60,594 bases of DNA from a virus. The position numbers were made by a program, and so were the translations under genes. The DNA lies in the IMG/VR virus record IMGVR_UViG_3300034110_000422, positions 1 through 60,594 of that record. One strand, 5' to 3'. Below are positions 1-60,594 of this stretch, one piece after another. Each line of letters starts with the position of its first letter. The first letter of the stretch is position 1. The notes under the pieces are model-generated. The model worked only from the letters and a program-made list of their open reading frames with translations, searched no databases and had not been told where the DNA came from.

Positions 1-3000
1 AGTGTAGGAACAAGTGGTAGTTCTGGTTCTGCGGGTTCTAGTGGAACTTCAGGTTCAACAGGAACATCAGGTAGTTCAGGTTCAAGTGGAGTAACTGGTT
101 CTTCAGGTACTAGCGGTTCTTCAGGAAGTTCTGGGTCATCAGGGTCTAGTGGAAGTGTTGGAACTAGCGGTTCATCTGGTACAAGTGGTTCATCAGGTAG
201 TTCAGGAAGTTCGGGTTCAAGCGGTAGTAGTGGAAGTTCAGGGTCAACAGGTTCAAGAGGAACATCAGGAAGTACTGGTACAAGTGGTTCGGCTGGTACC
301 TCAGGTTCAAGTGGAAGTTCAGGTAGTAGTGGATTAAGTGGTGTTGATGGTACTAATGGAACATCTGGAAGTTCTGGTTCAAGTGGTGTTAACGGAAGTT
401 CAGGAAGTAGTGGTACATCTGGTTCTAGTGGAAGTTCTGGCTCTGCTGGTAGTTCAGGTTCTGCAGGTACAAGTGGAAGTGTTGGAACATCAGGTTCTTC
501 AGGGAGTTCTGGTTCAAGTGGTTCTTCAGGAAGTTCTGGCTCAACAGGTTCAAGAGGAACAAGTGGTTCTTCAGGGACTTCAGGAAGTTCAGGGTCATCA
601 GGTGTTAGTGGTTCTTCAGGGACATCAGGTGTTAGTGGTTCTTCAGGGACATCAGGTTCAAGTGGAAGTTCAGGTTCTTCTGGTTCAAGTGGAAGTTCAG
701 GAACATCTGGCTCAACAGGAACTTCAGGGTCATCAGGTTCTAGTGGAAGTACTGGTACTTCAGGTAGTTCAGGAACATCAGGGACTAGTGGTTCGTCAGG
801 TTCTAGCGGTAGTGCTGGAAGCTCAGGAAGTTCTGGTTCTGTTGGTACATCAGGTTCTTCAGGTAGTTCAGGAACAAGTGGTTCATCAGGAATTTCAGGT
901 TCAAGTGGGTCTTCAGGAAGTAGTGGTAGTTCTGGTAGTACAGGGTCAAGTGGTACATCAGGAAGCTCTGGCTCAAGTGGAAGTAGTGGAAGTTCGGGTT
1001 CATCAGGTGTTAGTGGTTCGTCAGGTACAAGTGGTTCGTCAGGTTCTAGCGGAAGTTCGGGTAGTTCTGGCTCCTCAGGTAATACTGGCTCAAGTGGAAC
1101 AAGTGGTTCTTCAGGGACATCTGGCTCAAGTGGTAGTGCTGGTTCATCTGGCTCAAGCGGCTCATCAGGAAGTGCGGGTTCAAGTGGAAGTTCAGGTAGT
1201 ACAGGTTCAAGAGGTACTAGCGGAAGTTCAGGAACATCTGGGTCAACAGGTACTTCAGGAAGTAGTGGTAGTTCTGGTTCTGTTGGTACGTCAGGTTCTA
1301 GCGGTTCATCAGGAAGTAGTGGTAGTGCAGGTACTTCAGGTTCAGTAGGGACAAGTGGTTCTTCAGGAAGTGCTGGTAGTTCAGGTTCTGCAGGTTCTTC
1401 AGGAACATCAGGGGCTAACGGTTCTTCAGGTACAAGTGGTTCGTCAGGTTCTAGCGGTAGTACTGGAAGCTCAGGAAGTAGTGGTACATCGGGTGCCAAT
1501 GGAAGTAGTGGAACATCAGGTAGTTCGGGGTCTAGCGGAAGTGCTGGTTCAAGTGGAAGTTCAGGTTCTTCAGGAACATCAGGGTCCAGTGGTAGTTCAG
1601 GAAGTACAGGTTCTTCAGGTTCAAGTGGAACATCAGGAAGTTCAGGGTCTAGTGGTTCTTCAGGTTCTAGTGGTAGTGCTGGAAGTTCTGGTACATCAGG
1701 TGCTAATGGTAGTTCAGGAACATCTGGCTCAAGCGGTTCATCAGGTTCTAGTGGAAGTAGTGGTAGTTCTGGTTCTGTTGGAACATCAGGTTCTAGTGGA
1801 AGTAGTGGTAGTTCAGGGTCTTCAGGAAGTACTGGTTCAAGAGGAACAAGCGGTTCTTCAGGAACCTCAGGAACATCGGGGACATCAGGAAGCTCAGGTT
1901 CAAGTGGGTCTTCAGGAACTTCTGGTTCTAATGGTAGCTCTGGTACATCAGGTTCTTCTGGGTCAAGTGGTAGTTCGGGTTCAAGTGGTAGTTCAGGTTC
2001 ATCAGGAACATCTGGAGCCAATGGAAGTAGTGGAACATCAGGTAGTAGTGGTTCTAGTGGAAGTTCAGGTTCAACTGGTTCTTCAGGAAGTGCTGGTACA
2101 TCAGGTGCTAATGGAAGTAGCGGAACATCAGGTAGCTCTGGTTCTTCAGGGTCTAGCGGTTCTTCTGGTTCAAGTGGAAGTTCAGGAATATCAGGTTCTT
2201 CTGGTTCTTCAGGTAGTTCGGGGTCTAGTGGAAGTTCAGGGACATCTGGTAGTGGTGGAACGTCAGGTTCATCTGGTTCCAGTGGAAGTAGTGGTTCTAG
2301 CGGTAGTGCTGGTATTTCAGGTTCGGTAGGGACAAGTGGTTCTTCAGGAAGTGCTGGAAGTTCAGGCTCAAGTGGGTCTTCGGGTTCTAGCGGAAGTACA
2401 GGCTCAAGAGGAACAAGTGGTACTTCAGGAACTAGCGGTTCATCGGGTAGTACAGGAACAAGTGGTAGTTCTGGAACATCAGGCTCAAGTGGTAGTACAG
2501 GTAGTTCTGGTTCAAGCGGAAGTGTTGGTACATCAGGTACTTCAGGTTCTAACGGAAGTTCAGGAACATCAGGAAGTGCTGGGTCTAGTGGAAGCTCAGG
2601 TTCATCAGGGTCAAGTGGAACATCAGGTTCTAACGGAAGCTCAGGAACTTCAGGTTCAAGTGGGTCTTCGGGTTCCAGTGGAAGTAGTGGTTCTAGCGGT
2701 AGTTCAGGTACTTCAGGTTCAGTAGGAACAAGTGGTTCTTCAGGAAGTGCGGGTAGTTCAGGGTCAAGTGGAAATACAGGTTCATCTGGTACTAGTGGAA
2801 GTTCAGGCACATCAGGTAGTAGTGGAACATCAGGTTCTTCTGGTTCAAGTGGAAGTTCAGGTAGTACAGGTTCATCAGGAAGTTCTGGTTCATCGGGTAG
2901 TACGGGCTCAAGAGGAACTAGTGGTTCTTCAGGTACATCAGGGACAAGTGGCTCTTCAGGAAGTAGTGGAAGTTCAGGGTCATCTGGTTCTGCGGGTACA

Positions 3001-4311
3001 TCAGGTGCTAACGGAAGTTCAGGAACATCTGGCTCAAGTGGTAGTGCTGGAATCTCAGGAAGTAGTGGTAGTTCTGGTTCCGTTGGTACGTCAGGTTCTA
3101 GCGGTTCATCAGGAAGTTCTGGTTCAACAGGAAGTAGTGGGACATCAGGGACAAGTGGTTCGTCAGGTTCTAGCGGTAGTGCTGGAAGCTCAGGAAGTAC
3201 TGGTTCATCGGGTACATCAGGTGCCAATGGAAGCAGTGGAACATCTGGTTCAAGTGGTAGTTCAGGAAGTACAGGTTCATCGGGTTCTTCGGGTACATCA
3301 GGGTCAAGTGGTTCTTCAGGAAGTAGTGGAAGTTCTGGTAATACAGGTTCATCAGGAACGAGTGGGAGTTCAGGAACATCAGGTTCAAGCGGAAGTTCGG
3401 GCAGTTCAGGTTCGTCAGGTAATACTGGAAGTTCAGGAACATCAGGTTCATCAGGAACTAGCGGTTCATCAGGTAGTGCTGGCTCAAGTGGAAGTTCAGG
3501 TAATACAGGTTCTTCGGGTACAAGTGGTAGTTCTGGAACTTCTGGTTCTTCGGGTACTAGCGGTTCATCAGGGACATCCGGTTCAAGTGGGTCGTCAGGT
3601 TCTAGTGGAAGCTCAGGTAGTTCAGGAAGTACAGGCTCAAGAGGAACAAGTGGTTCATCTGGAACATCAGGTTCTAGCGGTACAAGCGGAACTTCAGGAA
3701 GTGCTGGTTCGTCGGGTAGTTCAGGTTTTGGTTCTTCAGGAACTAGCGGTTCTTCAGGAACATCTGGAAGCACTGGGTCATCAGGAAGTTCAGGTTCATC
3801 GGGTATTACAGGTTCTTCGGGTACTAGCGGTAGTTCAGGAACATCAGGTTCTTCTGGCTCATCAGGTTCAAGTGGAAGCTCAGGTTCTTCAGGTATTACA
3901 GGAAGTAGTGGAACTAGCGGTTCTTCAGGAAGTGCTGGTTCATCAGGTAGCTCAGGTTCAGGTTCATCAGGAACAAGCGGATTAGATGGTATTAGTGGAA
4001 CATCTGGTTCATCAGGTTTTGGTTCTTCAGGGACAAGTGGAAGCTCAGGAACATCAGGTTCAAGTGGTTCATCAGGTAGTTCTGGGTCATCAGGAAGTAC
4101 AGGTTCAAGAGGTACTAGCGGTAGTTCGGGAACATCAGGTTCATCGGGAACAAGTGGTTCTAGTGGAAGTTCGGGTTCTTCAGGTAGTTCGGGGTCTAGC
4201 GGAAGTTCAGGAACGTCGGGAAGCACTGGTTCATCAGGAACATCAGGTTCTGGTTCAAGTGGGTCATCAGGAAGTTCTGGTTCAGGTTCATCAGGTACCT
4301 CAGGAGCTGCG
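1..4311 (+). repeat. Degenerate 9-bp (Gly-X-Y) coding repeat tract
   Basis: The DNA is a tandem array of 9-base units of the type GGN-TCN/AGY-TCN/ACN/AGY, with synonymous codons freely mixed so that identity is kept at protein level more than at DNA level. A longer sub-motif, Gly-Ser-Thr-Gly-Ser-Arg-Gly-Thr-Ser-Gly, recurs eight times, with Arg codons at 256, 553, 1210, 1840, 2407, 2911, 3640 and 4108. A second recurrent block is Gly-Ala-Asn-Gly. The tract could shrink or grow by recombination and may be hard to assemble correctly. Confidence 0.85.
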
Positions 4312-4371
4312 GGTGGAACATTTACATTAGGACTTGTTTATACAACCGCAAACAATTTTAACTATATATAA
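1..4371 (+). CDS. Giant Gly-Ser/Thr triplet-repeat (collagen-like) fibre protein, 5' partial
   Basis: Reading frame 1 is open from the left edge to a TAA at 4369-4371, 1456 codons, and the start lies outside the window. Glycine occupies every third residue, and the other two positions are almost always Ser or Thr with scattered Ala, Val, Asn, Arg, Ile, Leu and Asp. I saw no proline codon. The Gly phase is kept without net shift from codon 3 to codon 1242, then is broken five times (Gly-Phe-Gly twice, Gly-Ser-Gly three times) before a short non-repetitive C-terminus ending in NNFNYI. Gly-X-Y repeats are common in phage tail fibres, but usually with Pro. The neighbours are virion adhesin-like genes, so I infer a long exposed fibre. 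The Ser/Thr density makes it a candidate for O-glycosylation by the transferases at 33.4-45.4 kb. It could also adopt a polyglycine-II-like fold instead of a collagen helix. Confidence 0.85.
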   Translation, partial: SVGTSGSSGSAGSSGTSGSTGTSGSSGSSGVTGSSGTSGSSGSSGSSGSSGSVGTSGSSGTSGSSGSSGSSGSSGSSGSSGSTGSRGTSGSTGTSGSAGTSGSSGSSGSSGLSGVDGTNGTSGSSGSSGVNGSSGSSGTSGSSGSSGSAGSSGSAGTSGSVGTSGSSGSSGSSGSSGSSGSTGSRGTSGSSGTSGSSGSSGVSGSSGTSGVSGSSGTSGSSGSSGSSGSSGSSGTSGSTGTSGSSGSSGSTGTSGSSGTSGTSGSSGSSGSAGSSGSSGSVGTSGSSGSSGTSGSSGISGSSGSSGSSGSSGSTGSSGTSGSSGSSGSSGSSGSSGVSGSSGTSGSSGSSGSSGSSGSSGNTGSSGTSGSSGTSGSSGSAGSSGSSGSSGSAGSSGSSGSTGSRGTSGSSGTSGSTGTSGSSGSSGSVGTSGSSGSSGSSGSAGTSGSVGTSGSSGSAGSSGSAGSSGTSGANGSSGTSGSSGSSGSTGSSGSSGTSGANGSSGTSGSSGSSGSAGSSGSSGSSGTSGSSGSSGSTGSSGSSGTSGSSGSSGSSGSSGSAGSSGTSGANGSSGTSGSSGSSGSSGSSGSSGSVGTSGSSGSSGSSGSSGSTGSRGTSGSSGTSGTSGTSGSSGSSGSSGTSGSNGSSGTSGSSGSSGSSGSSGSSGSSGTSGANGSSGTSGSSGSSGSSGSTGSSGSAGTSGANGSSGTSGSSGSSGSSGSSGSSGSSGISGSSGSSGSSGSSGSSGTSGSGGTSGSSGSSGSSGSSGSAGISGSVGTSGSSGSAGSSGSSGSSGSSGSTGSRGTSGTSGTSGSSGSTGTSGSSGTSGSSGSTGSSGSSGSVGTSGTSGSNGSSGTSGSAGSSGSSGSSGSSGTSGSNGSSGTSGSSGSSGSSGSSGSSGSSGTSGSVGTSGSSGSAGSSGSSGNTGSSGTSGSSGTSGSSGTSGSSGSSGSSGSTGSSGSSGSSGSTGSRGTSGSSGTSGTSGSSGSSGSSGSSGSAGTSGANGSSGTSGSSGSAGISGSSGSSGSVGTSGSSGSSGSSGSTGSSGTSGTSGSSGSSGSAGSSGSTGSSGTSGANGSSGTSGSSGSSGSTGSSGSSGTSGSSGSSGSSGSSGNTGSSGTSGSSGTSGSSGSSGSSGSSGNTGSSGTSGSSGTSGSSGSAGSSGSSGNTGSSGTSGSSGTSGSSGTSGSSGTSGSSGSSGSSGSSGSSGSTGSRGTSGSSGTSGSSGTSGTSGSAGSSGSSGFGSSGTSGSSGTSGSTGSSGSSGSSGITGSSGTSGSSGTSGSSGSSGSSGSSGSSGITGSSGTSGSSGSAGSSGSSGSGSSGTSGLDGISGTSGSSGFGSSGTSGSSGTSGSSGSSGSSGSSGSTGSRGTSGSSGTSGSSGTSGSSGSSGSSGSSGSSGSSGTSGSTGSSGTSGSGSSGSSGSSGSGSSGTSGAAGGTFTLGLVYTTANNFNYI

Positions 4372-4379
4372 TATTTATA
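4372..4379 (+). promoter_or_regulatory. TATTTATA motif, candidate late promoter element
   Basis: TATTTATA begins just after the stop of the giant repeat gene, 28 bases before the ATG at 4408. The same octamer precedes several other genes in this window in the same orientation relative to the gene. A role as a phage promoter element is inferred from that recurrence only. Confidence 0.35.
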
Positions 4380-4407
4380 ATAAAAGAAATTAAACTAATA
4401 TAATAAT

Positions 4408-4827
4408 ATGCCAGCAAATACAGCACCAATCTTTACACTAACACCTGAAATTATGTGGACGATTAATATGACGGCCGCTAATACAGGTAACTTGTCTGCG
4501 GGTACTTCATATGTAGTATTCACTGCGGGTACTAACGGTAGTTATGTTCAAAAGATAAGATTTAGACATCAGTCGACTAACACGAATAACGCAGCGACAA
4601 TGGCTAGAGTTTTTATAAATAACGGAGGTGCTTTAGGAACCCCCACCAACAATACAATATTTGATGAGATAACAATCGCAGCAAATACCGCATCTCAAAC
4701 CGCGGCGTCAACAAACTATGAATTACCATTAAACTTTGCATTACCTTCAGGATATACTATGTATTGTACATTAGGTACGGCAGTTGTTGCGGGAATACAA
4801 GCTACAGTTATAGGAGGAGATTACTAA
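4408..4827 (+). CDS. Small virion-associated protein (hypothetical structural)
   Basis: A 139-residue protein rich in Thr, Asn and Ala, with no signal peptide, membrane segment or catalytic motif. The composition and the alternating hydrophobic pattern (for example YVQKIRFRH and ARVFINNGG) suggest an all-beta fold like a fibre tip or decoration protein. It lies between the giant fibre gene and the adhesin genes, and its stop codon overlaps the next ATG (TAATG), pointing to translational coupling. Function is inferred from context only. Confidence 0.7.
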   Translation: MPANTAPIFTLTPEIMWTINMTAANTGNLSAGTSYVVFTAGTNGSYVQKIRFRHQSTNTNNAATMARVFINNGGALGTPTNNTIFDEITIAANTASQTAASTNYELPLNFALPSGYTMYCTLGTAVVAGIQATVIGGDY

Positions 4828-5015
4828 TGATATACTATGAAATTGTTTTTGAATACGGTAGTCCTGTAAGTGAAGGATACCAAGAGTTAAATAATGAAGG
4901 TACCGAGTTACTTAGATTAACTGATTTAAGTGGTAACACTTTAATCATAGAAGGTCCGTATGGATATAGATTTAAATATTCTCCACCAATTAAGGTAACA
5001 CCATCATGGGCATAA
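4827..5015 (+). CDS. Small hypothetical protein in fibre locus
   Basis: 62 residues beginning MIYYEIVFEYGSP. I chose the ATG at 4827 because it overlaps the preceding stop (TAATG); an in-frame ATG at 4764 would lie inside the upstream gene. Predicted beta-rich, with no recognised motif. Its position between virion genes suggests a structural accessory or assembly role, but nothing in the sequence proves it. Confidence 0.6.
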   Translation: MIYYEIVFEYGSPVSEGYQELNNEGTELLRLTDLSGNTLIIEGPYGYRFKYSPPIKVTPSWA

Positions 5016-5021
5016 TGTATT

Positions 5022-5930
5022 ATGATTGACTATTATAATTTAGCTGACAATCAATATAAAAACCAAGTCTTTACAGGACCTATAGGTTCTAACACATCTT
5101 CAAGCATTTTTTATTGGGTCAAACCAAGAGGTATCACCATGATACACATCACGGCTATTGGGGGTGGTGGTGGAGGAGGTTCAGGAAACTCTTCAACGTC
5201 TACCGCTGCGTCTGGAGGTTCTGGTGGTGGTTCAGGTGCAATAACAAGATTAACCATTCCAGCAATTTTTTTACCTGACAGTTTAGAAATAACCGTTGCT
5301 GCTGGAGGTAATGGAGGAACTGGAGGAAGTGGAGGTGCCAATGCTGGGAATACTTTTGTGGATTGTGCTAGAGGTGGTGACGTTGCTGCGACAAGGGTCA
5401 TACAAGCTAATGGTGGCCAAGGTGGTAACGTAGGTGCTGCGGGAGCGGCTTCAACAGGAGGTGGTGCCGGTGCTATTGGAGCTCAAACTAATGCGGTATA
5501 TCAAGCTTTAGGTTCTTTTTTATCTATCGCAGGTCAGGCGGGTGCAGCAGGTGCAAATAGTGACGTAGGAGGTTCAATAACAATTGCTGGTAATAGTACA
5601 ACAGTATCAGGTGGCGCAGCTGGCGGTGGAAAAAGTGCGGCTAACGCGAATTTTAATGGTGGTACTGTTACTGGTACTGGATTAATACCTTCAGCTGCAG
5701 GTGGTACAGGTGGTGCGGCTGGAGGTGCTCAAAATGGTGGTAGTGGTACATTTTCACTTAAAGGATTTTATAGTGTTGGTGGTGCTGGTGGAGGTTCTGT
5801 TGCTGGAGGTACTGGAGGTTCTGGTGGTACGGGGCAGATTGGTAGTGGTGGTGGAGGAGGAGGTGCGGGAACTACAGGTGGTGCTGGAGGAAATGGTGGA
5901 CCCGGTATGGTAATAATTACATGTTGGTAA
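5022..5930 (+). CDS. Glycine-rich adhesin-like tail protein, paralogue 1
   Basis: 302 residues. An N-terminal segment (about 1-45) ends in a PRGITMIHITAIG beta-hairpin, followed by long glycine runs separated by short hydrophobic strands (ITRLTIPAIFLPDSLEITV near residues 75-95), and a C-terminus ending VIITCW. This is the plan of phage glycine-rich receptor-binding proteins, comparable to the polyglycine lattice of T-even gp38-type adhesins, although homology to gp38 itself cannot be shown here. It is the first of three tandem paralogues sharing all these landmarks, so a receptor-binding or fibre-tip role is likely. Confidence 0.7.
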   Translation: MIDYYNLADNQYKNQVFTGPIGSNTSSSIFYWVKPRGITMIHITAIGGGGGGGSGNSSTSTAASGGSGGGSGAITRLTIPAIFLPDSLEITVAAGGNGGTGGSGGANAGNTFVDCARGGDVAATRVIQANGGQGGNVGAAGAASTGGGAGAIGAQTNAVYQALGSFLSIAGQAGAAGANSDVGGSITIAGNSTTVSGGAAGGGKSAANANFNGGTVTGTGLIPSAAGGTGGAAGGAQNGGSGTFSLKGFYSVGGAGGGSVAGGTGGSGGTGQIGSGGGGGGAGTTGGAGGNGGPGMVIITCW

Positions 5931-5942
5931 TAAGTATATAAT

Positions 5943-6884
5943 ATGAGTTTTCAATTTAATTTAGCGGATGTTGGTTATAAGACCCAAGTGTTTTATCAGT
6001 CAGGATATTGGATTAAACCTCAAGGTATTACTATGATATCTATCACGGCTATTGGTGCTGGTGGTGGAGGAGGTGGAGGTGGAGCTAATACTCAAGCAAA
6101 CATTAGGTGCGGTGGTGCTGGTGGTGGTTCAGGTGGTATAACAAGAATAATAATTCCTGAAATGTTTATTACTGATTCACTTGTTGTAAGTATTGGTCTG
6201 GGAGGTTCCGGTGGACTAGCGGGTATTGCGATGGTAGGTGGAACTGGTGGTAGTACTTATGTTGATAATCAAGTAAATGGTAATGGTGACATTTATACTT
6301 TTGTTGTTGTCGCGTCAGGTGGAACAGGGGGAGGATTTGGGCAAGGTGTGGCTAATGCCAATGGAGGTGCTGGTGCAACTGCCGCTAACGTGTCACAGGC
6401 TTTATATTCAACATTAGGACAATGGTTTGCTATTGGAGGACAACAAGGTGGAGGAAGTTTTCCAGTAAACGGTACTGGTATTACAGTTACTTATGGTATA
6501 GATATAGGTCTACCCATTACATCAGGTGCTGGTGGAGGAGCTATGCCAGCTGGTAGTAATACAAGTTTTCCTGGAGGGGAAATCACAGGTTCCCCTGGTG
6601 GATTTGTACCTACAAATCCTAGAGGTACTGCTTCTTTTGCTAATGGTGGTCAAAGTGGAAATAAGGGAGCGTTTTCATTAACACCATTCTATTCCCTAGG
6701 AGGAAGTGGCGGAGGTAGTGGAGGTGGTGGAGGTGGAACACCTTCGTCTTCAGGTGGTACAGGAGGTGAGGGTAATATTGGGTGTGGAGGTGGTGGAGGT
6801 GGAGGTGGTACTACAAATGTTGGTGGTGTTGGTGGTGCTGGAGGAAGAGGTGGTAACGGTTTGGTAATAATACAGTGTTGGTAA
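5943..6884 (+). CDS. Glycine-rich adhesin-like tail protein, paralogue 2
   Basis: 313 residues with the same order of landmarks as its two neighbours: FNLADVGYKTQVF at the N-terminus, KPQGITMISITAIG before the first glycine run, a conserved ITRIIIPEMFITDSL strand pair, FSLTPFYSLGG about 90 residues from the end, and the C-terminal VIIQCW. The glycine-run segments between these anchors differ in length and content from the paralogues, as expected for host-range determinants. It starts 12 bases after the upstream stop. Role as receptor-binding protein is inferred. Confidence 0.7.
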   Translation: MSFQFNLADVGYKTQVFYQSGYWIKPQGITMISITAIGAGGGGGGGGANTQANIRCGGAGGGSGGITRIIIPEMFITDSLVVSIGLGGSGGLAGIAMVGGTGGSTYVDNQVNGNGDIYTFVVVASGGTGGGFGQGVANANGGAGATAANVSQALYSTLGQWFAIGGQQGGGSFPVNGTGITVTYGIDIGLPITSGAGGGAMPAGSNTSFPGGEITGSPGGFVPTNPRGTASFANGGQSGNKGAFSLTPFYSLGGSGGGSGGGGGGTPSSSGGTGGEGNIGCGGGGGGGGTTNVGGVGGAGGRGGNGLVIIQCW

Positions 6885-6894
6885 AAATATAACT

Positions 6895-7773
6895 ATGGAT
6901 TTTGCATATAATTTAACAAATATTGGTCATAAGGTACAAATCTTTAATAGTTCAGGTACCCATACTTGTACTTTACCTAAAGGTATTTCTATGGTACATA
7001 TTGTTACAATAAGTCCTGGCGGAGGTGGTGGTGGTGGATTTACAGATGCTACTGGAGCCGCTGGAGGTGGAGGTGGTGGAGGTACAGGAGCAATCAACCG
7101 TATCATTATCCCAAAAATATTTTTGACAGATAGTTTAATAGTTACAGTTGGTGCCGGAGGTGCCGGAGGTGCCGCAAATACTACAGGTTCTAACGGAGGG
7201 TCAACTTCTGTTGCAACAAATGTTGGTACTGCCGGTAACGCTCAAACATTTTTATTAATTAGTTCTGTGGGTGGTACAGGAGGAAACCCCGGAACTGTGA
7301 GTGCCGGTGGTACAGGAGGAGCAGCTAGTCCCGCATCGGCGGCAAACGTTATGGCTATGACCGCTTTAGGTGAGTTCGTATCAAGAGCAGGTATTGCTGG
7401 TGTTACCGGTAGTGCTACAGGTCTTCCTACTGTAAATACATACGGGGGAGGAGCAGTTCCACTTGTTTCGGGATGTGGTGGTGCGGGTCGTACCGCAGCT
7501 GACGTTCCTTCAGCTGGAGGTTCAATTTCAGGTAGAGGATTTGTACAGAGTGTTTCAGGAGGTACTTCAGGTGGTGGTAGAGGTCAAGATGGTATGTTTA
7601 TGTGGAAACCTTTTGTATCACTCGGTGGTACAGGTGGTGGTTCATCTACAGGTGTGGGTGGTAACGGTGGTGATGGAGGACCAGGTTGCGGTGGAGGTGG
7701 TGGTGGAGCAGGAACAACAGGAGGGACAGGAGGACGTGGTGGTGATGGTTTAATAATTATAACTTGTTGGTAA
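6895..7773 (+). CDS. Glycine-rich adhesin-like tail protein, paralogue 3
   Basis: 292 residues. It shares the anchors of the two preceding genes (YNLTNIGHKVQIF, LPKGISMVHIVTI, INRIIIPKIFLTDSL, FMWKPFVSLGG, C-terminal IIITCW). Long Gly-Gly-X runs fill the space between anchors. The conserved Cys-Trp terminus in all three copies suggests a shared structural end. Likely a receptor-binding or fibre-tip protein produced by tandem duplication. Confidence 0.7.
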   Translation: MDFAYNLTNIGHKVQIFNSSGTHTCTLPKGISMVHIVTISPGGGGGGGFTDATGAAGGGGGGGTGAINRIIIPKIFLTDSLIVTVGAGGAGGAANTTGSNGGSTSVATNVGTAGNAQTFLLISSVGGTGGNPGTVSAGGTGGAASPASAANVMAMTALGEFVSRAGIAGVTGSATGLPTVNTYGGGAVPLVSGCGGAGRTAADVPSAGGSISGRGFVQSVSGGTSGGGRGQDGMFMWKPFVSLGGTGGGSSTGVGGNGGDGGPGCGGGGGGAGTTGGTGGRGGDGLIIITCW

Positions 7774-7782
7774 TTATATAAT

Positions 7783-8055
7783 ATGACATACGTTGAAATA
7801 TCAAATATAAACGGAACACCACCTTTTCAAATTTACTTATGTGACTATGGTGGAAATAATTGTTCTTTGGTTCAAACTGAATACGACCCGGTTTATTGGC
7901 CTGTAATAGTTTACTTACCAAATGTTTTAATTGGGTCAAGTCAGGTGATGTGTAAAGTTATTGATGGAAATTCTTGTGAGACTTTTAATATTTTAGTTTG
8001 TCCAAGTCCAACACCAACACCAACACCGACACCTACGCCAACACCCACACCTTAA
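7783..8055 (+). CDS. Small Cys-containing virion-like protein with Pro-Thr tail
   Basis: 90 residues. The globular part (1-73) has four Cys residues and the landmarks NINGTPPFQIYLC and CKVIDGNSC; the last ~17 residues are a Pro-Thr dipeptide repeat. It is a clear relative of the minus-strand 73-residue protein at 15596-15817 ([13 protein letters not shown] and [10 protein letters not shown]). The Pro-Thr tail matches the mucin-like linkers of the minus-strand protein at 13117-15591, so it may be a detached or modular fibre segment. Function unknown; the setting is virion fibre genes. Confidence 0.65.
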   Translation: MTYVEISNINGTPPFQIYLCDYGGNNCSLVQTEYDPVYWPVIVYLPNVLIGSSQVMCKVIDGNSCETFNILVCPSPTPTPTPTPTPTPTP

Positions 8056-8095
8056 TATATTTCATTTTTAATATTCATAAAAATAAATTTCTTGT

Positions 8096-8103
8096 TATTT
8101 ATA
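8096..8103 (+). promoter_or_regulatory. TATTTATA motif 4 bases before a start codon
   Basis: TATTTATA followed by four bases and the ATG of the gene at 8108. If this is a promoter element, transcription would begin at or next to the start codon. The inference rests on the repetition of this arrangement at 45564 and, on the minus strand, at 15822 and 54600. Confidence 0.35.
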
Positions 8104-8107
8104 TGTA

Positions 8108-10192
8108 ATGGCACTTGGATTTCAAAATTGTTGTGATGTAGAAGATTATTTTTATGTAACTGGTATACCTGGTTCGGTTTCAGAGTTTGAAATATATTAT
8201 ATTGAAACTGTTGAAGGTGAAACACTATGTGGAACATATGTTGAATTACCTACATTAGATTATCAACCAATTACTTATGACTTGGTTGGAATGACCGCAC
8301 AAACGAGTTGTTCTAATTGTATCTTATTAAATCCCTGCCCAACAGGTATTACAATAGATTTTGGAACTCAAAGTACTGGTATTTTTACACCTGTTAATGA
8401 ATGTGGTGTTAAAACTATATTTCCTTTTATTGCTGAATGTAGAACTGTTGTACCGGTAATTGGAGAGGGAAATACAAATGGTTCGGTAAGTTTATTTGTA
8501 ACAGGCGGCACACCTCCTTATAATTTTTATAGTGATGGAACCCAAACTCAAATAGGTGTTGGTATTCTACCGACTAATAATGAGTATCTTTTATATGAAA
8601 ATGTTCCGGCAGGCGATTACTCAATTTTGGTTCACGATTTTTGGGGTGATAATGTTCAGGAAATTACTTGTAATATACCTATTGTTCCTGACCCGTTATA
8701 TGTTGAATGTCAACCTAACTCACCTGAGTTTGGTTTACCATCAAGTGGTTCTTTAGATTTATTAATAACAGGTGGTACTGAACCATATTCAATTTATTTA
8801 AGTGGTAATCCTGTTAGTTTACCTATATTTAATTTAACTGCTGGAACATATACATTAGTTATTGAGGATAATGGTGTTGAAGATTACTTTCAAACTCAAA
8901 CTATTAATTGTACTTTATTAAATCCTGAGGATTTAGTTTATCCTGATAAGTTATGTATGAACTTCACATATTGTGGGATTAACTTCTATTTAGATTTTAT
9001 AAGTGCGTCTACTTTAAATTATCGACCTGTTTATAGTGCTACAACACCGAGTGAAATTAGTGTTACTGGAATGACAATATATTATGATGAATATTGGTTA
9101 AGTTCAATTGAAACTCATAACGCTCCATTACCTATCCCAACAGATTGTGAACAATCAAATACTGTTTCATTTACAATAGGTAATACACTCTCAGACCAAC
9201 CTAATGGTTCTAATTGGATTGGCAGTGGAACTTTTGCTAATGTTAGTCCGATAATAGTTACTTCAGGACAATGTTCACAGATAACACCAACAGTTATTAC
9301 TAATGCTCAAGGTGGATGTGGTTTAACTGATGATATTGGTAGTGTAGTTTTATTTGCAAATCCATCATCTGGACAACCTTATACTTACTATGTTGATGGA
9401 TTTGAGTATAATACTAATATAGTTAGTAACTTAGGTAGTGGTGGACATACCGCTCAAGTATTAGATGTTAATGGTAATTTAAGTAATGTTGTATCATTTA
9501 CAATTAATAATTCTCCATTATCACAAACCTATTGGGATTATTGTTCGTATGTAAATACATTTACAAATACAATAAATGGAGGAATAAAAAAGGATAATTT
9601 TAAAGCGAGATTTTTAAATACGACCTCAAATTGTTCAATTCGAGCTAAACTAAGGATTATTTATGAATATGCGGAATGGTCACCTAATAATCAAAATACA
9701 TCTCAAAGTATAACTCCATCTACAGGTACACAATTACTTGTATATCTAAATAATGTTATACAACCAACAGTAACTTTTCAATTAATAAGTTCACAAAACA
9801 CTGCTTTTATAATTCCAAGTTGTTCACCTACAAATACGTATCAACCGTTTACAAAAACTGTTCAGGTATACGAAACTACAAATTTTGTAAATTTTATAAC
9901 ATTAAATTCACTTGTTGAGGTGAAAGGTGTTGGATTTGGTTGGGCTTGGAATACTACAACACCTCTTCTTGATTACCCACAATGTTACCCCTCAGTGTCA
10001 GGAACCTCAACCGTGCAAATTTTTAATGCGACATTAACGCAATCCTCAAATTGTCAGTGTATATTACCTCCTCAAGACGTTACTATTGGTGTTTCTCAAA
10101 TTAATGTGAATCGAAGAAATACAACGTTAGTTGGTAATGTTATATTAAATACACCATCAAATATACCGGCAAATATGAATTGTACAGTATAA
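8108..10192 (+). CDS. Large fibre-like virion protein with SprB-like repeats
   Basis: 694 residues without signal peptide. Residues 1-85 form a Cys-rich module (MALGFQNCC, then SCSNC and PC) shared with the N-terminus of the minus-strand protein ending at 15591. Two copies of a GGTPPYNFYSDG / GGTEPYSIYLSG type unit lie at about residues 130-290; these resemble the SprB repeat found in Bacteroidota adhesins. The remainder is Thr/Asn/Ser-rich and beta-rich. Domain make-up and location argue for a tail fibre or surface adhesin, and the SprB similarity is by eye only. Confidence 0.65.
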   Translation: MALGFQNCCDVEDYFYVTGIPGSVSEFEIYYIETVEGETLCGTYVELPTLDYQPITYDLVGMTAQTSCSNCILLNPCPTGITIDFGTQSTGIFTPVNECGVKTIFPFIAECRTVVPVIGEGNTNGSVSLFVTGGTPPYNFYSDGTQTQIGVGILPTNNEYLLYENVPAGDYSILVHDFWGDNVQEITCNIPIVPDPLYVECQPNSPEFGLPSSGSLDLLITGGTEPYSIYLSGNPVSLPIFNLTAGTYTLVIEDNGVEDYFQTQTINCTLLNPEDLVYPDKLCMNFTYCGINFYLDFISASTLNYRPVYSATTPSEISVTGMTIYYDEYWLSSIETHNAPLPIPTDCEQSNTVSFTIGNTLSDQPNGSNWIGSGTFANVSPIIVTSGQCSQITPTVITNAQGGCGLTDDIGSVVLFANPSSGQPYTYYVDGFEYNTNIVSNLGSGGHTAQVLDVNGNLSNVVSFTINNSPLSQTYWDYCSYVNTFTNTINGGIKKDNFKARFLNTTSNCSIRAKLRIIYEYAEWSPNNQNTSQSITPSTGTQLLVYLNNVIQPTVTFQLISSQNTAFIIPSCSPTNTYQPFTKTVQVYETTNFVNFITLNSLVEVKGVGFGWAWNTTTPLLDYPQCYPSVSGTSTVQIFNATLTQSSNCQCILPPQDVTIGVSQINVNRRNTTLVGNVILNTPSNIPANMNCTV

Positions 10193-10218
10193 AAACTATT
10201 AAAAGATAATTATAATAA

Positions 10219-12420
10219 ATGGGATACGTAATAAAAGAAAATCAAGGGTTACTGATAACAAGACTAACCGATGTCGGTAGAAGAAAAATATCAGAAGGTA
10301 ATTTTAATGTAAGTTATTTCCAAATTGGAGATAGCGAAGTTAATTATAATACAATACCTGATTATAACATTTCAAATTTTCAAATTTTAGAACCATCATT
10401 TAATGCTCATAATAATGTGGGTGTTCCTCAATCAAATAAGAACGATGTAAAATATCCATATTATTTACAAGGAACCACAGGTATTACTTACGGTATTCCA
10501 TTTATGGCATCTGCTGATGATTCTGTTTACAATACTGCCGCTCCAAGTGGATTTTTTAGTGCCAATACTGCGACTACTTGTTACGCTCCGTATCATACAT
10601 CGGCATATACATACAATTCAGAGTATACTGTGAATTTAGCGTCATCATCATTTAATGGTAATTCATCGATTATGACTTTAGCATCTAATCCATGTTCTGA
10701 CTCAGCATCGGGAACTACAATATCTGCAGGGACACTTGTGACCATTTATATGAGTGGTGGTTCATCATGTGGTTGTATTAGGTCATGTTATCCGGTATTG
10801 ACATATCAAGTGACGGCATGGAATTCAGGAACATTACAATTGACAGTCGATAGACTTTTACCTGATTTAAATGGGTTAGGATATACAGGAACTGCTAGAT
10901 TATTCTTTTATCCTTCAGGAATGACTGGATACGATTTACCAACTCCTATGAACTATTGGAGTGATAGTGTTATTAATTATGAATCAGTTTGTACTCCTGA
11001 AGATGGTTTAGTTAAGATTTGGAATATGAATATTCCTTGGAGTGAGAATCCTGCAGGTTTATTAACAACACAAGATAAGAGTTTTGAAAATTTTGGTTCA
11101 GTTGATTATATTAGCACAAAAGAATATTACGGTTATATGTCATCAAGTGGACAAACAGATACTTCAGGAACTTCTTACTATAATTCTTTTTATGAAGAAA
11201 TTATTGTTACACCTGAAGAACAAAAGGCTATTGCAATTGTTCACTATACTAATAACACCATAATTAATTTTTATGGTGAAAAATTTGCTTGTGAAGCGTA
11301 TGACAATACTGACCCTGGCGCAACAGGACAAGCAAGAAACTTCTCAATAAATCTACCATGGTTAATGTGGCATAAAAACCCAATATCATGTTGTAGTGGT
11401 GAAACATTTTACATTGACCCAGCAGGATTCGATAATTACGATTTATTAACACCTTATTACATACAATCAACTAAGAATATTGATATGAATAATCCTGGTA
11501 TTAGATATTATCATTTATATGATACTCATGCTAATCCCGTTACAGGTAAACCAAATAGAGTGGGTAAAGTTTTCCCTGATGATAAAGTTATAGTTTTTGA
11601 TGATGATGAAATCATCGCGGCTATGTCGTATATCTCGAATAGAAATTTTACATTACCAGCACCAAAATTAGGTTTAATCGTTCCTGGTTCTTGTGGTGAT
11701 ACTTCTACTGATGGATTATTAGATAATGACCAACAAGTTTGTTGGGTGACTTATGGATTTGAAGGTGATTGGCAAGGAATGCATTGTAACTATTATCAAA
11801 AAATTATTGGACCAACATCAGGTTGTAATTTAACAGAACAAAACATAACAGTTAGTTTTGGTAATGAGTTTAAATGTATGACAACAGGAACTACAAGTGG
11901 GTTTGGGGCTAACGGATTTTTTATTTTAGCTCAAACTGGTACAACATCACAATTAAGACCTGACCCTGAAGAATGGATAAAAATTGATTATACATCTGAT
12001 TTATCTAATTATATATTACCTAACTCTTACATCAATCCTGTAGGGTTAAGTGCTTTAACATTCACAATAACACCATCAGCATATACGGGAGGTGACTCTT
12101 ATTTACTTAACGAACAAATTATCATCCCAAGTAATTCTGAATCTGATTTAGGTTTGTTAGGATTTGGTGATGAGTATTCGTTCTATGGTAATGTTAATAC
12201 TGATATTCAGGCAACAATCTATGAAATGAGATATTTGATTAATTTACCTAATAATCAATTTGTTAGTTCTACAAATCCAACATGGACTAGTGGAACCCCA
12301 GCTTACATGTCTGAAATTGGATTATATGATACAAATAAAAATTTATTAGTGTTAGCTAAATTCCAATCACCACAATTAAGACAAGGTATTCAACAGGCAG
12401 TAGTTAAGTTAGATTTCTAA
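10219..12420 (+). CDS. Large tail-fibre/baseplate-like structural protein
   Basis: 733 residues with no signal peptide or membrane segments. The N-terminus (GLLITRLTDVGRRKISEGN, then YFQIGDSEVNY) looks like an attachment module; the body is rich in Tyr, Asn, Thr and Ser, and a CCSGETFYI motif near residue 393 echoes the Cys-rich motif of the protein encoded at 13117-15591. The C-terminus (SEIGLYDTNKNLLVLAKF) resembles ends of phage fibre or baseplate proteins where strands close a beta-sandwich. It is the last gene of the plus-strand fibre block. A structural role is likely; the exact component is not identifiable. Confidence 0.6.
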   Translation: MGYVIKENQGLLITRLTDVGRRKISEGNFNVSYFQIGDSEVNYNTIPDYNISNFQILEPSFNAHNNVGVPQSNKNDVKYPYYLQGTTGITYGIPFMASADDSVYNTAAPSGFFSANTATTCYAPYHTSAYTYNSEYTVNLASSSFNGNSSIMTLASNPCSDSASGTTISAGTLVTIYMSGGSSCGCIRSCYPVLTYQVTAWNSGTLQLTVDRLLPDLNGLGYTGTARLFFYPSGMTGYDLPTPMNYWSDSVINYESVCTPEDGLVKIWNMNIPWSENPAGLLTTQDKSFENFGSVDYISTKEYYGYMSSSGQTDTSGTSYYNSFYEEIIVTPEEQKAIAIVHYTNNTIINFYGEKFACEAYDNTDPGATGQARNFSINLPWLMWHKNPISCCSGETFYIDPAGFDNYDLLTPYYIQSTKNIDMNNPGIRYYHLYDTHANPVTGKPNRVGKVFPDDKVIVFDDDEIIAAMSYISNRNFTLPAPKLGLIVPGSCGDTSTDGLLDNDQQVCWVTYGFEGDWQGMHCNYYQKIIGPTSGCNLTEQNITVSFGNEFKCMTTGTTSGFGANGFFILAQTGTTSQLRPDPEEWIKIDYTSDLSNYILPNSYINPVGLSALTFTITPSAYTGGDSYLLNEQIIIPSNSESDLGLLGFGDEYSFYGNVNTDIQATIYEMRYLINLPNNQFVSSTNPTWTSGTPAYMSEIGLYDTNKNLLVLAKFQSPQLRQGIQQAVVKLDF

Positions 12421-12467
12421 ATTATTTACTATTAAGTTAATTAATTTAATATTAAATCTAATAAGTA

Positions 12468-13070
12468 ATGTTAGATATGGCAAAAAGTATTAAAAATTCT
12501 CCTAAGATTTTGGGATTGGATGTTTCAACTAAAACAATTGGTGTTGCATTGTTTGATTTATCTTCAAGAGATTTATTGGAGTTAACTCATGTTTCACCAC
12601 AACCAAAACCAACACCTGAAACAAAGATTGAGGAAATGTTATTAAAATCTGCAACATTCAGAAAGAAGTTGGAAGAATATAAAGGTGTTGGTGTAGTTAG
12701 ATGTGTAATTGAAGAACCTTTGTTGAATAGTAATAACGCATATACTATTGGAACACTATTAAGATATAACACATTGATTACTAAAGAAGTTTATGATGTA
12801 TTAGGTATCGTTCCTGAATACGTATCAACTTATAACTCAAGAAAAGAAGCTTGGCCTGAATTAGTTAAGAAAAACGAAAAAGGTAAGTTTGTTTTATTTG
12901 GTGGTTATCCTAAAGATTGTGATAAGAAGATGATTATATGGGAACTTGTCGCAAAAAGAGAACCACAAATTAATTGGTTATACACAAGAAATAATACATT
13001 AAAGAAAGAGAATTTTGATATGACAGATGCTTATACGGTTGTATTAAGTTATCTAAATTCAAAAAATTAA
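12468..13070 (+). CDS. RuvC-like Holliday junction resolvase
   Basis: 200 residues with an RNase H-like RuvC active-site layout: Asp18 in ILGLDVSTKTIG on the first strand, Glu82/Glu83 in CVIEEPLL, and Asp184/Asp187 in DMTDAYTVV near the C-terminus. Such enzymes cut four-way junctions in phage recombination and before packaging. Length fits the family (about 150-200). A second ATG at 12477 is an equally possible start. It is followed by a strong terminator and convergent with the minus-strand fibre gene. Confidence 0.8.
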   Translation: MLDMAKSIKNSPKILGLDVSTKTIGVALFDLSSRDLLELTHVSPQPKPTPETKIEEMLLKSATFRKKLEEYKGVGVVRCVIEEPLLNSNNAYTIGTLLRYNTLITKEVYDVLGIVPEYVSTYNSRKEAWPELVKKNEKGKFVLFGGYPKDCDKKMIIWELVAKREPQINWLYTRNNTLKKENFDMTDAYTVVLSYLNSKN

Positions 13071-13091
13071 TAAGATTTTTATTTAAAATTT

Positions 13092-13115
13092 AAGGTGTCA
13101 TTTGACACCTTTTTT
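13092..13115 (+). terminator. Rho-independent terminator after resolvase
   Basis: An 8-bp perfect stem, AAGGTGTC / GACACCTT, with a 4-base loop, followed by a T run. It ends the plus-strand transcript between two convergent genes. Confidence 0.85.
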
Positions 13116-13116
13116 G

Positions 13117-15591
13117 TTATGTACATAATACCACTACACTACCTGATATACCATTACTTACATAAACTTTAGTAGTTGTTGTATCATAATCAATACCTGC
13201 TGCTCCACCACCAATACTACTTATTGTTTTCACAACTGTATTAGTTGTTGTGTTAATTACACTTATAGTAGAATCAGATGAATTTGTAACATACAATCTA
13301 TTAGATGAATCAATTGTCATGTCATATGGAGCACTACCCACTGAAATTGTTGAACCTGTTGATAATGTTATTGTGTTAACAGGGACAATTAAATCACTAT
13401 TTTGAAGTGCTACGTACACTGTATTATTTGATATATTGACTTTACATGTTCTTGGATATAACGAACCTGGTAAACCAACAAACGAAACTGTTGAAATTAC
13501 AGTATTTGTGAATACATCAATAACTGACATAGTGTTGTCGTTAGCATTTGGTACAAATACTCGACCTAATGTTGGGTCAAATGATGGGTTAATTGGAGCA
13601 TTACCAACAGATATTGTTGATGTTATTGTGTTAGTTAAAGTATCAATTACACTAACATCTGCAGTATTAAAGTTTGTTACATACATTTGATTATTAATAG
13701 AATCAAAACATATTCCTACTGGACCACCCGCACCAATAATTGTTGTTATTGGTGAATTTGTGTCACCATCCAATACTACAATAGTTGATGAATTATAATA
13801 TGTAATATAAATATTGTTATTCAAAGTATCTAACGCCATTCCTTGAGGACCACTTTCACCTGTTGAAATACTCAAATACGCTGTATTATTTGTTTTATCA
13901 ATAACTTCAATATTATTAAAAGGTGTACTTGAAACATATGCGTAATCTGTTGATGGGTTTGATAAAATATTATATAATGTGAATCCAGGTGTTATTGAAA
14001 TTGTTGTTGTGACAAATGGACAATAAGGTGTAGTTGTTGGTGTTGGTGTTGTTGTTGGCGTTGGTGTTATAGTTGGAACTGGTACACAGAATTCACAATC
14101 GAATAAATTACCACTTTCAATAGATTGAAGTATATTAGTTGGTGAACTTAAAATATCTGAAACATAAGTGACACATGATGATTTGCCATCAATTATTACA
14201 CTAAATGTTGCACCTGTAGAAAATGGGATATCTTCTGAAACTACATAAGTTGTTCTACCATTACAGTCTTGTAAAAATTTAGAATATAAACTTGTAAATT
14301 TAGATGAGAAAGTATCATATGTTACAGTCCCACTAACTATAACACCTTTAACTGCATTTGTTGGTGTTACACTTGGAGTTGGACTTGGTCCAGGATATGA
14401 ATAACTTACCCCACTAAAAATAAGAGCCTTACCATTACACAGAGGTGTTGGTGTTGGAGTCGTTGTAGGTGTTGTTGTTGGTGTTAATGTCGGTGTTGGA
14501 GTTGGAGTTGCTCCTGATGTAATATTACAATCAAATACTGCGGTGAAATCAAATGTATCACAAGTATCTGTTAATGTTGGTGTTGGTGTTGGACATGATG
14601 TGTTAAAATATGTTTCGTCTAAATCAGGACAAACAGTATTACTACCTGTTGGACCAAATAATTGACATTCACCGTTTACACAACTTGATAAACACCATCT
14701 TGTTTCTCCTGTGTTATAATATATGTAATATGGATTAGTGTTATCTGGTTTGTAGAATACGTTTCGTTGACCAAAAACACCATAGTTGTAATAAGTTCCG
14801 TCGTAATTTGTATAAGCACTTAAATTTGTAAACACACAATAACTTGACTGAGGACACGCAGTATAAACTGGACTTGGAGTAACAGTAGGTGTTGGTGTTG
14901 TAGATAAAGTTGGTGTTGGTGTGTTACAAAATGTTGGAAGAGGTGTTTTAGTGATAGTTGGTGTTGGAGTAGTTGTTGGAGTTATGGATAATGTTGGTGT
15001 TGGAGAACTTGTAACAGTAGGTGTTGGTGTCTTTGTTGGAGTGATGCTTGGTGTTGGAGTTACAGTTCTTGTAGGTGTATGTGTCGGGGTAATACTTGGA
15101 GTTGGAGTATTTGTTGGAGTTTTTGTTACTGTAGGTGTATTAGTTGGGGTTTTTGTTACTGTAGGTGTATTAGTTGGTGTTATACTTGGTGTAGGTGTAT
15201 TAGTTTGTGTTTTTGTTGGAGTGTTTGTTGGTGTTTTTGTAGGTGTTGCACTTGGTGTAACAGTTTTTGTTGGAGTGTTTGTTGGCGTTTTTGTCGGGGT
15301 GGCACTCGGAGCGGGTGTTGATGTTGGTGTAGGGGTAGGACCTGGTACACAAGGATAGACCGTGGTACATGCTGAACAAGTTAAATAACTTGTTGTATTT
15401 GCAGAAATTAAATTATATTCTGTTCTACCACTAACAAACCCTGAAGTTAAATACTGTGAACAACCTGTATACTTATCTGTTATTAAATAATAAGATGTAT
15501 TTGCAGAAAAAGTTCCTCCAGAATAATTCGACTGAATTTGGAATGTAGTGCCACTACAACAACCCGAAAATGAATACCAATTTAATGCCAA
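13117..15591 (-). CDS. Mucin-like Pro/Thr-rich fibre protein with C-terminal YVTN beta-propeller
   Basis: 824 residues. Residues 1-88 are a Cys-rich module ([10 protein letters not shown], then [10 protein letters not shown]) related to the start of the plus-strand protein at 8108. Residues about 90-245 are a Pro-Thr repeat linker, with further Pro-Thr linkers near 360-385, 405 and 510. Cys-containing globular segments lie between. From about residue 530 to the end there are repeated units of about 42 residues with the pattern YVTN..(D/N)xxVSVID..TNT, a YVTN/YncE-type beta-propeller. I use the TTG at 15591 as start: MAL matches the ATG-started paralogue, no ATG lies nearby upstream, and it sits 4 bases after the previous stop. 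Likely a virion fibre or adhesin. Confidence 0.75.
14876..15345 (-). repeat. Pro-Thr coding microsatellite-like tract
   Basis: The DNA encodes an almost uninterrupted run of Thr-Pro-Thr-Pro, [11 protein letters not shown] and TPSITPT type units on the minus strand (seen on the plus strand as GTTGGTGTTGGAGT-like repeats). Such linkers are extended and, in other systems, typical O-glycosylation targets. Similar short tracts occur at 7993-8052 (plus strand) and around 14030-14070, 14450-14510 and 14575-14595. Confidence 0.8.
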
Positions 15592-15595
15592 TTTT

Positions 15596-15817
15596 TTATA
15601 TACTTGTACAACCTGTTATTACACAACCAACTGAATCTACAACTCTTAAACAATATCCTAATTTTTCAGATAAAGGTGTTGGAACTGCAAAATCATAAGG
15701 TAAATCACCACTTCCAATTTGTGTTATATAATAGCATGGGGTTCCTCCTGAAAAACATAAATAAATTTCAAACGGAGTTGAACCTGTAATATTACTAACT
15801 GTAATTGTTGTTGGCAT
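15596..15817 (-). CDS. Small Cys-containing virion-like protein
   Basis: 73 residues. It has the landmarks [13 protein letters not shown] and [10 protein letters not shown], matching the first 73 residues of the plus-strand protein at 7783-8055, but without the Pro-Thr tail. Its stop lies 4 bases before the start of the large Pro/Thr-rich protein, so the two are probably co-transcribed. Function unknown; possibly a fibre accessory protein. Confidence 0.65.
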
Positions 15818-15821
15818 ATGA

Positions 15822-15829
15822 TATAAATA
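15822..15829 (-). promoter_or_regulatory. TATTTATA motif (minus strand) 4 bases before a start codon
   Basis: The plus strand reads TATAAATA, so the minus-strand gene starting at 15817 is preceded by TATTTATA with a 4-base gap. It is the same arrangement as at 8096. Confidence 0.35.
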
Positions 15830-15891
15830 TAAAAGGGATTAAAACTTTGTGAAGTTTGACAACAATAAGTTTTTATCTTATTATTAAGGTA

Positions 15892-16788
15892 ATGGACGAA
15901 GATGAAATTTTACTTGAAATTATTAGGGACTTATTTGGTAAAGAGAAACATTATTACGCTTCCAAAGGTCAGATTTCAATAAATTGTCCTTATTGTGATG
16001 AGGGTAGAAACAAAGGAAACCTTGAAATTAATATCAACGAACACGTATATAAATGTTGGTCATGTTCAGACTCAAATGGAACACACGGGGTTTTAGGTAA
16101 GTTAATTGATATTTTTGGAACCAAAAATCAAAAGAAAACTTACGACATATTCAAACCTGAAGAACACAAATCAAAACATGTTGAACTAAAAAAGTTAAAA
16201 CTCCCCAAAGAATTTATTTCAATTAAGGATGCTAATCCCCTTCACATTCCACACAGAGAAGTTTTAAAGTATATTAAGACACGTGGTATTACTGATGAGA
16301 TGATTGAAAAGTTTAATATTGGGTTTGCTACCGATGGTGACTACGGAGGTAGGATTATCATACCTTCATATGGTATGGACAATGAGATTAACTACTTCAT
16401 ATCAAGAGCGTGGTTTAACACAAAAAATAAGTATAAAAATCCTGAATACCCAAAGGAGACAATTATTTTTAACGAAAAATTAATTGATTGGAATAAACCG
16501 ATTTACCTATGTGAAGGGGCAATTGACGGATTCTTTACACCCAACCCAGTTGTTCTACTAGGAAAAATATTACACGATTTATTATTTGAAACAATATATA
16601 CCAAAGCTAAGTCAGACGTTATTATATGTTTGGATGCTGATGCTTGGAAAGACGCTCAAAAACTTTACAACCAACTAAATGGTGGAAAGTTAAGAGGGAG
16701 AGTGAAGATTCTAAAACTACCAAAAGACTCTGATATTGCAGATTTGAAAGGTATGATAGATGATTATTATTATGAAATGAGTTATTAA
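15892..16788 (+). CDS. DnaG/gp61-type DNA primase
   Basis: 298 residues from the ATG at 15892 (MDEDEILLEI); an in-frame TTG at 15856 gives a less likely 12-residue extension. An N-terminal zinc finger has Cys32, Cys35, Cys55 and Cys58 (CPYC ... KCWSC), the CHC2-like DNA-binding domain of primases. A Toprim domain follows, with Glu208 in YLCEGAIDG and the Asp248-x-Asp250 pair in IICLDADAW. It synthesises RNA primers for lagging-strand replication with a helicase not in this window. It is divergent from the minus-strand fibre genes and opens the replication block. Confidence 0.85.
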   Translation: MDEDEILLEIIRDLFGKEKHYYASKGQISINCPYCDEGRNKGNLEININEHVYKCWSCSDSNGTHGVLGKLIDIFGTKNQKKTYDIFKPEEHKSKHVELKKLKLPKEFISIKDANPLHIPHREVLKYIKTRGITDEMIEKFNIGFATDGDYGGRIIIPSYGMDNEINYFISRAWFNTKNKYKNPEYPKETIIFNEKLIDWNKPIYLCEGAIDGFFTPNPVVLLGKILHDLLFETIYTKAKSDVIICLDADAWKDAQKLYNQLNGGKLRGRVKILKLPKDSDIADLKGMIDDYYYEMSY

Positions 16789-16792
16789 TTAT

Positions 16793-16806
16793 TGTGAATA
16801 TTCACA
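16793..16806. promoter_or_regulatory. 14-bp perfect palindrome, candidate operator
   Basis: TGTGAATATTCACA is a perfect inverted repeat 21 bases before the start of a ribbon-helix-helix protein. Such proteins usually bind short palindromes and repress their own gene. It is followed by a short T-rich stretch, so a weak terminator for the primase gene is the alternative. Confidence 0.4.
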
Positions 16807-16827
16807 CTTTTATAGATATTTATTAAT

Positions 16828-16989
16828 ATGGGAAGAATAAAAAAAAATGAAAACGAAAAAAAAACAAAAGTTTCAGTAGCTCTTGAACCCGAACTTTTAA
16901 AATATTATAGGGGTTTACATATTAATTTATCTTCTTTGGTTAATAAACTACTAAAAGATTACCAACAAAATGAACACAAAAATTTGTAA
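16828..16989 (+). CDS. Small ribbon-helix-helix (CopG/Arc-like) DNA-binding protein
   Basis: 53 residues: a lysine-rich N-terminus, then a predicted beta strand (KVSVALE), helix 1 (PELLKYYRG) and helix 2 (LSSLVNKLLKDY), the ribbon-helix-helix order. As dimers these bind DNA with the strand. The gene overlaps the following HNH gene by 20 bases and follows a 14-bp palindrome that may be its operator. Probably a small transcriptional regulator. Confidence 0.65.
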   Translation: MGRIKKNENEKKTKVSVALEPELLKYYRGLHINLSSLVNKLLKDYQQNEHKNL

Positions 16990-17545
16990 AAAATGTGGTA
17001 TTGAAAAAAATATTTGTGAATTTAATAAAGATAAATACAATAAAAAAGATGGGTTAAAGTATCGTTGTAAAGAATGTACAAAGGAAGATTATAAAAATTT
17101 TTATTACAAGAATAGGGGAAACGAGATTGAAAGACAGGTTGACTATCAGAATAAAAATAAAAAAACTGTAAATTTAAAAAGAAATCAAAGACATAATGTA
17201 AAATATAATAATGATTTACTTTATAAGTTGAAATTAAATTTACGTAATCGTGTCAAACTTTTCTTGAAATCAAAAAATTTTAATTCAAAATTAAATGAAA
17301 CCTTTCAAATTGTAGGATGTAGTCCTGATGATTTAAAAAAATACATTGAATCTAAATTTATTGAGGGTATGACTTGGAATAATTATTCACACGACGGATG
17401 GCATATTGACCATATTGTACCGTTATCTTCTGCTAAAACTGAAGAAGATGTTATTAAATTATGTCATTATTCTAATTTACAACCCCTTTGGTCAATTGAT
17501 AATTATAAAAAAGGAAACAAAATAATAAATAATGGATTTATATAA
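16970..17545 (+). CDS. HNH endonuclease with N-terminal zinc finger
   Basis: 191 residues. The N-terminus carries a CxxC...CxxC zinc site (Cys6, Cys9, Cys33, Cys36), the middle is very Lys/Asn-rich, and the C-terminus has an HNH core, with His145-Ile-Asp147-His148, Asn169 and Asn178. This layout is common among free-standing homing-type endonucleases of phages. It lies between replication genes and overlaps both neighbours by about 14-20 bases, so it may be a settled mobile gene rather than a fresh insertion. Confidence 0.75.
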   Translation: MNTKICKKCGIEKNICEFNKDKYNKKDGLKYRCKECTKEDYKNFYYKNRGNEIERQVDYQNKNKKTVNLKRNQRHNVKYNNDLLYKLKLNLRNRVKLFLKSKNFNSKLNETFQIVGCSPDDLKKYIESKFIEGMTWNNYSHDGWHIDHIVPLSSAKTEEDVIKLCHYSNLQPLWSIDNYKKGNKIINNGFI

Positions 17546-18386
17546 AATAAGAGAAGAAATTATAGAAATAATTTCACAAAAACAAAAAGAACTTCAATTA
17601 ACTTTTGAAGAAGAAAGTCATACGTATACAATGGCCGATAAGGATGGTAACTTACGAAGTGATTGGCCGTCAGTATCTAAAATATTAAAATTGTTTTACC
17701 CTGAATTCCCAACTGACGAAGCGTCTCAAAAGAAATCTAAAGGTGACCCAGTTCTTAAACAACAATTGATTGAAGAATGGGCTGCTGCGGGAGATTACTC
17801 CACGAATATGGGTAGTAGAGTCCATTACATTTTAGAACAGGCTTCACATAAAATGTTTGGAATTGATAAAGAGATTAGAAAACCTGAATTTGAATGTGAT
17901 ATCACCCAAATATTGAAAGGTGATAGTATGGTTACCGCAGGTAAAAAGTTTCTTAAATTAATGGAAGGGAGAGAAACAGTTTTGTTGGATACTGAAATTG
18001 TTTTGGGTTCTAATGAATTGGGATATGTGGGGCAACCCGATAAGGTGTGGTTGGTGATAAATAAGAAGAAAGATGGGTTTGGTATTTTAGTTACTGACTA
18101 TAAAACAAACAAACCTAAAAACTTTGAAAGTAACAACTTTACAAAACCTATGTTTAAACCATTCCAAAATCTACCAAATACCGCTCTTGGACACTACTAT
18201 GTTCAACTACCTTTATATGGTAAGTTAATCCTAAAAATGTTGGAAGGAACAAAATACGAAAACATGAAATTATATGGATGTATTGTCGTATTATTGCAAG
18301 AGGATTCAGAGTTTAAAGAGTTTAGAGTACCACAAGATGTGATAGATACTGTGATGACTATGAATGTAAAGGACTATCTGAATTGA
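17532..18386 (+). CDS. PD-(D/E)XK superfamily nuclease (RecB/Cas4-like)
   Basis: 284 residues. Key positions: His98 in the GSRVHYILEQ helix, Glu155 in LLDTEIVLG, Asp170 in VGQPDKVWL, and Asp189-x-Lys191 in LVTDYKTNKP, together the metal-binding core of RecB-like PD-(D/E)XK nucleases. A DNA exonuclease role in recombination or replication is likely given the primase upstream and the gp47/gp46 pair downstream. It overlaps the HNH gene by 14 bases. Confidence 0.75.
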   Translation: MDLYKIREEIIEIISQKQKELQLTFEEESHTYTMADKDGNLRSDWPSVSKILKLFYPEFPTDEASQKKSKGDPVLKQQLIEEWAAAGDYSTNMGSRVHYILEQASHKMFGIDKEIRKPEFECDITQILKGDSMVTAGKKFLKLMEGRETVLLDTEIVLGSNELGYVGQPDKVWLVINKKKDGFGILVTDYKTNKPKNFESNNFTKPMFKPFQNLPNTALGHYYVQLPLYGKLILKMLEGTKYENMKLYGCIVVLLQEDSEFKEFRVPQDVIDTVMTMNVKDYLN

Positions 18387-18413
18387 CAACGAACAAAAAA
18401 AATACTATATTTG
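18383..18413 (+). promoter_or_regulatory. Bacteroidota-type promoter
   Basis: TTG at 18383-18385, a 20-base spacer, then TATATTTG at 18406-18413, fitting the Bacteroidota primary-sigma consensus (TTTG ... TAnnTTTG). The ATG at 18418 is only 4 bases after the -7 box, so the message would start at the start codon. Confidence 0.7.
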
Positions 18414-18417
18414 AACT

Positions 18418-18615
18418 ATGATAAAACTAACATTTAACACAACAGACAAAACAGTAAGCGTTGATTTAGGTCAACTTCATTTTGAGGATTACTTAAACGT
18501 ATCAACAGTACAAATTAGAGAAGGTTACTACGAAGTAATGACTAAAACTGATGAGAAATCTAAACCAGTACTTAGAGTACCGATTAGTAATACAATAATG
18601 TTTATAGTAGAATAA
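18418..18615 (+). CDS. Small hypothetical protein, early-type
   Basis: 65 residues with alternating polar and hydrophobic residues suggesting a small beta-barrel (KLTFNTTDKTVSVDLG, then YYEVMTKTDE). No recognised motif. It is the first gene after a host-type promoter and leads a run that includes the gp47-like nuclease. Confidence 0.6.
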   Translation: MIKLTFNTTDKTVSVDLGQLHFEDYLNVSTVQIREGYYEVMTKTDEKSKPVLRVPISNTIMFIVE

Positions 18616-18616
18616 T

Positions 18617-18850
18617 ATGCAATTAGAAAAACCAAAAATTAATTTAAGAGACATGGACTTCATTGTCTGTGACAAATGTGAACATAACGAGTTCAAAGAA
18701 ATTACGTATCTAAAACGAGTACCAAAGTTATTGACTGGTTCACCTGATGATACTGTTGTACCTTTCCCAACATACGCTTGTTTGGCTTGTGGACATGTGA
18801 ATGAAGAGTTAAACCCATTTCATACTGAATCTCCGAAATTAGAACTATGA
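18617..18850 (+). CDS. Zinc-ribbon small protein
   Basis: 77 residues with two CxxC pairs, CDKC near residues 19-22 and CLAC near 56-59, typical of a zinc ribbon. It starts 1 base after the preceding stop and overlaps the gp47-like start by 4 bases. Possibly a nucleic-acid-binding accessory of the recombination genes; the function is not known. Confidence 0.65.
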   Translation: MQLEKPKINLRDMDFIVCDKCEHNEFKEITYLKRVPKLLTGSPDDTVVPFPTYACLACGHVNEELNPFHTESPKLEL

Positions 18851-19626
18851 TAAAAAAGTTAGTTCATTTCTCTGATTTACACGTTAGGTTGTTTAAAGAC
18901 CACCAACTATATAAGTCAATTTTAGAAGAAGCGTTTAAACAATGGAAAGATATTGCTCCTGATAGAATTGTGTTTACAGGGGATTTAGTTCACTCTAAAA
19001 ACCAAATGACACCTGAACTTGTTGAGTTCATCGCTTGGGTATTGACGGAGTGTTCAAAGATTGCTAAGACGGTATTAATACCTGGTAACCACGACTTCCT
19101 TGAAAACAATATGGAACGATTGGATGCTCTAACACCTGTGGTTGACTCACTTAAAAATGACATGGTAGTTTACTACAAGAACAGGGGTGTGTATCAGGAT
19201 GAAAATATTGATTGGTGTGTGTATTCACTTATGGACCATAACATCCCACCTACGATTGAAAAATCTGACAGAGTTAAAATTGGATTATTTCACGGACCAG
19301 TTCAGGGACTTACAACCAACTTAGGATTTAAGTTTGAAGATGGGTTTGAAACATCAAAGTTTGATGGATGTGACTTGGTACTATGTGGTGATATTCATAA
19401 GAGACAAATCTTTGATATACCGGGTGGTAAGAAGGCTTACATGATTGGTTCAACCGTTGGACAGAACTATGGTGAAACAGTAACCAAACACGGATATGGA
19501 ATTTATGATGTGGAAAAGGATGAGTATACGACAGTGGATTTATTCAACCCAAAACCTTTCATATCATTTAGAATAAACTCATACGAAGATATTGAAAATG
19601 GAACAGAAAAATTCGTTAACTATTGA
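18847..19626 (+). CDS. SbcD/Mre11-like recombination nuclease (T4 gp47-type)
   Basis: 259 residues with the calcineurin-like phosphoesterase motifs in order: Asp10-x-His12 (FSDLHV), Asp46 (FTGDLVHS), Asn81-His82 (PGNHDF), His149 (GLFHGPV) and GDIH at 181-184. In T4, gp47 works with gp46 in end resection for recombination-dependent replication; the gp46-like gene is three genes downstream. It is shorter than T4 gp47 (about 340), with the C-terminal region reduced. Confidence 0.85.
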   Translation: MIKKLVHFSDLHVRLFKDHQLYKSILEEAFKQWKDIAPDRIVFTGDLVHSKNQMTPELVEFIAWVLTECSKIAKTVLIPGNHDFLENNMERLDALTPVVDSLKNDMVVYYKNRGVYQDENIDWCVYSLMDHNIPPTIEKSDRVKIGLFHGPVQGLTTNLGFKFEDGFETSKFDGCDLVLCGDIHKRQIFDIPGGKKAYMIGSTVGQNYGETVTKHGYGIYDVEKDEYTTVDLFNPKPFISFRINSYEDIENGTEKFVNY

Positions 19627-20050
19627 GTTAACCAAACAAGACGTTGAAGACTTCAATTCATTCTGTAAAATTAATGAAATAACCGACCCTAATGGTTTTG
19701 TTAAACTATGTTTCCGTAAAGGATACTATATTGAAAAATATGGTTTATTGAATCAGGGTAATCTTCCTGAGGTTATTGACAGAGAATTTGAAAAGGAAGT
19801 TATTGTTGAAGATAACTCAAAAATTGAAGAACTACAAAATGAAATTTACATTCTTAAAGGTAAATTGGAAGATAAAAAGGAAGTGGAGTGTGGGAAACTA
19901 CAGGAAACCCTTTTTGAACTAAACAGACAATTAAGCGATAAAAATAACACAATAAAAGAATTAACAAGAAAGGTGAATGAGCTTGAAGATATGACAAAAA
20001 CTTCTTATGCTTTCTACCTACAGAATTCAAACTTAAAAAACAGAATATGA
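19598..20050 (+). CDS. Coiled-coil protein between recombination genes
   Basis: 150 residues from the ATG at 19598 (an in-frame TTG at 19592 is possible). The first ~60 residues look globular (LTKQDVEDFNSFCKINEI); residues about 70-140 are a charged coiled coil with Leu/Ile heptads. It overlaps the end of the gp47-like gene by 29 bases and the next gene by 4. Function unknown; perhaps a partner of the gp46/47 complex. Confidence 0.6.
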   Translation: MEQKNSLTIELTKQDVEDFNSFCKINEITDPNGFVKLCFRKGYYIEKYGLLNQGNLPEVIDREFEKEVIVEDNSKIEELQNEIYILKGKLEDKKEVECGKLQETLFELNRQLSDKNNTIKELTRKVNELEDMTKTSYAFYLQNSNLKNRI

Positions 20051-20397
20051 CACAGTTAGTATTATTTATGATTTTAGCCTACGGGTTTTCAACAATTATG
20101 GTTTATGGAACCATTTTCAAAGGAATGAGAGATTTCATCAAAGCTTATGGAAACTCCGATTTAATTTTATCAAACACGTTCAACTTCATTTCAGGTATCT
20201 TATCCTGTATGATGTGTTGTTCCACTTGGATAGGGTTCTTCTTAGGAACAGTTTTATTCTCACCTACATATCAGTTTTTCGGAACAAGTCCATACATTTC
20301 ATGGTTCTTTGATGGTTTATTCGCATCAGGAGCAGTATGGGCAATCAACGCTTTCATTGAATGGTTTGAAGTAAACCGACCATCTAAAATAGATTAA
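20047..20397 (+). CDS. Small inner-membrane protein
   Basis: 116 residues with three hydrophobic segments (about 3-24, 48-72 and 82-105) separated by short loops, and several Cys in the second segment (SCMMCC). No signal peptidase site. Overlaps the upstream coiled-coil gene by 4 bases (ATGA). The function is not identifiable. Confidence 0.6.
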   Translation: MTQLVLFMILAYGFSTIMVYGTIFKGMRDFIKAYGNSDLILSNTFNFISGILSCMMCCSTWIGFFLGTVLFSPTYQFFGTSPYISWFFDGLFASGAVWAINAFIEWFEVNRPSKID

Positions 20398-20417
20398 TTT
20401 AAAAACCAAATAAATAT

Positions 20418-20600
20418 ATGCCAAAGTCAAGATTAAGACCAAACCACAAGCAGAAAGTTGCTGCGTGGAAATTAAGAAACATCCATGCTGAAAGACGCTA
20501 TCAAAGAACAATGTCAGATTTGTTTGAAAAGATGAGACAAACAGCTTCTGAAAAGACAGAAGAAGTAGAAACAAATGGACCTGTTCAGCCCGCAAATTAA
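20418..20600 (+). CDS. Small basic hypothetical protein
   Basis: 60 residues with a strongly basic N-terminal half (KSRLRPNHKQK, RNIHAERRYQR) and an acidic C-terminal third, suggesting nucleic-acid contact. It overlaps the proposed start of the gp46-like gene by 26 bases. Confidence 0.5.
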   Translation: MPKSRLRPNHKQKVAAWKLRNIHAERRYQRTMSDLFEKMRQTASEKTEEVETNGPVQPAN

Positions 20601-22944
20601 TTTCACAAAAGTTAGAATGATAAAAGATTTAGATTTTTCAAAACTTGAGAATCCTTACGTACAAGTAGTATGGGAAGATACCCCAGAGAATTTTACACAA
20701 GAAAAGTTAAAAAGTGTGAAAGCATACTTTCAAAAAAAGTATTCAACTACAAGTGTAAATGTTATTACTAAGTTAAAGAAAACAGAAGAGGTACAAGACA
20801 ATGTTGATGTAACTATCAACATTATGGACGAGAACTATCAACACGATTTGATTAAGTCCATCCTTCAATCTAAATCCCAAGAAAACCTTTACGAAGATAT
20901 ACTGAAGATTGACTCAGCGGTAAACAATAAGATGATTGCCGAACAAGACGAGATTGCTTCATTTAAGAAATGGTATATCAAGAAGATTGAGTTTTCTAAC
21001 TTTCTATCTTATGGTGAAAACCAACATATAAACTTTGAAAAGTTGGGTGGGATTACCGTGATTGAATCGGACCCACCTAACTTTGGAGGTAAGACTGTGT
21101 TGTCGGTGGATTTGTTGATGTTCTTGTTTTTTAATACAACAACAAAAACAAACAAAGCTGAGGAGATATTCAACAGATATTCTGACAAAGATAAAGTATC
21201 TGTTAGAGGGGAGATTGTTATTGATGGTGAGGATTACATTATTGTTCGTGAACTTGAACGTAAGAAATCTAAATCAGGTGAATGGAATGTTAAGACAGAG
21301 TTAGACTTCTTTAAGAAGTTTCCTGATGGTTCATTGGTTAAATTCACGGGTGAACAACGACGTGAAACTGAAAAGTTTATTAAGACATCAATTGGAAGTT
21401 ATGAAGACTTCCTGATGACTATATTAACCACTGGTACTAACCTTGAGGATTTGTTGGAAGCGAAACCAACAGCTCGTGGACAAGTCCTATCAAGATTTTT
21501 AGGTTTAGATTTCCTTAAAAGAAAGGAAGAGACTGGTAAAGAAATCTATTCAGAGTTCTCTAAGTCAATGATTTCAAACATTTACAATACTGAAACATTA
21601 AAGAATGAGAACGAAGAACTATTGGTTAAAAACCAAGAGTTTGATAAGAATATTACAGAAAGTGAAGTTAAGATTGAAGATGTTAAAGGTAGAATTGTTA
21701 AAGGACAAGAATATCGTGATAACCTTTTGAAATCAAAGGTTGTTGTTGATAGAGAAATTTCATTACTTAATCCTGACAATACAAAGAAAGAAGTTGAAAA
21801 CTTTGAACATCAAATCAAACAAAACGTTCAGTTAAGAGATGGTGTTAAGATTGTTGAACCTTCGGAGTTTTATTATGAGAATGAACACGATAAAGTTAAG
21901 GAGGAGTACCAAAAGACTTACAAACAAAAGGTTGAGTTGGATACAAACATATCATCCATCCAAAAGTTAAAGAGTTCAGTAAGTGGTGGTATCAAGTGTG
22001 AACACTGTGGTATTGAACTTATGAACGCAGCAATTACACAATCAAGAATTGCTGAACTTGACGGACTTATCGGGCAAAAAAACAAGATTGAGGGTTTAAT
22101 GCAAGAATTATCGGACAAAGAACAAGGTTTTGTTAAACTTAAAAAAGACTTTGATGAGTACGAAAGAAACAAACTTGTCTATGAAAAATACCAAGCAACA
22201 ATTGAAAACTTTGAGTTAAAGAAAGAAAGTTTGTTAGATAAGTTGAAAAGATATGATGATGTACAAGATGTTATTAAATCTAACGAACAGATTGAAAGTC
22301 AAATCATTAAGGCTAACTTACGATTGGAAGACTTAAAACGAGAGGAACAACTTGTTCAACAGGAAGTTTCAAGTTCACGTTTTAAAATTACCAACAATCT
22401 TGAAAAGATTAATTCTAATAACAACTTAATTATTAAAATTTCTGAGGAACAACAAAAGGAAGTTAAGTATAAAGTTTATTTGGAATTGTTCGGTAAGAAC
22501 GGTATCTCAAAAAGAATCATGAAGAGCATGATGCCTTTGATTAACTCTGAACTTCAACGACTATTACAGGACTCATGTTATTTCAGATTGGAAATCCGTA
22601 TCAGTGAAAAGAATGAGGTTGAATTTTGTATGATAGACAATAATACTCAAATTGAAAAGTTAATGACTTCAGGTTCGGGATATGAAAAGACAATTGCTTC
22701 ATTGGCATTAAGGGCGGTAATGGCTAAAGTGTGTTCATTACCTAAACCAAACATTACAGTATTTGATGAAGTATTTGGTAAGATTTCTAATGATAACTTG
22801 GAAATGGTTTATGAGTTCTTTATTAAGATTAAAGAATACTTTGAAAACATACTTGTTATTACTCACAACCCTATGATTTCAAACTGGTCTGATAACATTA
22901 TCAAGATTACAAAAACTGACAACATTTCTAAAGTTTCACATTAA
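20575..22944 (+). CDS. SbcC/Rad50-like recombination ATPase (T4 gp46-type)
   Basis: 789 residues (ATG at 20617 would give 775). After an unusual extension of about 130 residues, the ATPase core begins at KKIEFSNFLSYGENQ. The Walker A region is DPPNFGGKTV (Lys173, Thr174), lacking the first glycine of the usual GxxxxGK(S/T). A long coiled coil follows, with a Rad50-type zinc hook Cys475-Glu-His-Cys478 in its middle. The C-terminal lobe has an ABC signature-like TSGSGYEKT near 698-706 and Walker B ITVFDEVFG near 726-734. Partner of the SbcD-like nuclease in DNA end processing. Confidence 0.85.
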   Translation: MDLFSPQINFTKVRMIKDLDFSKLENPYVQVVWEDTPENFTQEKLKSVKAYFQKKYSTTSVNVITKLKKTEEVQDNVDVTINIMDENYQHDLIKSILQSKSQENLYEDILKIDSAVNNKMIAEQDEIASFKKWYIKKIEFSNFLSYGENQHINFEKLGGITVIESDPPNFGGKTVLSVDLLMFLFFNTTTKTNKAEEIFNRYSDKDKVSVRGEIVIDGEDYIIVRELERKKSKSGEWNVKTELDFFKKFPDGSLVKFTGEQRRETEKFIKTSIGSYEDFLMTILTTGTNLEDLLEAKPTARGQVLSRFLGLDFLKRKEETGKEIYSEFSKSMISNIYNTETLKNENEELLVKNQEFDKNITESEVKIEDVKGRIVKGQEYRDNLLKSKVVVDREISLLNPDNTKKEVENFEHQIKQNVQLRDGVKIVEPSEFYYENEHDKVKEEYQKTYKQKVELDTNISSIQKLKSSVSGGIKCEHCGIELMNAAITQSRIAELDGLIGQKNKIEGLMQELSDKEQGFVKLKKDFDEYERNKLVYEKYQATIENFELKKESLLDKLKRYDDVQDVIKSNEQIESQIIKANLRLEDLKREEQLVQQEVSSSRFKITNNLEKINSNNNLIIKISEEQQKEVKYKVYLELFGKNGISKRIMKSMMPLINSELQRLLQDSCYFRLEIRISEKNEVEFCMIDNNTQIEKLMTSGSGYEKTIASLALRAVMAKVCSLPKPNITVFDEVFGKISNDNLEMVYEFFIKIKEYFENILVITHNPMISNWSDNIIKITKTDNISKVSH

Positions 22945-22945
22945 G

Positions 22946-22976
22946 TTTGGTTAATTATAAAATTGTATTATCTTTG
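22946..22976 (+). promoter_or_regulatory. Bacteroidota-type promoter
   Basis: TTTG at 22946-22949, a 19-base spacer, and TATCTTTG at 22969-22976. The ATG at 22984 follows 7 bases later. This excludes an upstream in-frame TTG at 22963 as start, because it lies inside the promoter. It would drive the gene at 22984 and the sigma factor. Confidence 0.75.
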
Positions 22977-22983
22977 TAAGACT

Positions 22984-23538
22984 ATGATTATGAATTATAT
23001 ATTATTTGCATTCGGGGAATATAAAGAAAACCCACAGGCCTTAAACCTTTTAACTGAAACGGTATCACAAATATCTAAAGGTGAGATAAAATTCCAACAT
23101 GGAGACAGTGGTGTCATAATAACATTTGGCACGAAGTTGGATTGGGAAGATATAGACGACTATATGAAGAAAAATATTGTTAAATTAACGGCAATGTATT
23201 TTGTTTTCCCTCTTGAATCTGACATGATATATTCTATGGACAAAGAGATAGAAAAACACTTGTTTGAAAACACTGACATTTTGACAGAAAATGAAGGATT
23301 AAATCAGACTAGATACGTAAGTGATAATACGGGAATTCCTGAATTTTTAGGAGGTATTCATATTCATAAGTCTCGTTCTTTTGATGATTTCTTTAAAATC
23401 TTTAATGAAGAAGTTATTCAAGATGTACCAGTTATGACACTTAATGATTTATTGGATAAGATAAAAGAAAAAGGTATAGATAGTCTGTCAGAAATTCAAT
23501 TAAAACAATTAGAAATTTACTCAAAACAAATAATATGA
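22984..23538 (+). CDS. Hypothetical protein upstream of sigma factor
   Basis: 184 residues from the ATG at 22984 (MIMNYILFAFGEY; ATG at 22990 is also possible). An N-terminal alpha/beta region with a conserved-looking SGVIITFGTKLDWEDIDDYM, and an acidic helical C-terminus. No catalytic motif recognised. Promoter-proximal in the sigma factor operon and overlaps that gene by 4 bases, so the two are coupled. Confidence 0.65.
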   Translation: MIMNYILFAFGEYKENPQALNLLTETVSQISKGEIKFQHGDSGVIITFGTKLDWEDIDDYMKKNIVKLTAMYFVFPLESDMIYSMDKEIEKHLFENTDILTENEGLNQTRYVSDNTGIPEFLGGIHIHKSRSFDDFFKIFNEEVIQDVPVMTLNDLLDKIKEKGIDSLSEIQLKQLEIYSKQII

Positions 23539-24335
23539 TGGAAAAAAACCAAGTTATCCCGATTAATCAAGACGAAGTACAAATCTACCTTAAAGAACTT
23601 AGACGTATTAAGGTAATGACTCCTGAAAGAGAAAGGGAACTGTCGGCTAAGATGCAAACCCCCGAAACATCTGATAGTGAAAAGGCACGTATCTGTAAAG
23701 AATTGTTAGAGGGTAACCTACGATTTGTTATTACTGTTGCTAAACAGTATCAGGGACAAGGTGTTGATTTCAGTGATTTAGTTGCTGAAGGGAATATCGG
23801 ACTTATGAAGGCGATTAATAGTTTTGATTGGACGAAGAACCTTCGTTTCATATCGTATGCGGTGTGGTGGATTAGACAATCTATTCTACAGTCTTTGAAT
23901 GAACACTCAAGAACAATCCGTATCCCTGTTAACGTTATCCAAGACCTATATAAAGAAAAGAAACGTACAGACAAGACGGGTGAAAGAATTGACGATAGAT
24001 TTGCTAATCTCCCATCAACAATTAACCTACAAACTCAGATTAATGAAGATGGTGATACGTTGATTGATTTAATTGTTAATAAGAATAGTGATATGCCTGA
24101 TGAGGCATTTAATAATGGTGACCAACTTAAAGACGGATTGTTTGGTATTATGAATATACTAGATGAACGTGAAAGACAGATTATTGAAGACTATTATGGT
24201 ATATCTGGTACCCCAAGAACACTTGAAGATATTGGTTCAGATTTCAGTTTAACTAAGGAAAGAGTAAGACAAATTAAAGAAAAAGCTCTTCGTAAGTTAC
24301 GAAATGAAAGTGTTACCTTGTTCGATTATATGTAA
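23535..24335 (+). CDS. Sigma-70 family RNA polymerase sigma factor, RpoD-like
   Basis: 266 residues. Region 1.2 (NQDEVQIYLKELRRIKVMTP, 11-30), region 2 (55-125, with NLRFVITVAKQY, DLVAEGNIGLMKAI and FISYAVWWIRQ), region 3 (127-190) and region 4 (205-258, helix-turn-helix LEDIGSDFSLTKERVRQIKEKAL) are all present; region 1.1 is absent, as in Bacteroidota RpoD. It is more like a bacterial primary sigma than the diverged T4 late factor gp55. It probably redirects host RNA polymerase to phage promoters. The cognate promoters are unknown; the TATTTATA motif is one candidate. Confidence 0.9.
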   Translation: MMEKNQVIPINQDEVQIYLKELRRIKVMTPERERELSAKMQTPETSDSEKARICKELLEGNLRFVITVAKQYQGQGVDFSDLVAEGNIGLMKAINSFDWTKNLRFISYAVWWIRQSILQSLNEHSRTIRIPVNVIQDLYKEKKRTDKTGERIDDRFANLPSTINLQTQINEDGDTLIDLIVNKNSDMPDEAFNNGDQLKDGLFGIMNILDERERQIIEDYYGISGTPRTLEDIGSDFSLTKERVRQIKEKALRKLRNESVTLFDYM

Positions 24336-24385
24336 TCAACTATTTATTGTTATAAATTTAATTTTAAATTAGATAAAAAAACATT

Positions 24386-24664
24386 ATGGAAAAATTACAG
24401 AAATACTTTATCCCCGCGATTTTGGTAATCGTATTATTATCCTTCTTTAAAGGATGTGGAACCTCAACCCAAGTTAAAACAACTGAAAAACAGGTTGAGT
24501 TATTAACTAAGAAAGTTGACTCTTTAAGTACTATCGTAGTATCTCAAGATAAACTAATTACTATCATTAAAGAAACTCCAAGTTGGAAGACTTTAGAAAT
24601 TGAAGAATTGTCGGATAAGAACCATATGCCCATAAACCATTACAAGAATGAGTTGGGACAATGA
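24386..24664 (+). CDS. Small membrane-anchored coiled-coil protein
   Basis: 92 residues with one N-terminal hydrophobic segment (about 9-24, YFIPAILVIVLLSFF) followed by Lys-Gly-Cys-Gly and a coiled-coil-like stretch (KQVELLTKKVDSLSTIV). It could be a single-pass membrane protein or, since a Cys follows the hydrophobic segment, a lipoprotein with a poor lipobox. It begins a run of membrane and lysis-like genes and overlaps the next gene by 4 bases. Confidence 0.55.
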   Translation: MEKLQKYFIPAILVIVLLSFFKGCGTSTQVKTTEKQVELLTKKVDSLSTIVVSQDKLITIIKETPSWKTLEIEELSDKNHMPINHYKNELGQ

Positions 24665-25602
24665 AAAATTGGTTTAGTAGAAATTTAACAAACATAATTT
24701 CTTTAGCCTTTGTTATTCCAATATTACTCGTAGCGTTTGTGTCAATATCACACGTTACGAGTTTTTATGGTTTATCCAATCCTTTTACTTGGGCTATATA
24801 CCTTTCAGTGGGTATTGAAATTGCTGCATTATCTGCCTTAGCAGCTGTGTCAGTTAACATGGGTCGTTTTGTTTACTTCCCATTTATCATCGTAACATTC
24901 ATTCAGATGTTGGGTAATATTTTCTTTTCGTTTACATACATTGATGAGACATCACAGACATTCCAAGATTGGATTTCAATGGTTGGAGGGTTGTTTGAGA
25001 ACATGGGAATTGAAATGACTGATTTAAACAGTCATAAGACAGTTTTAGCGTTCTTAACTGGTGGGTTACTTCCGGTTATATCTCTAACATTTGCTCACAT
25101 GTTGGTAAAGTTTACCGAAAAGAATAAAGAAGTGGTTGAAGATGATAAAACAGATTTAACTGAGGAAGACATTCAAAAAATAATTGAATTACAGATTAAA
25201 GAAAAAGAAAAAGAAAAGTGGACACCTTCTAATGAAGATTTAGAAAAATTAGAGGAAATATTAAAAAATAACTATCCTGTCGAACAAAAACCTAAAAGTA
25301 AACCATATCAACCATCTGAAGAAGATTTACGTAAGATTGAAGAAGTTTTAAATGGTTATACTGAAATTGTTAAAGAAAATATTGATGAAAACGATGAGGT
25401 GATAACTGAGGACGTTGTTGAGGAACCTGTAGAAGAAGTTAAACCGATTACGGAAGAAAGTCAGTATGACAATACCGTATATATGGGGTTACTTAATAAA
25501 GAAGAAAATATACAACCTGAAGAGGTTGAAAAAAAAAATGATACACTTACCGAAACGGGTGAAGATTACAAGGTTTTAAACTACAAAAAAAGAGATGCTT
25601 GA
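24661..25602 (+). CDS. Four-helix membrane protein with acidic cytoplasmic tail
   Basis: 313 residues. Four hydrophobic segments at about 12-34, 42-63, 68-90 and 126-150, then a long Glu/Lys-rich tail (155-313) with imperfect repeats (NEDLEKLEEILKN and EEDLRKIEEVLNG). No enzyme motif. Between the small anchored protein and the amidase-like gene, it may belong to a lysis or membrane-remodelling group, but that is inferred from position only. Confidence 0.6.
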   Translation: MKNWFSRNLTNIISLAFVIPILLVAFVSISHVTSFYGLSNPFTWAIYLSVGIEIAALSALAAVSVNMGRFVYFPFIIVTFIQMLGNIFFSFTYIDETSQTFQDWISMVGGLFENMGIEMTDLNSHKTVLAFLTGGLLPVISLTFAHMLVKFTEKNKEVVEDDKTDLTEEDIQKIIELQIKEKEKEKWTPSNEDLEKLEEILKNNYPVEQKPKSKPYQPSEEDLRKIEEVLNGYTEIVKENIDENDEVITEDVVEEPVEEVKPITEESQYDNTVYMGLLNKEENIQPEEVEKKNDTLTETGEDYKVLNYKKRDA

Positions 25603-26197
25603 AATTAAAAAATATGGTAAGTTTTCTAATTTTGAAAAAAATAAAAAGAAAAAACAAATAATTCTTTGTAACAGTTTTAGACCACAAGGAGAATATCTAA
25701 ACTCTTTGAAATACCGTTTTAACGGTAACTACAAGAAAATTCCTAATTATTTAATAACCAAATCAGGGGTTGTGTTAAATTTTATATCAGACGATTCTTA
25801 TGGTGATTTTTTTTCAGAAAGTGAAGTAAATAAACATTCAATCGTGATTTGTTTAGAAAATTTAGGGTGGTTACAAAAAACACCGTTAGGTTTATCTCAT
25901 TCTAATTGGATTGGTGATATTTATAGTAAAGATATTTTTGAAAAAAAATGGAGAAGTAAAATTTTTTGGGAACCATATACTAAAGAACAAATAAATTCAC
26001 TGATAGAACTTTCAAAAAAACTCTTAAAGAAATTTTCAATAGACAACAAATTTATTGGACACAATACGAGAGTAGATGGTGTTAAATTATTTAATGGAAT
26101 TGTCTGTAGAAGTAATTTTAGTGATAAATTTTTGGATTTAAACCCATCATTTGAATATGAATATTTTAAAAAAGAGATAGAAAATTATGAGAGATAA
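25595..26197 (+). CDS. Divergent amidase-like protein (possible endolysin)
   Basis: 200 residues. The order of elements matches N-acetylmuramoyl-L-alanine amidases of the T7-lysozyme fold: a first strand (QIILCNSF, 21-27), IPNYLITKSGVVLNF (49-63), SIVICLENLGWL (82-93), a YTKEQINSLIELSKKL helix (128-143), and FIGHNTRVDG with His156, then Cys171. The first zinc histidine of the family, expected at the end of the first strand, is not seen (Cys25/Asn26 instead). So it is either a variant zinc amidase or a peptidoglycan-binding relative. Confidence 0.45.
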   Translation: MLEIKKYGKFSNFEKNKKKKQIILCNSFRPQGEYLNSLKYRFNGNYKKIPNYLITKSGVVLNFISDDSYGDFFSESEVNKHSIVICLENLGWLQKTPLGLSHSNWIGDIYSKDIFEKKWRSKIFWEPYTKEQINSLIELSKKLLKKFSIDNKFIGHNTRVDGVKLFNGIVCRSNFSDKFLDLNPSFEYEYFKKEIENYER

Positions 26198-26786
26198 CCA
26201 AGACATAAAAGACCAACTTAAAAAAGTTAGACAAATTCTTGAATCAAAAAATCAAATAGTTCAAGGACACATAAAGGAAATTAAGAAGTCGTATTTGATA
26301 ACTGAAGAGGAAATTGAGGACAATAATATATCTACAAGATATAATGTCCCTAAATCTGTTGAAGACGATATTCAGGGTGATACTGACGAACCAAATAAAG
26401 CTGAACAGGCATATAGAATATCTGGTGGTATACTAGTTATTCACGCTGAAACTATGAAAGACACTGAACTAACTACTGATGATAAAATGGCTTTTCAGGA
26501 GACTATGGATGAGTTTGTTAGTGAAGTTTCTGATTTAGTTAATTTCAATCAATTAAATGTTTATAAAGATAATGTTGATTGGAGTGGTAAAATTGTCGAT
26601 TTTGATATTGATTTTTATTTTACTATCGGAGAAAATAATGGTTTATATATAACTTGTGATATGGTTAAAGTTGATGAAAATTTCACAGCGTCAATGGATA
26701 AATTACAAACATTTTACGAAAAGTTCAAATCTAAATGGGCTAAAGTAATCGCAGGTAGAAAAAAAACAAAACCAATGGGGGCATGA
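26187..26786 (+). CDS. Hypothetical acidic protein
   Basis: 199 residues. The N-terminal ~50 residues are coiled-coil-like (DQLKKVRQILESKNQIV); the rest is a predicted alpha/beta domain (AYRISGGILVIHAET, then VDFDIDFYFTIGENNGLYITCDMV), ending in a basic tail. It overlaps the amidase-like gene by 11 bases and the next gene by 4. No family recognised. Confidence 0.6.
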   Translation: MRDNQDIKDQLKKVRQILESKNQIVQGHIKEIKKSYLITEEEIEDNNISTRYNVPKSVEDDIQGDTDEPNKAEQAYRISGGILVIHAETMKDTELTTDDKMAFQETMDEFVSEVSDLVNFNQLNVYKDNVDWSGKIVDFDIDFYFTIGENNGLYITCDMVKVDENFTASMDKLQTFYEKFKSKWAKVIAGRKKTKPMGA

Positions 26787-27121
26787 ATCAAAAAGTAATA
26801 ATAATATTAATTAGTATTTTAATTTTATTAGTTGGGTATAATACCATTACAACTACAAAGATTAAAACTGATGTTGAAAAATATCAAACATCAATCGACA
26901 GTATACAAACAAAAATTGATTCTGTTAGTTTAATAAACAAAGAATTGGATTTAAAACTTGATTCATTGGATACAAATATCAATCATATTACCAAAGAAAT
27001 TGATTTGGTTGATAATAATATAAATGTAATAAAAAAGAAAACAAATGAAAAAATTATTGTTGTTGACCATTATGACAATGCTGAGCTTAATGGGTTTTTC
27101 TCAGGTAGGTACGGTAACTAA
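26783..27121 (+). CDS. Single-pass membrane coiled-coil protein, i-spanin-like
   Basis: 112 residues: an N-terminal membrane anchor (about 4-20, VIIILISILILLVGY) and a long coiled coil (30-90) with repeated Ser/Asp/Leu heptads. Its 3' end overlaps the start of the next membrane gene by 77 bases in a different frame. An anchored periplasmic coiled coil overlapped by a second exported protein is the layout of nested i-spanin/o-spanin pairs. The assignment is inferred from architecture, not from family similarity. Confidence 0.5.
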   Translation: MNQKVIIILISILILLVGYNTITTTKIKTDVEKYQTSIDSIQTKIDSVSLINKELDLKLDSLDTNINHITKEIDLVDNNINVIKKKTNEKIIVVDHYDNAELNGFFSGRYGN

Positions 27122-27467
27122 AGATACAACTAAGGTTGTTATAAGTTCAGAAATTGCTAGACAAATTGCTAAAGATTTAATTAGATTAGATGGTTGTATC
27201 CAAGAGAATACTGAATTGTATACTAAGATATCAAAGATAGAAGATAGAGAAAAACAAAAAGACCAAAAGATTGAAATTTTACAAGAGAAAGATAAAAACA
27301 ATCAAGTTATAATTGGTGAAAAAGATAAACAAATTGGTTTGTATGTTAATATGACTAACGATTTGAAAGATGAGATTAAAACCAATAATGATAAAACTAA
27401 ATGGTGGAAAGTCGGAACCTATGCTGGTGGAGGATTAACACTTTTATTATTAATACTCGCATTTTAA
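27045..27467 (+). CDS. Exported protein with signal peptide, coiled coil and C-terminal membrane helix
   Basis: 140 residues. Signal peptide at 1-20 (KKLLLLTIMTMLSLMGFSQ, cleavage probably after FSQ), a coiled coil at about 65-110, and a C-terminal hydrophobic helix (125-140, GGGLTLLLLILAF). There is no lipobox cysteine, so it is not a standard o-spanin; an exported coiled coil with a C-terminal membrane helix recalls unimolecular spanins. Nested into the preceding gene by 77 bases. Confidence 0.5.
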   Translation: MKKLLLLTIMTMLSLMGFSQVGTVTKDTTKVVISSEIARQIAKDLIRLDGCIQENTELYTKISKIEDREKQKDQKIEILQEKDKNNQVIIGEKDKQIGLYVNMTNDLKDEIKTNNDKTKWWKVGTYAGGGLTLLLLILAF

Positions 27468-27468
27468 A

Positions 27469-27711
27469 ATGGCTTTTAATCAATCTGAAAAAAACGAAAT
27501 AGAAAAAATTGTCAAAAAAGAAATTAAATCTTTTTTAGATTCAAATACTATTAAACAATTTGAAGAAAAAATGATAGAATTATTACTAAAGGATATTAAA
27601 AAGGGTAAATCTGAGAAAGAGATAAAAAATATAATTTCTAAGTCAATGATGGATTTCTACGAATATTTATGGTTTAATAAATCAACTTGGATGGATAAAA
27701 TTAAAAGGTAA
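27469..27711 (+). CDS. Small charged helical hypothetical protein
   Basis: 80 residues, nearly all predicted helix, alternating Lys and Glu (EKIVKKEIKSFLDS, KDIKKGKSEKEIKNI), ending FYEYLWFNKSTWMDK. It starts 1 base after the preceding stop and is followed by another start 1 base after its own. The pattern resembles small phage virion or assembly helices. Function unknown. Confidence 0.55.
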   Translation: MAFNQSEKNEIEKIVKKEIKSFLDSNTIKQFEEKMIELLLKDIKKGKSEKEIKNIISKSMMDFYEYLWFNKSTWMDKIKR

Positions 27712-27712
27712 T

Positions 27713-28261
27713 ATGGACATAAAAGATACGTTATTAAAATCTCTACAGAGTAAAATGCCAAGAGATACCGACTCTTTAAAAGATATGAATAATTTTGCCA
27801 CCAAGTTAAAAACTGAAAGTGAGGAGTTTGACGAGGCGACTGGTTCAGGTAGTGCTGGTGGATATGTTGGTCCTTTATCTGAAGAAGAATATTGTGATGT
27901 TTGTGATAAAACTAAATCTGAATGTAGTTGTGATGAAATTAAAAAAGTTGAAGCAACTGAAGCAACAGGTTCTAGTTCATCTGGTTCATATGAAGGTCCA
28001 TCATTTTTAGCAAAATCACAAAAGAAAAAAGATTGGAGAGGTGCGGCAAAACCTTTATACAAAGGTGGGAAGTTTGTAAAAATTAAAAAGAAATGTCAAA
28101 AGTTTCCATATTGTAATCAAGGGGATATTAACGCTCTTAAATTGACTGAACTTGATGTCTTTGAAAGTATTGTTAAAAAATTGGCATTGGAATATAAAAT
28201 AGATGAAAATCTAATTAAAAAATTAATCAAAGAAGATATTCTGAAAAACATGAATATCTGA
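27713..28261 (+). CDS. Hypothetical protein with two EATG-GP motifs and Cys clusters
   Basis: 182 residues. Two copies of a motif, EATGSGSAGGYVGP (41-54) and EATGSSSSGSYEGP (83-96), flank a Cys cluster (Cys61, Cys64, Cys71, Cys73) that may bind zinc; a further pair is Cys128 and Cys134 in a basic stretch. The C-terminal 45 residues are helical. It lies next to a large acidic protein that may be a virion core component. I do not recognise the family; the duplicated linker-like motif may be an exposed or processed site. Confidence 0.6.
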   Translation: MDIKDTLLKSLQSKMPRDTDSLKDMNNFATKLKTESEEFDEATGSGSAGGYVGPLSEEEYCDVCDKTKSECSCDEIKKVEATEATGSSSSGSYEGPSFLAKSQKKKDWRGAAKPLYKGGKFVKIKKKCQKFPYCNQGDINALKLTELDVFESIVKKLALEYKIDENLIKKLIKEDILKNMNI

Positions 28262-28262
28262 A

Positions 28263-28270
28263 TATTTATA
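28263..28270 (+). promoter_or_regulatory. TATTTATA motif, candidate promoter element
   Basis: TATTTATA directly after the stop of the previous gene and 12 bases before the ATG at 28283. Confidence 0.35.
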
Positions 28271-28282
28271 TAGTAAAATACA

Positions 28283-29728
28283 ATGTTTGAATTTGATAAA
28301 ATAATTAAGGGTATCATTAGTGAAAGTTTATCTGAAAGAGCTGATGAACTTGCTGGACAGATTTTTAACAAAATTGAATCAAACGAAGACGTTGATAAGT
28401 ACGATTTAGAAGTAGGCGCTGATTATGGTTTTGATGACGATGATGAGGATTACACGTTTATAAGAAGAGGTAAAATATCACCAGACGGACCATTCCATTT
28501 TAAAAGAAATAAACGAGGTGACGATGTTGCCTTTGGAGAAAAAAAAATAGCAAACATGAAAAAAAGAATTAAAGATGCAAGAAGTGAAACAACTGAAAGA
28601 CTACATGGTGGTCAAAAAAAATTAGATGTTGCAGAACCTAAAGGTAAACTGACTAAAGCGGATTTTTTAAAATTACAAAAAATGGAAGAAGAAGTAGAAG
28701 AAGGAAACGCTTTTACTGGAGCTTTATCGAAGGCGAAAAAAGAAGGTAAAAAATCTTTTAAAGTTGATGGTAAAGAATTTGAAGTGACTGAAGATTTAGG
28801 TGGTATGAGATTAGGTATGGGACACGATGACTTTGAAGATATTAATTTATCTGATGATGAAAACCCAAGAGTCCAATATTTGAAGAAAAAGTATATGAGA
28901 AATTATCCTGAAGAGATTGACCAAGAAGTTGATTTTGTTTCAGGTGATGAAGAACCGGTTAATTATAGAATTAAGATGGGTGATGGTGATTTTCTTGATT
29001 TGGGTGAATCAGAATTGATTGATATGATTGAAGAACTTGTTACTGAAGAAAAGGTTAAGGATAATTTAAAGAAGACAGGTAAACCAGCTGGATTAGTTCA
29101 ATATGATAGAGTTTCTAAAAAAGATAAAGAACAGAACTCAAAGGCTAATAAAGAATCATTTAAAAAGATGGCTGACTATGTTAAAGCAGGGTCTAAAGAT
29201 ACATTTAAATCTAATCCAGTAACGTTCCCAAAAGGTAATGGTGAACTTGCTAAAATGGATAAAAAGGCATATACAGCATCTGAGTATGTTGATGAGTATA
29301 TAGATGCATTTGCGTATCCAGGACAAACTAACATAGTGTTTGATGAGATTAAACCTGATGATAAAAAAATTGAGATGTATCTTAAAGGTAATAGACTAAC
29401 AGGTAATGCTCAGGTTGATGACGAAGGTAATCCATTAGGTAATGTTGTTCCAAGTAAGTTAGGTGAGAAGATGTATAAGAACTACGAAGATAATTTATAT
29501 GGTGCGGAACAGTTAGAAGCTTCTTATAAGAGACAATCACAACCTGTTGATGTTGCCGGTGAAGTAACTCAAAAGGGTAAATTAAAAAGTAAAAAAAGTT
29601 CATCGGCGGCTAAGGCTCAAAAAGTTTTAAATAATGTTAGTGAATCAATATTTAATGAAAAAAGTTCACTTCTTAATGAAGAGATGGAAAACATGAAAAA
29701 GTTAATTGGTTATCAGTATAAAAAATAA
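28283..29728 (+). CDS. Large acidic protein, possible virion or prohead-core component
   Basis: 481 residues, very rich in Asp, Glu and Lys, with no membrane segment. Notable elements are EGNAFTGALSKAKKEGKKSF with KVDGKEFEVTED (about 135-165), a short module I believe recurs in virion-related proteins of marine T4-like phages, and a C-terminal amphipathic helix LNEEMENMKKLIGY. The charge pattern suits a scaffold, core or internal capsid protein, but no motif fixes this. A terminator-like hairpin lies 28 bases after its stop. Confidence 0.55.
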   Translation: MFEFDKIIKGIISESLSERADELAGQIFNKIESNEDVDKYDLEVGADYGFDDDDEDYTFIRRGKISPDGPFHFKRNKRGDDVAFGEKKIANMKKRIKDARSETTERLHGGQKKLDVAEPKGKLTKADFLKLQKMEEEVEEGNAFTGALSKAKKEGKKSFKVDGKEFEVTEDLGGMRLGMGHDDFEDINLSDDENPRVQYLKKKYMRNYPEEIDQEVDFVSGDEEPVNYRIKMGDGDFLDLGESELIDMIEELVTEEKVKDNLKKTGKPAGLVQYDRVSKKDKEQNSKANKESFKKMADYVKAGSKDTFKSNPVTFPKGNGELAKMDKKAYTASEYVDEYIDAFAYPGQTNIVFDEIKPDDKKIEMYLKGNRLTGNAQVDDEGNPLGNVVPSKLGEKMYKNYEDNLYGAEQLEASYKRQSQPVDVAGEVTQKGKLKSKKSSSAAKAQKVLNNVSESIFNEKSSLLNEEMENMKKLIGYQYKK

Positions 29729-29756
29729 TTAGTTACTTTAAAATATTTTAATCTAT

Positions 29757-29790
29757 AATTCTCCATATGACTATGGAGAATTTTTTTTCA
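29757..29790 (+). terminator. Terminator-like hairpin overlapping the next start codon
   Basis: An 11-bp perfect stem, AATTCTCCATA / TATGGAGAATT, with a 4-base loop, followed by a run of T. Both possible ATGs of the next gene (29767 and 29773) are inside the hairpin. It can end the upstream transcript, or act as an attenuator and block ribosome access for the downstream gene. Confidence 0.75.
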
Positions 29791-30246
29791 TATATATCCA
29801 AACCTATAGACCCTGAAGAATTTGAATTTTGGGTTGAATCAAACAATATTTGTTTTTTAAAACTGGAGCTATACGAAACTTTTGTAAAATCATTGGTTAA
29901 TTTAGTTTCCCAAACATACTTGGGAGAATCTGAATTTAATGAAACCAATATTAATGTTACGGAACAGGACATTAATAATCATTTTGACTGGTGTTGGGAT
30001 AAAACCGTTGACAACTTTAAAAAAGAGAAAATTTTTTTTGAAAATGATGGTGAACATAAAAAGTTTATCAGGGAGTTTATTTTTGAAACCTTTTATCTTC
30101 AAAAAAACAAAGATGTGAAATCATCATTGGATAAATTTTTTAACGAAATATTTGATATTGAAACGTCAATGACAAAATCTGATTTGGATTTATTAACCAC
30201 AATTTATAAATTGATGGAAAAAAATGTAAAAGTAAATTTACAATAA
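29767..30246 (+). CDS. Hypothetical protein starting inside a hairpin
   Basis: 159 residues (start at 29767 or 29773). Acidic and helical, with aromatic clusters such as HFDWCWDKTVDNFKKEKIFF. No family recognised. No other Met occurs until late in the reading frame, so the start must lie in the terminator-like hairpin, implying control by transcription read-through or RNA folding. The downstream neighbour is a histone-like gene with its own promoter. Confidence 0.6.
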   Translation: MTMENFFSYISKPIDPEEFEFWVESNNICFLKLELYETFVKSLVNLVSQTYLGESEFNETNINVTEQDINNHFDWCWDKTVDNFKKEKIFFENDGEHKKFIREFIFETFYLQKNKDVKSSLDKFFNEIFDIETSMTKSDLDLLTTIYKLMEKNVKVNLQ

Positions 30247-30263
30247 TAAATAAACTACTATTC

Positions 30264-30294
30264 TTGATAGTGTAATAAACAATTTTTATCTTTA
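30264..30294 (+). promoter_or_regulatory. Bacteroidota-type promoter variant
   Basis: TTG at 30264-30266, a 20-base spacer, and TATCTTTA at 30287-30294, which differs from TAnnTTTG only in the last base. The ATG of the histone-like gene is 5 bases later. Confidence 0.5.
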
Positions 30295-30299
30295 ACAAA

Positions 30300-30476
30300 A
30301 TGGAAACAGTTGAAAAAATTAAAGAATTAACTGAACTACTTTCAGTAGATGCTACTAAGTTCTACCAAGGTAATAAGAGTGCTGGTACAAGAGCGAGAAA
30401 AACTGCTCAAGAATTAAAAGCTCTTCTTCAGACATTCAGAGGAGAAATTTTAGAAGGAAGAAAACAGAATGATTAA
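30300..30476 (+). CDS. Histone H1-like (Hc1 family) DNA-binding protein
   Basis: 58 residues. The central GNKSAGTRARKTAQELKALLQTFR pattern (residues 24-47) matches small H1-like proteins of Bacteroidota and Chlamydia, with GNKxAGTRARK as landmark, a helical N-terminus and a basic C-terminus. Such proteins bind and compact DNA. In a phage it might organise the phage genome or alter host nucleoid and transcription. It is preceded by a host-type promoter and overlaps the next start by 8 bases. Confidence 0.75.
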   Translation: METVEKIKELTELLSVDATKFYQGNKSAGTRARKTAQELKALLQTFRGEILEGRKQND

Positions 30477-30657
30477 TCTAAATAATTTATTTTTATTTAT
30501 TTTTATTTTTAGTGTTTTAAATGTTTTTAAAATTTCAATCATTTTTACAAAATCGCTACTACAAACTCCACCCCAAAAGATGGAGTTGAGTAGTGGGATT
30601 AATTTATTATTCCATTTAACATTAACTTACATAATAACTTATATAATTGCTATCTGA
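30469..30657 (+). CDS. Small two-helix membrane protein
   Basis: 62 residues with two hydrophobic segments (about 5-26 and 44-62) and a short polar loop with SLLQTPPQK. It overlaps the histone-like gene by 8 bases and its last base is the first base of the next gene's ATG (TGATG). A holin-like topology is possible but unproved. Confidence 0.5.
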   Translation: MINLNNLFLFIFIFSVLNVFKISIIFTKSLLQTPPQKMELSSGINLLFHLTLTYIITYIIAI

Positions 30658-31094
30658 TGAGTTTATATACTGAAATTAAACCTTTATTTGATTATCTTAA
30701 TCAAATACGAAAACTTGAAAATTATATCGTTTTTGATATGATTTTTCCAAAGACATGGAAGATGCCTAAAAAATTCATTATTGAAGACAAATTTTTAAAT
30801 AATGGTTCTGATGATGACTCACTTCTTTTGTCGTTTATTTCAGAGTACGATGAATCGGAAATAAATAAAACCCAACAAAATATTTTAGGTATTGTTAATT
30901 ATAATTTAGAGAGGGAAGCTAAAGAAAAATTATTAGAAAGTAAGATAAGTGAATTAAAAAACATATTTGAAAAAGAAAGTTTAGATAATTTAAAAATTCT
31001 AAAATTTCAATTAAATTCTGAAAAACCTGTAAAAAATGCCATCACAAAATCAAATACAGAAAGAGTTGGAAGCCCTGAAATCGTTGAGGACTAA
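30657..31094 (+). CDS. Hypothetical protein
   Basis: 145 residues. The N-terminal part is predicted alpha/beta (NYIVFDMIFPKTWKMPKKFI, 22-41), the C-terminal part coiled coil (REAKEKLLESKISELKNIFEK). It belongs to a run of three overlapping small genes (next overlap 59 bases). No family recognised; the nesting suggests coupled expression. Confidence 0.6.
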   Translation: MSLYTEIKPLFDYLNQIRKLENYIVFDMIFPKTWKMPKKFIIEDKFLNNGSDDDSLLLSFISEYDESEINKTQQNILGIVNYNLEREAKEKLLESKISELKNIFEKESLDNLKILKFQLNSEKPVKNAITKSNTERVGSPEIVED

Positions 31095-31227
31095 GAACGA
31101 ACTTGATTTAAATAAAGAAAAAGAAAAGTTAGCTGAAATTTTTAAGGATATTAAAAAGAAAGATTTATTTCCTGAAAAGAAAAAATACACATTATGGCAG
31201 AGAATAAAGAAAGTAATGAATTTTTAG
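31036..31227 (+). CDS. Small coiled-coil protein, nested
   Basis: 63 residues, Lys/Glu-rich coiled coil (QIQKELEALKSLRTKNELDL) ending in a basic-aromatic tail (YTLWQRIKKVMNF) that could touch membrane or nucleic acid. It overlaps the upstream gene by 59 bases and the downstream gene by 34 in different frames. Confidence 0.5.
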   Translation: MPSQNQIQKELEALKSLRTKNELDLNKEKEKLAEIFKDIKKKDLFPEKKKYTLWQRIKKVMNF

Positions 31228-31409
31228 GTAAATTAGCAATGATTGCTGACGCCTCACAGTCTTTAATTGAGGGTAAAGTATCTGTGGTTATTGAAGTTTA
31301 CCAACAGGAGTTTGACATTATTAAACAAAACTTTTCCCAAAATACTGCTGAAGATAGATTTAAAGTTGAAATCTCAGATGTTGATTTTATATTTATTTTG
31401 GATAAGTAG
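31194..31409 (+). CDS. Small hypothetical protein
   Basis: 71 residues with a helical N-terminus (FLGKLAMIADASQSLIEG) and a strand-rich C-terminus (FKVEISDVDFIFILDK). It overlaps the previous gene by 34 bases and converges with the minus-strand gene, their 3' ends overlapping by 17 bases. Confidence 0.55.
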   Translation: MAENKESNEFLGKLAMIADASQSLIEGKVSVVIEVYQQEFDIIKQNFSQNTAEDRFKVEISDVDFIFILDK

Positions 31410-32025
31410 TAAAGCTTGTATATAGTTGTTTTCGAGTAAAACCTTTTTCTTCTAAGATTTCATAAAGATATTTTCTGTGTATTGTTGAAATATCTTTTAC
31501 TATAATTAAATTTTTTCTTGGGTTATTGTTAAAAAGAATATCTAAAAATCTGTCACAATCCTCTTCATTTTTTAAACTAAATAATTTATAATCATCATCA
31601 TTTTGAACTATAAATTTATTTTTTAATTTAGATATCATTAATATTTTATCATGGTTTAAGTAAGTTTTTAAAAATTCTGAAAATGTAATTCTTTTATTTT
31701 TTCCTATATCAAAAATAAGTTCTTCTAAATTATATCTTTCTATTTTGAGTAGATATTGATTTTCGGATATCTTGGGATTAATTACTTTATTTCTACCAAA
31801 CTCGTCAGTGTAATGGATAGTCTCCCCAATATAATCACTGGTGACAATCCCTATGTTAAATTTACAATCATGTCCACTTTCAAATTGTTTATTAAAAATT
31901 ATATCACTTGACTTTTTTAATAAATCTTTGTAATAATTTTCAGCCAAAGTTTGTCTAACAAAAGATTTGAGTTTTTTCTTTTTTTTGTTATTCTTAAACA
32001 ATATGATATGAAATTTTTGTTCCAT
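31393..32025 (-). CDS. Hypothetical protein (minus strand)
   Basis: 210 residues. A lysine-rich N-terminus (FKNNKKKKKLKSFVRQTL), then a beta-rich region with SGHDCKFNIGIVTS, and a C-terminal alpha/beta part (KNLIIVKDISTIHRKYLYEIL). No catalytic motif recognised. An isolated minus-strand gene divergent from dnaJ. Codon use looks like its neighbours, so recent foreign origin is not indicated. Confidence 0.6.
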   Translation of the reverse strand: MEQKFHIILFKNNKKKKKLKSFVRQTLAENYYKDLLKKSSDIIFNKQFESGHDCKFNIGIVTSDYIGETIHYTDEFGRNKVINPKISENQYLLKIERYNLEELIFDIGKNKRITFSEFLKTYLNHDKILMISKLKNKFIVQNDDDYKLFSLKNEEDCDRFLDILFNNNPRKNLIIVKDISTIHRKYLYEILEEKGFTRKQLYTSFTTYPK

Positions 32026-32062
32026 ATTAATAAATTAATAAAATTTTAAAAAATAAAAACAG

Positions 32063-32983
32063 TTGGAAAATTTTTATCAGATTTTAGATGTACCAGAAAC
32101 TGCAAGTCAGGACGAAATAAAAAAAGCTTATAGGAAGAAAGCTGTGGAATCACACCCTGATAAGGGTGGTAATGAGGAAGTATTTAAAAAGATTTCAGAA
32201 GCTTATGATGTTCTAGGTAACGAGGATAAGAGAAGAAATTATGATAATAATAAGAATAATCCTTTTGGTGGTTTTGATGCTGACCCATTTAACATGTTTC
32301 ATGATTTCTTTAATAATATAAAACAAAATAAACCAAGAAAAGCTCCTGATAAAGTTGTTGAATTAAATATTGGAACTTTAGATTCTTATATTGGGAAGAA
32401 TATCGATATTAATTTCAGTAGAAAAATTAATTGTAACACCTGTAATGGTAAAGGTGGTGATAGGGTTACATGTTCGAAATGTAATGGCTCAGGTAGAATA
32501 ACCCAAAGAATTGGTAATTCGTTTTTCAGTAATATAGTACAGATGCCATGTGATGCTTGTTCAGGTCAAGGATTCAGTTTAAATAACGTTTGTTTTTCTT
32601 GTGCTGGTGAAGGTAAAAATAATGAGATGAAGTTAATTAATATTAATTTACCTCATGGTATTACTGATGGTCAGATGATAAAGGCGAAACAAATGGGGGA
32701 TTATCATGAAGGAAGTTTTGGGGATATAATTTTTAAAATTAAGGTAAATCCTCAAGACGGTTTTGATAAGGTAAACAATGACTTAGTATACAATTATCAA
32801 ATGTCATTGGAAGATTTTAATAAAGATATGATTGACGTACCACACCCATCAGGTAACCTAAATATAAAATTACCTGAAGAGGTAGATACAACAAAACCCC
32901 TACGTGTTAAAGGTAAGGGTTTTAGAAATGAGGGTATTGGTGATTTCTATGTTAACATGTATGTTAAACACAAGAGGGAATAG
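32063..32983 (+). CDS. dnaJ: DnaJ/Hsp40 co-chaperone
   Basis: 306 residues from a TTG start at 32063; no ATG is near, and the TTG codon gives the canonical N-terminus NFYQILDVPETASQDEIKKAY. J domain at 1-65 with His31-Pro32-Asp33, a Gly/Phe region near 70-90, a zinc domain at about 128-190 with four CxxCxGxG-type motifs (CNTCNGKG, CSKCNGSG, CDACSGQG, CFSCAGEG) and a C-terminal substrate-binding part. Shorter than bacterial DnaJ (about 375). It would stimulate the host DnaK, perhaps for virion assembly or replication complexes. Confidence 0.9.
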   Translation: MENFYQILDVPETASQDEIKKAYRKKAVESHPDKGGNEEVFKKISEAYDVLGNEDKRRNYDNNKNNPFGGFDADPFNMFHDFFNNIKQNKPRKAPDKVVELNIGTLDSYIGKNIDINFSRKINCNTCNGKGGDRVTCSKCNGSGRITQRIGNSFFSNIVQMPCDACSGQGFSLNNVCFSCAGEGKNNEMKLININLPHGITDGQMIKAKQMGDYHEGSFGDIIFKIKVNPQDGFDKVNNDLVYNYQMSLEDFNKDMIDVPHPSGNLNIKLPEEVDTTKPLRVKGKGFRNEGIGDFYVNMYVKHKRE

Positions 32984-32985
32984 AC

Positions 32986-33372
32986 TTAATCGTCAATCTC
33001 TGTTAGATACATCCAAGCGTAATCGTTGTATTCTATCGCGATAAATATGTAACCTTGAGTTTCTGATGGACTCATATGGAAGTTACAGTTACCACCTTGT
33101 GAATCTAACATTCTATAAGTAATATGTGAATCTTCGTCACTTAGTTTGGTGACTACACGATATACTTGGGTTTGTTTACTAAAGATGGTTACTTTGTCGT
33201 CCTCAAGTTTAATTAGAATGTCTACTGATGTTGGTGAACCGTTCCATACGATTTCGTTATTTGTGTCTCTATAACCTGTGTAGAGTTCTACGGCTTTAGC
33301 AAAACCTATTTCTTGAGAAAATGATAATAGTGTTGAAAGAACTAAAAAAACTGATAAGATAAATTTTTTCAT
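32986..33372 (-). CDS. Secreted/periplasmic small protein (minus strand)
   Basis: 128 residues with a clear signal peptide (1-20, MKKFILSVFLVLSTLLSFSQ), a Flavobacteriia-like signal sequence. The mature part is beta-rich (VDILIKLEDDKVTIFSKQTQ, then GYIFIAIEYND). No motif recognised. Only 2 bases separate its stop from the convergent dnaJ stop. A weak -7 element (TATCTTTA, plus-strand 33389-33396) precedes it. Host-derived, possibly acting in the envelope or in superinfection exclusion, but this is a guess. Confidence 0.6.
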   Translation of the reverse strand: MKKFILSVFLVLSTLLSFSQEIGFAKAVELYTGYRDTNNEIVWNGSPTSVDILIKLEDDKVTIFSKQTQVYRVVTKLSDEDSHITYRMLDSQGGNCNFHMSPSETQGYIFIAIEYNDYAWMYLTEIDD

Positions 33373-33443
33373 TGTGTATATTTTTTTGTAAAGATAATAT
33401 ATTCTATGGATTTATAAAATAAATATTGTTATTTTTTTTAGGT

Positions 33444-36035
33444 ATGAAGAAAATATTATTTATAGTCCCACACCTATCTACTGGAGGACTACCACAGGTT
33501 ACTACGAATAAGATTCAACTTCTTAAAGATGATTATGTAATAAAGTGTGTTGAATACGGATGTTATTCATGGGATTTTGTTGTTCAGAAGAACAGAATTA
33601 AGAATTTAATTGGTGAAGACAACCTTATCACTCTATGGGATGATAAGAATGTTTTAATTGATGTTATTAACGATTTCCAACCTGATATTATATCAATGGA
33701 GGAGTTCCCTGAATTTTTCATGGACAATAACATTACAAAACAAATTTATAGACAAAACCGTCCATATAAAATATTTGAAACAACACATGATTCAAGTTTC
33801 AAACCGACATCTAAGGTTTGGTTTCCTGATAAGTTTATTTTTGTTAGTGTGTTTAATGCTATTCAGTATTCAATGTTTGACATTCCTTATGAGGTGATTG
33901 AATATCCAATTGAAAACCGAGAGAAGAGAAAAGAACTCTTCCAAGAAAAACTTGGACTTGATAAAGGGTGGAAACATGTTGTTAATGTTGGGTTGTTTAC
34001 TGAAAGAAAAAACCAAAAATACATCTTTGAAATTGCTCGTAAGTTAGAAAACTCTAAAATTAAATTTCATTTCATTGGTAACCAAGCGGATAACTTCAAA
34101 AGTTATTGGGAACCATTGATGAATAACAAACCTGAGAACTGTATCGTTTGGGGGGAAAAGGATAATGTAAATGAATTTTTGGAAGCGTCCGATTTGTTTA
34201 TGTTCCCATCAAAAGGTGATAGAAATAATAAAGAATTAAATCCAATTGCCATTAAGGAAGCCATTGAATATGGTATTCCTATGATGATGTATAACTTGGA
34301 TGTGTATTGTGGAAAATATGATAAACTACCTCAGGTTACATTTTTAACTGGAGATATTGATAAAGATGTAAATAATATGATGGATGTATTAAATGTTGGG
34401 GGTATTGATTCCCTATTCAACTTGGGTTTTAATGGGGATAATAATCAGATTACAATAACCTATAATGGAAACCAAAAGTTTGATTTTAATGTGAGTATTA
34501 GAGATATGACTTCAAAAGCTCCGATGTATTGGTTTAATTTACCTTTGGAGTATCCAATATTTTATTGGACAATACCCATTCCAATTCATATTAAGAAATT
34601 CAAAGACAATACTAATTTCAGAGGATTTTTAGTTGAGTTTTATGATTCTCAAACAAATGAGTTAGTTTTTGGTCAAGAGTTAATTGTTAATCCTAATTTT
34701 CATCCAAGAATACCTGAATTTAAATTTAAACCTTTGGATTGTAATTACATTAACTATTATGAGTTTTTTGTTGATAGATGTTTTGATGATTTAAAGTTAG
34801 AAAATCTTGATACTGTAATTGATATTGGTGCTAACGTTGGATTGTTTGCCAAGTATATGTATACAGTAAATGCTAAAAAAGTTATTTTAGTTGAAGCAAA
34901 TCCATACCTACGTGAAAGTATTGAATATCATTTAGATACTGATTTAGAAAAATCTGTTATCTATGTGAATCCTGTTTATAAAGAACATACTAAAATTGAT
35001 TTTATGTTCTCAAAGGAAAACTCAACAATTGGTTCAAATGTTTTAAATGTTGACGGACAATTAAACAGTGTAGTTAGTTGTGATACGATTACAATAGATG
35101 ACATTTACAAGGATAATAATTACGGTAGAATATCATTATTTAAATGTGATATTGAAGGTGGTGAATATCCTTTATTTGAATCAATAACTGACGAACAAAT
35201 TAATTTGGTGGACAGATTTATGGTTGAGTTCCATGAAAACACTAACGGGGAAATTAATGTTATACTTGAAAAACTTGAAAACAATAATTTTGAATGTGAG
35301 ATTATTGTGTTTGATGGTAGTAAAAAAACTAAATCAAATAAAAATATTAAACATGGTGTTATTTTTGCTAAACCTAAAAATGTTAAATTAAGAAAACCTG
35401 GTACATTATCCTCATCAGTATATGATGTTACAAAAAGTTTTGAACAACGACTGGCAGAATATACTGGAGCTCCTTATGCTGTTACTGTGGATAACCAAAG
35501 TAACGCTTTGTTCTTATCGTTGTATTATGAAAAGATTACTGGTAAAACAATTAGAATACCAAGTAGAACGTATCCTTCAGTTCCTTGTGAGATTATTCAT
35601 GCGGGTGGTAAAGTTGAGTTTGAACCTGTTTATGGACCAACATTAAAAGGGGCGTATCAACTATCACCAACAAATGTTTGGGATTCGGCTTTAAGATTTA
35701 CCAGTGACATGTATATAGATGGGACACATATGTGTGTATCATTTACAGGACCATATAAACACTTAAAACTTGGTAAAGGTGGTGCAATCTTAACTGACGA
35801 TTTTGAAGCTTACAAGTGGTTTAAACGAGCGAGATATTCAGGAAGAAATGAAGTATCATATCACGATGATAATTTTGATATGTTAGGATGGAATTTTTAC
35901 ATGATGCCTGAAATTGCTTCAAGAGGTTTATTACTTATGAATCAATTCTATAACATGGATGGTACACCTAAACATAATGAAGACTTAGAATTACCATATC
36001 CTGATTTATCAAAATTTGACGTTTATAAAAAATGA
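33444..36035 (+). CDS. Trimodular fusion: glycosyltransferase - FkbM methyltransferase - DegT-like aminotransferase
   Basis: 863 residues from the ATG at 33444 (an upstream TTG at 33426 is less likely). Residues 1-310 are a GT-B glycosyltransferase (MKKILFIVPHLSTGG, VNVGLFTERKNQKYIFEIARKL, then AIKEAIEYGIPMM). A beta-rich linker follows (310-445). Residues about 454-640 are an FkbM-type SAM methyltransferase (VIDIGANVGLFAKYMY, LVEANPYLRE, KCDIEGGEYPLFES). Residues about 662-863 match the PLP domain of DegT/StrS aminotransferases (TGAPYAVTVDNQSNALFLSL, then SFTGPYKHLKLGKGGAILT with candidate Lys772), but without the C-terminal half. It heads the glycan cluster and overlaps the next gene by 4 bases. 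The DegT part may be inactive or sugar-binding. Confidence 0.75.
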   Translation: MKKILFIVPHLSTGGLPQVTTNKIQLLKDDYVIKCVEYGCYSWDFVVQKNRIKNLIGEDNLITLWDDKNVLIDVINDFQPDIISMEEFPEFFMDNNITKQIYRQNRPYKIFETTHDSSFKPTSKVWFPDKFIFVSVFNAIQYSMFDIPYEVIEYPIENREKRKELFQEKLGLDKGWKHVVNVGLFTERKNQKYIFEIARKLENSKIKFHFIGNQADNFKSYWEPLMNNKPENCIVWGEKDNVNEFLEASDLFMFPSKGDRNNKELNPIAIKEAIEYGIPMMMYNLDVYCGKYDKLPQVTFLTGDIDKDVNNMMDVLNVGGIDSLFNLGFNGDNNQITITYNGNQKFDFNVSIRDMTSKAPMYWFNLPLEYPIFYWTIPIPIHIKKFKDNTNFRGFLVEFYDSQTNELVFGQELIVNPNFHPRIPEFKFKPLDCNYINYYEFFVDRCFDDLKLENLDTVIDIGANVGLFAKYMYTVNAKKVILVEANPYLRESIEYHLDTDLEKSVIYVNPVYKEHTKIDFMFSKENSTIGSNVLNVDGQLNSVVSCDTITIDDIYKDNNYGRISLFKCDIEGGEYPLFESITDEQINLVDRFMVEFHENTNGEINVILEKLENNNFECEIIVFDGSKKTKSNKNIKHGVIFAKPKNVKLRKPGTLSSSVYDVTKSFEQRLAEYTGAPYAVTVDNQSNALFLSLYYEKITGKTIRIPSRTYPSVPCEIIHAGGKVEFEPVYGPTLKGAYQLSPTNVWDSALRFTSDMYIDGTHMCVSFTGPYKHLKLGKGGAILTDDFEAYKWFKRARYSGRNEVSYHDDNFDMLGWNFYMMPEIASRGLLLMNQFYNMDGTPKHNEDLELPYPDLSKFDVYKK

Positions 36036-36835
36036 AGAAAATAAATTATGTGTTTTCTATTGGATATCGATGTAATTCAGTTCAGTTCTTAAGAAGATTT
36101 GAAATGTCAAAATTTTCAGGACCTTTTGATTGGATGTATATTGATTTAGAAACATCATTATTGAATATAACAAATAGATTTGAATCTTATTTAAATGATA
36201 TTGTAATTTTAAATAAAGATGAAAATAAACTCATCAACATTAAAAATAAGAATTTCCAATTAATTAAAACTGATATTTTAGAATTATATGATTTTGATAT
36301 ATCATATATGAATGAAAATTATTTAAAAACAACATTACCTATTAATCAAAACTTTACAACTATAAATTCTAATGATTTATATGAGTGGAATAGAATTTGT
36401 GTTTTTTTACATCATGATTTAATTTTAGAATCTGAAGTTAATAAGATTAAAATTAGAATAGACAGATTTAATGAAGTAATGGACAAGGATAAAGATAAAA
36501 TCATGTTATTTTATATATCCAAAATAATTGAATCAAAAACAATTGACCAAGAAATTGATGAAATTTGTTCATTGGTTAAAAAATATGATATACAATCAAC
36601 TTTAGTGTCAATATTATGTACACCAAATTATGATGATGGTGTAAAAGTTATTGATAATTGTTTTTTTATTATTAAAAATGTCCCAAATTATAAAACCCAA
36701 TTTGAAAATTATAAAACTGATAATAATTTTGAATGGTTAGAATATGGAATGAATGGAATTAATTTTGAAAAAGAATATGATAAAATTAAAAATAATTTTG
36801 ATTTATCTAGTTTATTAAATAAAGAAGAGGTTTAA
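36032..36835 (+). CDS. DUF1796-like putative papain-like cysteine peptidase
   Basis: 267 residues. The N-terminal YVFSIGYRCNSVQFLRRF with SGPFDWMYID matches the start of the DUF1796 family, annotated as putative papain-like cysteine peptidases, often found beside glycosyltransferases. Candidate Cys14 lies in GYRC. The rest is Asn/Lys/Ile-rich. Overlaps both neighbours closely within the glycan cluster. Its actual reaction is not established; it may act on a carbohydrate or peptide conjugate. Confidence 0.6.
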   Translation: MKKINYVFSIGYRCNSVQFLRRFEMSKFSGPFDWMYIDLETSLLNITNRFESYLNDIVILNKDENKLINIKNKNFQLIKTDILELYDFDISYMNENYLKTTLPINQNFTTINSNDLYEWNRICVFLHHDLILESEVNKIKIRIDRFNEVMDKDKDKIMLFYISKIIESKTIDQEIDEICSLVKKYDIQSTLVSILCTPNYDDGVKVIDNCFFIIKNVPNYKTQFENYKTDNNFEWLEYGMNGINFEKEYDKIKNNFDLSSLLNKEEV

Positions 36836-36837
36836 AA

Positions 36838-38562
36838 ATGAATATTGATAAGATAATTTTCTCAATTGATGATAACCCAAAATATCAGGGTTTATGGGAA
36901 ATAAATTCACAAATATGTAAAGAACATTTAGGTATTACTCCTGTTTTATTTCATATTACAGATGAAGACTCTGATTTTTATAATGATAAATGGGGTTTGG
37001 TTAAAAAAATAAAAGCATTACCAAATATTAATACAGGATTTCAGTCCCAAATATTTAGAATGTTTGGGACTAAATATTTCCGAGATGAAGTTTGTTTAAT
37101 ATCAGATATTGATATGTTATTGTTTGATAATGATTATATTAATTTACCGTTAAAAAAATATAATACAAATGATTTGATAATATATTCTAGTGATGCATAT
37201 GACACAAATAGAGAAGAATGTGTTGGAATTTATGGTAAAAACAGATACCCTATATGTTATAATTTAGGTACTAGCGAAGTTTTTAATAAAATATTAAATA
37301 CTAACCGTTCATTTGAAGAATATTGTTTAGATATAATAAATTCGGGATTTCCTTTACACGATAGTGATGAATTATATTTTGGTGATAAGGTTAATAATTT
37401 TAATCATGGGGTTAATATTGTTAAATTAAAAAGAGGATATTCAACACATTTTAAATGTCCTAATAGGATTGATAGAGTTAATGATGATATTTTTAATGAG
37501 TATGATGTGGATTTATTAAAAAATAGTAAATATATTGATTGTCATTTATCAAGACCGTATATTAAATATAAAAAAGAAATTGATAATATGAGAGATATAA
37601 TTTTAAACAAACAAAAAAAAGAAGTTTATCTTATTGGTTGTCATATTGATAATTTTAAACAAAAATCATTATTGTATGAATTAATAGATTTTTTGACTAA
37701 AAACAATAAAAATTTTGTTTTAACAAGTCACACTAATATTCCGAGTGATATTGTTGAAAAAAGTGTTGGGTTTATTTACGACTCAAATAACCCAAAATAT
37801 AAAACTTGGGATATTATTGGATTTCCTAAGTTTGTTTTTGAAACTGAAAATTTTAATATAGAATCACCTTATATAACTTATGGTTCTTCTGATTACTACC
37901 ATGTTGGTGTTATTAGATTAATTATTAATGGTATTAAGTATCTTAAAACTCTTGATTATGATATTGTTCATTGGATTGAATATGACTCAATTCCTGTAAT
38001 TGATATGGATAATAATGCTAATAAGTTATTGAACGAAAATGATTTTATTTTTTATGGTGTTGGTGCAAGATTTTCATTTAATTTATCTAAAGTAAATGAA
38101 GATTTTATTAACATGAATGATAATGTTATATTTAAAAATTTATCTGAAAATAATTTTTTAGCTGAACGATTAATTGGTAACAAATTGATTAATGGGGTTA
38201 AAAAAACTATATTTTTAAATGAAGATGATAGATTTCTTTGGGGTAGGTATTCACAAAATTTTAATAATCAAAAAATAAACTTTAGTTTATTTGAAAGTGG
38301 TGAAAATGTTAATCTTTTTATTACTAACATTTCCAGTGAAATTATCAATGTTTTAATTGAATATAAAAATGAAAATATTAATTTAGAAATCAATCCAAAC
38401 ATTTGGATTTGGAGAAATCTTTGTTTAGTTAATGATATTGGAAGTTTTAAAATTTCAATCATTGAAAATAATAATAGAACTATTATTATTAATGAAAATT
38501 TATCTGATGTTAAAAAATATGAATCTATAGTTAAATCAGTTAACTTTATTGAAAAAAAATGA
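36838..38562 (+). CDS. Two-domain glycosyltransferase-like protein
   Basis: 574 residues. Domain 1 (1-255) is GT-A-like, with a DxD-type site in CLISDIDMLLF (near 86-96) and a later FPLHDSDELYFGD. Domain 2 (about 263-460) starts KKEVYLIGCHIDNFKQKSLL, contains VLTSHTNIPSDIV and HWIEYDSIPVI, and resembles the second half of the transferase at 39766. A beta-rich tail of about 90 residues ends the protein. Part of the glycan cluster, 2 bases after the previous stop. Donor and acceptor cannot be read from sequence. Confidence 0.65.
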   Translation: MNIDKIIFSIDDNPKYQGLWEINSQICKEHLGITPVLFHITDEDSDFYNDKWGLVKKIKALPNINTGFQSQIFRMFGTKYFRDEVCLISDIDMLLFDNDYINLPLKKYNTNDLIIYSSDAYDTNREECVGIYGKNRYPICYNLGTSEVFNKILNTNRSFEEYCLDIINSGFPLHDSDELYFGDKVNNFNHGVNIVKLKRGYSTHFKCPNRIDRVNDDIFNEYDVDLLKNSKYIDCHLSRPYIKYKKEIDNMRDIILNKQKKEVYLIGCHIDNFKQKSLLYELIDFLTKNNKNFVLTSHTNIPSDIVEKSVGFIYDSNNPKYKTWDIIGFPKFVFETENFNIESPYITYGSSDYYHVGVIRLIINGIKYLKTLDYDIVHWIEYDSIPVIDMDNNANKLLNENDFIFYGVGARFSFNLSKVNEDFINMNDNVIFKNLSENNFLAERLIGNKLINGVKKTIFLNEDDRFLWGRYSQNFNNQKINFSLFESGENVNLFITNISSEIINVLIEYKNENINLEINPNIWIWRNLCLVNDIGSFKISIIENNNRTIIINENLSDVKKYESIVKSVNFIEKK

Positions 38563-39182
38563 TAGTAGGATTCAACGAATATAAACATAAGTATAACTTT
38601 AATGTTAATGGTGTTATACATGTTGGTGCCCATGTTGGTCAAGAGTATGATGAGTATATAAGAACATTTGGTGTAATACCTACATATTGGTTTGAACCTA
38701 TACCTCATGTGTATAGAGAACTATCTAAAAATTTAAATGGTAAACCTAACACATTTTATTATAATGTTGCAATAGGTGATAGAAATACTATACATGAAAT
38801 GTATCTTGATGAAGGTAATGAGCAACAAAGTTCCTCATTATTGAAACCAAATGAACATCAAAATTTTTACCCACATATTAAATTCAGTGAAAAAAATATT
38901 ATTAACATTACTTTAAGTACATTAGATTTTTATGATATAACTTCTTGTAATGTTTTAGTTTTAGACACACAAGGATATGAGTTAAACGCTCTTAAAGGTT
39001 CAATTAATACTTTAAAGAATATTGATTATATATTCACAGAGTTTAATCTGATTGAAATGTATGATGGTTGTCCATCAATTGAACAACTTGATGAATTTTT
39101 ATCACCATTTGGATTTCACAGACAAGAAACATGGTATGTTGATGGTGTTTGGGGTGATGCATTTTTTTTAAAAAAGATATGA
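38559..39182 (+). CDS. FkbM-family SAM methyltransferase
   Basis: 207 residues. SAM-binding GVIHVGAHVGQEYDEY (about 18-33), FEPIPHVYREL (45-55) and LVLDTQGYELNALKGS (130-145) are the family's hallmark segments. FkbM enzymes O-methylate sugars or natural products. It overlaps the neighbours on both sides by 4 bases; with the FkbM domain of the fusion at 33444 the cluster has two, so a methylated sugar is a likely product. Confidence 0.8.
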   Translation: MIVGFNEYKHKYNFNVNGVIHVGAHVGQEYDEYIRTFGVIPTYWFEPIPHVYRELSKNLNGKPNTFYYNVAIGDRNTIHEMYLDEGNEQQSSSLLKPNEHQNFYPHIKFSEKNIINITLSTLDFYDITSCNVLVLDTQGYELNALKGSINTLKNIDYIFTEFNLIEMYDGCPSIEQLDEFLSPFGFHRQETWYVDGVWGDAFFLKKI

Positions 39183-39766
39183 TTAAAAAAGCATTTATAG
39201 GTAATGGTGGACATTTGAGAGAAGTAATTGCCCATACAAATTATGATGTAATTAGATTTGTTGAAGACGAGTACTTCAAAGGTGAAGATAGAACATTACC
39301 GTTATCACAATTCAACTCAAAAGAATACTCAATTATGATTGCAATTGCCGATAGTCAGGTTAGGTCAAGAATTAAAAAATTATTACCTGAAGATACTAAA
39401 TATTTTTCATTCATTGACCCGTCAGCAATCTTAATGGACAGAAATATAGTAATTGGTGAGGGTTCATTTATTGGTGCTAACTGTGTTATTACTACAAATG
39501 TTAAAATTGGTAATCATGCTATTTTAAATAGAAATGTTAATATCGGACACGATGTGGTAATTGGTGATTGTTTTAGTGCTATGGCTGGTTCTGTAGTATC
39601 GGGTAATGTTTTAATTGGTGATAATTGTTACATGGGTAATAACTCATCAATAAGAGAAAAGATAACAATTTGTGATGATGTAATAATTGGAATGAATGGA
39701 AGTGTTGTTAAAGATATAGATAAACCTGGAACTTATGTTGGGGTTCCTGTAAATAAAATTAAATAA
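39179..39766 (+). CDS. NeuD/PglD-like sugar O- or N-acyltransferase
   Basis: 195 residues. An N-terminal Rossmann-like part (KKAFIGNGGHLREVIAHT) and a left-handed beta-helix of hexapeptide repeats from about residue 90 (VIGEGSFIGANCVIT, VKIGNHAILN, VNIGHDVVIGDC with the likely catalytic His, then GTYVGVPVNKIK). This is the architecture of NeuD/PglD acyltransferases that acetylate amino or nucleotide sugars. With a DegT-like domain upstream, an acetamido sugar is a plausible product. The stop overlaps the next ATG (TAATG). Confidence 0.8.
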   Translation: MIKKAFIGNGGHLREVIAHTNYDVIRFVEDEYFKGEDRTLPLSQFNSKEYSIMIAIADSQVRSRIKKLLPEDTKYFSFIDPSAILMDRNIVIGEGSFIGANCVITTNVKIGNHAILNRNVNIGHDVVIGDCFSAMAGSVVSGNVLIGDNCYMGNNSSIREKITICDDVIIGMNGSVVKDIDKPGTYVGVPVNKIK

Positions 39767-41502
39767 TGGAAAAATTACTTTCGGTCATTGTACCGTCCTA
39801 TAACTTTGAGAAATATCTTGAGGAGTGTATTGATTCAATCTATAATCAAAAAATTACATATGGATTTGAAGTTATTATTAGGGATGATAACTCAACAGAT
39901 AATACTAAAGATGTTTTAATTAAATTAAAAGAAAAATATCCTGATTTAATTATTTTAAATGGTGATGTTAATTTAGGGGCTCTTGAAAATATTAGAACTT
40001 TATTAAATTACTGTAAAACAAAATATATTGCGTATATTGACGGAGATGATTATTATGATAATTATACTATTTTAAATGAAGAAGTTGAGTTTTTAGAGAA
40101 TAGTCCAAACTACAGTATGGTTTGTACCGGAACAAGATATTTGTATCCTGATGGTACTAAGATACCTACAGTTCCTGAATTGTTTATTAGCTCATTTCTT
40201 GACGATGTAACAACAAATGATTTATTAACTATCAATCATGCATCTTTTGCAAGGGTGTTTAGAAACATACCAAATTTAATAAAGGATTATTTTACAAATT
40301 TACCTTATGTTGATTGGCCACTCAATTATGAAATTAGTAAACACGGTTTAATTAAGTGTATTCATAAATGTGGGGGAATTTATCGAATATCAAATGATGG
40401 TATGTTTTCAAATGTTTCGGAAGAAGAAAAAAACAAAAAAAACATAATAGTTTCTAATGAACTCAAAAGACAAAATATTAAAGATGAATTTAAAACAATA
40501 ACAATAGTCGATTGTTTTATCCATAATGAAAATGTTTTAAATAAGTTGGAGTTATGTATTAATAACTTAAAAAAGTATAACCATACAATACTTCTTGTGT
40601 CTAATACTATTGTTCCTGAACATATATTAAAAATTGTTGATTATCATTTATATAACTCAAATAACATTCTTTTTGAAGGTGAATACACTAATTCCGAACC
40701 AGTTATTTTTTGGAAAAACCTTGGTTCATTAACAACTCATGAAGTTACAAATACAATACAAAAACATGGATTACCTGTTATGGTTAATTTGTTTAACTCA
40801 TTAGATTTGTGTAAGTCATTTGGGTTTACACATTTCCAAAGAATTGAAGTTGATGATTTATATAGTGAAGAAGGTTATGAATATATGACAACTGTACCAG
40901 TTATTTGTTCTACTCAAAACAAAAAGGGAATGTTTTATTTTAATGAAGGTAGAGATGTTTCGTTCCATTATTTTTATTGTGAAATAGAATACTTCCAACA
41001 GATAATTAATCGGGTTAATTGTGAGGAAGATTATCGAAATTACTTACAAACTAATGGGTATGGTACTGATTTTATAAATGTTGAAAAATACCTTTATGAC
41101 AATATAAATAGAAAAGATTGTGGGTTATTAATTCGAAAAGATGGTGAGATTGATATGAACATTGATTTCCAAAATACGATATGGAATACGGAAACAACTG
41201 CTAGTAACGTATCCTCCAAATTTAGGGGATGTTCAACAAAACTTTATAACATTTCAGGACAAAATTCTATAATGTTATTATCTTACAATTACAATCACTT
41301 TAGGTCTGAAAGAAAAATAGTTGTTAAATATATTGATGGTAGTTCAGAAACTGTGTATCATGGGTTAGAAAATTATGGACATTGGTCATTTAATATTTTT
41401 GAAAGTAAGATTAAAAATATATCGGTATATGATAACCAAAATGATGAATTTTTATATGATTTTATAAATGAAAATATTCTTGATTATATTGTTTTTATAT
41501 GA
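39766..41502 (+). CDS. GT2 family glycosyltransferase with C-terminal modules
   Basis: 578 residues. Residues 1-230 are a classic GT2 domain: LSVIVPSYNFEKYLEECIDS, then VIIRDDNSTDNTKDVL and the metal site YIDGDDYYDN. Residues about 240-445 form a second domain (VDCFIHNENVLNKLELCINN, LVSNTIVPEHILK) related to domain 2 of the protein at 36838. The C-terminal ~120 residues are a beta-rich module. It transfers a sugar from a nucleotide donor; the acceptor is unknown. Confidence 0.75.
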   Translation: MEKLLSVIVPSYNFEKYLEECIDSIYNQKITYGFEVIIRDDNSTDNTKDVLIKLKEKYPDLIILNGDVNLGALENIRTLLNYCKTKYIAYIDGDDYYDNYTILNEEVEFLENSPNYSMVCTGTRYLYPDGTKIPTVPELFISSFLDDVTTNDLLTINHASFARVFRNIPNLIKDYFTNLPYVDWPLNYEISKHGLIKCIHKCGGIYRISNDGMFSNVSEEEKNKKNIIVSNELKRQNIKDEFKTITIVDCFIHNENVLNKLELCINNLKKYNHTILLVSNTIVPEHILKIVDYHLYNSNNILFEGEYTNSEPVIFWKNLGSLTTHEVTNTIQKHGLPVMVNLFNSLDLCKSFGFTHFQRIEVDDLYSEEGYEYMTTVPVICSTQNKKGMFYFNEGRDVSFHYFYCEIEYFQQIINRVNCEEDYRNYLQTNGYGTDFINVEKYLYDNINRKDCGLLIRKDGEIDMNIDFQNTIWNTETTASNVSSKFRGCSTKLYNISGQNSIMLLSYNYNHFRSERKIVVKYIDGSSETVYHGLENYGHWSFNIFESKIKNISVYDNQNDEFLYDFINENILDYIVFI

Positions 41503-42218
41503 AATATAAAATTAAATTAGTTCATTTACAGACAACACAAAATGAACACAGAGAAAAACTATCACGAAAATCTGTACAGCAAGTAATACCTTATGGTATT
41601 GAATATGTTTTACATCAAAATGAATTATATACTTCATTACCTCCAGTTCATACCAGTGTTAGACCACATAATGTTAGAATGGGTAAATATGAAGATGTTA
41701 ATGACCCTGAATACGGTAATGCGTTAACACCTGCTCACTACGGATGTTTTGAGGCATTTAAAATTGGAATCTTATCAGAATTTGATAACGATTTAGACTT
41801 CTTAATTGTATGTGAAGGTGATTGTATTATAGAAGTTCCGATTGAGGAGTTTATAGATAAAGTTAATCGAGTATGTAGTATTGTTAATCAGGAAGATATT
41901 TCTTATTTTTCATTTGGTGACACTAAAACTTTGGATTATGGATGGCATCAGTCTGACGTAGTTAGAGAAATACCAAATCAAGATTTATTGTTTATTACAA
42001 ATAAAATAATTGGTTTACAATGTATTATGTTTTCAAAAAAATCACGTAAAACAATTATGAACCAGTTAAGAACACATAGATGGGACTGTGCTGACACATT
42101 TTTTAATATTATATGTGCGGAACAGAGATTAAATATGGGTGTTCTAAAGAAGAGAATGACGACTCAGGCGGATGGTGAGTCGTTTATTGATAAAGAAAAT
42201 AAAATATTTTTAAAATAA
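41499..42218 (+). CDS. GT25-like glycosyltransferase
   Basis: 239 residues. The order of features resembles GT25 enzymes: an N-terminal HREKLSRKSVQQVIPYGIEY, then LTPAHYGCFEAFKIGI (the family's G..GC..SH-like segment) and an acidic DFLIVCEGDCII in place of the usual LEDD. No membrane segment. It overlaps the upstream GT2 gene by 4 bases. Assignment is moderate because the acidic motif is altered (EGD). Confidence 0.5.
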   Translation: MKYKIKLVHLQTTQNEHREKLSRKSVQQVIPYGIEYVLHQNELYTSLPPVHTSVRPHNVRMGKYEDVNDPEYGNALTPAHYGCFEAFKIGILSEFDNDLDFLIVCEGDCIIEVPIEEFIDKVNRVCSIVNQEDISYFSFGDTKTLDYGWHQSDVVREIPNQDLLFITNKIIGLQCIMFSKKSRKTIMNQLRTHRWDCADTFFNIICAEQRLNMGVLKKRMTTQADGESFIDKENKIFLK

Positions 42219-42230
42219 ATTAAAAATATT

Positions 42231-43256
42231 ATGATAGTAATTAATGATTTTGCTTTTTGTTTTTTGTCACAATACGATGTTGATATTGAAAGACAAGAAT
42301 GTGAATTAACAAAACTTTCAGATAAATTTCAGATTGAAAGATGGTATAGGAAAGATAGGAATTTATCTAAGTATATTTCATTTTCCCAAATGATTAATGA
42401 CGCTATAGATGATACCGACAGTGAATTTATGATTTTTTGTAATCCTAAAACAAATTTTACATCTAAAGATGTTGAATTTATGATAGATAAATTTTCAAAT
42501 GGATATTGTTTTGTGTCAGTTGTTAGTTTTGGATTTTTTGGATTTTCAAAAGAGTTAATTAGAAGGGTTGGAATGTTAGATGAGAAATTTATTGGAGCAG
42601 AATTTGAAGATGATGATTTTGCAATAAGGTTATCTCATTTTAAAAAGGCTGTTTGGTGGGGTTATAACTATGACAAATATATTTATTATTTGTCAAAATC
42701 TGAAAATTTAAAACATATATCATATTCTATTTTTAATAGAAAATATAAAATAGTTGATAAAAAAATTTATATAAATAAAGATTTATTTACACATAAGAAA
42801 ATTAGTAAACGGCATGCTAATCATTCTGATGAAATTTTTAATTCATGGAAAGACTCAAGTCAATCATTTGGTGATATACATTATGGTGAATACTTAAAAA
42901 ATTTTGAAACTGAAATAGTTGATTTTAATTTAACTGAAAAATTAACAAATTTTGAAATAAAAATTAAAAAAAATATATCTGATTTTTTTGTTGAATTATT
43001 GTCTGAAAATAAATTTGTAATTAAAATTGCAATTTTACAAAATTTTAATAAAGGTAGGACTATTCTTAAATATTTTGAAACTTTTAGTAATGGTTGGTAT
43101 AAATTTAATATAATTGACCCGTATGATAATCAATTATATACTGACGACGTTGAAATTAGAATTTTTATAGATGATAATCAAATATATAACAATACATTAA
43201 AAGAATACGAAGATTTATCTTTAAATTTTAACATACCTGTTTATGTTAATAATTAA
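42231..43256 (+). CDS. GT2-like glycosyltransferase with beta-rich tail
   Basis: 341 residues. A reduced GT-A-like domain at 1-160 ends with GMLDEKFIGAEFEDDDFAIRL, the acceptor-side ED/DD motif typical of GT2 enzymes; FMIFCNPKTNFTSKDVEFMI takes the place of the usual DxD segment, so the metal site may be altered. Residues about 220-341 form a beta-rich module like those in neighbouring transferases. Confidence 0.55.
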   Translation: MIVINDFAFCFLSQYDVDIERQECELTKLSDKFQIERWYRKDRNLSKYISFSQMINDAIDDTDSEFMIFCNPKTNFTSKDVEFMIDKFSNGYCFVSVVSFGFFGFSKELIRRVGMLDEKFIGAEFEDDDFAIRLSHFKKAVWWGYNYDKYIYYLSKSENLKHISYSIFNRKYKIVDKKIYINKDLFTHKKISKRHANHSDEIFNSWKDSSQSFGDIHYGEYLKNFETEIVDFNLTEKLTNFEIKIKKNISDFFVELLSENKFVIKIAILQNFNKGRTILKYFETFSNGWYKFNIIDPYDNQLYTDDVEIRIFIDDNQIYNNTLKEYEDLSLNFNIPVYVNN

Positions 43257-43274
43257 AAACATTATTATAGTAAT

Positions 43275-45407
43275 ATGAGAGTAACACAAGTAACACCAGG
43301 AATTATTACAATACCACCAAATGGATGGGGGGCTGTTGAAAAGGTAATATGGGAATATTACAACAACATTAAAGAATTAGGACATGAATGTGATATAAAA
43401 TATCTTAATGAAGTAGATACTAATAGTAGTGATATTATTCATATTCACATGGCTAATTTAGCAATTGATGCGGCTAACAAAGGAATACCTTACATTTTTT
43501 CATTACATGACCACCACGTTGTTTATTATGGTAAGGACTCATCTAACTACCAACAAAATTTAGAGGCGATTAAAAGGTCTGTGATATCTTTTACACACGC
43601 TGAGTTTTTAGTTGATTACTTTGATGAAACTGATAAGTTGTTCTACCTATCACACGGTGTTAATACTGAGTTTTTTAAAAATGATAATCCGAAAAGAACT
43701 GAACACAAATTATTGTGTTTGGCAAACAATGGTATTGGAGGGGATTCAACGTATGACAGAAAAGGATTTAGATATGCTATTGAGGCGGCAATCAAATTAG
43801 ATTTACCTATTACAGTTGCCGGCCCTGAAAACAATAGAATATTCTTTGAACATCATAATGACTTATTAAATTATGATAAGTTAACTTTAATGTTTTCAAA
43901 TCCAAACGAAGAACAAATATTAGAATTATATAAAAGTCATTCTATATTCTTACATCCTTCTATGTTAGAGGCCGGTCATCCAAACCTAACATTATTAGAG
44001 GCTGTGTCTTGTAATATCCCAGTTGTTGGTACTTACTTAGGTTCACAAACGATAGAAGGGATGGTAGTGGTTGAAAGAGATGTAAATCAAATTGTTACTG
44101 GTGTTAAACAAGTTATTGATAATTATGATTTATATCTAAGTAATACTGAATTAGATAGACAAAAATACAATTGGAGTGTTATTACCAAAAGAATGGTTAG
44201 AATCTATGAGGACCTTATTAATAGTAGAAAGAATTTGAATAGTCTTGAGACTAAACAAAGATTTGATAAAGTATTTGAGAATACTGAAATAAAACCAAAA
44301 GAGATGGTTGAAAAAATTGAAGTTATTAACCATTATATCAATGGAGCGTTAGTTGAAATTAAAGGTAATACTGATAAGAAATATTTAGTTGAGTTTTGGA
44401 ACCAAAATGGTGATTGTGAGTATCGTGAGGAGATTGGGTGTAATATGTGGGTTAGATTGAATAAAAAGTATTTTGATGAGTATACTTTGAAAATTTACTC
44501 TGAAGGTAACTTAATTAGTGAGAAGAAATATAACGCAGAAAACAAACGAGTTTATATTGCATTAGATTCAAAATCTTTGGGTGATACATTTGCTTGGGTA
44601 CCTTACGCCGAAGAATTCAGAAAGAAACATAATTGTAAGGTCATCTGTTCAACGTTCTTTAACGATTTGTTTGTAAAACAATATCCTGAGATACAATTTG
44701 TTTCACCTGGTAGTACGGTTGATAACCTATATGCTATGTATGAGATAGGTTGGTTCTACGATGGTGATAATGTTAAAACGGATAGACACCCAAGTGATTT
44801 TAAATTAGGACCATTACAAAAAACCGCGACAGACATTTTAGGTTTGGAATATAAAGAAGTTAAACCTTTAATCAAAAACCCTAACAAGTTAAAGAAAAAA
44901 CGAGTTGGATTAGGTATCCACTCAACGGCTCAATCCAAGTATTGGAATAATCCAAAGGGATGGCAAGACATTACTGATTATCTAATATCTCTTGGTTACG
45001 AGGTTATTATCTACTCAAAAGAGGAAGATGGGTATATGGGTAATTACTATCCTAAAGGTGCTAAACAAAACCCTTCAGGTTCCATCTATAAACTGATAGA
45101 AGAATTATCTACCTGTGAATTCTTTATAGGAATATCAAGTGGGATATCATGGGTAACTTGGGCGTTGGATATCCCGACAGTATTGATTTCAGGATTTACT
45201 GAAGAGTTTAACGAACCTTATAATAATGTTTATAAGGTGAGTGCTCCTGAAAATACTTGTAGAGGATGTGCTAATAAATTTAGATTAGACCCAGGTGATT
45301 GGAATTGGTGCCCGATAAATAAAGGAAATGAAAAGATGTTTGAATGTTCTAAAAGGATAACATCTGAGATGGTAAAAGATAAAATTATTGAATTACTTGG
45401 TAAGTAA
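43275..45407 (+). CDS. GT4 glycosyltransferase fused to a TibC-type protein O-heptosyltransferase
   Basis: 710 residues. Residues 1-320 are a GT4 domain (ITIPPNGWGAVEKVIWEYY, HPSMLEAGHPNLTLLEA). Residues 335-420 are a beta-rich module. Residues about 424-710 match autotransporter (strand-loop-strand) heptosyltransferases: YIALDSKSLGDTFAWVPYAE, HSTAQSKYWNNPKGWQ, SKEEDGYMGN, FIGISSGISWVTWALDIPTV, and a Cys motif with Cys662, Cys665, Cys679 and Cys691 (TCRGCANK ... DWNWCP ... FECSKRITSE) corresponding to the iron finger of TibC. Those enzymes attach heptose to serines of repeat proteins. In this phage the Ser/Thr-repeat fibre at 1-4371 is the obvious candidate acceptor (inference). Last gene of the cluster. 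Confidence 0.85.
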   Translation: MRVTQVTPGIITIPPNGWGAVEKVIWEYYNNIKELGHECDIKYLNEVDTNSSDIIHIHMANLAIDAANKGIPYIFSLHDHHVVYYGKDSSNYQQNLEAIKRSVISFTHAEFLVDYFDETDKLFYLSHGVNTEFFKNDNPKRTEHKLLCLANNGIGGDSTYDRKGFRYAIEAAIKLDLPITVAGPENNRIFFEHHNDLLNYDKLTLMFSNPNEEQILELYKSHSIFLHPSMLEAGHPNLTLLEAVSCNIPVVGTYLGSQTIEGMVVVERDVNQIVTGVKQVIDNYDLYLSNTELDRQKYNWSVITKRMVRIYEDLINSRKNLNSLETKQRFDKVFENTEIKPKEMVEKIEVINHYINGALVEIKGNTDKKYLVEFWNQNGDCEYREEIGCNMWVRLNKKYFDEYTLKIYSEGNLISEKKYNAENKRVYIALDSKSLGDTFAWVPYAEEFRKKHNCKVICSTFFNDLFVKQYPEIQFVSPGSTVDNLYAMYEIGWFYDGDNVKTDRHPSDFKLGPLQKTATDILGLEYKEVKPLIKNPNKLKKKRVGLGIHSTAQSKYWNNPKGWQDITDYLISLGYEVIIYSKEEDGYMGNYYPKGAKQNPSGSIYKLIEELSTCEFFIGISSGISWVTWALDIPTVLISGFTEEFNEPYNNVYKVSAPENTCRGCANKFRLDPGDWNWCPINKGNEKMFECSKRITSEMVKDKIIELLGK

Positions 45408-45563
45408 TTCAATAATATCTTTAACTAAAGTTATTAACCCATAAATGGATAACCCAAGAATTACAGACCCTAAAATTAATTGAGGCATAAATTTTTTACG
45501 AGTTTCTTGACATTTGGTGCATTTTTTTTCTTCAGATTTTTTTAAATTTTCTATGTTTTCCAT
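45393..45563 (-). CDS. Small single-pass membrane protein with CxxC
   Basis: 56 residues: a charged N-terminus with Cys15-Thr-Lys-Cys18, then one hydrophobic segment (about 29-47, LILGSVILGLSIYGLITLV) and a short C-terminus. It fills the gap after the glycan cluster on the minus strand and its 3' end overlaps the heptosyltransferase-like gene by 15 bases. Function unknown. Confidence 0.55.
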   Translation of the reverse strand: MENIENLKKSEEKKCTKCQETRKKFMPQLILGSVILGLSIYGLITLVKDIIELLTK

Positions 45564-45571
45564 TATTTATA
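45564..45571 (+). promoter_or_regulatory. TATTTATA motif 3 bases before a start codon
   Basis: TATTTATA, then ATT, then the ATG at 45575. The same short spacing is seen on the minus strand before the gene starting at 54596. Confidence 0.35.
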
Positions 45572-45574
45572 ATT

Positions 45575-45961
45575 ATGAGACTTTTAAATTGTATCAAAAA
45601 CATAATAAAGGAAGAAAGGATTGGAAAGCTTTTTGGTGACATTAAAGTTAAAATATCTATTGAAACTTCATCACATGGTAATACCCAAAGGTTTAGACAT
45701 GGTAAAGATGAAGTGATTACTAATGATGAAATATTAAGTGTATTAAACTTAGGTCTACCTGAAATATTAGATGGTATTAAAGAAGGTGAGTTAGGGCAAG
45801 ACTCATCAATAGTAGTTTCACAAAAAGATTATCCGTTTTTAAATGTTGTTACCAATTTAGAAGAACAGGATTGTTATAATTTCCAAATTAATATTGTAAC
45901 AACTATCCGTAAGAAAAGATTTTACACAACTGGTAAAAACGATTTCCAAATTTACGTATAA
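45575..45961 (+). CDS. Hypothetical protein
   Basis: 128 residues. An amphipathic N-terminal helix (RLLNCIKNIIKEERIG), a central region with HGNTQRFRHGKDEVITNDEIL, and a strand-rich end (NIVTTIRKKRFYTTGKNDF). The R-x-H...DEI...VTTIRKK pattern recalls small phage proteins of unknown role; a toxin-like nuclease fold is conceivable but not supported. Confidence 0.55.
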   Translation: MRLLNCIKNIIKEERIGKLFGDIKVKISIETSSHGNTQRFRHGKDEVITNDEILSVLNLGLPEILDGIKEGELGQDSSIVVSQKDYPFLNVVTNLEEQDCYNFQINIVTTIRKKRFYTTGKNDFQIYV

Positions 45962-46140
45962 ATAAAAACCCCCAAAACATCCGATGTAATGAGGGTTTCT
46001 ATCTTTTTCACCTAACGGTTGAGGCTTTTGCCTTTGAACACACCGGGGTTCAATTCCGACTTAATGATTTGGTTGGGTTATTAAGTTGACCCCATTCGTT
46101 TAACTTGAATACAAATATAAATAGAATATCCCGAATAAAA
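45962..46140 (+). other. Structured intergenic region with degenerate tRNA-like signals
   Basis: No gene of normal length fits here. On the plus strand I see a D-arm-like CCTAACGGTTGAGG (46011-46024), a CTTTGAA anticodon-loop-like element and GGTTCAATTCC (46057-46067, the usual T-arm consensus), but the expected anticodon, T and acceptor stems do not pair. A 7-bp inverted repeat ACTTAAT / ATTAAGT follows (about 46070-46097). It may be a decayed tRNA(Gln)-like gene or another small RNA. Confidence 0.3.
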
Positions 46141-46166
46141 AAATAAAATTTAAACTTTTTTTGATA

Positions 46167-46174
46167 TATCTTTG
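46167..46174 (+). promoter_or_regulatory. Bacteroidota-type -7 element
   Basis: TATCTTTG, 4 bases before the ATG at 46179. The -33 region is T-rich without a clear TTTG, so the promoter is less certain than the others. Confidence 0.5.
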
Positions 46175-46178
46175 TCGT

Positions 46179-46316
46179 ATGAAACAGGAAACACTACCAC
46201 TTAATCTTCGTCATGTTGCTCAAATTGTGAGACGAAATATGATTACAAAAGTCGTACCGTCAGGTAAGGTTTATTCCCGTAAGAGAGGTAAAAAGGTTGA
46301 TATCTACCAAGATTAA
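46179..46316 (+). CDS. Small basic hypothetical protein
   Basis: 45 residues: MKQETLPLNLRHVAQIVRRN, then a basic tail with SRKRGKKVDIYQD. The charge and helical start suggest nucleic-acid binding. It directly follows a host-type -7 box with no room for a leader. No family recognised. Confidence 0.55.
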   Translation: MKQETLPLNLRHVAQIVRRNMITKVVPSGKVYSRKRGKKVDIYQD

Positions 46317-46338
46317 TATTATATTTTACAAAAAAAGT

Positions 46339-47178
46339 ATGTTAAGTTATATCGGTGGTAAGAGTAAGATAGGTAAGTGGATTGTTCCATTTTACCCGAC
46401 AGATATGGAAACGTATGTTGAAACGTTTGGTGGTATGTTTTGGTGTTTCTTCAACATGGATTTAAAACTATATCCTAATTTGAAAAAAGTTGTTTATAAC
46501 GACTTCAATCCTTTGAACTATAATTTGTTTACGTGTCTTCAGAACCCTGAGACTTTGTTATCTGAGATTAATAACATTCCGTGTCAACAACAAGGTGTGG
46601 AGGTGACACCACTAGTTTATAAAGAACAATTTAATGAGTTTCAGAAGGAAATTTTCTCTCATGGTTTAACAATTAACTATCCTGATTATGGTGTTGCTGC
46701 AAAATACGCTTATGTTCTAACACAGGTTTTCAGTGGTTCAAAACCTGAGACATCAAGTTTTATTGATTTAAAGGGTAAGTATAAGTCAAAATATCTTACC
46801 TTTAGAGATAAATTATCTAAACCTGAGTGGGTGGAACATTTTAATAGAATATCGGAGTTTAGATTGGGTGATTTTGAAGATGTTATTAAAGAGTTTGATA
46901 GTCCGACAACATATTTTTATGTAGACCCACCATATTGGAAGACTGAAAACTATTACTCAAACCACGATTTTGATAGGGAAGACCATGAAAGATTGGCAGA
47001 TTGTTTGAAAGGTATTGAAGGTAAGTTTAGTTTATCTTACTACGATTTTCAGTTGTTGAATGAGTGGTTTCCAAAGGAGGAATACAAATGGGAGAAGAAA
47101 GAATTTGCTAAAGCTGCTGCTGCGAAGAAAGGAAAGTCCCAAAATATGGGTGAAGAACTATTAATTATGAATTATTGA
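46339..47178 (+). CDS. D12-class (Dam-like) adenine-N6 DNA methyltransferase
   Basis: 279 residues from the ATG at 46339 (MLSYIGGKSKIGKWIVPF), which matches family starts; an in-frame start at 46297 would overlap the previous gene. Motif X/I area YIGGKSK and ETFGGMFW, and catalytic DPPY at 196-199 (YVDPPYWKTENYY). Transfers methyl from SAM to adenine N6. It may protect phage DNA from host restriction; the target sequence is not readable. Confidence 0.85.
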   Translation: MLSYIGGKSKIGKWIVPFYPTDMETYVETFGGMFWCFFNMDLKLYPNLKKVVYNDFNPLNYNLFTCLQNPETLLSEINNIPCQQQGVEVTPLVYKEQFNEFQKEIFSHGLTINYPDYGVAAKYAYVLTQVFSGSKPETSSFIDLKGKYKSKYLTFRDKLSKPEWVEHFNRISEFRLGDFEDVIKEFDSPTTYFYVDPPYWKTENYYSNHDFDREDHERLADCLKGIEGKFSLSYYDFQLLNEWFPKEEYKWEKKEFAKAAAAKKGKSQNMGEELLIMNY

Positions 47179-47180
47179 TA

Positions 47181-47188
47181 TATTTATA
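47181..47188 (+). promoter_or_regulatory. TATTTATA motif, candidate promoter element
   Basis: TATTTATA 3 bases after the methyltransferase stop and 14 bases before the ATG at 47203. Confidence 0.35.
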
Positions 47189-47202
47189 TAAAAACTTTAG
47201 AA

Positions 47203-48555
47203 ATGAAATTTACTAATATCTTAACAAACATTATTTTAGAAGATTCAAGATTTACCCTTCTATATGATAAATTAGTTGACAAGGGTGGAAGAAAGCCTGA
47301 ACCAGGTAAAATCCCTTTTGACACGTTAAAGACTATTATCTTTGCTGACCCTACAACAAGAGCTCCGCAAAGTTTACTTCAAAATATTGAAACCTTAACA
47401 CCTGAACAAATGGAAATTGTTAAGGTTGGTAAGTATACTAATTGGATATTAAAGAACTTCTTAAAACCATCATTTAATGATGAAATGGGTGATATTGAAG
47501 TTGGTTCACCTGAATACAAACAAGCTGTTAAAAGATATCGTAATTTATACCTTGAGGATTTATACAAGGTTACTGACGACTTAAAGAAGTTTGAAAGATT
47601 TAAAGGTCAACTAGAAGCTGATAAAAGAGATATTAATAAGTTAACTGTTGATACATTATTCGACGCAGTTAAGGACTTTAAGTTAGAAAAGACAAAAGGA
47701 ACAAAACAAGAAAAAGAAGAAGCTAAATCAACTTACCAATACCCTGGTTCAACGATTGCATTTAAAGGACCAAACTGGACTGTAGTTAAGATTGAAGACC
47801 AAAGTGAACTTGGTAAAAACGCGGCTTGTTTCTTTGGTGGATATCATGAGCCGGACATGGGTGAAACAAGATGGTGTACATCATCACCTGGTTTATCTTA
47901 CTTCAACACTTATATCAAACAAGGACCATTATATGTAATCCTACCTAATGATAGTTCTGATTTGGGTAAGAAATCAGGTCTTCCTGTTGAAAGATACCAA
48001 TGGCATTTCCAATCTAATCAGTTTATGGACAGACAGGATAGAAATGTTAATATCGTTGAAATGTTACAAGGTAAGTTGTCTGAACTTAAAGAATTCTTCA
48101 AACCTGAATTTGCTAAAGGATTAGCTAAAGAGAATGGTAAGAGAGTTGATATTGTTTATCCTGAATCTTCAGCTGGTAAGTTTGTTGGATTATATGGATT
48201 TAAAGAATTATTTGACAACCTACCAGATGACTTGGAACAACTAATCATTCAAACATCAAAAAATATTAAAGAGACTATTGCTCTTGAAGTTCCTGAAAGT
48301 ATTGGAAGATTTGATAAGTTACAAACACTCTTGTTAGGTGGTATGGTTAAATCTGTCCCTAATAGTATCTGTAATTTGACTAGTTTACTATTACTTGCTT
48401 TACCAAACAACCCTCAGTTAACGACTATCCCAACTTGTGTTAAAGATTTACCTATGTTAGGTTTCTTGAATGTAAGTGGAAGTAACGTTAAACTTCCTGA
48501 AGAACTTAAAGATGTTTTACACGAGGAAGGTGATGGTTATTATTATGTAGTTTAA
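47203..48555 (+). CDS. Phage protein with WCT-type domain and C-terminal leucine-rich repeats
   Basis: 450 residues. The N-terminal 180 residues are helical and charged. The middle (about 185-290) holds a conserved-looking segment GETRWCTSSPGLSYFNTYI with LPVERYQWHFQSNQFMDRQD. From about 340 to 440 there are leucine-rich repeats of LxxLxLxxNxxLxxIPxx type (LQTLLLGGMVKSVPNSICNL, LLLALPNNPQLTTIPTCV, LGFLNVSGSNVKLPEEL). LRRs usually bind proteins, so it may target a host factor. The enzymatic role, if any, of the middle domain is unknown. Confidence 0.65.
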   Translation: MKFTNILTNIILEDSRFTLLYDKLVDKGGRKPEPGKIPFDTLKTIIFADPTTRAPQSLLQNIETLTPEQMEIVKVGKYTNWILKNFLKPSFNDEMGDIEVGSPEYKQAVKRYRNLYLEDLYKVTDDLKKFERFKGQLEADKRDINKLTVDTLFDAVKDFKLEKTKGTKQEKEEAKSTYQYPGSTIAFKGPNWTVVKIEDQSELGKNAACFFGGYHEPDMGETRWCTSSPGLSYFNTYIKQGPLYVILPNDSSDLGKKSGLPVERYQWHFQSNQFMDRQDRNVNIVEMLQGKLSELKEFFKPEFAKGLAKENGKRVDIVYPESSAGKFVGLYGFKELFDNLPDDLEQLIIQTSKNIKETIALEVPESIGRFDKLQTLLLGGMVKSVPNSICNLTSLLLLALPNNPQLTTIPTCVKDLPMLGFLNVSGSNVKLPEELKDVLHEEGDGYYYVV

Positions 48556-48566
48556 TATATAAGTTA

Positions 48567-48574
48567 TATCTTTG
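48567..48574 (+). promoter_or_regulatory. Bacteroidota-type -7 element
   Basis: TATCTTTG, 19 bases before the ATG at 48594. The upstream -33 box is weak. Confidence 0.5.
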
Positions 48575-48593
48575 TTTCCTAATCTTAGAGCCT

Positions 48594-48884
48594 ATGAAAA
48601 ATGTGGATGCGGAAATTTACTTAAATCAATTGATTGCGTTTTTTGAAAAGAACCCCAACGATTTGATTGACTTAATTGGGGAACTTAAGAAAACCAAATT
48701 CTACAAAAGAATTAAAGAAAAAGTTTACGAGAATGTTGAAAACGGTTTGGAACTCATCCTTACCCAGCAACAACTTATTGATATTGTTGTTGCTATGTAT
48801 GATGAGACAAACAAGACCGTTAAGTCAATTGAAATAAAAACACCTGTTATCAAAACAAATTACGGAATTATTTGGCTTAACTAA
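48594..48884 (+). CDS. Small hypothetical protein, early-type
   Basis: 96 residues. Mostly helical (LNQLIAFFEKNPNDLIDLIG, then LILTQQQLIDIVVAMYDE) with a strand-like end (KTNYGIIWLN). No family recognised. Preceded and followed by host-type promoter elements, so it is probably a separately expressed early gene. Confidence 0.6.
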   Translation: MKNVDAEIYLNQLIAFFEKNPNDLIDLIGELKKTKFYKRIKEKVYENVENGLELILTQQQLIDIVVAMYDETNKTVKSIEIKTPVIKTNYGIIWLN

Positions 48885-48902
48885 GAAACTGTTGTATATT
48901 TG
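48871..48902 (+). promoter_or_regulatory. Bacteroidota-type promoter
   Basis: TTTG at 48871-48874 (inside the end of the upstream gene), a 20-base spacer and TATATTTG at 48895-48902. The ATG of the DUF932 gene is 22 bases further on. Complete match to the consensus. Confidence 0.75.
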
Positions 48903-48924
48903 TAGTCATAAATAAATAAACACT

Positions 48925-49671
48925 ATGAACATACAAGATTTAAGAACAACAGTCCCATCACTTTTCCAAACAGAAAAACTTTCAAAATTGTCTGACCGCT
49001 ACACCATGGTTCCTACCATTGATGTTGTGGACAAGTTCATCCAAAACGGATGGCAAGTGAGTGGAGCAAAACAAGTGGGTAAGGGCTCATTTGGTAAACA
49101 CCAAGTCCGTCTTCGTAACGCAGAACTTCCACAAGTAGGTGACTCGTTATTAGAGGCGGTAATCACCAACTCACACAACGGAACTTCAACTCTCCAAGTA
49201 GGAGCTGGTTTATTCCGACTTGTGTGTAGTAACGGTTTAACTGTCCCCGTATCAACCTTCGGGGATATGAAACAAACTCACTTGAACTTGAGCATGAGTG
49301 ATGTTGAATTGATTACAGAACAATTCGTAATCAACACACCTAAAATCCAAAAGTCAGTAACCCGTATGATGGAAGTTACCATGGATACTGACAGAAAGAT
49401 TGACTTCGTATCTAAGGCGGTTGGTATCCGTTGGAAGAACACCGAGGATATCTCAACTCTAACTTTGGAGACAATCATTGACCCACTTCGTGATGGTGAT
49501 AGTGATGACAACCTTTGGACCACCTTCAACGTAGTACAAGAGAAGTTAATCCGTGGAGGGTTCATCAAACAACAAGGACGTAACACTCGTTCAGTAAAGG
49601 GTATCCAATCCTTAAACATGGATAACATGATTAACACAAAACTTTGGGAACTAGCTGAAACATTTTGCTAA
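48925..49671 (+). CDS. DUF932 family protein
   Basis: 248 residues. The pattern YTMVPTIDVVDKFIQNGWQV, KHQVRLRN, then SHNGTSTLQVGAGLFRLVCSNGL is that of DUF932 proteins found in many phages and plasmids. The molecular role is not established. GC-richer, more biased codons than its neighbours (many CC and GT endings) may mark high expression. Its stop overlaps the next ATG (TAATG). Confidence 0.75.
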   Translation: MNIQDLRTTVPSLFQTEKLSKLSDRYTMVPTIDVVDKFIQNGWQVSGAKQVGKGSFGKHQVRLRNAELPQVGDSLLEAVITNSHNGTSTLQVGAGLFRLVCSNGLTVPVSTFGDMKQTHLNLSMSDVELITEQFVINTPKIQKSVTRMMEVTMDTDRKIDFVSKAVGIRWKNTEDISTLTLETIIDPLRDGDSDDNLWTTFNVVQEKLIRGGFIKQQGRNTRSVKGIQSLNMDNMINTKLWELAETFC

Positions 49672-51350
49672 TGGACAAACTATTCACACTCATCAACGAA
49701 AAATATTATGTCGGTCACTATCTCCCCTACAATTCGGTGGGGGAGATTACTGATAGTATTCTTGTAGAACCATTTGGTTTGAAAAATAAATATCATGCGA
49801 GAGAGTCTTTTGACGGTAAGCATTATGTTTATACATTTGATAAATCAGTTAATAACGATAAAGAGGAGTTTGAAAAAAACTATGGTAATCCTCTTTGTGA
49901 TGTTACTGTTTTTAGAAGTACTTTTGTTGTTGAGGAGAATGAAGATAAGGTTTGTTTAAAAGTATTCTATTGTGGAAAACACAGAAAGGCTGGTGAAGTA
50001 TTTTTTCGTAAAAGTACCAAACTGAACTACATTACATTTAATAAGAAAACCAATATTTTTACGGTTGGTAAAAACACTGAATACCATAAGAAAAGAGGTA
50101 AGGGTAAAGGTAGTGTTGTTAGAAGAAACTCATTTCCGATATCGTTAACTACGGATGGTTATCATTCATTTATGAATGGGTTAGATGATACCAAAACATA
50201 TAATTTGGAAATTACCGAAGGTATTAATGTGTTTTTATCTAAAATTGGAGCTGAAAAAGTTTTAAACTACACTGGGTTACCGATGTCTTTATTTGGATGT
50301 TTGTTGGACAAACAAGGGGTTAAGAAACCTGACAATTGGAGAGGGTATTACAATGTATATCCAAAACCAATTAAAAAAGACTATAAGAAATACGGATTTA
50401 AGATGGTTGATGCTTATATGAAATTAAACGATGTAAGTTCAGAGAAAATTAAAAAAGTATTACATAAAGTCCAAAATCCTTGTTTCAAAAGTATTAAAAT
50501 GTTGATGGATGTCTTTGGGAGAGATTTTATTTTACAAAGACCTGAAGAAGAATTGTGTATTATTTTTAACACTAAAATTGACGAATCACCATTTCAACCT
50601 GTAAGACATTATTTTGAAAATTTCGGTAAAAGGGATATGAGTAATTGTTATCAGATTTACTTATTATCTAAAACCGACCATAATTTATCTACTCATACTT
50701 TTTACGACCACGTAAGATTTTTTGATATTCTATCAAGAAACGAGCCGATTAAATGGATGTCTAAAACTTTGAAAGAATTTAATGCTGAACATAGTACTTG
50801 GTCAGATAAAGTTGACTTTTACACCACAGGGAAATACTCAAGACAATACTCTAATGAATTTGTTGAACGAGTATCAAAACCAATCATAACAAGTGATAAA
50901 ATGGTATTTAACCCTCTTGTACTACAAAGTAGTGAAGAATATGTTGATGAGTCAGTACACCAATCTAATTGTGTAAGAACTTATCAAGATAGACCTTCAT
51001 CATTAATTATATCACTTCGTAAGGAAGATGGGGAGAGAGCGTCAATTGAATACAGACCTTCAATCGGTACGAATAATAATCAACCTGTTATATTCAAACG
51101 AGTTCAGACACTTGGAAGATTTAATGGTTTATTGGATGATAGTTGGGATGATGCGATTTCTATATTGGATAATAGATTAAAAAGTATCTCTAATGAAGTG
51201 TGGGGTAATCCTATAGCTGAGTTTGTTACTGGTGGTGGAAGAAAAGAATACAACTTTATTTTTGATAAAGACGGACAACTTAACTGGGGACATTTAACAA
51301 ATTCAATTGACATTGGAGATGATTTACCTTACATTGACTTTGAATGGTAA
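49671..51350 (+). CDS. PcfJ-like protein
   Basis: 559 residues from the ATG at 49671. The C-terminal third contains VLQSSEEYVDESVHQSNCVR, then SLIISLRKEDGERASIEYRP, the signature of PcfJ-like proteins known from conjugative plasmids and phages. The N-terminal two thirds have no recognised domain. Coupled to the DUF932 gene and overlapping the following start by 7 bases. Function unknown. Confidence 0.7.
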   Translation: MDKLFTLINEKYYVGHYLPYNSVGEITDSILVEPFGLKNKYHARESFDGKHYVYTFDKSVNNDKEEFEKNYGNPLCDVTVFRSTFVVEENEDKVCLKVFYCGKHRKAGEVFFRKSTKLNYITFNKKTNIFTVGKNTEYHKKRGKGKGSVVRRNSFPISLTTDGYHSFMNGLDDTKTYNLEITEGINVFLSKIGAEKVLNYTGLPMSLFGCLLDKQGVKKPDNWRGYYNVYPKPIKKDYKKYGFKMVDAYMKLNDVSSEKIKKVLHKVQNPCFKSIKMLMDVFGRDFILQRPEEELCIIFNTKIDESPFQPVRHYFENFGKRDMSNCYQIYLLSKTDHNLSTHTFYDHVRFFDILSRNEPIKWMSKTLKEFNAEHSTWSDKVDFYTTGKYSRQYSNEFVERVSKPIITSDKMVFNPLVLQSSEEYVDESVHQSNCVRTYQDRPSSLIISLRKEDGERASIEYRPSIGTNNNQPVIFKRVQTLGRFNGLLDDSWDDAISILDNRLKSISNEVWGNPIAEFVTGGGRKEYNFIFDKDGQLNWGHLTNSIDIGDDLPYIDFEW

Positions 51351-51685
51351 ACGAAAAAAAGATATTTCTATTTGAGGATAGACTGTTGGATAAAGAAGGA
51401 CTTTTATCAATTCTTCAGTTATCTGATGGACACAATCTTTTACCTAATGATTTTTTGAAAAGAGATAACATAGAAAAAGTTTTTATCAACTCAATCATGT
51501 ATAGTGATGGTGAGGTTTACTCCGATTTAATATGTAAACTACCCAACGGTAGTTTTATTTATTTATCTAAAGCAGATGGGGTTGAGTATAAAGTAAAATT
51601 ATATTATAACGCTGACAAGTTGAGTGAGGTTAAGTTCTTCTTAACTCAACTTTTGAAACAAAAAAAGGAAAGTAAAAATATTTAA
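51344..51685 (+). CDS. Hypothetical protein
   Basis: 113 residues, alpha/beta, with KKIFLFEDRLLDKEGLLSIL at the start and FIYLSKADGVEYKVKLYYNA later. No family recognised. It sits between the PcfJ-like gene (7-base overlap) and thioredoxin (4-base gap). Confidence 0.6.
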   Translation: MVNEKKIFLFEDRLLDKEGLLSILQLSDGHNLLPNDFLKRDNIEKVFINSIMYSDGEVYSDLICKLPNGSFIYLSKADGVEYKVKLYYNADKLSEVKFFLTQLLKQKKESKNI

Positions 51686-51689
51686 AAGT

Positions 51690-51995
51690 ATGGAACAATT
51701 AACAAGTAGTCAGATACAGGAAAAGATTAACAACGGGGAAGATTTTATATTAAAGATGTATGCCACATGGTGTGGTCCCTGTAAACAATTAACAGAAGAA
51801 TTAAAGAAAATCACAACTGATGTGTCAATCTATGAGTTTGATGTTGAGAGTGATATTAATTTCTCAAAGAGTTTGGGTGTTAGAAATGTACCAGTTTTAA
51901 AATTCTATAAAGAAGGTGTTGATACTCACACGATGGTTGGTTTAAAACCTGCTGATATGGTATCATCATTAATCACTGAACACATTGAGAACTAA
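51690..51995 (+). CDS. Thioredoxin
   Basis: 101 residues with the active site Trp27-Cys-Gly-Pro-Cys31 in MYATWCGPCKQLTEEL and the cis-proline segment VRNVPVLKFYKEG. It would reduce disulfides, for example in a ribonucleotide reductase or the T7-like role as a polymerase factor; neither partner is in this window. Its stop overlaps the next ATG (TAATG), forming a redox pair with glutaredoxin. Confidence 0.9.
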   Translation: MEQLTSSQIQEKINNGEDFILKMYATWCGPCKQLTEELKKITTDVSIYEFDVESDINFSKSLGVRNVPVLKFYKEGVDTHTMVGLKPADMVSSLITEHIEN

Positions 51996-52267
51996 TGGCT
52001 AATTTATTGGTTGCATATACAATGAAAGGTTGTCATTGGTGTACGGAGTTTAAAAAACAACTTAAAGAAAATAAGATTAAGTTTAAGGAACGAGACATTG
52101 AAAAATACGAAGAGGAGTATAACCTTTTTGTTGAAGTCACTGGTAATGATTTTGTTCCGGCATTTATGATTGTGGATACTGTAACAGAAGATGCTAAGTT
52201 ATTCGCTCCCGACAGAGATTTCCAAGATATAAACGAAGCTGTTGGAATTATAAAAAATATTTTGTAG
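51995..52267 (+). CDS. Glutaredoxin-like protein
   Basis: 90 residues with Cys13-His-Trp-Cys16 in YTMKGCHWCTEFKKQL and a cis-proline region GNDFVPAFMIVD. CxxC glutaredoxin of the NrdH/Grx type, as common in T4-like phages for dNTP synthesis. Coupled to thioredoxin by a one-base stop/start overlap. A promoter for the next gene lies inside its 3' end. Confidence 0.85.
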   Translation: MANLLVAYTMKGCHWCTEFKKQLKENKIKFKERDIEKYEEEYNLFVEVTGNDFVPAFMIVDTVTEDAKLFAPDRDFQDINEAVGIIKNIL

Positions 52268-52272
52268 TTTTG
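52242..52272 (+). promoter_or_regulatory. Bacteroidota-type promoter inside glutaredoxin end
   Basis: TTG at 52242-52244, a 20-base spacer, and TAGTTTTG at 52265-52272, 4 bases before the ATG at 52277. The arrangement predicts a leaderless message. Confidence 0.65.
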
Positions 52273-52276
52273 TTCC

Positions 52277-52804
52277 ATGAAGGAACTAACATTTAAAAAG
52301 AAAGGGGTAGTTCATACCCCTTTGACATTTTGGCAAGTTGACCCAACATCAAAGATTGCTATCTATCAAGGTGGAAGAGGGGCTCGTCCTGATTTGGATT
52401 TTATCGTAAAACATAAGGAGGAAGGTAAAAGATTACGAACCCCATCACATACACATTGGATTGTTGATTTGATTGCTAAGAAACAATGTGCTCCGAATGT
52501 TATTAAAGGGTTTATTGATGACCTAATAAAAATCTATGATGAAACCGAACCATTTAATTGTGAAACATCAAGAGATACCTACCAGTTACAGTATGTTAAT
52601 AAACTCACATCAAAGTATCTTGCGTTACAAGGATGTGGTTATTATTCTGTTGAAGTTTTAATTTCTTTTGTTGAGTTGTTCTCCAAGTGTGAGAAACAAA
52701 CACCAGGCGCGTTCATGTTTAGAAACCTATTGGTGATGGTTAAGGGGTATATTGACGGTGATAGAGATTTCTACCAAATCGTAGGTTACTCTAAACGTGT
52801 TTAA
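52277..52804 (+). CDS. Hypothetical protein, early-type
   Basis: 175 residues. Notable segments are IAIYQGGRGARPDLDFIVKH and PSHTHWIVDLIAKK in the N-terminal half and a helical C-terminal half (YYSVEVLISFVELFSKCEKQ). No family recognised. It has its own host-type promoter; the 3' end overlaps the convergent minus-strand gene by 4 bases. Confidence 0.65.
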   Translation: MKELTFKKKGVVHTPLTFWQVDPTSKIAIYQGGRGARPDLDFIVKHKEEGKRLRTPSHTHWIVDLIAKKQCAPNVIKGFIDDLIKIYDETEPFNCETSRDTYQLQYVNKLTSKYLALQGCGYYSVEVLISFVELFSKCEKQTPGAFMFRNLLVMVKGYIDGDRDFYQIVGYSKRV

Positions 52805-53427
52805 ATAACGTTTAGGAACAATTTAGACGGTAGTTGGTAGTCATCTGATACCTTACCCTCAAAGTTGTCGTTTAATATTGACAGGAGAAGTTCTGAGCTA
52901 TAGTAACTATCTGATTTTACTTTTGTAAACTTCAGGTTACCCTCATTACTTTCAAATTCCAATTTAATGTTTCTAAATTTAAAGTACGGTTGTGATTTCT
53001 CCGAGATTTTATAGAGGTAAGAATAAAGATTACCTAAATAGTTTTTAGAATATCCGTGAGGGAATGTTGATTGTATTGTTATTGATGATAGATTATTTGT
53101 TGTGAAAGTTTCAGGATATTCAAATACGAATTTTGTATCCTCAAAGTTTGTGTCTTTGGTATCGTAATCTATGATGTCTAACGTCTTAAGGTTAAGTCCT
53201 GTCAGGTCTGAATAGTTGTCTTGGTTTTCTTCTATGAACTTATCTGTAAGGTTGTTAAGAACAAGAACGTTTGGGTTCTTTGTATAACCTTTGATGATGA
53301 AAAGACTATTACAATCAACGACGGATAGCTTAGTTTTGTATGTGTTATTTTCACTTACTTCTTGACACAAAAAATCTGCAAACTTATTAACAAATTCTTG
53401 ATTTAAAATACAACTTTCTTTTTCCAT
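52801..53427 (-). CDS. Hypothetical protein (minus strand)
   Basis: 208 residues from the ATG at 53427 (an in-frame TTG at 53433 adds two residues). Beta-rich with Asn/Thr/Ser segments (FTTNNLSSITIQSTFPHG) and VLVLNNLTDKFIEENQDN. No signal peptide or catalytic motif. The second gene of a minus-strand pair that also includes the gene at 53484-54596. Confidence 0.6.
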   Translation of the reverse strand: MEKESCILNQEFVNKFADFLCQEVSENNTYKTKLSVVDCNSLFIIKGYTKNPNVLVLNNLTDKFIEENQDNYSDLTGLNLKTLDIIDYDTKDTNFEDTKFVFEYPETFTTNNLSSITIQSTFPHGYSKNYLGNLYSYLYKISEKSQPYFKFRNIKLEFESNEGNLKFTKVKSDSYYSSELLLSILNDNFEGKVSDDYQLPSKLFLNVI

Positions 53428-53483
53428 ACTCAATTTTAGAACTAAAATTTTAAAGGATAAAGTGTAAACTATTTTTTATCTTA

Positions 53484-54596
53484 TTAGAAATAACTATTAA
53501 ACTCAATATTGAGACATTTTGTAACGTCGCTGAAATCGGGGTAGTCAGGAACTCTACCAGAACTCAACCAATTTAAATCACCACTTTCAAATAAACTTTT
53601 AAGTAGGTTGATGTAACCTCCGTAATAATTTAAATTTTCATATGGGTTATTTACGTTACTTTCAAACCAAAGTTTAATATTATAATGAGCAGTTTTTGTG
53701 ACATCATATCTTACACCCCATCTTTCTGTTGATGTACTTTTATTGTAATCGTATTTTTTGTATTTATACTCTTCTGATTTTTTACTATCAATAACCTCAC
53801 CGACTAATTGTCCTATAAGTGAGTCATACAATTCGTTAGCGTAAACCGACCCATAACAATTTGAGTATAATGAATATAATTCACTTCTTATATCTAATCC
53901 TAAGTTCATTATAAAGTATTCAACGCAATCATTATCTTGTAAAAGTTTAGTGATTATCTCTTCATTTAATTTTAAATTCGACTCATCACCTTGTTCTTTT
54001 GCTAAATCTTCTATTAATTCAGGAGTTTCATAACTGATAGATAAATTACCAATTTTAAGTAAATCTTCTTTGATGTATCCTCTAATTTCTTCTTGGTATT
54101 TTGGCTCTAGTTCTTCATAAATATCTTTGAACTCATCACCTGTTACGTCATCATAAAGATAACCATCATAATCCCCATTTAATATTTCGGCAATTCTATC
54201 TTCACTAATATCGTTTCTACCACTACTGAAGAATTGTGCTAGTTCGCCAGAATCTTCTAAATCAACATAATATTTCCCATCAATTTCAGTTATATCTGAA
54301 AATTCCATTTCCATCATCTTATAGATATAATTTGGGTCTTTCTGTATAAATTGATAAATTATTTTATTTTGATAATCAGACCAATCATTATTAAAAGGGT
54401 CAATGTAATGTGTTAAATTATATTTAATTATTAACTCAAAAAATTTATCAAAACTACCCACAGCGTTTTCAATATCCTCTTCAGTAATATCTCCGTTTTG
54501 GAAAAGAGTAATAAGTTTTACTAACTTATTTTGGAAACCTGTTAGTACGGGTTTTTCCTCTTCTTCGTTTAAGTTTTTGAAAATTTTAAATTCCAT
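53484..54596 (-). CDS. Hypothetical acidic protein (minus strand)
   Basis: 370 residues, strongly acidic and helical with many Asp/Glu/Tyr (GDYDGYLYDDVTGDEFKDIY). It shares a general style, and a short Arg-Trp-(Gly/Ala)-Val segment followed by a His/Thr/Tyr-rich turn, with the plus-strand protein at 54941, so the two may be distant relatives. No known motif. Starts 3 bases after a TATTTATA element. Confidence 0.6.
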   Translation of the reverse strand: MEFKIFKNLNEEEEKPVLTGFQNKLVKLITLFQNGDITEEDIENAVGSFDKFFELIIKYNLTHYIDPFNNDWSDYQNKIIYQFIQKDPNYIYKMMEMEFSDITEIDGKYYVDLEDSGELAQFFSSGRNDISEDRIAEILNGDYDGYLYDDVTGDEFKDIYEELEPKYQEEIRGYIKEDLLKIGNLSISYETPELIEDLAKEQGDESNLKLNEEIITKLLQDNDCVEYFIMNLGLDIRSELYSLYSNCYGSVYANELYDSLIGQLVGEVIDSKKSEEYKYKKYDYNKSTSTERWGVRYDVTKTAHYNIKLWFESNVNNPYENLNYYGGYINLLKSLFESGDLNWLSSGRVPDYPDFSDVTKCLNIEFNSYF

Positions 54597-54599
54597 AAT

Positions 54600-54607
54600 T
54601 ATAAATA
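54600..54607 (-). promoter_or_regulatory. TATTTATA motif (minus strand) 3 bases before a start
   Basis: The plus strand reads TATAAATA; the minus-strand ATG at 54596 follows after ATT. Identical in spacing to the element at 45564. Confidence 0.35.
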
Positions 54608-54608
54608 T

Positions 54609-54634
54609 AAAAAAAGGGGAAAAATTCCCCCTTT
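54609..54634 (-). terminator. Rho-independent terminator (minus strand)
   Basis: On the minus strand a GGGG/CCCC-centred stem with flanking A/T pairs, one bulged base and a 3-base loop is followed by seven T. It ends the transcript of the small minus-strand genes at 54659-54850, just before the promoter-like element of the next minus-strand gene. Confidence 0.8.
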
Positions 54635-54658
54635 AGTTTTCTTATGTTGCGGGAAAGA

Positions 54659-54700
54659 TTATTTTCCACATCCGCAACCACCACCGTTGTTGTTTTTCAT
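54659..54700 (-). CDS. 13-codon micro-ORF MKNNNGGGCGCGK
   Basis: A minus-strand ATG-to-TAA frame of 13 codons rich in Gly with Cys-Gly-Cys, immediately before a terminator. The Gly-Cys-Gly-Cys motif also begins the 41-residue product just upstream (MGCGCKK), which makes chance less likely. Possibly a metal-binding micro-protein; translation is unproved. Confidence 0.35.
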   Translation of the reverse strand: MKNNNGGGCGCGK

Positions 54701-54724
54701 CGTTTTTAATTTATTAGAGGTTTA

Positions 54725-54850
54725 TTACTTTTTCTTGTTTTTGTTGTAGTACTTATCAATAGTACTCTGAACTGCGTTTTTAATACTCTCAGTTCTTAAC
54801 TTTTTCACCTGTTCAGGTGAAGCGTTTTGTTTTTTACATCCACAGCCCAT
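54725..54850 (-). CDS. Small MGCGCKK protein
   Basis: 41 residues: an N-terminal Met-Gly-Cys-Gly-Cys-Lys-Lys, then a helical basic part (PEQVKKLRTESIKNAVQST) ending in Lys/Asn. Short MGCGC proteins occur in marine phages, to my knowledge without known function; metal binding by the two Cys or N-terminal modification is conceivable. A TATTTATA element precedes it on the minus strand by 16 bases. Confidence 0.6.
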   Translation of the reverse strand: MGCGCKKQNASPEQVKKLRTESIKNAVQSTIDKYYNKNKKK

Positions 54851-54866
54851 ATTGTTGGTATTTTAT

Positions 54867-54874
54867 TATAAATA
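54867..54874 (-). promoter_or_regulatory. TATTTATA motif (minus strand), candidate promoter
   Basis: The plus strand reads TATAAATA, 16 bases upstream of the minus-strand ATG at 54850. It would drive the MGCGC gene and the micro-ORF up to the terminator at 54609-54634. Confidence 0.35.
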
Positions 54875-54940
54875 TTTACCACATGTGATTTAATAGTAAA
54901 TAATATAGTTATTTTAATATTTATTAATATAATTTTTATC

Positions 54941-56239
54941 ATGAGAGTTAATATAGATATATCACAAATACAAAAGGTTGTTCAGATGTTGGTTGAGGAA
55001 GAAGGACAAGAGAGTGTTGTTATAACACCTGAGCAATATATTGACTTATTAAAGTTTACTGACTATAACGGTAAATTGGTTCAAAATATGAAACAATTCA
55101 GAGGTAAACGAATTGTTATTGATGGTGATTTAAGTCTGAGAAATACGGATGCTAATAACATTACAAATATCACAGTTAATGGTGGTTTAGATTTATCATA
55201 TACCCTAGTTAATTCTATTGAGGGTCTTATATATAATAATATTTCAACATATGGGACACCGTATGAAAAAATTCAAATCAAAAAACAAAGACAGATTGAA
55301 TTAGCCAAACAAAACGATTTACGACAAGAGGACGAATGGAATTTAGAAACTGCGACTAGTGAGATTGCGATTTTGGCAAATGTTTTATTTGAGTATCTGA
55401 CTTCATCTTTTGGTCTTTATGAAGCTAAAGAACCTAATCATGATGCAAGGTTACAAGAACTTTATGATGAAAAAGAAAGAATGGAAGAAATTGAAAGAGA
55501 AACAGAAGATAATGAAAATCTGATGGATTTAGAGGCGGTTGAAGAAGAAATTGAAGAACTTGAAAAAAGAATTGACTTATATAATTTGGTTTATGATTAC
55601 AAATATTATAGAATGAGAGTTTTTTATGTGTTAACCAACGACTTAGAAGAATCAAAAGAAAGATGGGCGGTTGGTGATAATTACGACACCCACATGTCCG
55701 CATATGAAAGAATTGATGAATTAATTGATGATATTGGAATGAAAGGTTTTAATCAAAGTTTTGTTGAAGATTATATTGATATTGAAGAACTTAAGGAAAC
55801 TTTTAGAGAAGATGAAGAAAATAATGTTAGAGAAAATCTTGAAGATTATTTTGATGAGGACGATTTTGAATATAGTGACCCAAAAGTTCAAGAAAGAATT
55901 GATGAACTTGAAGCGAGATTGGAAGATTCTGAAATAGACCAAGAAGAAGCTGATGAATTAAATGAAGAACTTGATGAGTTAAAAGATAGTGATAAAACTA
56001 TTCCTGAAAATTTAATTGAGGAAAAGGTTGAAAATTTAATTAGTGATTTGGTTGATGACCCTATGAGCGTAATAGAAAATTATGGTTTGGAAATTGAAAA
56101 TTATATAGACACACAAGGGTTCAAAGAAGGATTACTTCAATCTGATGGTATCGGTCACACATTGAACTCTTACGATGGTAGTGATGAAACTATTGAATTT
56201 AATGATGAAACATATTACATTTTACAAATAGAAGGGTAA
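54941..56239 (+). CDS. Large acidic coiled-coil hypothetical protein
   Basis: 432 residues. The N-terminal 110 residues contain a strand-rich part (GKRIVIDGDLSLRNTDANNI, then VNGGLDLSYTLVNSIEG) resembling a short beta-helix or pentapeptide-like coil; the rest is very Glu/Asp-rich with coiled coils around 160-205 and 305-345. No catalytic motif. Possibly a DNA-mimic or assembly protein given its charge, but this is speculation. Confidence 0.6.
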   Translation: MRVNIDISQIQKVVQMLVEEEGQESVVITPEQYIDLLKFTDYNGKLVQNMKQFRGKRIVIDGDLSLRNTDANNITNITVNGGLDLSYTLVNSIEGLIYNNISTYGTPYEKIQIKKQRQIELAKQNDLRQEDEWNLETATSEIAILANVLFEYLTSSFGLYEAKEPNHDARLQELYDEKERMEEIERETEDNENLMDLEAVEEEIEELEKRIDLYNLVYDYKYYRMRVFYVLTNDLEESKERWAVGDNYDTHMSAYERIDELIDDIGMKGFNQSFVEDYIDIEELKETFREDEENNVRENLEDYFDEDDFEYSDPKVQERIDELEARLEDSEIDQEEADELNEELDELKDSDKTIPENLIEEKVENLISDLVDDPMSVIENYGLEIENYIDTQGFKEGLLQSDGIGHTLNSYDGSDETIEFNDETYYILQIEG

Positions 56240-56240
56240 A

Positions 56241-57002
56241 ATGGAAACAAAACCAAAAAGAAGAAAATCAAAAAAAGACAATCATTTTAAGTTATCAACA
56301 GACTGGTTGTTAACAGAACCAGTTGACTACGAACATAAGTATTATATGTTGATGGACTTCTTAAATTTCTGTGACGATAAGATTGAAAAGTTTGAGTTGT
56401 ATCCCTTATTCAGTGAAATGTCGTTACACTTAGCAAATCTACAAACGATATCTTCAGAGTTCAAATACATCATCGTTAACAAAAAATTTGAAGTGATTGA
56501 CGATGAAATACTAATCAATGAACTTAAATTTACACCAATCCCAAAGTTAGGTGATGATGAGTTGGAAGAATTAAATAAGATATTAAAATATGCTGGACCA
56601 AAATTCTTTGAATACTTCAATGTTATCAAAGCTCTTTGGACATTAACTTACGACTCGGTTTCAATCAAACACATCAACGAAAATAAAAATCAAAGTTTAG
56701 AAACAGGATACTTCTTTACACTTAACGGGAACAACAAAAAGATTTGGAAGTATGTGGCAGGTGATGTTAACACTGTTAAACACGACAGTAAATTTGCGGT
56801 TCAGTTGATATTTGATGGTGAAAGTAAAAAGGTAATTAGAACAATATTAAATGAATTAACTCAAGATATAAGTTTACCCATCTTTGAATTAATGTCTTCC
56901 AACGACCTACCATTTGAGAATACACTCTTACCAATCTTTAAAAGAAAGATATTAAGTTACATAGTTCAGAAAAAAACAATTGTTAATCTAAAAAAAAATT
57001 AA
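56241..57002 (+). CDS. Hypothetical protein
   Basis: 253 residues. A basic N-terminus (KPKRRKSKKDNHFK), then an alpha-helical body with WLLTEPVDYEHKYYMLMDFL and YFFTLNGNNKKIWKYV. Starts 1 base after the previous stop. No family recognised; possibly a virion or DNA-associated protein. Confidence 0.6.
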   Translation: METKPKRRKSKKDNHFKLSTDWLLTEPVDYEHKYYMLMDFLNFCDDKIEKFELYPLFSEMSLHLANLQTISSEFKYIIVNKKFEVIDDEILINELKFTPIPKLGDDELEELNKILKYAGPKFFEYFNVIKALWTLTYDSVSIKHINENKNQSLETGYFFTLNGNNKKIWKYVAGDVNTVKHDSKFAVQLIFDGESKKVIRTILNELTQDISLPIFELMSSNDLPFENTLLPIFKRKILSYIVQKKTIVNLKKN

Positions 57003-57010
57003 TACTTTTG
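56980..57010 (+). promoter_or_regulatory. Bacteroidota-type promoter
   Basis: TTG at 56980-56982, a 20-base spacer, and TACTTTTG at 57003-57010, 4 bases before the ATG at 57015. It lies across the end of the upstream gene and predicts a leaderless message. Confidence 0.65.
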
Positions 57011-57014
57011 TAAT

Positions 57015-57176
57015 ATGGGGTTCAACAAAAAGATTGTAGGAGAATTACAAATACAAGAAATAAAAATGAACCTCGAAAATATTAGGTATTATCTTAACGC
57101 TGATGCCATATTATTTTCATCCAAAGAAATTGAAATTAAATTTAAAGAATATGAGAAACAATATAGACCTGAATGA
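57015..57176 (+). CDS. Small hypothetical protein, early-type
   Basis: 53 residues, helical (KKIVGELQIQEIKMNLENIR, then EIEIKFKEYEKQYRPE). It begins right after a host-type promoter and overlaps the next gene by 26 bases. No family recognised. Confidence 0.55.
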   Translation: MGFNKKIVGELQIQEIKMNLENIRYYLNADAILFSSKEIEIKFKEYEKQYRPE

Positions 57177-57351
57177 AGTTCTGTTAAGAAAACTTGAAAA
57201 ACCAGTTCATATCAATTACATTTGTGATTATATCCTACGAGTTGGAATCGACAAAACAAGAAAACGAATTGAAAAACTTGTAAGTGAGGGTATTCTTGAA
57301 GAAAGTAAATATGGAAAAGAATATTATGTCAGAGCAAAAAGAAATGGTTAA
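57151..57351 (+). CDS. Small winged-helix-like DNA-binding protein
   Basis: 66 residues from the ATG at 57151 (an upstream in-frame start at 57103 lies inside the preceding gene). A helix-turn-helix followed by a wing is suggested by VHINYICDYILRVGIDKTRK, then RIEKLVSEGILEESKYGKEYY, the layout of small archaeal/phage wHTH regulators. Possibly a transcription regulator of the early genes. It overlaps its neighbours by about 26 bases. Confidence 0.55.
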   Translation: MRNNIDLNEVLLRKLEKPVHINYICDYILRVGIDKTRKRIEKLVSEGILEESKYGKEYYVRAKRNG

Positions 57352-57556
57352 TCACCCATCACACTATGGTGGTGAAGATAATCCATATGAAGCAATCAAG
57401 GTCATTGATGAGTGGAATTTAGGATTTTGTCTTGGGAATACAGTTAAATATATATCAAGAGCTGGTAAGAAAAATAAAGAAAAAGAATTGGAGGATTTAG
57501 AAAAAGCTTTGTGGTATTTACAATATTATATAAATCAAAAAAAATATGAAAAGTAA
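57326..57556 (+). CDS. DUF3310 family protein
   Basis: 76 residues from the ATG at 57326. Asn-His-Pro-Ser-His-Tyr at 9-14, then YEAIKVIDEWNLGFCLGNTV with KYISRAGKK and LEKALWYLQYYI is the classic DUF3310 pattern, a short protein frequent in phages and sometimes labelled nucleotide kinase-like without firm evidence. Overlaps both neighbouring genes by 11-26 bases. Confidence 0.8.
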   Translation: MSEQKEMVNHPSHYGGEDNPYEAIKVIDEWNLGFCLGNTVKYISRAGKKNKEKELEDLEKALWYLQYYINQKKYEK

Positions 57557-58421
57557 AATTACGGTTATTGGTATAACATCTGCCAATATTGAAAATGTGT
57601 TTAATGGTTGGGAATATACTTACATAATTAAAGATTTATTAGCAAATTTTGAAGTTGACCTAAAGTTAATTTCAGATAAATTGGACTTGTTTTATGATAA
57701 TTGTTTAATAATTTATTCATGTGATGAAAGAAATATTCCTAGTAATTTACTTGAGTATTTTACTGAGTATAAAAATAGAAATCTTGATTTTAATCTTTTT
57801 CACATATCAAACGAACAACTAAGACACGATACAAGTTACTATAAATTAGCCAAAAATGTTTTTAGAAATTATTTTGACCCATCAATAACTTTAAACAATG
57901 TTTTAACTTTACCTTTAGGTTATAAAAATGGGTTTTTTAATCCGAGTTTGACATTTAAAAAGGTTGAAGATAAAAAATTCGATAGTTGTTTTGTTGGGCA
58001 ATTAAAACACGATAGAATTAATGTGGTTCATGAGATTAGTAATTTAGATAAAAAATTTATACACATTACACAACAATGGGATTGTCCGACATCTCTCCCT
58101 TCGGAAGCAGTTTTTAAGATTTATCAAGATACTCTTTTAATTCCGTGTCCAATTGGTAATGTTAATCAAGACTCGTTCAGAATTTGTGAGATTTTGGAAT
58201 CCGGCTCAATACCTTTAATTAAAATTTATTTCCAAGAAGATTATTTTAAACATATTTTTGGAGAACACCCAATACCAACTGTTAGAGATTGGAATGAAAT
58301 ACCTAAAATATTAAAAGATATAAAAAATAATAGTAACGAAAAAATTTTAGAAATTAATGAGTGGTATAAAAAATTCAAAGAAGAACTAAGAGCTAAAATT
58401 TTTAATATATTAAATAAATGA
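57546..58421 (+). CDS. Exostosin-like (GT47) glycosyltransferase
   Basis: 291 residues. TLPLGYKNGFF, then FDSCFVGQLKHDR and CPIGNVNQDSFRICEILESG with SIPLI is the exostosin family C-terminal signature, where a conserved acidic residue follows FR.xE. No membrane anchor. It lies apart from the main glycan cluster and overlaps the methyltransferase gene by 4 bases. It could add a further sugar to the same glycan or modify host polysaccharide. Confidence 0.7.
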   Translation: MKSKITVIGITSANIENVFNGWEYTYIIKDLLANFEVDLKLISDKLDLFYDNCLIIYSCDERNIPSNLLEYFTEYKNRNLDFNLFHISNEQLRHDTSYYKLAKNVFRNYFDPSITLNNVLTLPLGYKNGFFNPSLTFKKVEDKKFDSCFVGQLKHDRINVVHEISNLDKKFIHITQQWDCPTSLPSEAVFKIYQDTLLIPCPIGNVNQDSFRICEILESGSIPLIKIYFQEDYFKHIFGEHPIPTVRDWNEIPKILKDIKNNSNEKILEINEWYKKFKEELRAKIFNILNK

Positions 58422-59275
58422 TAGAAAATTATATTAACAAAGTCCTTAATGGTGATACCATTGATGTGATGAGTGAAATGCCTGAAGGATGGGTTGACTT
58501 AGTTGTTACATCACCACCATATAATGTGGGTATCCAATACGACACACATAACGATGAGATTGTTATGGATGAATATTGGGAGTGGTCTGAAAAATGGCTG
58601 ACTGAAGTATATCGTCTACTTAAAGACGATGGAAGAATAGCTATTAACATACCATATGAGGTGAATGTACAAGCCCGTGGTGGTAGAGTATTCTTTGCTT
58701 CAGAGATATATCAGGTGATGAAAAAAGTTGGGTTTAAGTTCTACGGTATTGTTGACCTTGAAGAAGACTCACCACATAGAAGTAAGACAACTGCTTGGGG
58801 TTCTTGGATGAGTCCATCATCTCCTTACATTTACAACCCAAAAGAATGTGTCATCTTGGCTTATAAAAAAGTTCACATCAAGAAAGTTAAGGGTGAACCA
58901 CAATGGAAAGGTGAACCTTATCTAACTGAAGAGGGAAAGAACAAAGTTGCCTATTCTGAACAAGATAAGAAAGAGTTTATGGAATTGGTATTTGGACAAT
59001 GGAAATATTTTGCTGACACCCGTTCATTAACAAAAGCGACGTTCTCCATGGATATTCCCGAAAAGGCCATCAAGATATTGTCATACAGAAATGATGTGGT
59101 ATTAGACCCCTTTAATGGTTCAGGAACTAGTTGTGTGGCGGCAGTTGTCCATGATAGACGATGGGTTGGTATTGAATTAAGTGAAAACTATTGTGAAATT
59201 GCTAAACAACGAATACAAAGTTTTGTTGACCAAAAGAGCCAACAGAAGTTACAATTTGAAAACGGAGTCCAATAA
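58418..59275 (+). CDS. Beta-class site-specific DNA methyltransferase
   Basis: 285 residues. Catalytic motif IV Thr-Ser-Pro-Pro-Tyr (31-35) comes before SAM-binding motif I, DPFNGSGTSCVAA (from Asp230), which defines the beta class; TSPPY is frequent among cytosine-N4 enzymes but also adenine-N6 ones. VGIELSENYCEIAKQRI closes motif II. With the Dam-like gene at 46339 it may protect phage DNA from restriction. A terminator overlaps its stop. Confidence 0.85.
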   Translation: MIENYINKVLNGDTIDVMSEMPEGWVDLVVTSPPYNVGIQYDTHNDEIVMDEYWEWSEKWLTEVYRLLKDDGRIAINIPYEVNVQARGGRVFFASEIYQVMKKVGFKFYGIVDLEEDSPHRSKTTAWGSWMSPSSPYIYNPKECVILAYKKVHIKKVKGEPQWKGEPYLTEEGKNKVAYSEQDKKEFMELVFGQWKYFADTRSLTKATFSMDIPEKAIKILSYRNDVVLDPFNGSGTSCVAAVVHDRRWVGIELSENYCEIAKQRIQSFVDQKSQQKLQFENGVQ

Positions 59276-59288
59276 ACTTCGTTTTTTT
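59261..59288 (+). terminator. Rho-independent terminator overlapping a stop codon
   Basis: Stem AACGGAGT / ACTTCGTT (one G-T pair) with a 7-base loop holding the TAA of the methyltransferase gene, then a T run. Confidence 0.7.
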
Positions 59289-59299
59289 ATTTATTTGTA

Positions 59300-59307
59300 T
59301 ATTTATA
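59300..59307 (+). promoter_or_regulatory. TATTTATA motif, candidate promoter element
   Basis: TATTTATA after the methyltransferase terminator and 13 bases before the ATG at 59321. A gene between two terminators needs its own promoter, which supports the idea that the motif is functional. Confidence 0.45.
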
Positions 59308-59320
59308 ATTAAATGTTATT

Positions 59321-59692
59321 ATGAAAAATTCAGAGATTATCAAATTTTTATTAGAAACACAAACTCAGTTTAGAATATTACATTGGCAAACAAAATCATT
59401 TTCAAGACATGGGGCTTATGGACGTATTTACGATTCACTTGATGATTTAATTGATAAGTTTGTTGAAGTTTGTATGGGTAAACACGGAAGACCAACTTTT
59501 ACAGGTGGATATAGTTTAGGCGGTAGTGATATTGAAGAACTTGACTTAACGGAATATGTTAGTTCAGTATGTGAATACTTAGTGGGATTGTCTGAAGACT
59601 ATGACCCAAAGATGGATTCAGATTTATTAAATATTAGAGACGAAATGTTAGCGGAAATTAACCAGTTGAAATACTTGTTAACTTTAAAATAG
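59321..59692 (+). CDS. Ferritin/Dps-like small protein (DUF5856-like)
   Basis: 123 residues, all helical. LLETQTQFRILHWQTKSFSR with HGAYGRIYDSLDDLIDKFVE resembles the first helix pair of Dps-like ferritins (HW...H...Y..L.....D) and phage proteins grouped as DUF5856. Too short for a full Dps core (about 160 residues), and the second metal-ligand helix is not clear, so oxidase activity is uncertain. It lies as a single-gene unit between two terminators. Confidence 0.65.
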   Translation: MKNSEIIKFLLETQTQFRILHWQTKSFSRHGAYGRIYDSLDDLIDKFVEVCMGKHGRPTFTGGYSLGGSDIEELDLTEYVSSVCEYLVGLSEDYDPKMDSDLLNIRDEMLAEINQLKYLLTLK

Positions 59693-59716
59693 AGGTATAT
59701 TACTTTTTTACTTTAA

Positions 59717-59748
59717 AAGGTTCATCATAATGATGAACTTTTTTTTTG
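59717..59748 (+). terminator. Rho-independent terminator
   Basis: An 11-bp stem AAGGTTCATCA / TGATGAACTTT (one G-T pair) with a 3-base loop and a long T run. Confidence 0.85.
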
Positions 59749-59766
59749 TTACAATATTTATTATTA

Positions 59767-60594
59767 ATGAAAAAGATAATTTCCGAAGGTGGTATTAGAA
59801 ACATAAGGGAACTTTCTGATAGATACAAAAAAGCAAAGATATACTTTCACCAAGATTTAGATGGTGTTGCAACTGCATTGGCGATGAAGAAGTATTTGGA
59901 AGATAACGGAATCAAAGTTGTTGATGTTGAAATAATCCAATACGGTGATAAAGAATTTGCAGTTAAGAAGGCAGATGCTGAAGGTGAAATTATGCCAGTT
60001 CTTGTTGACTTTGCTCACGGAAAACCAATGTTCGTAGTTCATACCGACCACCACGATAGACAAGCCGGAGCTGACGAAACTAAGTCAACTCAGTTCAGAG
60101 GGGCTCGTTCAAATGTTGAAACTCTTTCACAGATTGTCCCGGCTTCTGAAATTTTCACACCAGAAGATGTTGCGACAATATCTATGGTTGATAGTGCTGA
60201 TTACGCTTCCAAAAACATTACACCTGAAATGGTGATGAATTATGTTTATGGTACATCAAAAGAAAAGAGTGCTAAAGAAAATAGAATGTTATTAGGTTTG
60301 GTTACCAACAAATTATTGTTGGCTTTCAAAAGTAAACCAGGATTTTTAGAGACATTAGTATTAGATTGTAAACCTTCACTTCTTTCAATCTTCAATAAGA
60401 TTAAGGAATTAATGAAGACAAACAGATATGCTGATATATCTTCATTAGAGAAAAACAAAGAAGATTACGTTCAGACAATGAAAGGACATAAGAATGTTCA
60501 GGTTAAAGATAATATCATCGTTCAGTATGGTGGTGGAAGTATGATGAGACCTGGTTCATATGATAGATATACCCCATTTAGAAACAACCCTGAG
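59767..60594 (+). CDS. DHH-family phosphoesterase, 3' partial
   Basis: 276 codons from the ATG at 59767 to the right edge with no stop. DHH motifs are visible in order: Asp30-x-Asp32 (FHQDLDGVATALAM), Asp81 (LVDFAHG), Asp94-His95-His96 (HTDHHDR), and MVDSADYAS near residue 145. DHH proteins are RecJ-type exonucleases or NrnA-type oligonucleotide/pAp phosphatases; the absence of a visible C-terminus prevents a choice. A TATTTATT element lies at 59755-59762, 4 bases before the start. Confidence 0.8.
   Translation, partial: MKKIISEGGIRNIRELSDRYKKAKIYFHQDLDGVATALAMKKYLEDNGIKVVDVEIIQYGDKEFAVKKADAEGEIMPVLVDFAHGKPMFVVHTDHHDRQAGADETKSTQFRGARSNVETLSQIVPASEIFTPEDVATISMVDSADYASKNITPEMVMNYVYGTSKEKSAKENRMLLGLVTNKLLLAFKSKPGFLETLVLDCKPSLLSIFNKIKELMKTNRYADISSLEKNKEDYVQTMKGHKNVQVKDNIIVQYGGGSMMRPGSYDRYTPFRNNPE

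Follow-up and report, generated by a model that had tools for sequence, protein, structure and literature searches.

A TibC-type domain in a phage glycosyltransferase cluster may glycosylate the phage's own collagen-like Gly-Ser/Thr fibre

Hydroxyproline stabilizes animal collagen. Among collagen-like proteins, BclA of Bacillus spores is glycosylated (passages of PMC8968730), and the Mimivirus collagen lysyl hydroxylase/glucosyltransferase L230 provides a case of a virus acting on a Pro-poor collagen-like protein of its own (passages of PMC9614988). Phage-encoded enzymes also glycosylate virion proteins in mycobacteriophages (Freeman et al. 2023, as described in passages of citing papers). According to passages of PMC4358343, the bacterial autotransporter heptosyltransferase (BAHT) TibC places heptose onto adhesin serines and modifies synthetic peptides in vitro; its Arg286 contacts adenine and is said to be highly conserved across the BAHT family. 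Here we compare these systems with a 60,594-nucleotide stretch of viral DNA (IMG/VR record IMGVR_UViG_3300034110_000422; the window), which carries a collagen-like fibre gene and a glycosyltransferase cluster that includes a TibC-type domain (Table 1).

The fibre frame is open at its 5' end; by composition count, its 1,456 residues include 726 Ser, 484 Gly, and 147 Thr (93% Gly/Ser/Thr) and no Pro. The Gly-X-Y register is kept in runs of 249 and 163 triplets, and a Pfam profile search matched the product to PF01391 (Collagen) at 625 bits, bearing out the earlier note's description of a near-pure Gly/Ser/Thr protein of at least 1,456 residues. Collagen-like tail-fibre PHROGs match as well, these matches being due to the repeat itself. 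A 242-kb relative (G006) has a 2,636-residue frame with a nonrepeat N terminus and last residues near-identical to those of the window fibre. A minus-strand frame at 3-4226 was rejected as a gene, as it is merely the antisense shadow of the fibre. Of the three tail-type proteins that follow, the first and third match minor tail or tail fibre PHROGs and the first also matches PF21722; the second was called by sequence reading only. Two further genes had been described as Pro/Thr-rich virion proteins: the product of 13117-15591 does have a mucin-like composition (Thr 22%, Pro 11%), but it is encoded on the minus strand and is only a putative virion protein, and 7783-8055 has just a short Pro-Thr tail. 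DNA similarity between window positions 16001-23990 and named phages (6 records) covers 2 to 3% of the query, so no host was inferred.

Table 1. Features of the tail locus and the glycosyltransferase cluster in the window.
Feature	Coordinates	Strand	Basis or remark
3' part of Pro-free collagen-like Gly-Ser/Thr-Ser/Thr fibre gene	1-4371	+	5' part beyond window
Three Gly-rich tail-type proteins	5022-7773 (5022-5930, 5943-6884, 6895-7773)	+	3' of fibre
GT4 with N-terminal PHLSTGG signature, FkbM methyltransferase, and DegT-like stretch in a single protein	33426-36035	+	family profiles
DUF1796 protein	36032-36835	+	PF08795, 42 bits
Unrecognized protein, glycosyltransferase-like by eye only	36838-38562	+	no family match
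FkbM methyltransferase	38559-39182	+	PF05050, 62 bits
NeuD/PglD-like sugar acyltransferase	39179-39766	+	TIGR03570, 147 bits (below cut-off of 160.8); PF00132
GT2 glycosyltransferase with long C-terminal part	39766-41502	+	PF00535, 89 bits
Two unrecognized proteins	41499-43256 (41499-42218, 42231-43256)	+	no family match
GT4-TibC fusion, proposed initiating protein O-glycosyltransferase	43275-45407	+	TibC domain 44379-45389

The cluster (33426-45407) had been credited with at least five glycosyltransferases; family models give four such domains (GT4, GT2, GT4, and TibC/GT9). Both FkbM domains claimed for it were recovered as profile matches, as was the TibC-type domain. The supposed NeuD-like acyltransferase was matched as a hexapeptide protein that falls short of the curated TIGR03570 cut-off, and the DegT-like domain gave only a partial match. 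The products of the genes starting at 36838, 41499, and 42231 had no matches in Pfam, NCBIfam, or PHROGs at an E value of 0.01. Counting the window, 41 TibC loci were examined for the PHLSTGG signature and 30 have it; the control loci are shorter than most TibC loci.

The C-terminal domain of the fusion protein scored 262 bits against TIGR04414 (curated cut-off, 200), and TibC was its sole PDB match at an E value of 0.001 (4rap, 3e-52). An AlphaFold2 model (pLDDT 89) superposes on 4rap with a TM score of 0.85; TibC was the best fold match (TM 0.81 to 0.85), and other entries reached at most 0.54 among the matches listed. Seven strands, which may form an N-terminal beta-barrel domain as in BAHTs, precede the catalytic part in this model, the TM score of 0.85 applying over the chain; PF21129, used as a check on the beta-barrel, matched 2 of 10 relatives, both below its cut-off. 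The window domain keeps D437, T551, K555, W626, C662, C665, C679, and C691, with L607 in place of R286 and S621 in place of P300. Across 47 phage domains (including six near-copies from the window's species), D110, K230, W305, and the four iron-finger cysteines are invariant, and T226 is kept in 46. At the tip of the beta-hairpin thumb, the F265-V266 positions keep a hydrophobic pair, with Tyr in 29/31 and Met in 30/31, and Phe is found at the F368 position in 30/31. As judged by identity, predicted fold, and active-site conservation, this domain is a TibC/BAHT-type protein O-glycosyltransferase, and the family occupies at least 232 places in phages in IMG/VR.

In a tree, the phage-type (class B) enzymes form a branch separate from the classical BAHTs. 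Arg286 is kept in 2 and replaced in 45 of the 47 phage domains and is retained in all six class-A methanotroph loci. Since Arg286 is mostly lost, the donor of the phage-type enzymes may be a sugar nucleotide other than ADP-heptose. Manufacture of heptose by the phage was also considered and is not supported, because the lone match of a gmhA model across 46 TibC-positive records falls below the cut-off.

The repeat accompanies the enzyme in the window's lineage. Among 46 records of the window-lineage (gp46) set, it is present in 16/16 TibC-positive and 8/30 TibC-negative records (Fisher's exact test, 8e-7), the records not being independent, as several are pieces of one phage and G053 to G056 and G063 are identical there; a further record, L209 (at least 50 kb; TibC positive and collagen positive), lies outside these counts. 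Six of the eight repeat-bearing TibC-negative records are fragments of the window's species. In an independent-pairs test, 4 to 5 of 9 pairs agreed and none opposed (P = 0.06 to 0.13), which is the right direction in too small a sample. The same set holds GT2 in 26 and FkbM in 18 of its 46 records; FkbM is found in 15/16 TibC-positive versus 3/30 TibC-negative records, following TibC more closely than GT2 does, and so may belong to the module. Cluster genes other than TibC could serve another product.

Sampling from the side of the repeat gave a similar association. A repeat DNA pattern found 120 stretches, 80 of which yielded 38 distinct IMG/VR records of at least 40 kb, one of them from the window's own species; TibC was present in 19 of the 38 (18 over the cut-off) versus 0 of 44 controls. 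The controls had been drawn with an arbitrary 15-mer (18 records) or with a GGNCC repeat (26 records), a palindromic pattern that favors GC-rich DNA. One TibC-positive record (L087) matched both the repeat and GGNCC and was counted in the repeat set only; counting it as a control too would give 1/45. Another (L168), TibC-negative, was found in both scans and counted as a control. In Microcystis phage Mel-JY01, repeat frames flank the TibC gene on both sides, and three repeat fibres (in G091, G044, and G042) have an S74 chaperone at the C terminus, and two of these fibres adjoin TibC.

Within 16 long records (at least 94 kb), the nearest Ser/Thr-rich Gly-X-Y gene lay at most 6.2 kb from TibC in 12 (combined P = 2.6e-4), but the test leans towards nearness because its records were partly prechosen: among the first 14, 8 belong to loci where a Gly-X-Y gene was already known to lie no more than 10 kb away, and the repeat-picked set supplied G091, G093, G111, and G116. 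Five eligible records (G033, G110, G113, G117, and G121) stood outside the test; at the G033 locus (L046), the nearest such gene is about 8.3 kb away. The distance between fibre and TibC is 38 kb in the window's species and 12, 37, and 115 kb in three further records.

The earlier note would have taken related phages that commonly have the cluster without a Ser/Thr-repeat protein as a refutation; within the window's lineage the outcome favors the link, since every TibC-positive record has the repeat. Exceptions lie outside the lineage. The x5 repeat pattern was absent from 10 of the 25 TibC-positive records given that pattern. Five of the 10 are pieces of the window's species, one is G043, in which the fibre repeats are mixed, and the other four are fragments 43 to 45 kb long. 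Two of these four come from a clade (L054, L066, L070, and L079) in which a giant gene, fibre-like by eye, with 18 to 25% Ser plus Thr and few or no Gly-X-Y runs, is followed by TibC and GT4. A 636-kb phage has no Gly-X-Y frames within 20 kb of TibC. Nine loci from genome contigs include only two with a Gly-X-Y gene (L677 and L683), and the x7 pattern occurs in 1 of the 9 genomes; L678 to L682, which lack a Gly-X-Y gene, are contigs of metagenome-assembled genomes (MAGs) that fall within the phage-type branch or close to it.

A two-gene version exists in bacteria of the order of Methylomicrobium, where 8 of 9 phage-type TibC genes adjoin a secreted-looking repeat protein, versus 0 of 6 classical ones (a second class-A gene of G258 lies outside these counts). 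The eight neighbors share a signal-peptide-like start and a Gly-Thr/Ser/Ala tract; the ninth locus, L704, has no repeat neighbor. In the 4.7-Mb genome of Methylomicrobium sp. RS1, the x7 pattern was found nowhere beyond the TibC locus.

We consider it likely that the TibC-type domain O-glycosylates the phage's own Gly-Ser/Thr fibre, that fused or neighboring glycosyltransferases extend the glycan, and that the resulting coat stiffens the shaft. The acceptor, cellular location, chain extension, and role we infer as follows. A cytoplasmic, polypeptide-directed O-glycosyltransferase with a nucleotide-sugar donor would act ahead of virion assembly or in the course of it, transferring a sugar to Ser, and perhaps Thr too, of the fibre repeats. 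Products of the neighboring GT4, GT2, FkbM, and acyltransferase genes, together with the fused GT4, would then extend the glycan or add methyl or acyl groups to it. This coat would probably make the Pro-free shaft stiff, soluble, and protease resistant, and it may also affect adsorption. The earlier note had the phage make and attach a modified sugar that shields the fibre or alters receptor binding; attachment is well supported, if indirectly, by enzyme identity, active-site conservation, controlled co-occurrence, nearness in most of the long records read, and the bacterial pairs, whereas heptose as that sugar, given the replacement of Arg286 and the lone subthreshold gmhA match, is conjectural, as are manufacture of a modified sugar by the phage and a role in shielding or receptor binding.

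The cluster might instead alter the host surface, as LPS O-chain or capsule, and so block superinfection, a role that the authors of PMC7029224 proposed, in passages of that paper, for pelagimyophage glycosyltransferases; the GT2 protein does match a GtrB-like O-antigen conversion PHROG. We regard this as unlikely: characterized enzymes related to the TibC domain have protein substrates, and the translated genes near TibC in Methylomicrobium sp. RS1 do not, by eye, resemble sugar genes. GT2 is moreover present in large relatives with neither TibC nor repeats (G053, G054, G061, and G062), so the repeat is tied more closely to TibC than to glycosyltransferases at large, and a general glycosyltransferase correlation was rejected as the cause.

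It is quite unlikely, in our judgment, that the enzyme works on virion proteins but has as its main substrate a different tail protein, or a fibre region outside the Gly-Ser/Thr repeat, with the repeat as a correlate. The clade with TibC and GT4 behind a giant gene poor in Gly-X-Y speaks for such a substrate; the features common to the methanotroph neighbors speak against it. That TibC and the repeat are each common enough in large aquatic phages to meet by chance, without a functional link, is very improbable. Related phages contributed the fragments that make up the records, and the independent-pairs test does not reach significance by itself, but chance would have to account for the contrast within one lineage, the TibC-free controls, the nearness, and the bacterial pairs together.

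If the phage does glycosylate its fibre, this would explain very long phage fibres built from Pro-free Gly-Ser/Thr repeats, give the phage TibC-type family a substrate, and add a phage route of TibC-kind protein O-glycosylation. With TibC beside a secreted-looking repeat protein in bacteria, the question can be reduced to two small genes in E. coli. A broader idea, which we hold tentatively and rate at slightly under an even chance, is that class B is a distinct TibC branch dedicated to Pro-free Gly-Ser/Thr repeats, with a donor other than ADP-heptose, that is encoded across many large phages and on methanotroph chromosomes alike and makes glycosylated collagen-like fibres or linkers in prokaryotes, the sugar replacing the stabilizing role of hydroxyproline.

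Compared with the phage fibre, BclA is a cellular spore protein with Pro in its repeats and other enzymes at work. Mimivirus L230 differs in its hydroxylysine target, its likeness to human GLT25D1, and its eukaryotic host, and passages of PMC9614988 report no relation to TibC. The passages of papers citing Freeman et al. 2023 mention neither TibC nor Gly-Ser/Thr repeats for the mycobacteriophages, and none of the titles and abstracts listed in our search, which left out most subscription journals, linked TibC-type enzymes to phages or to such repeats. The BAHTs TibC and AAH resemble the phage enzyme in predicted fold, catalytic base, phosphate-binding Thr/Lys, Trp305, iron finger, and thumb tip, and the phage enzyme too is tied to a gene for a repetitive Ser-rich acceptor. 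BAHTs are also marked by an ADP-heptose donor, assembly as a dodecamer, and a neighboring autotransporter substrate; autotransporter models had no matches among the part of the window's proteins that was scanned. The phage enzymes differ from BAHTs in their separate branch, in the replacement of Arg286, in Gly or Ser at position 300, and in frequent fusion to GT4 and occasional fusion to a methyltransferase, and the recurrent partner of the phage type is a Gly-Ser/Thr repeat protein rather than an autotransporter.

In the window, the frame at the left edge had been described as a protein of at least 1456 residues made of Gly, Ser, and Thr triplets, which was borne out by its composition (Ser 726, Gly 484, Thr 147, and Pro 0 of 1456 residues) and by a 625-bit match to the Pfam collagen model. 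The longest unbroken Gly-X-Y runs have 249 and 163 triplets, and many tail-fibre PHROGs are matched. The window is the entire virus record of 60,594 bases, and the frame enters from its left edge; since the fibre frame of a 242-kb relative (G006) has 2636 residues, with a non-repeat N terminus and C-terminal residues nearly identical to those of the window, we regard this as a cut fibre gene. The earlier note had also claimed a glycosylation cluster. Two FkbM domains, GT2, GT4, and TibC were recovered there, but the family models find four glycosyltransferase domains rather than the five or more of the note, and of the NeuD-like protein and DegT-like stretch, both present, the former matches below cut-off and the latter partially. 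The products of 36838, 41499, and 42231 had no match among family models (Pfam, NCBIfam, and PHROGs; E 0.01).

Features of the window and of related records
Record	Position	Strand	Feature
Window	1-4371	+	Pro-free Gly-Ser/Thr-Ser/Thr repeat fibre
Window	3-4226	-	Long antisense reading of the fibre repeat, with Pro-x-x-Pro repeats
Window	13117-15591	-	824-residue frame adjoining tail genes; Pro-Thr linkers (Thr 22%, Pro 11%); propeller-like C-terminal repeats, judged by eye
Window	32063-32983		DnaJ-like protein shortly 5' of the cluster, from reading the translation
Window	33426-45407		Glycosyltransferase-rich cluster (proposed glycosylation cluster)
Window	43275-45407		GT4-TibC fusion
Window	44379-45389		TibC domain
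Window	46297-47178		D12-class adenine DNA methyltransferase
Window	57546-58421		Match to RXYLT1 C-terminal domain (PF24785); possible extra glycosyltransferase outside the cluster
Window	58418-59275		Another DNA methyltransferase
PP395634	739-2298	-	Pro-x-x-Pro shadow frame of the same kind, antisense to a Gly-Ser/Thr repeat
G093 (record of L087)	102348-108917		Collagen-like frames: two rich in Pro (34 and 44% of X/Y) alongside a Pro-free Ser/Thr one
G030:C1	64359-64814		gmhA-like gene that falls short of its cut-off (180 bits); record also has TibC and a giant repeat fibre
L680	2299-3279		TibC relative on an archaeal MAG contig; catalytic residues kept, 0/4 iron-finger cysteines in the aligned stretch

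Within the 43275 product, residues 369-705 match TIGR04414, the Aah/TibC O-heptosyltransferase model, at 262 bits (cut-off 200), and TibC (4rap, 4rb4) was the product's sole match in a PDB search at E 0.001 (E 3e-52). An AlphaFold2 model of the domain (mean pLDDT 89.2; input alignment A1, 31 homologues) gave TM scores of 0.81-0.85 to TibC and of 0.39-0.54 to LPS heptosyltransferases and another GT9 enzyme. The domain was mapped onto residues tested by Yao et al., as described in passages of PMC4358343: Asp110, Thr226, Lys230, Trp305, and all four iron-finger cysteines are kept in the window, and likewise in all of 47 phage domains (six of them near-copies from the window's species) except for Thr226, kept in 46. 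Arg286, the adenine contact in TibC, is Leu in the window and Val (33), Leu (8), Ala (2), Ile (2), or Arg (2) in the 47; Pro300, the stereoselectivity residue, is Ser in the window, as in AAH, and Gly (34) or Ser (13) in the 47 (roles from the same passages). The hydrophobic thumb tip, which those passages give as required for the TibC dodecamer, has Tyr in 29/31 and Met in 30/31 alignment rows. Because the catalytic residues, iron finger, and thumb tip are kept, the phage enzyme looks active and TibC-like in build, as judged from sequence and predicted structure; because Arg286 is replaced, ADP-heptose cannot be taken as its donor. A gmhA match occurred in 1 of 46 TibC-positive records, under its cut-off. 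Seven closely related records (G073-G076, G086, G087, and G090; L271-L277 and L287-L300) each carry two TibC domains above cut-off and a weak partial third.

The association with the repeat was assessed in the gp46 set, SbcC-type relatives of the window's lineage retrieved irrespective of TibC (70 loci; of 47 records reaching 50 kb, 46 were used). TIGR04414 was matched in 16 records and a DNA pattern of five successive Gly-Ser/Thr-Ser/Thr repeats (x5) in 24, with both in 16, TibC only in 0, repeat only in 8, and neither in 22 (Fisher p 8e-7, the records not being independent; in a tree-based pair test 4-5 pairs agree and 0 oppose, p 0.06-0.13). Of the eight repeat-only records, six belong to the window's own species (97-99% identical at gp46) and are fragmentary, the fuller records of that species having TibC, and one of the other two has just a single pattern match. 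FkbM was found in 18/46 records; those of 309, 223, 184, and 178 kb, the first and last being the same phage judged by the gp46 gene, have neither TibC nor repeat, yet 2-5 GT2 matches each. The supposed co-occurrence of fibre and cluster in relatives therefore stands in the window's lineage (16/16 TibC-positive records with the repeat), but outside it TibC-positive records without a repeat exist.

TIGR04414 was found in 19 of 38 records (18 above cut-off) of at least 40 kb chosen solely by a seven-repeat pattern (x7) from among the pattern matches listed, versus 0 of 44 controls (18 chosen by an arbitrary 15-mer and 26 by a GGNCC repeat; G093, which fits both the repeat and GGNCC patterns, was counted on the repeat side only). 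Conversely, a collagen match was found in 40 of 48 records (39 above cut-off) of at least 38 kb from 79 TibC loci, again among the matches listed; five of the eight without one are fragments of the window's species. The stricter x5 pattern matched 16/26 records, or 15 of the 25 known to be TibC-positive; the ten misses are five window-species fragments, G043 with its mixed-repeat fibre, and four 43-45-kb fragments. The repeat rule is broken chiefly by the L054, L066, L070, and L079 clade, the source of two of these last fragments, in which a GT4 and a single-domain TibC lie directly 3' of a giant gene that resembles a tail fibre by eye and has hardly any Gly-X-Y runs or none at all.

In 12 of 16 long TibC-positive records, TibC has a Ser/Thr-rich Gly-X-Y gene no more than 6.2 kb away; in the other four the closest one is at 12, 37, 115, and, in the window's species, 38 kb (combined p 2.6e-4, with record choice biased towards nearness: 8 of the first 14 came from loci with a Gly-X-Y gene already known within 10 kb, and G091, G093, G111, and G116 from the repeat-picked set). 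Layout varies, the repeat gene being upstream or downstream, on the same or opposite strand. Tail-fibre PHROGs came up for the nine repeat proteins that were scanned, partly via the repeat itself, and 3/4 scanned against Pfam have an S74 intramolecular chaperone outside the repeat at the C terminus. In Microcystis phage Mel-JY01 (PP395634; host recorded as Microcystis elabens), the TibC gene sits between two repeat frames, one of at least 1016 residues at 1.7 kb and one of about 180 residues at 1.0 kb; because its record annotates minus-strand shadows where these frames lie, such fibres are easily overlooked. INPHARED holds two further distinct TibC records, one of 735 kb with a Gly-X-Y frame 3.6 kb from TibC and one of 636 kb with none within 20 kb. 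As for other partners, the domains fused to TibC in 10 phage proteins scanned were GT4 (8), FkbM (3), and other methyltransferases (2), and a GT4 bearing PHLSTGG as an N-terminal signature, the type of the window's 33426 product, occurs at 30/41 TibC loci versus 0/23 control loci, which were shorter; the L079 GT4 diverges from this signature.

A two-gene version was found in bacteria. Among nine loci from a genome_contigs scan for TibC relatives, Methylomicrobium sp. RS1 has a 419-aa relative facing, across 109 bp, a 233-aa protein with 17 Gly-Thr-Ser repeats and a signal-peptide-like start (by eye); the x7 pattern occurs nowhere else in its 4.7-Mb genome and in none of the other eight genomes, where only L683 has a Gly-X-Y gene. 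The Anaerovibrio and Commensalibacter enzymes are classical, keeping Arg286, and the remaining loci are MAG contigs. In the order of Methylomicrobium (Methylococcales), 15 of 301 genomes sampled score above the TIGR04414 cut-off: six classical (654-663 bits, Arg286 retained) and nine phage-like (303-327 bits, Arg286 lost or unaligned). Within loci of about 4 kb, 8/9 phage-like genes versus 0/6 classical ones adjoin (gap under 120 bp) a frame of 237-326 residues (Fisher 0.0014, the genomes being related); each such frame begins like a signal peptide and contains a Gly-Thr/Ser/Ala tract, and there are co-directional as well as convergent pairs. The triplet register of this tract is loose at L708, so a strict triple helix may be unnecessary for the acceptor. 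In a tree of 66 TibC domains, the classical group forms a single branch and the methanotroph group one that is nested among phage sequences (100/100 for each).

Phage fibres are synthesised in the cytoplasm, so an enzyme of the TibC kind could coat the Ser-rich repeat there. We infer that TibC would start a glycan, to be finished by GT4/GT2, FkbM, and acyltransferase, whether fused to it or encoded nearby; stiffening and protection of the Pro-free shaft would be our first choice for its role, and adsorption the second. According to passages of PMC4358343, TibC itself works as a ring-shaped dodecamer and heptosylates its adhesins on serine rather than threonine. Virus-coded glycosylation is known for mycobacteriophage virions, as related in citing papers, and for a collagen-like protein of Mimivirus (PMC9614988, in part), and excerpts of two phage papers (one PMC7029224) assign phage glycosyltransferases to the modification of LPS, cell wall, or DNA. 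Among the matches listed, from a search covering few subscription journals, we found no paper on TibC-type phage enzymes or Gly-Ser/Thr repeat acceptors. Compared with the known bacterial autotransporter heptosyltransferases, what is new is a related, phage-type branch with a different partner, a Gly-Ser/Thr repeat protein, and perhaps a different donor.
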